Source of the DNA: an uncultured Brevibacillus sp.
GTDB lineage: Bacteria > Bacillota > Bacilli > Brevibacillales > Brevibacillaceae
DNA: 39,388 nt
Assembly (NCBI GenBank): GCA_946402065.1
Contig: CAMIVR010000038.1
Coordinates: 1-39,388, forward strand
Direction of reading: 5' to 3'
Numbering within the stretch: position 1 is the first letter of the stretch; each line of letters opens with the position of its first letter. Of the stretch, positions 1-39,388 are shown one piece after another. The position numbers and the translations under genes were made by a program. The notes under the pieces are model-generated. The model saw nothing but the letters and a program-made list of their open reading frames with translations. It made no database searches and was not told the origin of the DNA.

Positions 1-14
1 GGTGAAAGTATAAG

Positions 15-60
15 AAAAACTACGGCTTTCGCTATTGGACTGGCGATAAGCCTAGTTTTT
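15..60 (+). terminator. Probable intrinsic terminator of the upstream, off-window gene
   Basis: An A-run and CTA on the left (15-22) pair with TAG and a T-run on the right (53-60), and an interrupted GGCTT/AAGCC plus CGC/GCG stem lies inside. The structure ends in five T's. It probably ends the gene left of the window, so the following kinase operon has its own promoter. Confidence 0.6.
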
Positions 61-108
61 CTAATAAAATAAGGATGGGAGATCTATCGTTTGAGGAAAG
101 GGGCATGT

Positions 109-1374
109 ATGCGCGATCGCCTGTTGTTGTTTCTGATCATTCTTTTGGCAACCGCCTTTTTTGGTGAAATGAAAGTGAACCCGTTCGGCGGTTCGTTTCG
201 ATTTTCACTCGGGATTGCCGCTTTCTTTTTTTGCTTGCTCTGGTTTCAATCGCTCCCCGTACTGCTAACCGGGCTTTTGACCGGTACGTTTATATGCGGC
301 TTTCGCGTCGGGCTGGATGTCTTGTTCAGCCATTCGGCCCCGCTGGAAAGCCTGCAGGCGCATCTGCCATCGGCCTTTTACTATTTCAGTTTTTCGCTGC
401 TGCTGCATTTTAGCAGGGCGAGGCGGTATCTGGAGTTTCCGCTCGTCTTGGGGTTAATCGGCGCGTCTGTCGACTTTGCTTCCAATATGGTAGAGCTTGT
501 TGTCCGACGATTTTTCGGCGATTTTCCGGACATTACTTGGCAGAGCATCGTAATGCTGCTGTTTTTTGGGATATTGCGCAGTTTTTTTGCCGTGGGACTA
601 TATAATAACTTTATGATTCGACAGGTGCGGGCCGTGGGAGAAGTACGGCAGCAGGAGCTGGAAAAGCTGCGCATGATCAACACAGAGCTGTATGGCGAGG
701 CGTTTTATTTGCGCAAATCGATGACACATCTCGAGGAGATCACGCGGGAAAGCTATCAGTTGTATACCCGGTTGCTCCTGTCTGAAAATAGCGAATCTTC
801 CAAGGCGCTGCGCATTGCCGAGCATGTGCATGAGGTGAAAAAGGATTCCCAGCGCTTGCTAGCCGGACTGTCCAAGATTATTCATCAGGAGGAGCTGGAC
901 TCGCGCCTTGCCATCGGCGATTTGTGCCAGCATGTGGTGCGGGCCAATCAAAAATATGCGGAAATGATCGGGAAGCAAATCGAGTTCGAGCTGACGTGTG
1001 AAGTGAATTTGTACACCAGTCAAATGTACGAACTCCTGTCGGTGCTCAACAACCTGGTGGCAAATGCGGTTGAGGCCATCACGCACAGTGGCTGGATCGG
1101 GTTGTCCGTAGAACTCAAGCAGCAAAACATCGTGTTCCACGTAGTTGACAACGGACCGGGGATTCCCCGGGACGAACGGGAGTGGGTATTCGAACCGGGA
1201 TACACCACCAAATACGATCAGCACGGCAATGCATCGACGGGAATAGGGCTCACGCATGCAAGAGGAATTGTCCACAGCCTGCAAGGCAGCGTGAGTGTCC
1301 GGAATGATCAGTTGACGCATTTTGAAGTGGCGATCCCCACGGATCAGCTGTTGCGGAAGGAGGGGGTACTATGA
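109..1374 (+). CDS. glnK: Sensor histidine kinase GlnK (YcbA-like), glutamine-sensing
   Basis: This is a membrane sensor kinase of about 421 residues. The N-terminal part is a run of hydrophobic helices (about five, residues 1-190). A helical linker follows, then a DcuS/CitA-like phosphoacceptor block HEVKKD (His241 numbered from the ATG), and a HATPase domain with NNLVANAVEAI (N box), VVDNGPGIP (G1) and TGIGLTHARG (G2). The sequence resembles Bacillus GlnK, which with GlnL controls glutamine-use genes. I chose ATG 109 because an AGGAAAGGGG site lies just upstream; a TTG at 91 in the same frame is possible. The stop overlaps the glnL start (ATGA), so the two are translationally coupled. The glsA-glnT target genes of Bacillus subtilis are not in this window. 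Confidence 0.88.
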   Translation: MRDRLLLFLIILLATAFFGEMKVNPFGGSFRFSLGIAAFFFCLLWFQSLPVLLTGLLTGTFICGFRVGLDVLFSHSAPLESLQAHLPSAFYYFSFSLLLHFSRARRYLEFPLVLGLIGASVDFASNMVELVVRRFFGDFPDITWQSIVMLLFFGILRSFFAVGLYNNFMIRQVRAVGEVRQQELEKLRMINTELYGEAFYLRKSMTHLEEITRESYQLYTRLLLSENSESSKALRIAEHVHEVKKDSQRLLAGLSKIIHQEELDSRLAIGDLCQHVVRANQKYAEMIGKQIEFELTCEVNLYTSQMYELLSVLNNLVANAVEAITHSGWIGLSVELKQQNIVFHVVDNGPGIPRDEREWVFEPGYTTKYDQHGNASTGIGLTHARGIVHSLQGSVSVRNDQLTHFEVAIPTDQLLRKEGVL

Positions 1375-2300
1375 TTCGTTTCTTCCTGATTGAAGATGAT
1401 GCAGTGGTAAGAAAAATGCTGGAGAGGATCATCAATGAAAGCGGTCTGGGGGAAATTGTCGGGGAAGCCGCCGATGGCATCGGCGTGACAATTGACCAGC
1501 TGTACGGCGTTGACGTGGTGATCATTGATCTCTTGATGCCGGGAATGGATGGCGTGCAGACGATCAAGAAGCTGAAGGCGGAGGGATTCACCGGTCGATT
1601 CATAATGGTCTCCCAGGTGGAAAACAAGGAGATGGTCGGAGAGGCGTATGCACAAGGAATCGATACGTTTATCCAAAAACCGATCAACCGCCTGGAGGTA
1701 CTCTCTGTCTTAAAGCGGGTGGCCGACCATCTGTCGCTGGAAGTATCGCTGCATTCCATTCGCAAATCGCTGCAGATATTGGACGGGAAAGGAAAGGAGC
1801 AGGCGAGCTTCGGGCTGGCCAGAGGAGCGGCTTACAGTACGGTTGCTTACGCGCAGGACAGCCTGGAGCAGAAGGCGCGCCAACTGATGCTGCAGCTCGG
1901 CATCGCAGGCGAGTCCGGTGCGCCCGATCTGCTGCTCGCCGTCAAATGGCTTACCCAGGAGGAGCGCAGCGGGCAACTGCGCGACCTCCAGTTGAGGGAG
2001 CTGTACACGCAGATTTTGCATAAATTCAACGGCAGTCTCGACGAGCAGTCCATCGGCAAAGAAGTCCGCGCGATGGAGCAGCGTATCCGCCGGATGGTGC
2101 TGCAGGCCTTTACCCACTTGGCGTCGCTAGGGTTGACTGACTACGCCAATCCCACCTTTGAGCACTTTGCGCCGCGATTGTTCGATTTTCACGAGGTGCG
2201 CCTGCGCATGCAGGAGCTGGAGGCCGGCGAGAAAATGACCAAGTGCCGCATCAGTGTGCGGAAGTTTTTGACGGTGTTTTTACAGGAGGCGAAAGCATAG
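1371..2300 (+). CDS. glnL: Response regulator GlnL (YcbB-like)
   Basis: A 309-residue response regulator. The receiver domain spans about residues 1-125, with acidic pocket E8-D9-D10, phosphoacceptor Asp53 in IIDLLMPGMDG and the conserved Lys in FIQKPI. The C-terminal half (about 150-309) is the helical YcbB-type output domain rather than a common winged helix. The stretch SQVENKEMVGEAYAQGI closely matches Bacillus GlnL as I remember it. Translation starts inside the stop of glnK, preceded by AAGGAGGGGG. It is presumably phosphorylated by GlnK and regulates glutamine uptake or glutaminase genes elsewhere. A terminator follows directly. Confidence 0.9.
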   Translation: MIRFFLIEDDAVVRKMLERIINESGLGEIVGEAADGIGVTIDQLYGVDVVIIDLLMPGMDGVQTIKKLKAEGFTGRFIMVSQVENKEMVGEAYAQGIDTFIQKPINRLEVLSVLKRVADHLSLEVSLHSIRKSLQILDGKGKEQASFGLARGAAYSTVAYAQDSLEQKARQLMLQLGIAGESGAPDLLLAVKWLTQEERSGQLRDLQLRELYTQILHKFNGSLDEQSIGKEVRAMEQRIRRMVLQAFTHLASLGLTDYANPTFEHFAPRLFDFHEVRLRMQELEAGEKMTKCRISVRKFLTVFLQEAKA

Positions 2301-2308
2301 TCGCGGGC

Positions 2309-2344
2309 AAGCTGGCATCGAGCTGATCGACGCCAGCTTTTTTT
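2309..2344 (+). terminator. Intrinsic terminator after glnKL
   Basis: AAGCTGGC (2309-2316) pairs perfectly with GCCAGCTT (2332-2339) across a 15-nt loop and runs into seven T's. It lies 8 bases after the glnL stop. Confidence 0.85.
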
Positions 2345-2506
2345 GCGTCTCGCAGCTTCTTGCGTTATTTCAGGGAAGCCTCGATCAGTGGAACTGATGG
2401 GCATTGAGGACAGGGCATTCTTCGGGCATTATTGGCAGCCCGATTTGAAAATATGATTATGTTTTCCGGTTCGCATCAGTCTCTTTCTATGTCAAACGGG
2501 CTTGAA

Positions 2507-3373
2507 TTATATCGTTTGCACTTCTCCCCTAAACTGTGTCGGTGTCAGACCTGTTACCTTTTTGAAGTTTTTACTGAAATAATGAATACTGCTATAGCCT
2601 AAATGTTGCGCAATGTCCTCCATTCTCATATCAGTCAGTAATAAATGCTTGGCTGCTTTTATCCGCTCACTGATCAGAAACTCCTTTGGTTTTATCCCCA
2701 TTACGCTTTTAAACACTTCAGCGAAATAGTTTGGATGGTAACCGCATAAATTCGCAAGTACCTGGACCGACCAATTCCTTTCCGGTTCGTTTCGAATCGC
2801 CTGTAAAGCCGGTGCGATTCTGCTTTGTAACACATTGTGGAACATCGGCAGCTGGCTGCGAATGATCTTTGTCAGAATTTCATGCAACAAGACTCTCATG
2901 GCCGTGAGATACAATGGTTGCTCATTCCAGTATTCCTCGACAAGCCGCTGAAGCAGCGACTCCAGCCCATAGACAGTAAAGCACGTGGGAAGACGAATCA
3001 TTCCGTAATCGAATACGTCCAGCTCATGCTGTGCATAGGCGTCTGACAGTGACTCTGTATTGCATTCTTGCATGCCGGGAATGGGATGGATCGGCTCCAG
3101 TGATTCTCTGATCCATTCGAAGTGCACACTGTACAAAACAGACTCAGCCCTGGCCGTAATTTGATGTACTTGACCCGGTCCGAAATACACACATTCTTCC
3201 GGATGAACCAAGTATGTTTCCTTTCCCAACCTTAGTTCTATTTCACCTGAGATTATATAAATAAGTTGAAAATCGGGATTGGTGCGAGGGCCCCAACGAG
3301 CCTCGGGTTTCGCGTTAAAGCGGTGTGCAAGATGCACCATTGGCCGCAAATCCGTTTCGCTTCCGATTTTCAT
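2507..3373 (-). CDS. AraC-family transcriptional regulator with cupin sensor domain
   Basis: A 288-residue regulator. The N-terminal part (about 30-110) has the AraC-type cupin pattern, including IISGEIELRLG and FGPGQVHQI, and would bind a small effector. The C-terminal 100 residues hold the double helix-turn-helix, including LANLCGYHPNYFAEVFKSVMG and the second-helix signature IAQHLGYSSIHYFSKNFKKVTGL with the usual PTQFR ending. It is transcribed divergently from the CoA-transferase/lyase pair 180 bases away, so it most likely activates those genes in response to their substrate. A GGAAGGGGAGCC ribosome site precedes the ATG. The family is certain; the effector is unknown. Confidence 0.9.
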   Translation of the reverse strand: MKIGSETDLRPMVHLAHRFNAKPEARWGPRTNPDFQLIYIISGEIELRLGKETYLVHPEECVYFGPGQVHQITARAESVLYSVHFEWIRESLEPIHPIPGMQECNTESLSDAYAQHELDVFDYGMIRLPTCFTVYGLESLLQRLVEEYWNEQPLYLTAMRVLLHEILTKIIRSQLPMFHNVLQSRIAPALQAIRNEPERNWSVQVLANLCGYHPNYFAEVFKSVMGIKPKEFLISERIKAAKHLLLTDMRMEDIAQHLGYSSIHYFSKNFKKVTGLTPTQFRGEVQTI

Positions 3374-3552
3374 GGCTCCCCTTCCTTTCGAATCTTAAAA
3401 AAGTACAAATATTTCGTTATATTAATGCAAATACAGCGATTGTGGTCTTCTAGTAAGATTATATTACACCTGATGGAGGAGATAATAGGTTCAAATGTTT
3501 AGGTTAAAGGTAATTTAAACACTTTATACATGGGAAGGAGTCGTAAAAAATC

Positions 3553-4755
3553 ATGAGTTTACCCGCACAACCTTTAGAGGGTATTCGCGTCCTTGACCTG
3601 TCCAACTTATTTGCAGGTCCCAAGATAGGGATGTTCTTGTCTGATTTCGGGGCTGAGGTCATCAAGGCGGAGCATCCCAAGCACCTAGACGAGCTAAGGA
3701 ACTGGGGTATGGCCAAGGATGGGATCGGGTTATACTTCAAGGTGGTCAATCGCAATAAGAAGTTGATTACATTAAATCTAAGCACACCCAAGGGGCAGGA
3801 TATTGTCCGGCAACTTACTCCCATATGCGATGTGATCCTGTGCAACTACCGGCCTGGGACCATGGAACGGTGGGGCCTGGGCTATGAAGTGCTCAGTGAA
3901 ATCAATCCGGGACTTGTCATGGCAGCAGTGAGCGGGTATGGGCAGACCGGCCCCGCTGCGCATAAGCCTGGTTTCGGTACGATCGCCGAAGCCTATGCAG
4001 GATTTGCCTATGTAAACGGACACGAGGACCGGGAGCCACTGCTCCCGCCGTTTGGCCTTGGCGATGCCTCCACGGCCATCTTTGGAGCCTTTGGTGTCAT
4101 GCTCGCCCTTTATCACCGCGATGCCCGCAGAGGCAAGGGCCAGTTCATTGATCTGTCATTATACGACGGGATGCTGACTATGATGGGGCCGCTGGTCATT
4201 AATTACGACCAACTCGGAAATGTACAGGAGCGTACGGGGAACAAACAATCGTTGGTAGCACCGCGCAGCACCTACCGAACGGCGGATGATCGTTGGATTG
4301 CTATTTCCGGTGCTACCCAGGCTACGTTTAAGCGTACGGCGAGGGCCCTCGGCATCCCGGAGATTGCTGAAGATCCCCGGTTCACTTCCAGCCACCTCCG
4401 AATCGAGAATGTGGAGGCTTTGGATGAGACATTGCAGGCCGCTATTGCAAAGCTGACTCGCGCAGACGTCTTAACCCGGCTGGAGGAAGCAGGCGCAGCA
4501 GCCGGACCGGTGAACAGTATCAAAGAAATAATGGAAGAAACGCAAATCGAGGTCCGTGGCAGCATAACGACAGTTGAGGATGAGGAACTCGGCAAGGTGC
4601 GGATGCAAACTCCGGTGCCGCGGCTCGGAGGGACACCCGGGACCATCCGGCATACGGGTTCGAAGCCAGGTACTCATAACGGCGAGATTTATCGGAATTT
4701 TCTGGATTTTACGGACGAACAGTTGGAAGAACTGCGACAAGAAGGTGTAATTTGA
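3553..4755 (+). CDS. Family III (CaiB/BaiF) CoA-transferase
   Basis: A 400-residue family III CoA-transferase. Visible hallmarks are the N-terminal LEGIRVLDLSNLFAGPKIGMFLSDFGAEVIK-type opening, the CNYRPGTMERWGLGY block, SGYGQTGP, and the presumed catalytic Asp171 in FGLGDASTAIFGAFG, equivalent to Asp169 of formyl-CoA transferase. The C-terminal part has the family's ADVLTRLEEAGAAAGPVNSI segment. Such enzymes move CoA between carboxylic acids without free acyl-CoA hydrolysis. The next gene, 25 bases downstream, encodes an HMG-CoA-lyase-like enzyme, so this enzyme probably activates the acid that the lyase splits. The ribosome site GGAAGGAG lies 12 bases from the ATG, a little far. The exact substrate cannot be read from sequence. 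Confidence 0.88.
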   Translation: MSLPAQPLEGIRVLDLSNLFAGPKIGMFLSDFGAEVIKAEHPKHLDELRNWGMAKDGIGLYFKVVNRNKKLITLNLSTPKGQDIVRQLTPICDVILCNYRPGTMERWGLGYEVLSEINPGLVMAAVSGYGQTGPAAHKPGFGTIAEAYAGFAYVNGHEDREPLLPPFGLGDASTAIFGAFGVMLALYHRDARRGKGQFIDLSLYDGMLTMMGPLVINYDQLGNVQERTGNKQSLVAPRSTYRTADDRWIAISGATQATFKRTARALGIPEIAEDPRFTSSHLRIENVEALDETLQAAIAKLTRADVLTRLEEAGAAAGPVNSIKEIMEETQIEVRGSITTVEDEELGKVRMQTPVPRLGGTPGTIRHTGSKPGTHNGEIYRNFLDFTDEQLEELRQEGVI

Positions 4756-4780
4756 ACTTTTATAGGAAGGAAGATTAAAA

Positions 4781-5797
4781 ATGTTCAGTCCTCATCCGGA
4801 ATGTCTACTGGTAGAGGTGTTTCCCCGGGACGGGTTGCAGACTTTTGTACACGAGAAAGGTTGGCATGTCCCGACTACCGATGAAAAGGTGCAGATTATT
4901 GAGGCACTGGTGGACGCAGGTGTCTCAGAGATTGAAGTTACCGGATTTGTTCATCCAAAGGTGATTCCCCCCTTAGCCGATGCCGCCGAACTGGTGGCTC
5001 GGTTGGGGCGGCGGGAAGGGGTCATGTTTAAGGCTCTTGTGCCCAATCTGAAGGGGGCGCAACGAGCAATTGAGGCAAAGGTTCAGAAAATCACCTGCAT
5101 GTTGGTTGTGAGCCAAACCTATCAACGGCTGAACGCCAATATGAGTGTGGAGGAAAATGCATGTCAGATAGAAACCATCATTGCCCATAGCCAGGAGCAA
5201 GGCGTAGATGTTGAAGTCGCCATGGGGACATGTACGTACTGCCCCTATGAAGGAGAAATCGCTGAGGATCGAGTGCTGGGACTAATCGAACGGTGGGTAC
5301 GGGCCGGGGTGGACGAGGTAACAATTTCGGACAGCATAGGAATGGCTGACCCGCTATTTATCGCTAGACGTATAAGGCGGATTCTGACAGAGTGGCCGCA
5401 TCTGAAGCTGGGACTGCACGTTCATGACATGAGCGGGATGGCGCTTGCCAACATCTTTGCAGCTTGGGAGGCAGGGGTACGTAAGTTTGATACGTCGGTT
5501 TGCGGACTGGGTGGCGGTATCGCAATGCCCATTCCGGTTGTAGAGATGGGAAATGTCTCAACTGAGGATGTGACTTACATGTTCAATAGTATGGGGATTG
5601 AAACAGGGATCGACATGAACAGACTTCTCGAGGCGGCCAAGTTGACCGAACGAATTATCGGTCAATCGGGACGTTCACGAATTGTCCGAAATGGTACACT
5701 GGAGCAACTGTTAGCCAAGGGCCAAGCCCAGTTGGCCAAGGGACTGGGGAGACCCGGAGACTCTACAGTAGGTGCTTCGGGATGGAAAAAGAACTAA
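4781..5797 (+). CDS. Hydroxymethylglutaryl-CoA lyase-like (HMGL-like) enzyme
   Basis: A 338-residue TIM-barrel carbon-carbon lyase of the HMGL-like/DRE-TIM group. It opens with VEVFPRDGLQ (catalytic-type Arg16-Asp17) and has the metal-binding His213-x-His215-Asp in GLHVHDMSG. It also has the Glu/Asp-rich GNVSTEDV segment that follows the active-site loop. In classical HMG-CoA lyases the glycine loop reads GLGGCP with a catalytic Cys. Here it reads CGLGGGIAMP, so Gly246 stands where Cys is expected, and the loop before GNV is about three residues longer. The substrate is therefore probably not plain HMG-CoA; a citramalyl-CoA-like or aryl/alkyl 3-hydroxyacyl-CoA is possible. It forms an operon with the CoA-transferase, with AGGAAGGA 7 bases before the ATG. 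Confidence 0.82.
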   Translation: MFSPHPECLLVEVFPRDGLQTFVHEKGWHVPTTDEKVQIIEALVDAGVSEIEVTGFVHPKVIPPLADAAELVARLGRREGVMFKALVPNLKGAQRAIEAKVQKITCMLVVSQTYQRLNANMSVEENACQIETIIAHSQEQGVDVEVAMGTCTYCPYEGEIAEDRVLGLIERWVRAGVDEVTISDSIGMADPLFIARRIRRILTEWPHLKLGLHVHDMSGMALANIFAAWEAGVRKFDTSVCGLGGGIAMPIPVVEMGNVSTEDVTYMFNSMGIETGIDMNRLLEAAKLTERIIGQSGRSRIVRNGTLEQLLAKGQAQLAKGLGRPGDSTVGASGWKKN

Positions 5798-5808
5798 AAG
5801 GACATTGA

Positions 5809-6051
5809 AGCGCAACTGCTGGGTCGATCTCTTCTAGGACAGGTAATGAAGGCAGGAAAGGGCACGAATCTTTATTCAAAGGATTGGCTACCATCCAGAG
5901 CGTCCCTTTTACTTTCGGAATAGTTAGACAAAATGGGCACCGGAAAAAAGTAAAGGACAGCATACAACTAATAGAGGCAGTAAAAAATCCTTTCATTGAG
6001 ACCCTCCAACGAATGAACCCCAAAATTGTATTCTGTTCTTTAAGCGCTTGA
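5809..6051 (+). pseudogene. Possible remnant of an unrecognised gene in the gap before the MFS gene
   Basis: The 319-base gap between lyase and transporter has one frame open from 5809 to the TGA at 6049-6051. Its translation looks protein-like in the second half (PFTFGIVRQNG, then IQLIEAVKNPFIETLQRM) but has no good start codon or ribosome site. I do not recognise a family. It may be the tail of a decayed gene or chance. No terminator is seen here, so transcription could continue into the transporter. Confidence 0.25.
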
Positions 6052-6116
6052 GGGAGTGGAGAGGGCATAGCTGGAATGGCGATGCAAACTCTAAGTTATT
6101 GAGGGGGAAAATAAAA

Positions 6117-7436
6117 GTGAATCGTTCGTTGGATGATAAAATAGGCGGAAATATAACGGAACAAAAAGAATCGAATCAATCGTGGATCGTGTTCATCTGT
6201 TGTTTTTTAGCGATTCTATTTGATGGAATGGATACCGGAATCCTTTCATTATCTCTTTCTGAATTAATGAAAGAATTCCACATTAACAAAGTTCAAGCCG
6301 GGGTGATAGGCACATGGTCTTTAATAGGCATGGGCATCGGTGGAATTTTTGGAGGGTGGTTCGCTGACAGACTGGGAAGAGTACGAGTATCAGTGTGGAT
6401 GCTCATATTGTTATCTATCGGTACGGCATTACTAGGCTTCGTGCAAACGTATGAACAATTTCTTGTGATCCGCTCGATCTCTGCAATAGGAATAGGAGCA
6501 GTATACTCAGTAAATGTGCTGCTCATGGTTGAATACGTATCAACAAAAAATCGAACGACAGTCCTAGGCTCACTTCAGGCTGCAACGTCTTTGGGTGGGA
6601 TTTGTATGTCCCTGCTGGCAGGTTCAATCTTGCCAAGTTTTGGTTGGAGGCCGCTATATTTTATAGGTATTATCCCTGTAATTCTTGCCTTTTATATGAA
6701 ATATAAGATTAAAGAACCGAAAGCATGGGTCGAACGAGTACAAAAACCGCAAGCAGTCAAGAAAAATGAAATGGTGACGATCTTCAAAGATCCAAAAACA
6801 AGAAATGTTTTTCTGTTATGGGCACTGGCCAGCATTTTGCTGCAATTTGGTTTTTACGGTTTAGGTACCTGGCTGCCGAGTTATCTCGTAAGTGAATTAG
6901 GTGTTGACTTTAAGAAGATGACAGGCTACATCGTTGGAAATTTTGCGGCAGCGATCATCGGGAAAGTCATTATCGGGTTGTTAGCGGATCGTTTTGGCCG
7001 TCGTATCATGTTTCTCATTGGAGGATTGCTTACTGCGATTGCTCTGCCGCTTATCTTTACGTACAGTACTCTAGCAAACATTGTCATTCTGATTACCATC
7101 TTAGGCTTCTTGTATAACAGCCCTTTTGCGATTCTACAAACGTATTTGAACGAGAGTTTTCCGACGCGCATTCGTGGCACAGCTGTAGGGGCATCCTATA
7201 ACATCGGTCGTATCGGTGGAGCGATTGCTCCAGTAATGATCGGTATTATTGCAGAAAGTAAATCCATTGGATTCGGGCTGGCTGCACTAGGCATAACGTA
7301 TGCGCTAGGCGTGCTGATTCCTTCGGTGTTTATCCGCGAAAAAATGTATGATCCATTAGCGAATGAAACCAATCGTTCTTCCGGGCAAACAGAAGAATAT
7401 CCGTCTGATCATCTAACCCCGACAAGTAAAAGCTAA
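6117..7436 (+). CDS. MFS transporter, aromatic acid/H+ symporter (AAHS)-like
   Basis: A 12-helix major facilitator of 439 residues. Helix 1 carries the DGMDTGILSLSL motif typical of acid/H+ symporters (the AAHS and related sugar/acid porters). The loop 2-3 signature is GWFADRLGRVRV and the second-half repeat is GLLADRFGRR. I start at GTG 6117, because GAGGGGG lies 9 bases upstream; in-frame codons further upstream have no ribosome site. The gene is visibly more AT-rich than the two enzyme genes before it, suggesting a separate origin. Its position after the CoA-transferase and lyase suggests that it imports their acid substrate, probably an aromatic or branched carboxylate. The substrate is inferred, not seen. 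Confidence 0.85.
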   Translation: MNRSLDDKIGGNITEQKESNQSWIVFICCFLAILFDGMDTGILSLSLSELMKEFHINKVQAGVIGTWSLIGMGIGGIFGGWFADRLGRVRVSVWMLILLSIGTALLGFVQTYEQFLVIRSISAIGIGAVYSVNVLLMVEYVSTKNRTTVLGSLQAATSLGGICMSLLAGSILPSFGWRPLYFIGIIPVILAFYMKYKIKEPKAWVERVQKPQAVKKNEMVTIFKDPKTRNVFLLWALASILLQFGFYGLGTWLPSYLVSELGVDFKKMTGYIVGNFAAAIIGKVIIGLLADRFGRRIMFLIGGLLTAIALPLIFTYSTLANIVILITILGFLYNSPFAILQTYLNESFPTRIRGTAVGASYNIGRIGGAIAPVMIGIIAESKSIGFGLAALGITYALGVLIPSVFIREKMYDPLANETNRSSGQTEEYPSDHLTPTSKS

Positions 7437-7522
7437 TGGATCCCAGCGTTGTCATCGGGAAAAACTAATACTTGAAACATGCTTAACCTAACTCAGGGTG
7501 AACTGGAAACGTATTTGCCTGA

Positions 7523-7696
7523 ATTGGTGATTTAACGAAAAAATATTGGAGCGAGGATCGTGCTGTGAAATACAGCACAAGCTCAAAAACGAAAGCGACC
7601 GTCACCGCAGGCGTGATCAAAGCAGGGAGAACAGAAGGCACCGCGACGTTACGAAATAACCACGAAAAAAGCTCAGATCTCGGCAGAGAGGTTTGA
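7523..7696 (+). pseudogene. Fragment resembling a bacterial Ig-like (Big_2) surface domain
   Basis: Between the MFS gene and the next terminator one frame is open from 7523 to the TGA at 7694. It contains VKYSTSSKTKATV then AGVIKAGRTEGTATL, which fits the Big_2 pattern (strand, S-S-x-x-x-A-T-V, G-x-x-x-A-x-x-x-G-T-A-T). There is no start or secretion signal and the frame stops abruptly, so it would be the remains of a cell-surface or S-layer-type protein. The call rests on pattern only. Confidence 0.35.
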
Positions 7697-7704
7697 GCTT
7701 TTTT
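7665..7704 (+). terminator. Strong intrinsic terminator
   Basis: AAAAAAGCTCA (7665-7675) pairs perfectly with TGAGCTTTTTT (7694-7704) around an 18-nt loop. The flanking A and T runs let it work on both strands. It separates the MFS region from the response-regulator gene. Confidence 0.85.
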
Positions 7705-7871
7705 CATGCTTTCTCAGATTGCCAGTGTCACGCACGCCCGATCATTTATGCAGCTTTAGTAGAGAACAAGAGTGCATCCAGCATTTATTTTGCCAGAAAC
7801 TCAAAGCAAACTACGCAGGCTTTTACAACTCTATTACATCAACATGCTATGCTAGTGACGAGGTGAACGGA

Positions 7872-8519
7872 ATGGCAACGATCTTGATTGTCGAGGATGA
7901 AATTCCAATCAATGAATTAATCAAAAGAAACCTGCAATCGGTGGGACATACATGTATTTCCGTGTTTGATGGAAAGGCAGCCACGCAAGAGCTGGCCCAG
8001 CGTGAAGTCGATCTCGTTTTGCTCGACATCATGCTTCCGGAGCTTGACGGATATGAGGTATTTCAGCAAATTCGCGGGACGCCGACGATTTTCCTGACGG
8101 CGCGGAGCAGTTTATCGGATAAGGTGAAGGGCTTGACCCTCGGCGCTGATGACTATCTGGTCAAACCGTTTGAGATGCTGGAGCTGTTGGCGCGAGTGGA
8201 TGCAGTGCTGAGACGTACCCGGAAGGCAAGCAAGGAGTACGAACTGGATGGGGTGAAAATCGACTTCGAGAGCAGGCGAGTATTTCTGCATGAACAGCCA
8301 GTCGAATGCACGCCAAAGGAATTCGATTTACTGGAGGTGCTGGTGAACAATCGCAATATTGCGCTTTCCCGGGACAAGCTGCTGGAGCTGGCGTGGGGCT
8401 TCGACTATGCCGGAGATACAAGGACCGTGGATGTTCACATCCAGAAGCTGAGGAAGAAGCTGCAGATGGAATCGAGAATTAAAACCGTCTACAAAATGGG
8501 GTATCGTCTCGAAGTATAG
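7872..8519 (+). CDS. OmpR/PhoB-family response regulator
   Basis: A 215-residue response regulator. The receiver (1-118) has E8-D9 and phosphoacceptor Asp52 in VLLDIMLPELDG, then FLTARSS and the Lys in YLVKPFE. The C-terminal winged helix (about 125-215) has CTPKEFDLLEVLVNN and the recognition region TRTVDVHIQKLRKKL. I start at ATG 7872, with GAGGTGA 6 bases upstream; the open frame extends upstream without a ribosome site. Its likely partner kinase (9870-11267) is encoded two genes downstream, beyond a secreted protein, which is an unusual split. The next gene's promoter carries a candidate binding site for it. Confidence 0.9.
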   Translation: MATILIVEDEIPINELIKRNLQSVGHTCISVFDGKAATQELAQREVDLVLLDIMLPELDGYEVFQQIRGTPTIFLTARSSLSDKVKGLTLGADDYLVKPFEMLELLARVDAVLRRTRKASKEYELDGVKIDFESRRVFLHEQPVECTPKEFDLLEVLVNNRNIALSRDKLLELAWGFDYAGDTRTVDVHIQKLRKKLQMESRIKTVYKMGYRLEV

Positions 8520-8573
8520 CCAACCATTCGCGGAATCGGCAGATCGAATCACTTTTTACAACTTCATAATCAC

Positions 8574-8608
8574 TTGATGATGGTTTGATAACCTGGCCCT
8601 TTTATAAT
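8574..8608 (+). promoter_or_regulatory. Candidate promoter with OmpR-type direct repeat ahead of the PepSY-like gene
   Basis: TTGAT occurs at 8574-8578 and again at 8585-8589, an 11-base spacing typical of OmpR/PhoB-class half-sites. A perfect TATAAT (-10) lies at 8603-8608, with no good -35 at 17 bases. An activator-dependent promoter with the direct repeat at the -35 position would fit this layout. The adjacent response regulator is the obvious candidate. Confidence 0.4.
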
Positions 8609-8613
8609 CCTGA

Positions 8614-8625
8614 TTGTGATCACAA
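8614..8625. promoter_or_regulatory. 12-bp perfect palindrome at the expected transcription start
   Basis: TTGTGATCACAA is a perfect palindrome 5 bases after the TATAAT. A repressor bound there would block initiation. It might also be chance, since it is only 12 bases. Confidence 0.35.
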
Positions 8626-8650
8626 CCAAAATGATAAAGGAGAGGTTTAC

Positions 8651-9544
8651 ATGAAAGCAAACAGATTTGGCGAAAAAGGCTTTAAACAAACTGTAGTAGT
8701 GGCGGCAATCGCCATTGGAGCGAGTGCATTGCTGTTCCAGGGATTCATTCAGGCGGCCACGGCGGAGGAATTCAAAAAAATCAATACGATCCCGACCAGC
8801 TATGCGAATGTTGCTGCCAGTACATCCAAAGCAACTCAAAGCAATTTGCCGACAGGCTACAAAAAAGCGAATTATAAAATAGGAGCAATTGACCTTGAGT
8901 ACTACCGCAACCAAACGCCGACCAGCAAGGACATCACCAAAGAAGCGGCCGCAGAAATTGGCGCGCGTGCGCTTTGGGAAGTATTCGGCCTGAACCTGGA
9001 GGGGCAAGTGATTGAAATGGGCTACCAGCAGCCGACGGAGAGCCTTCCCCGTTCAAGCTGGTACGCTGATGTGCTGATTAACGGCAAACGCAGTTATTGT
9101 TTCTCTGTAGACTCGGTAACAGGAGAATTGTTTGATGTCGTCCACGGCAGAACGCTGGATAAACAAGTATCCGTAGCCTTTGATCCGGTTCTTGATAAAA
9201 ACCCGCAGGAATACGTTGCGCTGGCAAAAAAACTGGCGGAGAAATACAACGTTGTTCACAGCCAGGTCAAGTCGGTTACATACAACGGCCAAGGCTACAG
9301 CGACAATGATCCGACGATTTCGCTCGATATCGCTGGCGAAAACGGGGAAATTGCCTTGATGACGTTCTCCCGTTATGACAAGGCGTTGCTCGGAATCGGG
9401 TATAATGGGTCATACAAGCCCTCACTGGAATTCAACGAAAAGTTGCAGAAGAAGCTGGAGGAAAAAGTCAAAGAGCTTGAAAAGTCAGCTCCCCCTGCCT
9501 CTGGAAACGAAACACCGTTCCTGACGCCAGTGGAATTGGATTAA
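8651..9544 (+). CDS. Secreted PepSY-like protein of unknown function
   Basis: A 297-residue exported protein. Basic residues 2-13 are followed by a hydrophobic helix (about 14-34) and a likely cleavage near QAATA. The exported part has two PepSY-like halves, one ending in YCFSVDSVTGELFDVVHGR (a strand-turn-strand with the typical D-x-x-T-G-E), and one in about 185-270. The C-terminal end is a charged helix with a proline-rich tail. PepSY-like domains often inhibit proteases or sense envelope conditions. Its place between a response regulator and a sensor kinase suggests that it is a regulated envelope protein, perhaps feeding back on the kinase. The start is ATG 8651 with AAAGGAGAGG upstream. 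Confidence 0.75.
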   Translation: MKANRFGEKGFKQTVVVAAIAIGASALLFQGFIQAATAEEFKKINTIPTSYANVAASTSKATQSNLPTGYKKANYKIGAIDLEYYRNQTPTSKDITKEAAAEIGARALWEVFGLNLEGQVIEMGYQQPTESLPRSSWYADVLINGKRSYCFSVDSVTGELFDVVHGRTLDKQVSVAFDPVLDKNPQEYVALAKKLAEKYNVVHSQVKSVTYNGQGYSDNDPTISLDIAGENGEIALMTFSRYDKALLGIGYNGSYKPSLEFNEKLQKKLEEKVKELEKSAPPASGNETPFLTPVELD

Positions 9545-9568
9545 TCGTCACCAGCATTTTCAGTTTTC

Positions 9569-9594
9569 AAGCCGCCGCAAAGTTGGCGGCTTTT
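9569..9594 (+). terminator. Intrinsic terminator after the PepSY-like gene
   Basis: AAGCCGCC (9569-9576) pairs with GGCGGCTT (9585-9592) around an 8-nt loop, followed by T's. The 325-base gap to the kinase holds this and the small ORF below. Confidence 0.75.
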
Positions 9595-9678
9595 CACGAT
9601 GAATCGCCCTTCGCGATCATAGGTTACCCGGTTTACTTCCATGTGCCGTACCCATTTTACAACGAGAGGTGAATCCTG

Positions 9679-9873
9679 TTGAACACAATGGCAAGCGTTG
9701 AGAATAGAGCAGCATTCATAAAGCGGGACAGAGGGGAATGGGAGCTTGTGTGGAGCTGTGACGATACAGGCGTTGTGCGGATGAATGCCGTTCACACGCA
9801 TGAGCTGCAAAGTTGGGCGGATGTGCATCAAACTGTCTGCAAGCCAGGTTTTCGGTCGACGGCAAGCCAATGA
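9679..9873 (+). CDS. Small ORF (64 aa) overlapping the kinase start
   Basis: This open frame has a TTG start 7 bases after GAGAGGTG and ends by overlapping the start codon of the histidine kinase (ATGA). The kinase ATG itself has no recognisable ribosome site, so translation of this frame may deliver ribosomes to it. The peptide is soluble-looking, with a Trp-rich middle (GEWELVWSCDD), and matches no family I know. It could be a real small protein, a translational leader, or chance. The support is the ribosome site and overlap rather than the protein sequence. Confidence 0.4.
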   Translation: MNTMASVENRAAFIKRDRGEWELVWSCDDTGVVRMNAVHTHELQSWADVHQTVCKPGFRSTASQ

Positions 9874-11267
9874 AATACCGTACCTTTTTAACCACACTTG
9901 TGCTCTTCCTGCTCACCTTCAATCTGGGAGTCCTCATCATTTCGATCACGACTTTCAAAGACACGGTTCAGCGTGCAGAAGAGAGAAGCTTGGGCGAACA
10001 TTACTTTATCACATCTGCGCTTGTAAAGGATTTTCATGCTGTGGAAAGCCGCGGAATCGAGATTGAGGGCACTTTAGGTTCGCTTTTGCAGCCATACAGC
10101 TATCTGTCCGGGGATAAGAAGGTGAAACTGGCGCTTTACAAAGGCAATCAACTCGTCTATTCGAATCGGCAGGGAATCGCTTTGCCTACCCATTTTTTGG
10201 CACCGCCGGACAACGGCAATCGGCTCGTATCCATGGAAAAATCAGCTGGCTTGAGCTATGTCATCGTGTCGGGAAAGCTTCCGGCGCCGTATGACCTATA
10301 TACTATGGTTTATCTCTACGATACGACGGATGCCATCACTGCTTGGGAACAAATGAAAAACGTACTGTTTGCCGCCGGATTTGTTTTATCCATTTTGCTT
10401 GCAGCCGGTTTGCTGTTCGTGCTTAATCGCATATTCAAGCCCCTGGCGCAGATTTCGCAAACCTCCCGCAAGCTTGCGGCTGGCGCCTATGATACCAGGC
10501 TTCCGGTATCGGGGAACGATGAGCTTTCCGAAATGGCCCAAAGCTTCAATCACATGGCGGAGGAAATTCAGAATCAGATGCGGCAGCTGGCTGCGGCGGC
10601 GGAGCAGAAGCAGCAATTCGTCGACAATTTGGCCCATGAGCTGAGAACGCCGCTTACCGCCATTTACGGGTATGCGGAGTATATTCAAAAGGTCGTGCGC
10701 ACGGAAGAGGACAAGCTGTTTGCGACCGATTACATTATGTCGGAGAGCCGCAGACTGCAGAATATCGCTTATCGCTTGCTGGATCTGGCAACTCTGCGGG
10801 GAAACGCGATCGAGCGGAGCGACGTTCGAATGGAGGTTCTGGTTGGCGGAGTCGAGCAATCACTGACGATGAAAGCCGCGGAGCAAAACATCCGGATTAC
10901 GTATGAGTATCGCTTTGACACGTTGTTTTGCGATGCCGACCTGATACACATCCTGCTCGTCAATTTGCTCGATAACGCGATCAAAGCATGCGGGCCGGAT
11001 GGAGTCATCAGGCTGGTCGCCGAGCTGGAGGATGAACACAAGGTGATTTCCGTAACAGATAACGGCAAGGGGATGGCTGCCGATCATCTCGCTCACATTA
11101 CGGAGGCGTTCTATCGGGTAGATCCTTCCCGCAGTCGGGCTGGCGGCGGGGCGGGGCTAGGCTTGACGCTTTGCCGGCAGATTGCCATGAACCATGAGGC
11201 AGAGCTGAGCTTTTCATCTGAGCTGGGAGTTGGAACGACAGTGAAGCTAACGTTTCTCGGTCCTTAG
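9870..11267 (+). CDS. Membrane sensor histidine kinase (HAMP, HisKA, HATPase_c)
   Basis: A 465-residue kinase. The first membrane helix is at about 7-29, an extracytoplasmic sensor of about 130 residues follows, and the second helix is at about 168-190. A HAMP domain comes next (RIFKPLAQISQTSRKLAAG onward). The phosphoacceptor is His256 in NLAHELRTPL. The ATPase domain has NLLDNAIKAC (N box), VTDNGKGM (G1) and GGGAGLGLTLC (G2). I start at ATG 9870; it lacks its own ribosome site and overlaps the upstream small ORF. It is most likely the partner of the OmpR-type regulator at 7872-8519, although a secreted-protein gene and a terminator separate the two. Confidence 0.88.
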   Translation: MKYRTFLTTLVLFLLTFNLGVLIISITTFKDTVQRAEERSLGEHYFITSALVKDFHAVESRGIEIEGTLGSLLQPYSYLSGDKKVKLALYKGNQLVYSNRQGIALPTHFLAPPDNGNRLVSMEKSAGLSYVIVSGKLPAPYDLYTMVYLYDTTDAITAWEQMKNVLFAAGFVLSILLAAGLLFVLNRIFKPLAQISQTSRKLAAGAYDTRLPVSGNDELSEMAQSFNHMAEEIQNQMRQLAAAAEQKQQFVDNLAHELRTPLTAIYGYAEYIQKVVRTEEDKLFATDYIMSESRRLQNIAYRLLDLATLRGNAIERSDVRMEVLVGGVEQSLTMKAAEQNIRITYEYRFDTLFCDADLIHILLVNLLDNAIKACGPDGVIRLVAELEDEHKVISVTDNGKGMAADHLAHITEAFYRVDPSRSRAGGGAGLGLTLCRQIAMNHEAELSFSSELGVGTTVKLTFLGP

Positions 11268-11269
11268 GA

Positions 11270-11487
11270 AAAGTGTAAACATCTTTCAAACGAACTGCCT
11301 GCTCAGGGCGGAGCGGGACTGGAATACCGATGAGCTGGCGCGCTTGGAGCGCAATATGCGTGTTGCGAGTTGGGCGATTTTCGGTGCAGCGATCCAGTGG
11401 GGCCAGGAGCCGATCAAGCTGACAAAGGAACAATAGGCGGAAGCCATCCTCTCCGTCGTGATGGATGGAATGACACTCCCTGAATAA
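11270..11487 (+). pseudogene. C-terminal remnant of a TetR-family regulator
   Basis: Right after the kinase stop, one frame gives about 70 codons matching the C-terminal dimerisation end of TetR/AcrR regulators: DELARLERNMRVASWAIFGAAIQWGQ, then KEQ, then AEAILSVVMDGM. An in-frame TAG at 11434-11436 interrupts it just before the last helix, and the whole DNA-binding half is missing. It is a dead fragment, showing that this junction has been rearranged or deleted. The 302-base gap holds nothing else that I can see. Confidence 0.6.
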
Positions 11488-11569
11488 GAGTGTCGCATGC
11501 TTCAAGAAAACTGCCGGTGATGTAATACATTCGTGATGAAATACATTCGTTAGGAAATGAGGGAATCGT

Positions 11570-12373
11570 TTGGATTTAACTTTTGCAAGCATTGTCGCCA
11601 AGCTCCGTGCCGCAGGCTGTGTTTTTGCCGAGGACGAGGCCGATCTGCTCATCGCTGCAGCACAGACACCGGCGGAGCTCGCTGCCATGGTCGAGCGGCG
11701 AGCAGCCGGACTGCCGCTCGAACACGTCATCGGCTGGGCGAAGTTCTGCGGCCTGCGGATCGCTGTCGATCCGGGAGTCTTCATCCCACGGCGGCGCACC
11801 GAATTTCTTGTCAAGCAGGCCATCGCTGTTGCCGGACCGGGAGCCGTCGTGGTCGACCTGTGCTGCGGCACGGGCGCTGTAGGTCTGGCGGTGGCTGCAG
11901 CCCTGGAAGGGATTGAGCTATACGCCGCCGACATCGATCCTGCCGCAGTGCGGTGCGCCCGCCGCAATGTCGTTGCCGCCGGTGGTCGAGTGTACGAAGG
12001 AGACCTCTACGAGCCATTGCCAGCGACTTTGCGCGGACGCGTCGATGTTCTGGTTGTCAACGCGCCCTATGTGCCAACTGACGCGATTCAGCGAATGCCG
12101 GCGGAAGCCCGTGTATACGAAGCGCGCGTAGCGCTTGACGGCGGAGTGGACGGGCTTGACATCCAGCGGCGGGTGGCTGCCGGGGCGTTAAGCTGGCTGG
12201 CGCCGGGTGGCCACCTGTTGATCGAGACGAGCGAGCGGCAAGCGCCACAGACCGAGGCAATGTTTGCCCGCAACGGGCTGATCCCGCAGGTGGCCAGTCT
12301 GGATGAACTGGATGCCACCGTCGTCATCGGAGCCAAGCCAGAGCTCCCCACCGGGTCAGGCACAGGCGACTAG
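11570..12373 (+). CDS. Putative protein N5-glutamine methyltransferase (PrmC/HemK-like)
   Basis: A 267-residue class I SAM methyltransferase of the HemK/PrmC type. A short helical N-terminus is followed by PLEHVIGWAKFCGL and a VFIPRRRTEFLV motif, which in PrmC leads into the catalytic fold. SAM motif I is VVDLCCGTGAVG (94-105) and AADIDPAAVRCARRN is motif II. The family's catalytic NPPY reads NAPY here (164-167), as in a PrmC-like subgroup that I recall being annotated from Bacillota and Actinobacteria. It may act on a protein other than release factors. The TTG start follows a GGAAATGAGGG site. The gene is clearly GC-richer than its neighbours and sits beside a dead TetR fragment, which hints at acquisition. 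Confidence 0.78.
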   Translation: MDLTFASIVAKLRAAGCVFAEDEADLLIAAAQTPAELAAMVERRAAGLPLEHVIGWAKFCGLRIAVDPGVFIPRRRTEFLVKQAIAVAGPGAVVVDLCCGTGAVGLAVAAALEGIELYAADIDPAAVRCARRNVVAAGGRVYEGDLYEPLPATLRGRVDVLVVNAPYVPTDAIQRMPAEARVYEARVALDGGVDGLDIQRRVAAGALSWLAPGGHLLIETSERQAPQTEAMFARNGLIPQVASLDELDATVVIGAKPELPTGSGTGD

Positions 12374-12414
12374 CGGCAGCAGCATTCACATGTCGACTTA
12401 AGCCCGCTAGTTCA

Positions 12415-12855
12415 TTAGATTCCTGCCGCGACATCGCCCAGCTTGTCCAGCATAATTTCGGTTCCGTGCATCCGCTGTTCCGGTGTGTCGTGGCCGTCGA
12501 AGTAAGCGCATTGCTCTGTGAAAATCAGCTGCGTTCCTGATCCCGATGGCTTGAACTCCACTGTCGTCACCGAGACAGAGATCCGCGTATCATTCATGTC
12601 CAACGAGTACGTATAGACGATGCGCTGCTCCGGGATAATTTCCTGATAAGTCGCATCGAAGGTAAAGACCGGGCCTCCTGTTGGACCACCCTGGCTGCGC
12701 TCATGGCCGCCGACGCGGAAGTCGAATTCATCCGCTTTTGAAAACCAGCGGCTCTTGGCTTCCTGGTCCGACCATGCTGTGAATACGTGGGCGGGAGAAG
12801 CGGCATAGGTACGTTCGATCATGAATGTGTCGTGTGTAACAAAGTGTTTGCTCAT
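12415..12855 (-). CDS. SRPBCC / AHSA1-like domain protein
   Basis: A 146-residue single-domain protein of the START/Bet v1-like (SRPBCC) fold, Aha1-C-type. The typical opening is IERTYAASPAHVFTAWSDQEAKSRWF, then a strand-rich middle with GGP, and a C-terminal helix region with EQCAYFDGHD. Such proteins bind hydrophobic ligands and are commonly encoded next to a small DNA-binding regulator. Here the start codon overlaps the stop of the MerR gene (ATGA), with AGGAGG 9 bases upstream, so the two are one operon. The ligand is unknown. Confidence 0.85.
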   Translation of the reverse strand: MSKHFVTHDTFMIERTYAASPAHVFTAWSDQEAKSRWFSKADEFDFRVGGHERSQGGPTGGPVFTFDATYQEIIPEQRIVYTYSLDMNDTRISVSVTTVEFKPSGSGTQLIFTEQCAYFDGHDTPEQRMHGTEIMLDKLGDVAAGI

Positions 12856-13358
12856 TTGTTTTGTCCTCCTTTGGTTGGTTCATCGGTTACCTCGGCCAGG
12901 AAATCGCCCAGCCTGTCAAAATGGCGCTCCATGTTCATTCGCTTTTCAACAAAATACTTCTCATGGCTCTTTTTGATCATTCCGAACAGCTTGGTAAAAT
13001 CCTCAATCGTGGCGGGTTCGTCCATTTGCATCAGATTTGACACATGCAGCAATTCCTTTAACAGCTTCTGTTGCACCGCAATATTCTCCCGCAGCCGAGC
13101 GATTTGCAGTGAAACGGCTTCCAAAGGATTGTACTTCTCGTGCTCCATGATTTTTTGGATCTCCTCAAGGGACAGCCCCAGCTCTTTCAATGAAAGGATT
13201 TGCTGCAACCGCGAAAAGTCAGCTTCACAGTACAGCCTGTGTCCGGAATCGGAATGGCCGGATGGGGAAAACAGGCCGATCTGATCGTAATATCGCAAGG
13301 TCCGAATCGTTAAACCTGACAGCTTCGCAAGCTCTCCGACTTTCCACTGTCGCTTCAT
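12852..13358 (-). CDS. MerR-family transcriptional regulator
   Basis: A 168-residue MerR regulator. The N-terminal winged helix has WKVGELAKLSGLTIRTLRYYDQIGLF, then SGHRLYCEADFSRLQQI. The long coiled dimerisation helix follows, from about 70 to 110. The C-terminal part is helical with no Cys cluster, arguing for an organic effector rather than a metal. I start at ATG 13358 because GAGGAG lies 6 bases upstream; the ATG two codons earlier abuts that site. Its own promoter has the hallmark 19-bp spacer, so it should control this two-gene operon by promoter twisting. The SRPBCC partner may bind the same ligand. Confidence 0.9.
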   Translation of the reverse strand: MKRQWKVGELAKLSGLTIRTLRYYDQIGLFSPSGHSDSGHRLYCEADFSRLQQILSLKELGLSLEEIQKIMEHEKYNPLEAVSLQIARLRENIAVQQKLLKELLHVSNLMQMDEPATIEDFTKLFGMIKKSHEKYFVEKRMNMERHFDRLGDFLAEVTDEPTKGGQNK

Positions 13359-13400
13359 CTTCATCTCCTCTTTTTACGCTAGCTATTTACCGGTAGCTCC

Positions 13401-13431
13401 AGTATAAAACATGACGTCGCGTAAGGTTCAA
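13401..13431 (-). promoter_or_regulatory. MerR-type promoter/operator with 19-bp spacer
   Basis: Read on the minus strand, TTGAAC (-35, 13431-13426) and TATACT (-10, 13406-13401) are separated by exactly 19 bases. The spacer region contains a dyad of AAC-x-T-x-ACG and CGT-x-A-x-GTT half-sites. This over-long spacer with a central dyad is the signature of MerR-activated promoters. It sits just upstream of the MerR-SRPBCC operon. Confidence 0.75.
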
Positions 13432-13440
13432 GTTTTTCTG

Positions 13441-13566
13441 TTACTTCGTCGCTTGATTTTCTGATCTGTCTTTCATTCGGATCAAATCAAGGATCGTCCG
13501 ATCTGACAGAAACAGACCGACAAATGTGAGCAGGGCTCCGGACAACGCTACCCGGATGGTAATGAC
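13441..13566 (-). pseudogene. Possible C-terminal fragment of a membrane protein
   Basis: On the minus strand a frame open after a TGA encodes a hydrophobic helix (ALSGALLTFVGLFLS), then a polar tail (DLIRMKDRSENQATK) and TAA at 13443-13441. It resembles the last helix and tail of a transporter, but it has no start or ribosome site. The rest of the 424-base gap holds the MerR promoter and the leader of the next gene. Confidence 0.3.
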
Positions 13567-13782
13567 CGGCAGTCAGCGTGCAGGCTGTTTTGTCCTCGTA
13601 GGCAAACGACTTGCGCAAATGTTTTGTTTTTTTGCCAACTCCCAAACATTACCAATTGCGGTGCTTGCCAATGTACACGGACATTGCCGGCGCCTTTTTT
13701 TATTTGGTAAGATAGGCAACCTTTTGCAGGCAAACGCATATTGATGTACATCGCATAAATTTGCCAAAAAGGAGCTTTTGTC

Positions 13783-15042
13783 ATGTTTATTTACACAGTA
13801 AAACCGGGGGATTCACTGTTTTCCGTGGCATCCAAATACGAGGTTTCGATGAACACGCTGCGAAATGCTAACGGACTGAAAGAGACTACACTGGTACCGG
13901 GTCAGGATCTGGTTGTGCCAACGACGCGTTATATTGTCCAACCTGGTGATTCGCTGTATCTCATTTCCCAGATGAGCTTTATTCCTGTGCAAGCATTACG
14001 GGAAGTGAATGGATTGAGGTCTGATGCATTAACACCGGGTATGAGACTGACCTTACCTGCACGGGTTAAATATCCGGTAGAAAATTTCAGCTTTTTGTTG
14101 CTGACTACCCCGGCGGAGAGTATAGAGGTGATTGCCGATTCTGCCCCCTATAACACGTATTACGGGATATTTGAGCACCACATTCTGGAAGGCGGGTGGC
14201 TAAGTGAATTAGATGATGCGGCGGTGATACAAGCGAGCCGGAATCATCACGTAGCACCGCTAGCCACCATCACAAATTTAACGGCGACTGGATTTAGTGC
14301 CACACTCGTCAGTCAAATACTGAATAATCCTGAACAGAGAAACCGCTTGGTCGAGAATATCTACACGCTTGTGAAAACGAAAAATTACGCCGGTGCAACG
14401 ATAGATTTTGAACTCGTCAGGGAAGGGGATCGCGATTTATACACCGGGTTTTTACGTTCGCTAAACGAGCGATTAAAGCCTGAGGGGTATTTTCTCTCCG
14501 TTGCCGTTCCAGCCAAATCAAATGACGAGGCTCCCTGGTTGCGTGGATATGATTACGGGGGAATTGGAGCGGTAGTCGACTTTGTCTTTATAATGACGTA
14601 TGACTATCACGAGGCGAGCAGTGATCCAGGGCCAGTTGCTCCAATCGGGGAGGTTCGACGTACCGTTGAGTATGCTCTTAGCCAAATGAACCGAAGAAAA
14701 ATCGTGCTTGGGGTAGCACGATACGGATACGACTGGACGATGGCAGATGATTCCGTGATCAGCGCCAAGGCGGTGACGGCTTCTGATGCCGTGCATCTCG
14801 CCATGCGCTATTCGGTACCGATCCAATATTCGGAAGTGTATCAACAGCCGCATTTTACGTATTGGGACGAAAGGGGTCGCAGGCATATCGTTTGGTTTGA
14901 GAATTCGCGCGGCCGTGCGCAGAAATACAAGCTGGTTTACGATTACCGCCTAAGAGGGGTAGGAGCGTGGCAGCTTGGGTTTGAATTTCCTCAATCGCAC
15001 GTTTTATTGCCGCACTTTTTTTCGGTTAAAAAAGTCATTTAA
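13783..15042 (+). CDS. LysM-GH18 peptidoglycan hydrolase, SleL/YaaH-type
   Basis: A 419-residue spore-type hydrolase. Two LysM repeats occupy residues 1-100 (TVKPGDSLFSVASKYEVS and IVQPGDSLYLISQMS). A GH18 TIM barrel follows, with the catalytic strand AGATIDFELV (general-acid Glu) and a Tyr-rich substrate strand (VFIMTYDYHE). The family cleaves N-acetylglucosaminyl bonds in cortex fragments during germination. There is no signal peptide; spore-coat proteins are assembled from the mother-cell cytosol, so that fits. AAGGAG lies 8 bases before the ATG. A longer paralogue follows 99 bases downstream. Confidence 0.88.
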   Translation: MFIYTVKPGDSLFSVASKYEVSMNTLRNANGLKETTLVPGQDLVVPTTRYIVQPGDSLYLISQMSFIPVQALREVNGLRSDALTPGMRLTLPARVKYPVENFSFLLLTTPAESIEVIADSAPYNTYYGIFEHHILEGGWLSELDDAAVIQASRNHHVAPLATITNLTATGFSATLVSQILNNPEQRNRLVENIYTLVKTKNYAGATIDFELVREGDRDLYTGFLRSLNERLKPEGYFLSVAVPAKSNDEAPWLRGYDYGGIGAVVDFVFIMTYDYHEASSDPGPVAPIGEVRRTVEYALSQMNRRKIVLGVARYGYDWTMADDSVISAKAVTASDAVHLAMRYSVPIQYSEVYQQPHFTYWDERGRRHIVWFENSRGRAQKYKLVYDYRLRGVGAWQLGFEFPQSHVLLPHFFSVKKVI

Positions 15043-15141
15043 AAAACACGGATCGAAGAAATGCAGGCGGCATCTAAATCAAATCGTACACTAGCGGAAT
15101 ACAGTAGTATAGATAATGAATGAGGAAAGCGAGGGTCATCC

Positions 15142-16554
15142 GTGCAGATTCATGTCATACAAAGGGGAGAAACCCTATGGCTCCTGTCTCAACGGTATGG
15201 GGCCAGAATCAGCCAGATTGCGACCGTGAACGAACTGCAAAGTCCTGATTCTCTGGTGATTGGGCAGGCGATTGTTATCCCTAATCCTTACAGTGAGTAC
15301 GTCGTTGAACCAGGTGATAGCCTCCGGGTGATTGCCGAGCGTTATGGAATTACCGTACACGAACTTTTACAGGCCAATCAGATTACCAACCCTGCTCTTG
15401 TCTTCCCAGGTCAAGTATTAACCATTCCGATTTACCATACAGTCCAGCCGGGAGAAACGCTTTCGATGATTGCCCGGCACTACGGAACAACCGTGCAGGC
15501 AATCGTGCGAGCGAATCAAATACCAGATCCCAACCGTATTTATCCGGGGCGGGTTTTGCGGATCCCGGAAAAAAGGAAACCCGCGATCGACGTGAATGCT
15601 TTTACCGACCGCTTTACGGAAGCAGGCGCTCGGGAACTACTCAGAGTTAGCCGGTATTTAACCTATGCAAGCCCGTTTGGATATCGCATACGCGCAGATG
15701 GCAGCCTGGAACCCATAAATGACAAGGGGATCATTCAGGCAGCCCTCTCCAGTCAAGTGTTGCCAATGATGGCCATTACGAATTTCACAGCTACGGAGCT
15801 GGGCTCCGATCTGGCCCACACCATTCTTAGCAGCCCGGAACTGCAAAACACGTTATTGACCAATATCATCAGTACGATGAAAAGCAAAAAATACGCTGGT
15901 CTGAATATCGATTTTGAAAACGTTTTGCCAAGTGACCGCGAGCTCTACAATCAATTCCTGCGACGCACTGTCGATCGTTTGCACCCGGAAGGATTTTTCG
16001 TGTCATCCTCGCTTGCTCCCAAGACAAGCGGAGAGCAGAAGGGATTGTTGTATGAAGCACATGATTATCCGGCTCACGGAGAAATTCTCGACTTTGTCGT
16101 CCTCATGACCTATGAATGGGGCTATCGACTTGGTCCGCCCCAGGCAATCTCACCGATCAACCAAATAAAAGCTGTTCTTGATTACGCGGTCAGTGTCATC
16201 CCGAGGAACAAGATCTTGATGGGCCTTGAGCTGTACGCACGCGATTGGCTGCTTCCTCACGTACAGGGACAGGCGGCGGAAACGTTCAGCATGCAAGAAG
16301 CTATCCGCAGGGCTGTCAAATACGGAGCGATCATTCAGTACGATCAGAAATCCCAGTCCCCGTTCTTCCGCTATGTTGACGAACAGGGACGTACCCATGA
16401 AGTGTGGTTTGAAGACGCACGAAGCTTTCAGGCCAAGTTCCAGCTGGTGAAGGATTACAATCTGCGTGGTGTTAGTTATTGGGTTTTGGGCTACCCATTC
16501 CCGCAAAATTGGGTGCTGCTTGCGGACAATTTTCACATCATCAAATTGGCATAA
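15142..16554 (+). CDS. LysM-GH18 peptidoglycan hydrolase with three LysM repeats
   Basis: A 470-residue paralogue of the previous gene. It has three N-terminal LysM repeats (about 1-50, 51-98 and 99-145), each with the GD/GE-S/T-L and I-A-x-x-Y-G pattern. The GH18 barrel follows, with catalytic AGLNIDFENV and the substrate strand VVLMTYEWGYRLG. Start GTG 15142 follows GCGAGGG. No signal peptide is present, consistent with a spore-coat or cortex location. Three rather than two LysM modules may change peptidoglycan or chitin-like ligand binding. No terminator is visible before the convergent gene. Confidence 0.88.
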   Translation: MQIHVIQRGETLWLLSQRYGARISQIATVNELQSPDSLVIGQAIVIPNPYSEYVVEPGDSLRVIAERYGITVHELLQANQITNPALVFPGQVLTIPIYHTVQPGETLSMIARHYGTTVQAIVRANQIPDPNRIYPGRVLRIPEKRKPAIDVNAFTDRFTEAGARELLRVSRYLTYASPFGYRIRADGSLEPINDKGIIQAALSSQVLPMMAITNFTATELGSDLAHTILSSPELQNTLLTNIISTMKSKKYAGLNIDFENVLPSDRELYNQFLRRTVDRLHPEGFFVSSSLAPKTSGEQKGLLYEAHDYPAHGEILDFVVLMTYEWGYRLGPPQAISPINQIKAVLDYAVSVIPRNKILMGLELYARDWLLPHVQGQAAETFSMQEAIRRAVKYGAIIQYDQKSQSPFFRYVDEQGRTHEVWFEDARSFQAKFQLVKDYNLRGVSYWVLGYPFPQNWVLLADNFHIIKLA

Positions 16555-16714
16555 TTTGTTTTGGCCGGAGCAAGCCGTTCCATGACAAGTAACCGTATCG
16601 TCAACCACATATTGATAGAATGGCGTCAGGCTGTCGATTAAAATCTGCAGCCGTTCCTTTTTCCTGGCGAATCTTGTGAAACCAGTCACGGCTCCTGCGT
16701 TTGCAAACAGGCGT

Positions 16715-18523
16715 TCATGGCTTGATCCAGCCCTCCGTACCATTGAAAATAACTTGATACCAGCCCTTCGCCGCTTTCTGGATGGGAATCGTATCGCCTG
16801 CCGCTAGTTGGCCAATCACTGCGGAGCTGCCATCAGGAGCGGCATAGACATCGGTCACGTTTTTTAGCACAAGCTCTTTTGGAGTCGCCGAAGGGGGTGA
16901 CAATTGAGCGGAATCGTCAGTACCAGTTGCTTCGGCACTGCTCGGGTTTGCGCTGTCAGTATTTGAACCATCGGAATGCGCCTCGTCAGTCTGTACACCA
17001 TCAGTGTTCGCCCCTTCCAGCTCTGTCCCGTCAGGTTTGTCGGAATCACTGTCTGCTGGCTTTTCTTTATACGACAACTTTCCGTCGGCGAATGTATAGC
17101 TGGCGATTTGGTTTTCTCCTTCACTAAGCGGATTAACGATACTGAATAGCCCAGGCTTGTCGATGGCGAATCCGTCTGCTTCGATGTGAAAGAGCTCATT
17201 CAATTCTGTTCGGCCGATTTCCATGGCGAAGTAGGTTGACTTGCGGTTTTCAGAACGAGCTTCCACCAGCAAAACAGGTCGTCCCTGCTCGGTTATCTCA
17301 TCCGTGATGGAGATGCTTTTTACTTTCAGCTTCGGATCAATCGCCCCGGAGAGAAACCGCAGCGAACCGTTCTCCTGCTTTTCCGCATAATGCAGTTGAT
17401 TGTCCTCATCCACTGCTGCCACATAGAGTTGCAAGCCCCATTTGTTTTCGCCGTGTATGGCCGAGCGGAATCGCTTGTCGGGAAAGTGCTTCTGCAACAG
17501 CTGCAGCGGATCGTGCTTTTGCCAGCTCTCTTCTGCCGCAGCAATGTCATCCGCGGTATTTTTGTAGCGGTTCAGCGATTGCAGGAGCTGGATGGCCTTT
17601 TCATAGTCATTCCGGTTCAGATATGTACGGGCCCGTTGAAACAGGCTGTCAATCGTGTCGTCGATCAGCTTGATGACGTCAGAGCGAGTCGGCAGCAGGT
17701 CTTTCAGCTGCTCGTATGCTTTCGCAGCGCTGATAAATGCGTCAATATCGTCGCTTTTGCTCGCCTTTGCCAGCACTTTTTTACCGTATTGCTCAATCAA
17801 AGGCGGAAGCCAGTCTGCCTTAAGCCCGATTTGCCTATACGTGTTCAAGCTGCCCAACGCGAGCGATAGTACTTCGGAAAAATTGCGATTGTCGGCAATG
17901 TCGGCAAATTTTGCCCGGTCGTACTTTTTAAACAAATCGTTCAATTCATCCTGCTTGTTCCCCGCAAAGTATTCATCAGGGATGTCGAGCAGCGCACGCA
18001 CAAACGATTCGTCACGATAATTCTGCGCTTTCAGATTCGCTTCTGCCATGGCCGTCAACCGTTGCTTCTCCCGGGTAAACGAAGCGGCCAGCTTTTGTTC
18101 GACCTGGTAACGGGCGCTCGTCTCCTGAAAAAAGGCCGCCTGCTGCGGGCTTTGACTCGCATACTGCTGCTTGGCTGCCTGATAGTTTTTATACGTTTCC
18201 AGCAGTGACGGGAAGTCTGTTTGCTCACTGGCTGCTGTCGCCTGGTCTGCGAGTCTCTCCAGCGTTGCGCGAATGTCGCTGAGCGACGCCAATGCGGCAG
18301 TCACTGCCGGGTCTCCATAGGTGATGACAGCGTAGCGGTTCGCCTTGGCGAAAGACGCTTCCGCAAGCGGCCAGTTCCCTTGCTCGTAATACGCCTGCGC
18401 TTCTCTCGTATAAACCACTTGACGCAGACTGAAACCGAGCTTGAGGACGACGCCGCACAAAGCGAGGACGCAGAGCAAAAGCAGCAGGTTTCGTGTCAAC
18501 AGGGTTCTTTTATACAAGCTCAT
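16715..18523 (-). CDS. Membrane-anchored extracytoplasmic protein with helical repeats and C-terminal SH3b domain
   Basis: A 602-residue protein with one N-terminal membrane helix (about 11-31). A long helical, TPR-like region follows to about 330, including KANRYAVITYGDP and YEKAIQLLQSLNRYKN. A strand-rich domain comes next (about 345-465), then an acidic Ser/Asp/Thr linker (470-530). The C-terminal SH3b domain (about 535-602) ends with GWYQVIFNGTEGWIKP and probably binds the cell wall. It is the last gene of the leftward operon, and its start overlaps the upstream stop (ATGA). Its layout suggests that it anchors the tubulin/vWA machine to peptidoglycan. No named family is recognised for the middle. 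Confidence 0.75.
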   Translation of the reverse strand: MSLYKRTLLTRNLLLLLCVLALCGVVLKLGFSLRQVVYTREAQAYYEQGNWPLAEASFAKANRYAVITYGDPAVTAALASLSDIRATLERLADQATAASEQTDFPSLLETYKNYQAAKQQYASQSPQQAAFFQETSARYQVEQKLAASFTREKQRLTAMAEANLKAQNYRDESFVRALLDIPDEYFAGNKQDELNDLFKKYDRAKFADIADNRNFSEVLSLALGSLNTYRQIGLKADWLPPLIEQYGKKVLAKASKSDDIDAFISAAKAYEQLKDLLPTRSDVIKLIDDTIDSLFQRARTYLNRNDYEKAIQLLQSLNRYKNTADDIAAAEESWQKHDPLQLLQKHFPDKRFRSAIHGENKWGLQLYVAAVDEDNQLHYAEKQENGSLRFLSGAIDPKLKVKSISITDEITEQGRPVLLVEARSENRKSTYFAMEIGRTELNELFHIEADGFAIDKPGLFSIVNPLSEGENQIASYTFADGKLSYKEKPADSDSDKPDGTELEGANTDGVQTDEAHSDGSNTDSANPSSAEATGTDDSAQLSPPSATPKELVLKNVTDVYAAPDGSSAVIGQLAAGDTIPIQKAAKGWYQVIFNGTEGWIKP

Positions 18524-19476
18524 CCGGTCGATCTCCCTTGAAAAATGCCGTTAAAATCAGGGTCAAGCGAATAGCGCACGGAAATCACTTCTTCTGTCTG
18601 GGCGTAGAGCTCGGGCCATTCCTGGCGATGCAGGCTGACCAGCTTGGCCAAGCGCAGCAGCCGTTCTTTCGGCAGGAACTCCATGTATTCCAGGATGAGC
18701 AGCTGGTATCTGGAGACGTATTGTTTCATCCGCAGCGCTGCTCCGGTGACATTTACCAAAATTTCGTGGCCGTGTTCATGGCGGCGAATGTCGTCAATAT
18801 AACGAATGACGTAATCGAGTACAGCTTTTTTGACCAGAGCTGGCTTGACCTTCGCGACCTCGCGCAAGTAAGCGACGAAATGCTTGTCGTAACGGGACGG
18901 AATCAATGACTCCAGCTCAAGCTCCATGTCGTTGCGCAGCACAAAGTGACTGAGGCAATTCAGCTTTTGCCGTATGATGCGGTCGTTGAACAGGAAAAAG
19001 CCTACTTCGCGGAGCTTTTCATAAGCGGGCAAATACAGCTTCTCTTCCATGTCGACAGCGATGGTATCGAGGTGACGCTGCAGTGCTGCCTCGATTTTGG
19101 GTCGTTCGTTGCGCAGAAGGATGTAAAATTGGGCCGCCCGCTCATACACCGCCATCCGCTTGTGCACGAACAAAAACAGGCCGAGAATTGCAAGGCTGCC
19201 GACGATCGCGACAGTCAGCTCAACCGTTGTCCGGGCGCAAATAACAGCCAGGCAAAGCAGAATGACGAGCACCAGCAGTTGGATTTGGAAGCGCCGGCGG
19301 CTCACCGTAGACGAGAGCTGCTGCAGCGGCAGGTGCGGATGCTCGCGTCCGCATACCTCACAGTATTTGTACTGCAGAATGGAGTAGCTGTCGCAATGCT
19401 TGCAGTAGGTGACCCGCTGAAAGACATACTGCGTCTTCCCCGTTTTTTTAAATTGAATGGCGAGCTTTTTGCTCAT
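18520..19476 (-). CDS. Zinc-ribbon, two-helix membrane protein of unknown function
   Basis: A 318-residue protein. The N-terminus carries a four-Cys zinc ribbon (Cys25-x2-Cys28 and Cys39-x2-Cys42). Two adjacent membrane helices follow (about 66-81 and 85-104), then about 210 cytosolic residues, mostly helical and rich in Leu, Arg and Glu. AAGGAGG lies 9 bases before the ATG. It overlaps both neighbours: its start lies inside the 57-aa gene and its stop overlaps the SH3b gene. The hairpin topology puts both ends in the cytosol, where it could dock the tubulin-like or GTPase proteins encoded across the divergent promoter. The family is unknown to me. Confidence 0.72.
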   Translation of the reverse strand: MSKKLAIQFKKTGKTQYVFQRVTYCKHCDSYSILQYKYCEVCGREHPHLPLQQLSSTVSRRRFQIQLLVLVILLCLAVICARTTVELTVAIVGSLAILGLFLFVHKRMAVYERAAQFYILLRNERPKIEAALQRHLDTIAVDMEEKLYLPAYEKLREVGFFLFNDRIIRQKLNCLSHFVLRNDMELELESLIPSRYDKHFVAYLREVAKVKPALVKKAVLDYVIRYIDDIRRHEHGHEILVNVTGAALRMKQYVSRYQLLILEYMEFLPKERLLRLAKLVSLHRQEWPELYAQTEEVISVRYSLDPDFNGIFQGRSTG

Positions 19477-19621
19477 CTGCGTCTGCCTCCTTGTTCAGCA
19501 TGGCAAGAAAAAGCCGATCCATTTCCCCCTCGGTGAGGTATTGCTGCTTCTGTCTGCGCAGCAGAAGGGATTTTCCAGCGAGAAACAAGGCGGCCACAGC
19601 TAAAAAGAAATACGTAAACAT
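19448..19621 (-). CDS. 57-aa single-helix membrane peptide, first gene of the leftward operon
   Basis: A short frame on the minus strand runs from ATG 19621 to TAA at 19448, with a GGGGAG ribosome site 9 bases upstream. It overlaps the next gene by 29 bases, typical of coupled translation. The peptide has one N-terminal membrane helix (FTYFFLAVAALFLAGKSLLL), a basic stop-transfer patch (RRQKQQ) and a charged helical tail (EGEMDRLFLAMLNKEADADEQ). It would be missed by a 60-codon cut-off. The operon position and coding-like composition support it; its function is unknown. Confidence 0.6.
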   Translation of the reverse strand: MFTYFFLAVAALFLAGKSLLLRRQKQQYLTEGEMDRLFLAMLNKEADADEQKARHSI

Positions 19622-19940
19622 ACGAAAATCTCCCCGGTTTGAGTCGTGAAAAAATGTACGAAAATTGTCGAAGGTAAATTCTTACATGTAACTTAACGCG
19701 TCTCCTCTACGTATAACAGATAAGATGTACTGGCGTAATCTGCCAGTGTCGGCAAAATGCTTGCTATATAAATGAAGACGATGACAAGATCCGACAGGTT
19801 ACGTCAATGGAGCAATTTTTAAAGAACACACCAAGAAAAATATTGTAAAATAGAAACGTCAGAAGAAAACAGTCAATAACTAAAAAAACTTGAATAATTT
19901 TACTATATTATCTGTCATTATGAAAGTCGGAGGCCTACAT
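19622..19940. promoter_or_regulatory. Divergent control region of the tubulin/vWA cluster
   Basis: This 319-base AT-rich gap separates two outward-facing operons, so it must hold both promoters. Visible elements are a 10-bp palindrome TTACATGTAA (19682-19691) and an inverted repeat ACTGGC-N7-GCCAGT (19729-19747). On the plus strand there is also a weak TAAAAT -10-like element near 19846. I see no convincing -35/-10 pair for either side, so an alternative sigma factor or an activator is possible. Confidence 0.5.
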
Positions 19941-21725
19941 ATGGTTCAAAAAATGAGACATGCCGTCGTTTCTGTTCTTGCACTTATGCTGTTTATCATT
20001 CAGGCAGTCGCCGCCACAGGTGCTTTTACCCAGACGAATGCAGACAAGCTCGATGCCGTGCTCGTCGTCGACGTGAGCAATTCGATGTCGACGAGCGACA
20101 AGCACAACCTCAGCGGGGAAGCGATGAAAATGTTTGTCGATATGACGTCCCTGACGGGCAATAAAATCGGGGTCGTCGCCTACACGGACAAGGTCGAGCG
20201 GGAAAAAGCGCTGCTGCAGGTCAATTCTGCCCAAGACAAGGCGGAAGTCAAGGCATTTATCGACAGCCTGCAAAAAGGACCGTTCACGGATATTGCCGTC
20301 GGGGTAAAGGAAGCGGTCACGATCCTCGACTCCGGACACGATCCGGCCAACTACCCGTTGATCGTTCTGCTCGCCGACGGGAACAACTTCCTGAACAAAG
20401 CGGGCACGCGCACGCAGGCGGCGTCTGACCAGGAACTGCAGGAGGCGATCAGGAAAGCCCGGGACAAGGGCTACCCGATCTACACGATCGGTCTGAATGC
20501 TGACGGTCAGCTAAACAAGACCAGCCTGCAAAACATCGCGACCCAAACAAAGGGGAAATTTTTTGAAGCGAGTACGGCCGACAAGCTGCCGCAGATTTTG
20601 AGCGAAATTTTTGCCGACCACTTGAAGCTCAAGGTCGTGCCGATTACAAACCTGACAGGGAACGGGCAGTTCCAGGACGTGACGGTCAACATCCCGAATG
20701 CCAACGTGCTGGAAGCCAATATCTCGATCATGTCCGGCAAGCAAGTAGAGCTGAAGCTGTTCGCACCGGACGGCAAGGAAGTGCCGCTCACGTCCGGCAA
20801 TGTCCACCTGACCCGCTCTACTGCCTACTCGATGCTGAAAATCGTCCAGCCGCAGGAGGGCGACTGGAAGCTGCAAGTGAAGGGCGTCGACCGGGACAAA
20901 ATCGGCATCAGCATGATTTTCAACTACGATTTGCAGCTGCAAATGGCCCTGATCGCGGCCAAAGCATACCGGCCTGGCGACGTCGTTCCGATCAAGGCGG
21001 CGCTTACGACGAACGGGCAAAGCGTCGGTCAGGATCTGCTGAAGCAGATGAAAGCAACGCTGCTCGTCAACGATATCACCGCTCAGAAGCAAACCGAACA
21101 GCCGTTAACCGTCACGGGCGATGGCTTTGCAGGCAGCTTCACCGTTCCTGATGCCCACCGCTACGAGTTGAAGCTGAAGGCAGAGGGCGCCAGCATCTAC
21201 CGCGAGACACAGCCGGTAGTGGTCGATGCTTCTTCCGGAGCGGGAGCGGGGCCGTCCAGCGGAACCGCCAAGCCTGCCGGAGCCGGGCAAGCGCAGCCGT
21301 TTCCGTGGCTGCTGGTCGCAGGCGGCGTGCTGGCGGCAGCCGTCTTGATTGCTATTATTCTGTTTGTTTTGGCGAAAGTGAAAAAAGCGAACAAAGGCTT
21401 CATCGGCCAACTGGCAATTGAAATTTGTGATGAGGATACCGGCAGCAAGACGAGCCCGCAGTATAAAAAGTTGAGTACTTTCAAAGGCAAGGTAAAGCTG
21501 CATCAGCTGCTGCAGCTCGCACCCGAGATGCAGGAGACAGACAAGGTGCTGTTTCTGCCAGGCAAAAACGATACGCTGATCATCCAGAACCGCTCTACGT
21601 GTACGATTGAAAAAGCCGGGCGGGTGCTCGATGCCAGTCAGGGCAAAGAGCTGAAGAAAAACGATCGCATCAAGATTTTCCTGCAAAGCGTAAACAAGTC
21701 CATCTACGTCGATTACATTGTTTAG
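19941..21725 (+). CDS. Exported vWA-domain protein with C-terminal membrane anchor
   Basis: A 594-residue protein. The signal peptide covers 1-27 and the vWA domain about 36-215, with a complete metal site: Asp44-x-Ser46-x-Ser48 in VVDVSNSMS, Thr in GPFTDIAVG, and Asp in VLLADGNNF. Two beta-rich domains follow (about 215-430), then a Ser/Gly/Pro linker, a membrane helix (about 454-480) and a 110-residue cytosolic domain. The start is ATG 19941, preceded by GGAGG at 7 bases; the frame extends upstream without a ribosome site. It is the first gene of the rightward operon. It would present a ligand-binding vWA outside and a cytosolic tail to the tubulin-like protein encoded next. Confidence 0.88.
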   Translation: MVQKMRHAVVSVLALMLFIIQAVAATGAFTQTNADKLDAVLVVDVSNSMSTSDKHNLSGEAMKMFVDMTSLTGNKIGVVAYTDKVEREKALLQVNSAQDKAEVKAFIDSLQKGPFTDIAVGVKEAVTILDSGHDPANYPLIVLLADGNNFLNKAGTRTQAASDQELQEAIRKARDKGYPIYTIGLNADGQLNKTSLQNIATQTKGKFFEASTADKLPQILSEIFADHLKLKVVPITNLTGNGQFQDVTVNIPNANVLEANISIMSGKQVELKLFAPDGKEVPLTSGNVHLTRSTAYSMLKIVQPQEGDWKLQVKGVDRDKIGISMIFNYDLQLQMALIAAKAYRPGDVVPIKAALTTNGQSVGQDLLKQMKATLLVNDITAQKQTEQPLTVTGDGFAGSFTVPDAHRYELKLKAEGASIYRETQPVVVDASSGAGAGPSSGTAKPAGAGQAQPFPWLLVAGGVLAAAVLIAIILFVLAKVKKANKGFIGQLAIEICDEDTGSKTSPQYKKLSTFKGKVKLHQLLQLAPEMQETDKVLFLPGKNDTLIIQNRSTCTIEKAGRVLDASQGKELKKNDRIKIFLQSVNKSIYVDYIV

Positions 21726-21738
21726 GAGTTGAGAAGTG

Positions 21739-24700
21739 ATGAAAGCACTTGTCAGAGAACATATTCAGCAATTGGACGTCTCGCTTGGCGGCGGGATTGT
21801 CAGTGAAAAAATCCGCGTCAACACGATCGACAACCCGATGCTCGTCATCGGTCTTGGCGGTACCGGAATCGATGCGCTCTTGCGCCTGAAATACCAGATC
21901 AACAGACGGTTCAAGCTGCCGGAAGACGCCTTGTCGAGAAAGAAAAAGGAAAAGCCGGACAACATCGAATTCGTCGCCTTTGAAACGAATGAACACGACC
22001 GCAACAAGCGCTACAAAGGCATCGGACTCGATCCGATCACCGAGTTTGTGCTGCTCTCCAACCCGGAGATCGGCGGCGTGCTGCAAAACCGCAGCATTCT
22101 CGAGCCGTACATCACGGACTGGCTGTCGCCTGAGCTGTCGATTACAGACGGCATCAGCGGCGCTTCCGGCGTGCGGCAGGCAGGTCGTCTGCTGCTGTTT
22201 ACGAAAATTACGCAAGTCGTGCAGACGATTGAAAAGAAAATCAAAATGCTGACCGAGGGCACCAACAAAAAGCTGATGGTGTTTATTTTGACTGGTCTGT
22301 CCGGAGGGACGGGCAGCGGCTGCTTCCTCGACATCGCCTATATCGTCCGCGGGATTCTGGAAAAGGAATTCGGCAGCGCCGGTGTCGATCGGGTCAACAC
22401 GCTCGGCTATCTGTTCACCCCGGACGTCAACCTGTCCAACCGCAGCCTGAGCAGCCACACCCGCGACTACATCAGCAAAAACGGCTACGCTGCGCTCAAA
22501 GAGCTGGACTACTGGATGAACGTCGACGAGCGGATGGAGCGGTTCAAGCAGCAGTACGGCAATGTGCTGACGGTCAATTCGCCGATGCCGCCGTTCAATC
22601 TCTGCCATCTCATCTCTGCGACCAACCTCGAGGGCAAGCCGCTGGAGAATGCGTATGACTACTGCATGAACGTGACGGCGGAGAACATCACCAACTTCAT
22701 GGCCAACGAAGAAAAGCAGTCGGGCGAAGAGTTTGCCATCCACGACTACATCAGCAACATTCGCACGAACATCAACCAGATGCCGAAAGCGTACGCGGCC
22801 AACTACCAGTACAACGTCATCGGCGCTTCCTCAGCCGTACTGCCGATCGAAGAGATGACGACCTATTTGGCCTATCGCATGTTTAAAAAGATGGAAAAGA
22901 TGTTCGCCGTCTCCCCGACGCAGGAGGATGCGGAGAAGTTCGTCCGCAAGCTCGGGATCGACATCGATACGGTCGCCCGCAAATTTGAAGAGCGCGTGCC
23001 GGAGCCGATCCCGGGCTACGAGAACAGCGAACGGCTGAGCCATCACAACGTGATCAAGCAGCAGCTCGTCAGCATTGACAACGAACTGGAGCAAGGCTAC
23101 CTGGCCAAAGCGCGGGAAGCGTACATCAAGTGCAAAAAGCAACTGCCAGGCGAGCTTGTCGTCACGTTTTCCGAAATGATCACGAAGGTCTTTTTGCACC
23201 CGGAACAAGGCCCGTTTTACGCATCCCGGCTGATCCATTCCGACAAGGGCTTCTGCCTTTTAAAAATGATTTCCAGCTACGTCGAAAGCCTGAAGGCCAA
23301 CCTCGACAGCTTTCCGCGGGAGATCGAGGGCGCGCGGGAAAACGCCGATGAGAAGCTGGGCGATGCGAGAAGCGCCTTTATCGCCAAAGAAAAGAAGAAG
23401 AACGCCTACATCGAAGCGAAAATTCACGAATACCAGCTGCATGCCGATCAGGAAAAAATCGAGCAGATGATCGAGTTCTACGAGGATCTCTACCGGCTCA
23501 TCAACGACGAGAACAACCGGATTTACTACGTCTTTACGGAAATTCTCAACGCACTTAACCAAATTTTCGACAAGAATGGCGACATCCTGATCAACGGCGA
23601 AGAAGCTTCAGACGGGCACGGCAACAAAACCTACTACTGGAACATCGTCAACGTGCCGGATATCGCCGCTGTCGTCGGCAAGCTGATGGAGGAAAAGAGT
23701 GCCGAAGCTCTGATCCGCGAATTCACCGCGCAGCTGCTCAAACGCTCGGATAAATGGGTCAGAGAGCAGGAGGTCGACATCGTCAATTCCATCTCCGACT
23801 TTTTAACCGAGGAGTTCGGCGATCTCATCACCAAATCGATGGAGGAGTTTCTCCAGATCAAATACGGCAATGACGAGACGATTGAGCGGATCGTCGAGCG
23901 CACGATCGCCAACAAGCTCGATGACGAAGCGATCCCGGTGTTTCATTTGAGCAACAGCACCGGCAACCTGCACTTCCCGTCGTGGGGCTTCGTCTCTGTC
24001 CCGGTGAAAGCGCCGGGCATTCTAAAAGGGATCAAGAACTACCAGAACACCTCGATCAGCGGTTCGCGCTTTACGGTCAAAGAGAGTGAAGTAAAAAACC
24101 GGATTTTCTGGCTGAATACGAAAAACGGCATTCCGCTGTTTGTCTACACGCCGCTGAAGGTGTACGAGGAGAGCTACGAGCGGACGATTTTGGACAAAGA
24201 GGGCATCGGCCGCCATCTCGTCCAGACCGAGAAAAACAACTGGACCTACCTGCCGTCGCCAATCCCGCAAAAATCGTGGGGAGAAACGTACACCAACGAG
24301 CGGGTCAAAGCGTACAACAACCGTGTCCGGCAGCTGTTTGCCCGTGGGCTGCAGTATGGCTGCATCGCGGAAAAAGGCGTGGACAGCCAGACGAGCAGCC
24401 GCTATGAGTGCGTGCTGACGAAGCCGTTTGAACTCAACGCGTTTCTGTCCGGATACAAGCTGTCGGCCGACCCGGCGAAGCCGAACGTCGGCGAGACGAA
24501 GCGCTGCCTGAGCGAATTGAAGGGCTTCCTGGCAAATGGCCTGGAGCGCGTCGCGGTCAGAGATATTTTCGGCAGCATCAACGAAGAAATGGCACAGGAG
24601 AACCTCATTCGCTCTCCTGAGCTGATCCGCCTGTTGACCGATGAGGTGCGCAAATACGAAAGCATCGAGAACAAGGTGAAGGAACTGGAGGGCATGCTCG

Positions 24701-25128
24701 ACAGCGTAAAAGGGGCAGAGGCGCTGCTCGACCAGTATATCGAGGTGCTGTACACCGGGACGATTTGCAAAAAAGGCGCGCTCTACGTGTACGACAAGGA
24801 TGAAGAAGAAGACGCGTGGGAGCCGTTCGTCAACCTGATGAAAGTGAATAAGCTGGTTGAATACGCCATCTTTGACAAGGTTCGCAGCCTGGAGCCGAAG
24901 CAGTTGAACGTCCTCGCACGCAAAGCGTCCAAACGCAGTGCAGAGCTGACCGCTTCCGAAGATACGTCGCAGCTGGTGGCGAAGCTCGAAGAACTGGCTG
25001 CCAGCTTCCAGAAGATCAAAAACGATCTGGAGTACGACCGCGACGACCTCGTGAACGGCGAGGAAGTGTACGATTTCTACAAGAAAGCCTGGTCGAAGCT
25101 GAACGACATGCTGCAAACCTTAAAATAA
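21739..25128 (+). CDS. Tubulin/FtsZ-superfamily protein (Tubulin_2-like), large
   Basis: A 1129-residue cytosolic protein. The N-terminal glycine motif is VIGLGGTGIDAL (36-47), and the tubulin signature loop is intact as GLSGGTGSG (186-194), which predicts GTP binding. The tubulin-type core covers about 1-400. The rest is mostly helical with coiled-coil stretches (about 545-600) and a C-terminal helical region. At three times FtsZ length it fits the Tubulin_2 / FtsZ-like families found beside vWA and GTPase genes. I give ATG 21739; a GTG one codon earlier (21736) sits nearer to AGGAG and may be used. It lies 13 bases after the vWA gene. Filament formation is inferred, not seen. Confidence 0.85.
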   Translation: MKALVREHIQQLDVSLGGGIVSEKIRVNTIDNPMLVIGLGGTGIDALLRLKYQINRRFKLPEDALSRKKKEKPDNIEFVAFETNEHDRNKRYKGIGLDPITEFVLLSNPEIGGVLQNRSILEPYITDWLSPELSITDGISGASGVRQAGRLLLFTKITQVVQTIEKKIKMLTEGTNKKLMVFILTGLSGGTGSGCFLDIAYIVRGILEKEFGSAGVDRVNTLGYLFTPDVNLSNRSLSSHTRDYISKNGYAALKELDYWMNVDERMERFKQQYGNVLTVNSPMPPFNLCHLISATNLEGKPLENAYDYCMNVTAENITNFMANEEKQSGEEFAIHDYISNIRTNINQMPKAYAANYQYNVIGASSAVLPIEEMTTYLAYRMFKKMEKMFAVSPTQEDAEKFVRKLGIDIDTVARKFEERVPEPIPGYENSERLSHHNVIKQQLVSIDNELEQGYLAKAREAYIKCKKQLPGELVVTFSEMITKVFLHPEQGPFYASRLIHSDKGFCLLKMISSYVESLKANLDSFPREIEGARENADEKLGDARSAFIAKEKKKNAYIEAKIHEYQLHADQEKIEQMIEFYEDLYRLINDENNRIYYVFTEILNALNQIFDKNGDILINGEEASDGHGNKTYYWNIVNVPDIAAVVGKLMEEKSAEALIREFTAQLLKRSDKWVREQEVDIVNSISDFLTEEFGDLITKSMEEFLQIKYGNDETIERIVERTIANKLDDEAIPVFHLSNSTGNLHFPSWGFVSVPVKAPGILKGIKNYQNTSISGSRFTVKESEVKNRIFWLNTKNGIPLFVYTPLKVYEESYERTILDKEGIGRHLVQTEKNNWTYLPSPIPQKSWGETYTNERVKAYNNRVRQLFARGLQYGCIAEKGVDSQTSSRYECVLTKPFELNAFLSGYKLSADPAKPNVGETKRCLSELKGFLANGLERVAVRDIFGSINEEMAQENLIRSPELIRLLTDEVRKYESIENKVKELEGMLDSVKGAEALLDQYIEVLYTGTICKKGALYVYDKDEEEDAWEPFVNLMKVNKLVEYAIFDKVRSLEPKQLNVLARKASKRSAELTASEDTSQLVAKLEELAASFQKIKNDLEYDRDDLVNGEEVYDFYKKAWSKLNDMLQTLK

Positions 25129-25149
25129 AGGGCTCTTTCTGGAGGAACG

Positions 25150-27801
25150 ATGAAGGAATTGGTAGAGCAGTTCGCACATGATTACGATCTCGATCTGGAG
25201 CGGCACATGTATCGCGGAGATGAACAGCGGCGGATCAACAACCCGGTGGTCTTCCTCTTCCTCGGCGATAAGTCGCTTGAGGCACTGCAAGCGATTGGCG
25301 AATTGAACAGGCGGAAGTGGAACAACAGCGCAGGCGTAGTGTATCTGCACCTCTACACCGGCGAGACGGTGGAGCGCGACAACCTCTTCAGCTTCCGCTT
25401 GCCCGAGCCGCCTGCAGAGAGACAGACGATGCGGCAGTCGATGGCTAAGCTGTTTTATCAGGAGGAGCAAAAACTGTACGAACTGAATCGGACGATCAGG
25501 CAAGCGTGCAGCCGCATCGCTGAATTCGGCGGGATGTTTGCAACGAACCAGCGGCTTAACCTGTCCGTCGTGACACAGGTGGATGATGTCGCGAATGTAC
25601 TGCTGCCGGAGCTTAGTCTGCTGGTGCAGACGGTTTGCCGGGAGTCGTTCAAGCACGTACAGCTCGATTTGTACGCGTTGCTCAGAGAAAAGAACAGCGG
25701 CGGCGAGTTCGGCTATTCGACCGCCCTGGGGGTCAGCTTCCTCAAGGAGCTTGACCGCTATCAACGCGATGACTATCACTTTCGGGCCAACCTGCAAGTG
25801 ACGGAAGACCGGATCAAGCTTCCTGTCGAGCATGCGCCCGGACCGCTCTTTACCCTTGCTTACCTGTTGAGCGACAAGGACGAGCGCGGGCTCTTCACGC
25901 GAGACAGCATGGCCGACAACTACGAACTGATCTGCAACCTGAACCTGCTGAAAAACCGAGGTCAACGGCCAGCAGCCGTTGAGGAAGCGAGGAGCTATGC
26001 CGGGCCGGGCGGCTACGAAGATCGCTCGGCAACCGACACGGGGCGCGATGACAGCGCCAGTTGGCGCCATAAAGGCGAGAACGCACGCTTGGGCGACAGG
26101 TGGCTTCAAAAAAGCGAGAGCGACCGCCAAAGCGCCAGTTTGAGCTACAAAAGCGAGAGCGACCGCCAGAGCGACGGTTTACGCTACAAAGGCGAGAGCG
26201 ACCGCCAGAACGCCAGTTTGAGCTACAACAGTGAGAGCGACCGCCCAGCAGTCGACTACGATCGCTACAAAAGCTTTCAGGAGCAGAATGAAACGTACAA
26301 CGATGTCCAGTTTATGCGCAACATCACGTCGCGAACGGGCAAGCCGGCGTTTGCATCTGCCGGTTTAGCCAAGGTGACGCGTCCGAACGCAACAATCGCG
26401 GCGACCGTCCTCGCCTGCTTTACCGGCGAAATCATGCAGCGGCTCAAACGTTATGCGCCCATTGACAAAAGGGAAGCGCTGGAGCTGCTTGCGCTCGACG
26501 CTGCCGCACTGCATCGGCAAGTAGTCAGCCTTCTGCCGGAAGATGACAGGCTGGAGGAAATGACTGGGCTGATGAGCGATAAAATCAGCTTCGGCGAGCT
26601 TCGCCAGATGACGCTCAGACAGGCGGAAGAAGCGCTTTACCGCGATGGCAGCGAGCGATTTTTCCAGGCGAACTTCGTCGAGGTGGCGCAACGTCGCCTG
26701 GAGTCGAGCGAGCTGCAAGAGCAGCTTGCCGAGCGGCTGCTGCACAGCGTCATGGAGAGCGAGCGATTCGGGCTGTACCACGCCTACGCCTGGACGAATG
26801 AGCACGACAGCGAGCGGGGCTTGATTGCCGAGCTGCACAAGCTGGGCAAGGATACCGCCAGACAGCTCGACACAGCCAAGGCCGAGCTGGCGGAGCTGTA
26901 CCAGCTGAGAGCAGAGCATTTGCCAATGAAAAAAGGCGGATTGTTTACGAGCGACAAAGAGCGGGTGAAGCAGTTTGTCCGCAGCTTTTTTCAACATGTG
27001 TATGGCAAGAAGTACGAGATTCTCGGCTTGAGCATCCAGCAGCAATTGCTGCTCAAATACGAGCGCGTGCTGACAGCCCTGCATGGGCAACTCAACCGGA
27101 AAGTAACGGAGCTGGCCGAGCTTGAGCAGATGCTGAACGGCATCGCCGCGGAGCGCATCCATGCGTCGAGCGATCAGTTCGGCCAAAACATGAAAGAGTA
27201 TTATCAGACTGTCGTGCACGAGATCGTCCAGGATCTGGAAGCGAAGTGGGGCGCGGCCTTTTACTACGAGCCCCGCTTTCTCGGCAATGCCCGGGAATTC
27301 ATCCACAGCAGCACACGCGAGCTGCTGCAGCGCTTGCTGGAGATCTGCCGCAAAGAAGTTTTGACGTATCCGCAATTTCAGCTAACCTTCGAGGAAGAGC
27401 TGTTGCAGCGGGCAAATGTCTCCGTCCGGTACGAGCAACGCACGATTCTCTCCAAAGAGGAGCTGTTTAAAGAGCTGGCGCGTTCGCTTGAAGAAAATGC
27501 AGCGATTCATCTCGAAGTGTTCCAGTATATGCAAAAGCATCGCTATGAAGAGAAGTACTTCTTCGCTGACTTTGCCAGTGATTTTGTCCGCTATGCGTTT
27601 GCTTCCGAACGGGGAACGCGAACGTATAAGCTCGGCTGCATCGAGGAAAAGCGCAGCAGCGGAATCGAAAAGCTCCGGCTCATGGGCGGATTCCATACGG
27701 ATGACCTGATGTACGTCCACAATGGACAAAAATACTACGATTCGTATATCGCCAACGGCTATCAATTTCACGCAGCAAGCAGTCAGGCCGATGTCGATTA
27801 A
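25150..27801 (+). CDS. Degenerate tubulin-like paralogue (pseudo-tubulin) with tandem repeat insert
   Basis: An 883-residue protein with no obvious family. By hand it aligns with its upstream neighbour: INNPVVFLFLGDKSLEAL (29-46) with IDNPMLVIGLGGTGIDAL, and VVTQ...LLPELSLLV with the segment holding GGTGSG. GVSFLKELDRY matches GYAALKELDYW, PGPLFTLAYLLS matches MPPFNLCHLIS, and the block before the C-terminal half also matches. The nucleotide-loop glycines are gone: residues 143-149 read QVDDVAN. A 13-residue tandem repeat lies at about 296-374, between aligned blocks. The C-terminal half is helical. GGAGG lies 4 bases before the ATG. I infer a non-GTPase partner subunit, like a pseudo-enzyme in a tubulin heterodimer. 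Confidence 0.68.
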   Translation: MKELVEQFAHDYDLDLERHMYRGDEQRRINNPVVFLFLGDKSLEALQAIGELNRRKWNNSAGVVYLHLYTGETVERDNLFSFRLPEPPAERQTMRQSMAKLFYQEEQKLYELNRTIRQACSRIAEFGGMFATNQRLNLSVVTQVDDVANVLLPELSLLVQTVCRESFKHVQLDLYALLREKNSGGEFGYSTALGVSFLKELDRYQRDDYHFRANLQVTEDRIKLPVEHAPGPLFTLAYLLSDKDERGLFTRDSMADNYELICNLNLLKNRGQRPAAVEEARSYAGPGGYEDRSATDTGRDDSASWRHKGENARLGDRWLQKSESDRQSASLSYKSESDRQSDGLRYKGESDRQNASLSYNSESDRPAVDYDRYKSFQEQNETYNDVQFMRNITSRTGKPAFASAGLAKVTRPNATIAATVLACFTGEIMQRLKRYAPIDKREALELLALDAAALHRQVVSLLPEDDRLEEMTGLMSDKISFGELRQMTLRQAEEALYRDGSERFFQANFVEVAQRRLESSELQEQLAERLLHSVMESERFGLYHAYAWTNEHDSERGLIAELHKLGKDTARQLDTAKAELAELYQLRAEHLPMKKGGLFTSDKERVKQFVRSFFQHVYGKKYEILGLSIQQQLLLKYERVLTALHGQLNRKVTELAELEQMLNGIAAERIHASSDQFGQNMKEYYQTVVHEIVQDLEAKWGAAFYYEPRFLGNAREFIHSSTRELLQRLLEICRKEVLTYPQFQLTFEEELLQRANVSVRYEQRTILSKEELFKELARSLEENAAIHLEVFQYMQKHRYEEKYFFADFASDFVRYAFASERGTRTYKLGCIEEKRSSGIEKLRLMGGFHTDDLMYVHNGQKYYDSYIANGYQFHAASSQADVD
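26035..26271 (+). repeat. 39-bp (13-residue) in-frame tandem repeat, about six units
   Basis: Four clear units of 39 bases run from 26113, encoding SESDRQSASLSYK, SESDRQSDGLRYK, GESDRQNASLSYN and a diverged SESDR unit ending in RYK. Two older, weaker units (26035-26073 and 26074-26112) precede them, again 13 codons each and ending in Lys. The period is a whole number of codons, so copy changes would keep the reading frame. Confidence 0.85.
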
Positions 27802-27822
27802 AAAGAGAAAGGAGGCGACGGC

Positions 27823-29109
27823 ATGAGTCGAAGAAAAATCAATTGGCTTCTGGTTTTGTTGAGCATGGTCGGCGGAACGGTTGGCTTTATTGTCGGCGAG
27901 CTGATTCTCGCTTATTTCAATGACCACCTGCCGCACTGGTTGTTGATGGGCATCTATTTTGGCCAGTACGCACTGTTTGTCGGCCTGTTTTGCCTGTTTG
28001 CCGAAATGATATCGCCTCATCTGAACGGAACCGGTTGGAAACAGCGCTACCTCGGTTTTTCCTGGAAAATGCTGATCCCCAGTACGCTGGTCATGCTGTT
28101 TGTTGCCGGATCCCTGTTCCAGGTTGTTTACGGACTTGATTTTGGCGGGAAGAAGCCCGCGAATGCCAATGATATCGTCATGCTGCTCGATGTTTCCGAC
28201 AGCATGCACGAGACGGACCCTAATCATCAACTGTTTAAAGCGGCGGCTGATGTCATCCGCAATATGGATGCCGGCAAACGGGTAGCAATTATCGTCTTTA
28301 ATGATCAGGCAAGTGTGCTGCAGCCGCTGGTGCCGTTGGCAAATCAGGAAACCAAAGACAAGATCATTCAGCTATTGAACGAATATCCGGGACCTTCAGG
28401 CGGGACTGACATAGGCGCTGCCTTGCGTACCGCGATGGATCACATGCAGCAAATGCAAAGTGAGCGGAGCATGCTGATTCTGATGTCGGACGGCTACAGT
28501 CAATTAGACCTGAATGCTTCACTGCAGCCGTACAAGCTGAACCAAATCGCGATAAATACCGTCGGCATCAGCAATGTGGAAGCCAAGGCGATTGACTTGC
28601 TCAAGACGATCGCCAAAGAGACAAACGGCAGCTACTTCTCTGCGGAAAACGCCGATCAGCTCTCAACCATCTTCGGGCAAATCTATCGGTTGAGCCAGCA
28701 GGATCACCATCTGGTCGGACCGCGGCACGGGCTGGCAGCAGACAGCGGCATATACGGCGGGCTGCGGATCGCGTTTGTGACCATTCTCGGCGGGCTCATC
28801 GGGCTATCGCTGGGACTGTTCTTTGACAACAAATACTTGGCCAAAAGCTTTTCCATCGGTGGCATTGCGGCTGGCCTGATCGCCGGCTTGATCCTTGAGT
28901 TCGGCCTTGGTCGTTCGCTGCTGCCGGACTTGCTTGTACGCCTGCTGGCCGATTTGGTGCTGGCGCTTATTCTATCCGTGTTTACGGCGCTTGTCGCCAT
29001 ACAGGAGCGGAGTACAGGCTCAGCACAAGGGAGCTTTACCAGAGGCCGCTTTGCTTCAGGCAGCGCGCGCTCCGATAAACAAGCGAGCAGCAGTCGATTT
29101 GATGCGTAG
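27823..29109 (+). CDS. Polytopic membrane vWA-domain protein
   Basis: A 428-residue protein with three N-terminal membrane helices (about 8-30, 43-62 and 85-104). A vWA domain follows (about 117-295), and three more helices (about 303-325, 335-357 and 363-388), then an Arg/Ser-rich tail. The metal site is complete: Asp123-x-Ser125-x-Ser127 in LLDVSDSM, Thr in SGGTDIGAAL, and Asp in ILMSDGYS. With a basic N-terminus inside, three helices place the vWA domain outside and the basic tail inside. AAAGGAGG lies 9 bases before the ATG. It is the second outside-facing vWA of the operon and might pair with the first or share its ligand. Confidence 0.87.
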   Translation: MSRRKINWLLVLLSMVGGTVGFIVGELILAYFNDHLPHWLLMGIYFGQYALFVGLFCLFAEMISPHLNGTGWKQRYLGFSWKMLIPSTLVMLFVAGSLFQVVYGLDFGGKKPANANDIVMLLDVSDSMHETDPNHQLFKAAADVIRNMDAGKRVAIIVFNDQASVLQPLVPLANQETKDKIIQLLNEYPGPSGGTDIGAALRTAMDHMQQMQSERSMLILMSDGYSQLDLNASLQPYKLNQIAINTVGISNVEAKAIDLLKTIAKETNGSYFSAENADQLSTIFGQIYRLSQQDHHLVGPRHGLAADSGIYGGLRIAFVTILGGLIGLSLGLFFDNKYLAKSFSIGGIAAGLIAGLILEFGLGRSLLPDLLVRLLADLVLALILSVFTALVAIQERSTGSAQGSFTRGRFASGSARSDKQASSSRFDA

Positions 29110-29183
29110 GCTATCACCGCTCAAGCGTTCATCGCCATAAAAAGCTCAGTTTCGTTAGCCCTATCGTTAGGAGTTTGATTGAT

Positions 29184-29822
29184 GTGAAATGGGTTGAAGA
29201 AAGCAATCCGGCGCACTTTATACGGGATGTAGGGTTTCACATTCAGGAAGAGCAATGTGTCATCACCTGGCATTGGCCTGCCGAAATCCCCTTTGTCTAT
29301 GTTCACAAATCACTGCCCGAACAGGCATTTGATCTCGCTCAACTGAGCGACACGCACCTGCGCCTGTACACGCGGGAGGAATACAAAGCGCTCGGCGGCT
29401 ATCGGGAAACGATCGAGGGCATCGGCCGCTACGCGTATCGCATCTTTCCGGGCACACTGGACAATGGTGCGCCTGTCATGCTGATTCAGGGCAATCAGGA
29501 CAATGTCATCGTCGTCAATACCGGAAAGACGAAAATCTACTACAGCATCAAACAGAAAAAGCAGTTGTTTGGCAAATACAAATCGGTGCAAATCCACATA
29601 TTTACCGAGCTGGCCCTGCCCAAAGACGTGCTCTGCTATGTGAAGAAGGAAGGCGCGGCGCCTATGCGCAAAGAAGATGGCACCCAGTACGCGTTTATCA
29701 ACGACTTTGCACCTGGGCGAAACATTCTGCCTGAGATCGAGGTTAAGAAAAATGATTACATCCGGATTTTTTTCACTGACGGGCGGAAGTATGGAGAAAT
29801 CTATGAACTTATTCCCGAGTAG
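29184..29822 (+). CDS. Conserved-looking 212-aa protein of unknown function in the tubulin/GTPase operon
   Basis: A soluble protein of 212 residues with no signal peptide or membrane helix. It is rich in beta-strand patterns (QCVITWHWP, DNVIVVNTGKTKIYYSI, VQIHIFTELAL), so a beta-sandwich is likely. I recognise no family. The start is GTG 29184, with AGGAG 10 bases upstream; a TTG at 29175 is too close to that site. It lies 11 bases before the GTPase gene and surely belongs to the operon. It may bind the GTPase or the vWA cytosolic tail. Confidence 0.65.
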   Translation: MKWVEESNPAHFIRDVGFHIQEEQCVITWHWPAEIPFVYVHKSLPEQAFDLAQLSDTHLRLYTREEYKALGGYRETIEGIGRYAYRIFPGTLDNGAPVMLIQGNQDNVIVVNTGKTKIYYSIKQKKQLFGKYKSVQIHIFTELALPKDVLCYVKKEGAAPMRKEDGTQYAFINDFAPGRNILPEIEVKKNDYIRIFFTDGRKYGEIYELIPE

Positions 29823-29833
29823 GAGGGACTATC

Positions 29834-31102
29834 ATGTTATCTTTTTTCAAAAATATCTTTGAAAAAAAGCCGGTTCAAAAAGAGAGACTCCCTTTCTATG
29901 ATATTGTCTGCCCGTATTGCTTCTCAAAATTTCCGCCTGACCAGGTTGTCTTTCGCGCTACCCATCATCGCGACGATGACGAAGATTACGCGCTCCAGGA
30001 GGATGAAATCTTAAACCGCTTCCGGGACAAATTCGGCCTGGATTCCATCGATGAGATTGAAGCGGTGCTGGACCCGGCGCTGGTGCCGGAAGAAAACAAA
30101 ATCTTCGTCGACAACGTGCTGGCCGGACTGACGGACCGCTATGGGATGGTGACGAAAAAAAGACTGTGTCCCAAATGCCACAACGAACTGCCGATCTCTG
30201 CCGGGAAGGCGCCAAGCAACATCATCTCGATCGTCGGCGCTTCACAGGTAGGCAAGTCTGTGTACATGACCTCGCTGATTCATACGCTGCAAAAAATGAC
30301 TGCGAGCAACTTTCATGCGGCCTGCATGCCATTGAACGCCGAAATCAGCAGGAAGTTTCGCGAAAACTACGAGCAGCCTCTCTTTGAACAGGGAAGCCTG
30401 CTGGATTCGACGCAAAAAGAAAAGCGGCAGGAGCCATTTATCTTTCAATTTATTTTTAAGGACGGCCAGCAGGCACCGCTCATCCTCGTCTTTTTCGACG
30501 TCGCCGGCGAGGGCATGGTAGATCGCGATTACCTCGATATTTACGCTGCCCATATCAAAAATTCGGCAGGGATTCTGTTTCTCGTCGACCCGCTGCAAAT
30601 CAAGACGATCCGGGACAAAATCATGATCAACCTGGGAGACCGTCCAGGAGAGTTCACAGCGCGGTACGACGAGCCGCGCGATGTCGTCATCAGCCTGTTT
30701 GAAAACTTTATCGGCTACGAACAGCAGAGCAAGACAGATATACCGACGGCAATCGTCTTGACCAAAAGCGACATGCTGCACTCGCTGAAAGACGAGGACG
30801 GAGAATACATCAAGTCGAATAGCAACGTGTTTCAAAATGTCGTTCACAAAGAGTATTTCAATTTGGCTGAATTCGAAAATATTAACGGCGAAATACGCCG
30901 GTTTATCGAGAAGGTAGATCGGCCGTTTAAAGATGCATTGGAGGTTTACTTTACCAATATCGCCTACTTCGCTGTCTCGTCGCTGGGCAGCAACCCGGTC
31001 AACCAGAAGGTCAGTGGCGTCGTCACACCGATCCGGGTGGATGAGCCATTCATCTGGTTGCTGCATGAACTGGACTACATCGAGGGGAGAGAGCGATCGT
31101 GA
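29834..31102 (+). CDS. TRAFAC-type GTPase with split zinc ribbon (DO-GTPase2-like)
   Basis: A 422-residue cytosolic GTPase. The Walker A loop is GASQVGKS (135-142, Lys141), switch II is DVAGEG (Asp222-x-x-Gly225), and the base-specificity motif is TKSD (310-313, Thr in place of the usual Asn). Before it lie two Cys pairs, CPYC (about 26-29) and CPKC near residue 114. They look like one zinc ribbon split by an acidic helical insert of about 80 residues. The family resembles the Double-GTPase 2 type that I recall from predicted conflict or membrane-associated systems. AGGAGGG precedes the ATG at 7 bases. Its stop overlaps the next gene's GTG, so the two proteins are made together. Confidence 0.83.
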   Translation: MLSFFKNIFEKKPVQKERLPFYDIVCPYCFSKFPPDQVVFRATHHRDDDEDYALQEDEILNRFRDKFGLDSIDEIEAVLDPALVPEENKIFVDNVLAGLTDRYGMVTKKRLCPKCHNELPISAGKAPSNIISIVGASQVGKSVYMTSLIHTLQKMTASNFHAACMPLNAEISRKFRENYEQPLFEQGSLLDSTQKEKRQEPFIFQFIFKDGQQAPLILVFFDVAGEGMVDRDYLDIYAAHIKNSAGILFLVDPLQIKTIRDKIMINLGDRPGEFTARYDEPRDVVISLFENFIGYEQQSKTDIPTAIVLTKSDMLHSLKDEDGEYIKSNSNVFQNVVHKEYFNLAEFENINGEIRRFIEKVDRPFKDALEVYFTNIAYFAVSSLGSNPVNQKVSGVVTPIRVDEPFIWLLHELDYIEGRERS

Positions 31103-33855
31103 AGCAGCCCATCTTGCAACAGTACTACACGCGTGCCCGACAGGGGATTTTCCGCTCCACAGAAGGGTACGATACGATCGCCAAATCAGACAGACTCGAT
31201 AACAACTTTATCAAAAAGACGCTGCACCCTTTTTGCGGCTACGATGTGCCAAAGGAGCTGCAAAAGCGCAGCGAAAAAGATTTGAGCAAGTATCCGGAAT
31301 CCGTCGTGTTCTTTCACGGCGAATCGGGCGAGCTTATCCTCGGGCGCAGCGTCTATGTCGGTGCTGACTTCACGGGCCAGCGCAACACGTTTTTTTCCCA
31401 TAACTACGTCATTCCAGCCGAACGCCGGGAAGAGTTTCTCCAGCAGCCGGAGAAAATTTTCGCAGCAGGGGGCTTTGTCGACCGGTGTGACGACGCGATG
31501 GGAAAGAGCCTGCCGGAGCTGGCAGAGATTCCGCTTGAACGCTCCGGCAAAGCTTCTTTGAGTTCAACAAGCGATGCCAAAGCGTTTCTCGCGCAGGTGG
31601 GCATTGATGAAAAACGGTTCATGCAGCTGCTGTACGCCGTCATGACGTCAGTCGGCAGCAAGAAAAAAGTATACATTACACTGGATGCCGAACTGGCAGT
31701 GGCCGCTGTCCAGGCAAGGCAGCTGCTCGGCATCTTGTTTAGCGCGCTCCCGTACGAGATGCGCCGCCATTTCGGCTTTATTACCTACTGCGGCGAGCCG
31801 GAAAGCAAGAAGTACATCAATGTGATGTTTGTCGAAAACGGCAGCATTCGCGCCGGCGATGCCCAACTGGACAAGGAGTTTCTGTTTGACTTTCCCAATC
31901 AGCGCTTCGTCAACACGGAACTGCCCGGAAGTGATCACACCTATCTGTCGTTAGCCTGGAACTACCTGCAAGAGCCGGAGCTGCTGAAACAGTTTTACGC
32001 CTTCGCCGAGGAAGTGCTGGCAGGCGCAGACACAGCGATCAGCCTGCGTGTCGCCACCTACTACGAGCTGGCCGCGCTCTACCTGGTCGAGAAAGGCAGC
32101 GACGCCCTGTATTCCCGCAACAAGGAAGGGATCCTGCGAATCATCCTGGAGTACTTGGGCAATGAGCGCTTGCGCGAGAAACGCCGCTTGCATGAGCTGT
32201 TTATGGGCTTGTTTCGCGAGGAGAGCCACATGCTCTCCGGCAAAAACCTTCCTTCGGCTGATTTGGTCAAACAGTTTGTCAGCTACTATGCATTGATAGC
32301 GGCAGACAGCAGTCAGTCGAACAAGATCGCTGTCTATTTGCTGGATGTGCTCGTCAAAGCGAAGGATGCGGGAGCCGCGCAGCTCGTCGCCGATGTCTAT
32401 AAGCTAATTCTGGACAATGAAAAACTGAGCGCTCTGATTTTTACCACCATTTTTCGGCACGAACAACTCGTCAAGCCGCTCTTCGAAGAGTTCCTGATTC
32501 AGCGGGTATCCGGCCTGTCCAGTGTCAAAAGCGTATTGCAAGAGATTGCGTTTTGGTCAAACACAACGGCAAATGCGGTGAAAAACAGGTATTTTCAACG
32601 GACAATCCAGGAAAAGCTGTGCCGCTTGCTCGAGGCAGAACGTGAGCCTAGCGCTGCCCTGATGGAGCTGCATCAATATTTTGCCGGCTTCGAGCTGAAC
32701 AGTGATTTCGCCGAGAGTGTGATCAACGAGGTCGACAAGTGCTTCTTGAAAAACCTCGACTTGGGGTCCATCACAAAAGAGGTTTACAATCAGATCCTAG
32801 CAATTCTTAGCGACAAGCCGCAAATTTTTTTCCAGCAGCTGTCCCGGGAAAGCAGTAAAAAATGCGATCTCCTCTTGTATCTTGCCGATTTGCAGGAAAA
32901 GAGCGACGCGCTCTATCACGAAGGCTATTTTAAAGGATATAGCGCGGAGGATGTCGATCTGCTGCAGCAAATGCTGCGCAATGTGCTCTGCAAGTCAGTA
33001 GAGCGGAGCAACTTTTTGGCGATCACCTCAGCCTTTTACAACCCGGATTCTCCGGTAACGCAGCCCTACCGGTTCTCCGAAATGCTGCAATACGTCGGGC
33101 GGTATGGCGGTCCACAGGCGAGCAGTGATTTTATCATCTGGTCGCTGAAGCGCTCGCTGTTTTTTACCGGAAGAAAATTTGTTCCTGCCTATCGTCAGGC
33201 GATCAAGCACCACTTTTTGCATGTCGATCCGGAAGCGCTGCGAGACAAGATCAGCCGAAAAATGTGGTTCGGGCTCAAGCATCCGGAGCTGCGCAAGCTC
33301 GTGGAAGAGGTAAGAGACGAGAACAGCAACGGAGCCGTCCGCTTTTTCCGCAGGTATATGGACAAGCTCCTGATTGGGCTGGCTGCCGTTGTTTCCGTTG
33401 GCACAGTCGGCTGGGTGCTCTTCCTGACAATCGGCGCTCAAAATCCCCCTGCGGAACCAGTGCCGACCGTGAATGACATTCCGCATGATGCGAACACTCC
33501 GGCGACTCCTGGCAAGCAGCCCGACGGAGCAGACGGTACGCCAACAGGTGACCAATCCGGTGTAAATGACGGCGGGAATCCGAAAAACACTGACAGTAAA
33601 GGAGAGACCGGAGCAGGAACAGATTCCAATCCGGGAACTCAAAACGGTGAGAATAATCCTGCCCAGCCAGGGACAACAGGAACTCAGCAGACGGGGAACC
33701 ACGGTGTGAATCAGGTGCAGACTGGATCACAAAACACGCCCCAACAGTCAACAAAGAATGCTAATCAGGGCAATGGAGCTGCAAAGAACGAGAACTCGCA
33801 GCCAAAGACGAATAAGCAAAATACTTCAAATGGGCAGTCCAAACAAAAGCCGTAA
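31099..33855 (+). CDS. GTPase-associated (GAP1-like) protein with membrane helix and low-complexity exterior tail
   Basis: A 918-residue protein. The N-terminal 240 residues (opening with LQQYYTRARQGIFRSTEGY, and with VFFHGESGELILGRSVYVG and a THALI-like SHNYV) resemble the GAP1-N domain paired with DO-GTPases. A long alpha-helical domain fills about 260-750. One membrane helix lies at about 757-779. The last 138 residues are Gly/Asn/Thr/Gln/Pro-rich and would be outside the cell, perhaps threading the wall. Start GTG 31099 overlaps the GTPase stop (GTGA), with AGGGGAG 9 bases upstream. It probably controls or tethers the GTPase at the membrane. It is the last gene of the rightward operon. 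Confidence 0.78.
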   Translation: MKQPILQQYYTRARQGIFRSTEGYDTIAKSDRLDNNFIKKTLHPFCGYDVPKELQKRSEKDLSKYPESVVFFHGESGELILGRSVYVGADFTGQRNTFFSHNYVIPAERREEFLQQPEKIFAAGGFVDRCDDAMGKSLPELAEIPLERSGKASLSSTSDAKAFLAQVGIDEKRFMQLLYAVMTSVGSKKKVYITLDAELAVAAVQARQLLGILFSALPYEMRRHFGFITYCGEPESKKYINVMFVENGSIRAGDAQLDKEFLFDFPNQRFVNTELPGSDHTYLSLAWNYLQEPELLKQFYAFAEEVLAGADTAISLRVATYYELAALYLVEKGSDALYSRNKEGILRIILEYLGNERLREKRRLHELFMGLFREESHMLSGKNLPSADLVKQFVSYYALIAADSSQSNKIAVYLLDVLVKAKDAGAAQLVADVYKLILDNEKLSALIFTTIFRHEQLVKPLFEEFLIQRVSGLSSVKSVLQEIAFWSNTTANAVKNRYFQRTIQEKLCRLLEAEREPSAALMELHQYFAGFELNSDFAESVINEVDKCFLKNLDLGSITKEVYNQILAILSDKPQIFFQQLSRESSKKCDLLLYLADLQEKSDALYHEGYFKGYSAEDVDLLQQMLRNVLCKSVERSNFLAITSAFYNPDSPVTQPYRFSEMLQYVGRYGGPQASSDFIIWSLKRSLFFTGRKFVPAYRQAIKHHFLHVDPEALRDKISRKMWFGLKHPELRKLVEEVRDENSNGAVRFFRRYMDKLLIGLAAVVSVGTVGWVLFLTIGAQNPPAEPVPTVNDIPHDANTPATPGKQPDGADGTPTGDQSGVNDGGNPKNTDSKGETGAGTDSNPGTQNGENNPAQPGTTGTQQTGNHGVNQVQTGSQNTPQQSTKNANQGNGAAKNENSQPKTNKQNTSNGQSKQKP

Positions 33856-33910
33856 GACCAGGAACAAAGAAGAAAACATGATTCCGAAAAAATAAAAAGA
33901 TAGCGGAATA

Positions 33911-33950
33911 AAGACAGGAACCGGCAAGCAACGGGATCCTGTCTTATCTT
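33911..33950 (+). terminator. Terminator of the tubulin/vWA/GTPase operon
   Basis: AAGACAGGA (33911-33919) pairs perfectly with TCCTGTCTT (33937-33945) around a 17-nt loop, then ATCTTTCTT. The T-run is broken, so efficiency is uncertain. Confidence 0.6.
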
Positions 33951-34284
33951 TCTTATTCTCAAAACAGATAAACAAGCAAATCTTTTGAGAATAACCAAAA
34001 CGTGGAAAACGCGCAACTCTGAACCGACCTATTATTATTTTTGGGAAAAGTCAGCTTTTTATTACGAACATTTCAGCCTTGGTACAGGAATTGCTGTTAC
34101 AATCGTGTTAGCAGGCATGCTGCGCAAGGGCGTTCGCTCAGACGAAAGTCCACGCTATCTGTCTGCGATCAGCTTTTAACCAAGAGAAGGGAAGTGGAAT
34201 TTACATTGAAAAAGCATGGAGTAGGTTCAGAACAACTGAGCGGTTTCACAAGAGCAAAAACAAATGAACGGGGAGGACGACGAT
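33951..34284. other. Intergenic stretch with no supported gene
   Basis: About 330 bases lie between the operon terminator and the saccharopine-dehydrogenase-like gene. I see short open frames without ribosome sites and no RNA structure that I recognise. It must hold the promoter of the next gene, but I found no convincing -35/-10 pair. Confidence 0.5.
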
Positions 34285-35493
34285 TTGAGCTTGAACGTAG
34301 CCATTTTGGGAGTTGGCGCTGTAGGTCAAGTATGTGCCACGGAGGTTGTTAAGCGAGAGTATCTTGCGCATTTGGTACTGGCCGATATTTATACGGCCGG
34401 CGCGGAGGCAGTGGCAAAAAAGTTGGCCGAAACGACTGCGGCACCGATTACCGTAGTGCAAGCGGATGCCAGCAGTGTCGAGAGTGTAGCTGCCATTTTA
34501 CAGGATGTAGATGTAGTGGTGTATGCCGGGTTGCCGGAGTACAATCCACAGGTGATGGAAGCGTGTGTACAAACGAAGACGAACTATATCGATCTAGCGG
34601 CGGACGGACCGGGTGCGCACCAGCTGCTGGAGCAATTGGCATGCAATGAAACGTTTAAACGAGCAGGTATACTCGGTATCCTGGGGATGGGGTGCGACCC
34701 CGGGTTTTCCAATGTGGCTGCCCGCTATGCAGCCGATCAGATGGATACGGTGAAGACGATCACCGTTCTCGACGGGGATAAATCAACCGTCGATTACGAC
34801 GGGTTTTGCACGTATTTCAGCCCGCAGACAGCGATTAAGGAATGCTTGTCCCTGCCGAATTACTGGACCCCGGAAGGCGGAGACCAGTACTTCTCGGAGC
34901 ATTTGCCCAACAAGGAGCTGATTGAGTTTCCCGCTCCAATCGGTTGGCTGGAATGCTACAACGTCGAGCATGAGGAGCCGACGACATTGGGGCCGTCGAT
35001 TGGCAAAGGCGTCGAGTACGTGGAGTTCAAGTACGCGATGCCGCAAGAGCTGGTCGCGACGCTGAGAACATTGAAATATCTGGGGATTGACGAAGAAAAG
35101 CCCGTGGAGATTGGCGGGGCGCAAGTGAACCCGCTTGACGTAATCGTCAAAATGATGCCGAAACCAGCCGACCTGGCCGGGAAAATCCGCGGTCATTCGT
35201 GCATCGGTACATTGGTCAAAGGCACGAAGGGCGACCGGAATGTCGAGATGTTCGTCTACTCCATGGTTACCCATGAGGAGGCATACGAAAAAGCCGGCTC
35301 ACAGGCGACTGTCTGGCAGACCGGGATACCGCCGATCGTGGCGCTCGACATGATGGCCGAAGGGCTGCTGAATACAACCGGCTGCATTCCCCCGGAGATG
35401 ATCGACCCCGTTCCATTCCTGGAGCGATTACGAGCGAGAGGAATGAGATGGGACGTAATTCAGAAAATAAGTCCGATAGACGTACTGGCTTAA
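34285..35493 (+). CDS. Saccharopine dehydrogenase-family oxidoreductase (paralogue 1)
   Basis: A 402-residue NAD(P)-dependent oxidoreductase. The Rossmann motif VAILGVGAVGQVC (5-17) opens it, then VLADIY, the strand VDVVVYAGLPEYN, and GILGMGCDPGFSNVAARYAA, which matches the GxxxDPG block of lysine 6-dehydrogenase and carboxynorspermidine dehydrogenase types. The C-terminus PPEMIDPVPFLERLRARGM also matches that group. I start at TTG 34285 rather than ATG 34264. The paralogue at 37014 starts at an equivalent TTG, and both follow GGAGGACGAC. It probably reduces an imine or oxidises an amine such as lysine or a polyamine. A PotD-like gene follows. Confidence 0.8.
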   Translation: MSLNVAILGVGAVGQVCATEVVKREYLAHLVLADIYTAGAEAVAKKLAETTAAPITVVQADASSVESVAAILQDVDVVVYAGLPEYNPQVMEACVQTKTNYIDLAADGPGAHQLLEQLACNETFKRAGILGILGMGCDPGFSNVAARYAADQMDTVKTITVLDGDKSTVDYDGFCTYFSPQTAIKECLSLPNYWTPEGGDQYFSEHLPNKELIEFPAPIGWLECYNVEHEEPTTLGPSIGKGVEYVEFKYAMPQELVATLRTLKYLGIDEEKPVEIGGAQVNPLDVIVKMMPKPADLAGKIRGHSCIGTLVKGTKGDRNVEMFVYSMVTHEEAYEKAGSQATVWQTGIPPIVALDMMAEGLLNTTGCIPPEMIDPVPFLERLRARGMRWDVIQKISPIDVLA

Positions 35494-35521
35494 TATATGG
35501 TAAAAAATACGACAGCTGAGA

Positions 35522-35555
35522 AAGGATGGGTATAAAACACATCCAGGCCATCCTT
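35522..35555 (+). terminator. Weak terminator-like hairpin after paralogue 1
   Basis: AAGGATGG (35522-35529) pairs with CCATCCTT (35548-35555), but the bases after it are not T-rich. It may be partial or structural. Confidence 0.4.
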
Positions 35556-35571
35556 CATCATTCATCATTTC

Positions 35572-35600
35572 ACCACAATTGGTTCCGAGCCAATTGTGGT
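35572..35600. promoter_or_regulatory. Perfect 11-bp inverted repeat, candidate operator or RNA hairpin
   Basis: ACCACAATTGG (35572-35582) and CCAATTGTGGT (35590-35600) are exact inverted copies around a 7-base loop. No T-run follows on either strand, so a simple terminator is unlikely. It lies about 140 bases before the PotD-like gene. Confidence 0.55.
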
Positions 35601-35739
35601 ACCATTTCAAATTTGCTGAAAAGCGATGCGTCGTTATCAGAGTGAAAGGGACAGGCGGTCACTGGTTGATAATCGATACGCCGCTGCCATTTCATAAAGC
35701 GCGACAGCTCGTTTTTCATGAGCAAAATGGAGGGAAATA

Positions 35740-36816
35740 ATGAATGTCATGCGGTTTTCAAAAAAGTGGGCCCTTGCCCTGGTGATAACGCTGCTGTCGG
35801 CCCTGGTCAGCGCTGCCTGCAGCTCAGGCGGACAGACGACAGAAGCAGGTCTGGACAAAGAATTGATTTTTGCCAACTGGTCTGACTATACGCCGGAGAA
35901 TTTGCTGGTGAAGTTTGACAAAGAGCACGGCGTCAAAGTTAAGCTGTCTACCTTTTCCTCAAACGAAGAGGTGCTGTCCAAGCTGGCGGCAGGTGGCGAA
36001 GGGCAGTACGATTTGGTCGTCGTCAGCGACTACACTGTCGATATTATGCGCAAACAGGGCATGCTCGAGGAGATAGACAAGAACAATCTGCCGCATTTCC
36101 AAAATCTTTCCAAGGAGTTTCTCGACCAGATTTTTGACCCTGGCAACAAATACTCGATTCCGTACATGGCGGGCAATGTCGTAATCGCTTACAACGAGGA
36201 GAAAGTAGCCAAGCCGCCGACGTCGTATGCCGATTTGTGGAGTGAGGAATACAAGAATTCCCTGGTCGTGCTGGACGATCAGCGGACGTTGATCGGGATC
36301 GCCAATAAAATGCAGGGAAAATCGATGAACGATACAGATCCGGCAGTCTTGAAACATTCCCTGGACCTGCTGATGAAGCTAAAGCCCAACATTAAAGCAT
36401 TTGACAGTGATACCCCGAGAAATATGCTGATCAACGGCGAAGTGAAAGCAGGGCTCATCTGGGGAGCGGAAGCAGCACTGGCGCGAAGAGATGCGCCCAA
36501 CATCAAAACGGCGATTCCCAGAGAGGGACTGAACCTGTGGCTGGACAATTTCGTCATTCCCAAAGGGGCTCCGCACAAGCGGACTGCCGAAGCATTCATC
36601 GACTTCCTCCTGGAAAAGGAAAACAGCGCTGAACTGCCCAGGGCCTTCCCGTACATGCTGCCGAACGATGAAGGCTTGCAGCTTATCGACGATTCGATCA
36701 AAAAAGACATCGCCGTTTACCCGCCGAAAGAAGATATGGCACGCGGCGAGTACCTGATCGACGTCGGGGATGCGACGTCGGAAATCGACCGGATCTGGTC
36801 CCAGTTCAAGCAGTAA
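35740..36816 (+). CDS. PotD-type polyamine-binding lipoprotein (ABC substrate-binding)
   Basis: A 358-residue periplasmic-type binding protein. A lipoprotein signal is followed by Cys27 (VSAAC; Ser at -3 is unusual). The two-lobe fold of the spermidine/putrescine family begins IFANWSDYTPENLL and continues with YDLVVVSDYTVDIM, IPYMAGNVVIAYNE and IWGAEAAL. GGAGGG lies 5 bases before the ATG. No permease or ATPase gene lies beside it, so it either serves a transporter encoded elsewhere or acts as a receptor. It sits between two saccharopine-dehydrogenase-like paralogues, which makes a polyamine or amino-acid substrate likely. Confidence 0.85.
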   Translation: MNVMRFSKKWALALVITLLSALVSAACSSGGQTTEAGLDKELIFANWSDYTPENLLVKFDKEHGVKVKLSTFSSNEEVLSKLAAGGEGQYDLVVVSDYTVDIMRKQGMLEEIDKNNLPHFQNLSKEFLDQIFDPGNKYSIPYMAGNVVIAYNEEKVAKPPTSYADLWSEEYKNSLVVLDDQRTLIGIANKMQGKSMNDTDPAVLKHSLDLLMKLKPNIKAFDSDTPRNMLINGEVKAGLIWGAEAALARRDAPNIKTAIPREGLNLWLDNFVIPKGAPHKRTAEAFIDFLLEKENSAELPRAFPYMLPNDEGLQLIDDSIKKDIAVYPPKEDMARGEYLIDVGDATSEIDRIWSQFKQ

Positions 36817-37013
36817 GGAAATACTCCAGTCGGGTTGCCAAGCTTGCCCGTATGTGTTCGGATACATGGGGGCAGCGGGACCAGCTTGACATTGAACAAA
36901 TGCATGAAACCTGCAGAAGGGTAGTGGAACGATAAAGTGATGAACGGAAAGGATTTGAGCGCAATGGTAGATAAGCCGAATACAAAGCTGAGAATATAGA
37001 GGAGGACGACCGT

Positions 37014-38222
37014 TTGAGTTTGCAAGTTGCCATTTTAGGTGTTGGTGCAGTCGGACAAGTATGCGCGATGGAAGTAGTCAAGGCAGGGTATTTGAAAAAG
37101 CTGGTATTAGCCGATATTTCGACGAAAGCGGCAGAAGCGCTGGCGCAAAAGCTGGCCACACAGACATCCGCCGAAATCGTCATCAAAAATGTGAATGCCA
37201 GTGATGTAGCGAGTGTTGCAGCGATTCTCGGCGAGATCGATGTGCTGATCCATGCAGGCATCCCGCAAAATAACTTCAGCGTGATGGAAGCGTGTATTGA
37301 GGCGAAAACGAATTACATCGACATGGCGGCAGACAGCCCGAATTGGCTGTTGAAGCAGCTGGAGTGGGATGAGAAGTTCAAGCAGGCCGGTATTTTAGGC
37401 ATTATGGGCTTGGGCTGCGACCCCGGATTTACTAACATCGCTGCGCGCTATGCCGTCGATCAGCTGGACAGCGTCAAAACGATTACCATCCTTGACGGCG
37501 ATAAATCGGACGTCGATTACGAAGGCTTTTGCGCGTTTTTCAGCCCGCAAACAGCGATCAAGGAGTGTCTGGCCAAGCCGAACTACTGGACGAAGGAAGC
37601 CGGCATGCTGTTTGATCCGAAGCCGTTCACGCGCAAAGACGAGTACGAATTTCCGGAGCCAATCGGCTGGCTGGACTGCTACCGCGTAGAGCATGAAGAA
37701 GTGGCGACGCTGGGAGAGACGATCGGGAAAGAAAAAGGCTGCGAGCTGGTTGAGTTTATGTACGCCCTTCACCCTGATTTCGTCAACACGCTCAAGGTGT
37801 TAAGCTATCTGGGATTGGATGAGGACGAGCCGATCAAGGTGGATGGCAACGACGTGATTCCGTTGAATGTGGTCGTCACGTCAATGCCGAAGCCAGCCGA
37901 CCTGGCCGGCAAAATCCACGGCTATTCCTGCATTGGTACGGCTGTAAAAGGGATGAAGGACGGGGAAAACATCGAGCTGTTCGTCTACTCGATGGTCCAT
38001 CACGACGAGGTCTACCGGAAGATGGGCTCACAGGCAACGGTCTTCCAGACAGGCGTCCCGCCGGTGGTCGCGATCGATATGATGGCCGAGGGATTGCTCG
38101 CGATGACAGGCTGCATCCCGCCGGAAAAAATCGACCCGGTGCCCTTCCTGGAACGGCTGGATGCTCGCGGGATGAAGTGGTATGTAAGCAAGAAAACGAG
38201 CCCGGTTTTTCAGGACGTATAG
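37014..38222 (+). CDS. Saccharopine dehydrogenase-family oxidoreductase (paralogue 2)
   Basis: A 402-residue paralogue of the gene at 34285. The Rossmann motif is VAILGVGAVGQVC and the DPG block is GIMGLGCDPGFTNIAARYAV, with the same LDGDKS-x-VDY, PKPADLAGKI and MMAEGLL-x-x-TGCIPPE segments. It has a 3-residue insert in the middle (GKEKGCELVEF) compared with its partner. The TTG start follows GGAGGACGACC. The two copies are diverged but collinear, so they are an old duplication, possibly acting together or on two related substrates. A strong terminator follows. Confidence 0.8.
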   Translation: MSLQVAILGVGAVGQVCAMEVVKAGYLKKLVLADISTKAAEALAQKLATQTSAEIVIKNVNASDVASVAAILGEIDVLIHAGIPQNNFSVMEACIEAKTNYIDMAADSPNWLLKQLEWDEKFKQAGILGIMGLGCDPGFTNIAARYAVDQLDSVKTITILDGDKSDVDYEGFCAFFSPQTAIKECLAKPNYWTKEAGMLFDPKPFTRKDEYEFPEPIGWLDCYRVEHEEVATLGETIGKEKGCELVEFMYALHPDFVNTLKVLSYLGLDEDEPIKVDGNDVIPLNVVVTSMPKPADLAGKIHGYSCIGTAVKGMKDGENIELFVYSMVHHDEVYRKMGSQATVFQTGVPPVVAIDMMAEGLLAMTGCIPPEKIDPVPFLERLDARGMKWYVSKKTSPVFQDV

Positions 38223-38230
38223 CAGGCAAT

Positions 38231-38268
38231 CAGCGAGCCGACACTTGAGAGGGAGTGTCGGCTCGCTG
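38231..38268 (+). terminator. Long perfect hairpin, terminator of paralogue 2
   Basis: CAGCGAGCCGACACT (38231-38245) and AGTGTCGGCTCGCTG (38254-38268) form a perfect 15-bp stem with an 8-nt loop. The T-tract is short (TT). It lies between two convergent genes, so it may act for both. Confidence 0.7.
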
Positions 38269-38343
38269 TTGTAAGGACACGTATCCTGCCTGCTGCCGCA
38301 ATCGCTAAACCCCGGGCACTCATCCCGCCCGCTGCCGCGACCG

Positions 38344-39135
38344 CTAGGCTCTGGTATTGACCACACGGACGTATACGCGATCCTGGTGTTTTTCCACCGC
38401 CACCGGTGCATTAAAAAAATCACTCAACGTCTCCGCTTCCATGATCTGCTCCGTTGCTCCGCTCCGGACCACTTCGCCCTGCCGCAAGAGCAGCGTGTGG
38501 CTGAACACGGGAAGGATTTCTTCCGTATGGTGAGTCACATAGATCAGGGTAGGGGTCTGCTCCTGCATCGTCAGCTTGTCAATACTGTCAAGCAGCCTCT
38601 CGCGCGAGAACAGATCCAGGCCGTTGCACGGCTCGTCGAGGATCAGAATCTGCGGGTCAGCCATGAGCGCCCGGGCGATCAACAGTTTTTGCTTCTCGCC
38701 TTGCGAGCACATCCGGAATTCGCGGTCCCACAGATGCCTGCAGCCGAGGGTGTCCATCAGCGCTTCGGCACGCTCCAGGTCTTCTGTGGAAAGCCGCTCG
38801 TATAAGCCGATGCTCGCGTACTTTCCGCTGATGACCACGTATTGGGTTTTATCGTTGCCGTACAGCTTCTCCTGCAGGGAAGAGCTGACCCAGCCGATCG
38901 ACTTGCGCAGGTCGCGCAAATCGACCTCCCCGAACCGATGGCCGAGTACGGACACCGATCCACGTGTCGGCCAAATGTACCCGTTGATTATGTTCAACAG
39001 CGTCGTCTTCCCCGATCCGTTCAGGCCTAGCAGCGCCCAATGCTCTTTCGGCTTCACTGTCCAGCTCACGTCATTCAGCAAGACGCTGTCTCCTCGTTTC
39101 CAGTAGACACCCTGCAAGTCAATCACATTTTTCAT
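38344..39135 (-). CDS. ylmA: ABC transporter ATP-binding protein (YlmA-like)
   Basis: A 263-residue ABC ATPase. Walker A is GLNGSGKT (37-44), the signature is CSQGEKQ (in place of LSGGQ), Walker B is ILILDEPCNGLD and the switch His lies in VTHHTEE. The sequence INGYIWPTRGSVSVLG and GWVSSSLQEKLYG resemble Bacillus YlmA. I start at ATG 39135, which has GAGG about 9 bases upstream; a Met seven codons earlier has no ribosome site. No permease lies beside it in this window, so its transporter partner, if any, is unknown. Confidence 0.85.
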   Translation of the reverse strand: MKNVIDLQGVYWKRGDSVLLNDVSWTVKPKEHWALLGLNGSGKTTLLNIINGYIWPTRGSVSVLGHRFGEVDLRDLRKSIGWVSSSLQEKLYGNDKTQYVVISGKYASIGLYERLSTEDLERAEALMDTLGCRHLWDREFRMCSQGEKQKLLIARALMADPQILILDEPCNGLDLFSRERLLDSIDKLTMQEQTPTLIYVTHHTEEILPVFSHTLLLRQGEVVRSGATEQIMEAETLSDFFNAPVAVEKHQDRVYVRVVNTRA

Positions 39136-39388
39136 GGTCGAAACCTCTTTCTCCATACTTTTTTCGCCGGTTGCTGTCCCATGCAGTCACATCGCGGCTT
39201 ATTTTTATCCCTCAATCATAAAGAAATTGCCGGTGCTTGTCTTTTGCGAAAATTGCTCATATGGCGATCGGCATAAAAGCAACTTTTGCTATTTTAAAAA
39301 TGGCTGAGTCTTGTTTCCGTTTGTCAAAATTGAAAAATCACTTTTAAAATTGACAATGCCCGGAACTGCTCAGCTGCCCGCTCTTCTT
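39136..39388. other. AT-rich intergenic end of window
   Basis: No gene is seen here. Facing copies TGTCAA (39322-39327) and TTGACA (39350-39355) lie in AT-rich sequence. The right-hand TTGACA could be a -35 for a gene beyond the window edge. No matching -10 is present inside the window. Confidence 0.4.

Follow-up and report, generated by a model that had tools for sequence, protein, structure and literature searches.

Gene content of the locus

The window analysed here, a stretch of 39,388 nucleotides from a Brevibacillus sp., is part of a 5.84-Mb draft genome. A 17-kb region (positions 16715–33855) carries ten genes in two divergent operons, with three genes on the − strand (16715–19621) and seven on the + strand (19941–33855; Table 1). 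The ten open reading frames listed in an earlier reading of this DNA (the original prediction) were all found at the same positions, and the tight spacing that it had described was also observed: the GTPase and GAP1 genes overlap by 4 bases, as do the SH3-TPR and zinc-ribbon genes, the zinc-ribbon and 57-aa genes overlap by 29 bases, and the other gaps in the + operon span 11–68 bases. For the first vWA gene, ATG 19941, which follows a GGAGG sequence, is a likelier start than TTG 19890, and ATG 21739 is the probable start of the tubulin gene, giving 1129 aa. A scan with consensus promoters and terminators found sites no more frequently than in shuffled sequences, and no promoter class could be read.

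Pfam, over its cut-offs, named six of the ten proteins: the TPR protein (by its SH3b domain), the two vWA proteins, Tubulin_2, the DO-GTPase, and GAP1-N2/GAP1-M. For the 318-aa protein it gave a weak zinc ribbon only, and the 57-, 215-, and 883-aa proteins had no family over cut-off.

Table 1. Features of the cluster and of related loci (window positions unless a locus is named).
Feature	Coordinates	Strand	Evidence
TPR protein, 602 aa, one N-terminal membrane helix and C-terminal SH3b (SH3-TPR); optional	16715..18523	-	SH3_3 3e-10; weak TPR
318-aa membrane protein with a zinc ribbon and a helical part in the cytosol	18520..19476	-	CxxC..CxxC in 80/80 rows
57-aa membrane peptide (p57), single helix	19448..19621	-	One helix in 63/66 rows
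Divergent intergenic region between both operons	19622..19940		Sequence inspection and promoter scan
First vWA protein, with vWA and beta domains outside, a second membrane helix, and a cytosolic end of ~115 residues	19941..21725	+	VWA 4.2e-16
Active-type tubulin, FtsZ-like-1/Tubulin_2 family, 1129 aa	21739..25128	+	Tubulin_2 E=9.7e-79 (Pfam)
T1 loop GLGGTG	21850..21867	+	Sequence; alignment rows
T4 loop GLSGGTGSG	22294..22320	+	Sequence; alignment rows
Pseudotubulin, 883 aa; tubulin fold predicted, GTP loops lacking	25150..27801	+	Fold and profile match
Conserved DDPxNV-type motif replacing the T4 loop	25573..25611	+	Asp146 kept in aligned rows
Low-confidence repetitive insert, long in the window copy	25972..26250	+	pLDDT <50, residues 275-367
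Helical insert within the second tubulin domain of the pseudotubulin	26449..27543	+	Helices between strands 401-410 and 799-848 (model); placing is our reading
Second vWA protein: exterior vWA domain flanked by membrane helices on both sides	27823..29109	+	VWA 1.3e-22
Soluble protein of 215 aa without a Pfam family, at the position of the published FNIII component	29175..29822	+	79/80 loci (best 80 of 286 relatives)
DO-GTPase (double-GTPase) with two N-terminal CxxC pairs	29834..31102	+	DO-GTPase1 1.3e-7, DO-GTPase2 5.4e-7 (over Pfam cut-off)
GAP1 (N2 type), membrane helix near the end and polar exterior tail	31099..33855	+	GAP1-N2 7.8e-48; GAP1-M 7e-28
GNAT acetyltransferase genes	L112:15940-16593, L115:11196-11750, L123:16046-16600, L133:16053-16601	+	Pfam on three of four

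On the left, two adjacent genes for proteins with LysM and glycosyl hydrolase 18 domains (13783–16554) converge with the left operon; they were not found in the short flanks of other loci. On the right (34264–38222), the gene of a solute-binding protein, whose substrate we guess to be a polyamine, lies between two saccharopine-dehydrogenase-like genes. Elsewhere in the same genome (contig C12, 37542–40890), two open frames give three more VWA matches.

The two tubulin-like proteins

The 1129-aa protein is a predicted active-type tubulin, a domain assignment made from Pfam. Its T1 and T4 GTP loops, the latter bearing the tubulin signature noted in the original prediction, were intact in 81 of 81 aligned rows, across which T4 reads [S/A]GGTGSG. 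Hydropathy gave no hydrophobic stretch in 79 of 81 rows, and a PDB sequence search returned nothing of note. In addition, the protein had zero matches in 50,697 phage records and three in 72,556 plasmid records, all distant (about 24–25% identity); the latter (NC_014213.1, NZ_CP021131.1, and NC_019387.1) lie on large plasmids of the Thermus/Meiothermus group.

The next gene encodes the 883-aa protein, for which the best Pfam match (E 0.095) was below cut-off, so that profile and structure work was needed. The profile work on its tubulin domain gave E=4.2e-5, and the best Foldseek matches of the structural model were the tubulins CetZ and TubZ, in which the GTP loops are kept and a large helical insert is not known. 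The CetZ match covers residues 30–870; all Foldseek matches had E values of at least 0.001, and helical pore protein chains also came up, with probabilities of at most 0.6. The GTP loops are lost in the aligned rows, and Asp146, in the motif that stands at the place of T4, is kept in 80 of 81 locus rows and throughout a database set (68/68 rows). The fold match and the missing loops back the earlier designation of this protein as a pseudo-tubulin, with a tubulin fold predicted from the model. Similarly to its partner, it had no hydrophobic stretch in 78 of 81 rows. Whether a late strand–helix pattern is common to the active tubulin is a guess, with hhalign E values of 0.1 for the C-terminal parts, 0.0061 for the N-terminal parts, and 0.071 for the middle.

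The insert at residues 275–367 of the window copy is rich in KSESDRQ-type repeats and falls in a region that is mostly gap in the other 15 aligned rows. Some homologues (P0056, P0057, P0067, and others) carry the public name "Transcription initiation factor TFIID," which looks wrong given the predicted tubulin fold. In two loci, L126 (13387–14617) and L132 (13387–15124), gaps of 1.2 and 1.7 kb separate the tubulin and pseudotubulin genes; among the frames listed, these gaps hold zero + strand frames of at least 100 aa.

The GTPase, GAP1, and vWA proteins

The DO-GTPase retains its P-loop in 80 of 80 rows, TK.D/NK.D in 74 of 80, and DxAGE, with the glutamate in Walker B, in 80 of 80; the two CxxC pairs are equally constant (80/80), and no row of the 80 has a hydrophobic stretch. 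The original prediction of a TRAFAC GTPase is borne out by DO-GTPase families over cut-off and by the kept Walker B glutamate. Among the best 80 of 286 relatives, 79 loci have the GAP1 gene downstream of the GTPase gene. A tail of 46–364 residues follows the last GAP1 helix in 79 of 80 rows; in the window's copy, this tail is polar.

Of the two vWA metal sites reported earlier, the DxSxS part is present in every row of both proteins (first vWA protein, 81/81; second, 80/80). By hydropathy, the first has two hydrophobic stretches (78/81 rows) and the second five or six (79/80 rows); the exterior position of the vWA domain in the second is predicted from hydropathy and flanking charges. An MG2-like match in the first vWA protein (2.9e-4) was under the Pfam cut-off in the window, and MG2 and Hemicentin GBD matches occurred in 12 of 12 rows, with no YtkA among the 25 of 30 families listed; in these MG2/Hemicentin GBD searches and in the PADLOC search, the protein was entered from the codon after the ATG.

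The 215-aa protein lacks a hydrophobic stretch in 78 of 80 rows. A search for FNIII gave zero matches in 22 rows, and a PDB sequence search gave nothing of note. Kinship between this protein and the cytosolic end of the first vWA protein was considered and received no support from hhalign.

The left arm

The structural model of the zinc-ribbon protein (pLDDT 93.5) comprises the ribbon, a helical hairpin, and a helical arm. Foldseek returned scattered helical repeats and designs but nothing similar to it with E<=0.001, and a PDB sequence search gave only weak zinc-ribbon matches. Hydropathy indicates one stretch in 47 of 80 rows and two in 29 of 80. In Paenibacillus anaericanus (L064:6615-7742, − strand), the 57-aa peptide and the zinc-ribbon protein are fused in a single open frame of 376 aa.

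The SH3-TPR protein has one helix in 47 of 51 rows. Its gene is split over two overlapping frames in one locus (L044:16567-18412, + strand), so that it looks broken or mis-sequenced there; this copy was omitted from the profile and from alignment A4. In 20 loci without the gene, the next − strand frame of at least 250 aa is unrelated to SH3-TPR. One locus, L109, lacks the left arm beside the operon; its zinc-ribbon gene is probably elsewhere on its contig, given that a zinc-ribbon homologue from Paenibacillus contaminans lies on a contig of equal length.

The original prediction had singled out the zinc-ribbon protein, the 57-aa peptide, and the SH3b protein as specific parts of this version of the system. 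Among the best 80 of 286 relatives, the first two are regular components (79 and 65 of 80 loci), whereas the third is optional (50 of 80), and its SH3b-like end, as judged by a simple motif, occurs in 7 of 51 copies, namely that of the window and six from Brevibacillus.

Conservation and co-inheritance

Gene order is kept in 19 of 20 fetched loci, the 20th holding only a distant Tubulin_2; among the 19, the SH3-TPR gene was not found in one and the 57-aa gene in six. A set of 80 named loci, which overlaps the first, comprises Brevibacillus, Paenibacillus, and two Bacillus sp. records and leans toward close kin because it represents the best 80 of 286 relatives. Within it, tubulin, pseudotubulin, and the first vWA protein are encoded in 80 of 80 loci, and the zinc-ribbon protein, the 215-aa protein, the GTPase, and GAP1 in 79 each. 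The second vWA gene is also present in 79, the 80th being a cross-match at a contig end (L134) that was removed from later alignments; this locus was omitted from the gap scan. Order in these best 80 of 286 relatives is nearly fixed, with few exceptions. Beside the window, the alignments drew on 11 of 19 loci (A1), 15 of 19 (A2), 16 of 19 (A3), 16 of 18 (A4), 80 of 80 (A5), 63 of 79 (A6), 21 of 79 (A7), and 11 of 19 (A8).

The flanks behave differently: each flank family is confined to 12 or fewer of the 80 loci, of which 77 have frames in the left flank and 55 in the right, and, within short flanks, none of the window's four flanking genes was found in the 20 loci and one of the four in 1 of 80. 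In four Paenibacillus loci of 79, a GNAT acetyltransferase gene (copies 74–94% alike) is inserted between the pseudotubulin and second vWA genes, which means that composition is not wholly fixed. Besides these, the + strand frames of at least 80 aa in + operon gaps of more than 350 bases (79 loci) are not alike one another.

At the level of whole genomes, full Tubulin_2, the zinc-ribbon protein, and GAP1-N2 occur together in the same 29 of 39 family genomes and are jointly absent from the same 10; one genome (G001) is the sole same-genus relative of the window among those searched. In a phylum sample of 398 genomes, seven have strong Tubulin_2, GAP1-N2, and zinc-ribbon matches, and the zinc-ribbon profile gave 10 matches, of which seven are full length, in those seven genomes, and three weak and partial. 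Tubulin_2 occurs in 14 of the 398 genomes, including three full matches without GAP1-N2 and four that are partial or weak, and GAP1-N2 in 10, two of them over cut-off without Tubulin_2 and one weak. Component profiles applied to four such loci recovered a tubulin and a vWA protein (L138), two DO-GTPase-like frames (L139), a tubulin only (L136), and nothing (L137). The idea that the genes travel together, put forward in the original prediction, is upheld by conserved order and by the all-or-none presence of three markers. Independent occurrence of the genes, which it had named as refuting, does not hold for these three orthologues in whole genomes, but the Tubulin_2 and GAP1-N2 domain families do separate elsewhere in the phylum.

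Median identity between the window and Paenibacillus-type loci, with rows covering less than half of a protein omitted, is 71% for the tubulin and the GTPase, 52% for the first vWA protein, 45% for the 215-aa protein, 44% for the second vWA protein, 41% for pseudotubulin, 31% for GAP1, 30% for the zinc-ribbon protein, 28% for p57, and 25% for SH3-TPR. Distances among eight components are correlated (r 0.83–0.97 over 79 rows; 0.81–0.97 over 71 Paenibacillus-type rows), which fits joint inheritance, although shared descent yields the same.

Relation to published systems

The seven-gene set of the + strand was published as the Firmicutes tubulin theme of the GAP1-N2 double-GTPase systems (Kaur et al., 2020; PMC7159879), a match that the original prediction had missed. 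In the passages that treat this theme, the Firmicutes systems have two tubulins, two vWA proteins, a DO-GTPase, and a GAP1 protein with a polar extension, an FNIII protein is described for GAP1-N2 systems in general, and an immune (conflict) role is inferred for the whole class. The likeness to the window extends to two coiled-coil tubulin-domain proteins, to two vWA proteins, one of them multi-TM with an exterior vWA domain, to the DO-GTPase, and to GAP1-N2 with its polar C-terminal extension. However, these passages do not mention the zinc-ribbon membrane protein, the 57-aa peptide, or the TPR/SH3b protein (SH3 appears there only in GTPase fusions), nor the loss of GTP loops in the second tubulin. 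Of the domains that they describe, FNIII gave no match in the 22 rows searched here, and YtkA, fused there to the first vWA protein, was not among the 25 of 30 families listed.

An earlier study had described the FtsZ-like 1 family, on which this theme builds, and its operons with vWA and GTPase genes, with Brevibacillus brevis in the alignment (Makarova and Koonin, 2010; PMC2875224). The cluster shares with this family an FtsZ-like domain followed by a long helical part, as well as the vWA and GTPase partners. The GGGTG(S/T)G loop given in its relevant sections has a counterpart in the active tubulin but is absent from the pseudotubulin, and, unlike in those operons, there is no OmpA family among the window's Pfam matches. 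No similarity to a C-terminal tubulin domain was detected in that work, whereas the pseudotubulin model shows predicted elements in tubulin order after the helical insert. The left, − strand arm is mentioned in neither text, as far as their consulted sections go. A search of the open-licence literature found no experiments on this tubulin/GTPase system.

Proposed assembly and alternative explanations

Taken together, these data lead us to propose, with a probability of roughly 45%, that the cluster is one co-inherited GAP1-N2-type tubulin/double-GTPase unit, likely building a membrane-tethered assembly of an active tubulin and a predicted GTP-dead partner. In the predicted topology, with orientations taken from flanking charges, the two vWA domains, the TPR/SH3b protein, and the GAP1 tail would lie outside, and both tubulins, the GTPase, the 215-aa protein, and the GAP1 core inside. 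This preserves, from the trans-envelope machine originally envisaged, the co-inherited unit, the cytosolic tubulin-like and GTPase subunits, and the predicted exterior vWA domains; the word "machine" rests on hydropathy and gene linkage. Similarly, it is their co-occurrence that suggests contact between tubulin and pseudotubulin.

In such an assembly, the exterior vWA domains would bind a wall or surface ligand, and the signal could cross the membrane through both vWA proteins (in the first, by its cytosolic end) and the GAP1 helix. A switch would be formed by the DO-GTPase together with GAP1 and, once it is on, the active tubulin would assemble. Its fixed partner, the non-hydrolysing pseudotubulin, may cap, nucleate, or pattern the assembly. 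Anchoring in the membrane would fall to the 57-aa peptide and to the zinc-ribbon protein with its helical arm, and the output may be local envelope remodelling or repair. A more specific version, which we consider unlikely, is a bacterial tubulin heteropolymer in which the active tubulin is obligately paired with a full-fold, GTP-dead pseudotubulin, with a long helical insert interrupting both; a GTPase switch of its own would control assembly, and vWA receptors would read it out across the membrane. If true, it would be a prokaryotic counterpart of the two-subunit tubulin lattice, with one subunit permanently inert.

The main rival is the immune (conflict) system proposed at class level (Kaur et al., 2020), in which a GTPase/GAP1 switch would sense invasion and tubulin multimers would act as effectors. 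We hold it to be a doubtful reading of this cluster, while favouring the membrane-tethered tubulin/pseudotubulin assembly. The gene set is the one to which, in the relevant passages, the class-level inference applies, and an immune function would suit the patchy, all-or-none presence (29/39 family genomes), the fast divergence of GAP1, the zinc-ribbon protein, and SH3-TPR (medians of 25–31% identity to Paenibacillus, vs. 71% for the tubulin and GTPase), and the acetyltransferase inserted in 4 of 79 loci. However, composition is nearly fixed: apart from this acetyltransferase, the larger + operon gaps (>350 bases, 79 loci) showed no extra gene family. None of the ten proteins matched a nuclease, protease, or pore family over the Pfam cut-off, and the tubulin had no match in the phage records, with only the three distant matches in plasmids. 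PADLOC models also matched none of the ten proteins, which is no disproof.

Brevibacillus and Paenibacillus are both spore-forming genera, and LysM-GH18 proteins adjoin the cluster in the window, which could point to sporulation or cell differentiation, e.g., engulfment or growth of the forespore envelope. Such a role nevertheless appears improbable: the neighbours are not conserved within short flanks (none in 20 loci; one in 1/80), the three markers are missing from 10 of 39 family genomes, and the promoter class is not readable. It would be more surprising still if these genes were neighbours with separate jobs and the second protein no partner of the tubulin. Elsewhere in the phylum the domain families are indeed found separately, but the near-fixed order, the all-or-none presence, and the tubulin fold match of the second protein make this highly improbable.

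Implications

Predicted twice from genomes, this class is now narrowed to a defined complex with a near-fixed gene set. Relative to the relevant passages of Kaur et al. (2020) and Makarova and Koonin (2010), the new emphasis lies on one live and one dead tubulin and on a near-constant membrane protein not mentioned there. The live/dead tubulin pair makes the idea of an envelope machine testable. More generally, the cluster bears on the choice between an immune and a structural role for the GAP1-N2 class, and on the part that paired bacterial tubulins may play in envelope work beyond division.
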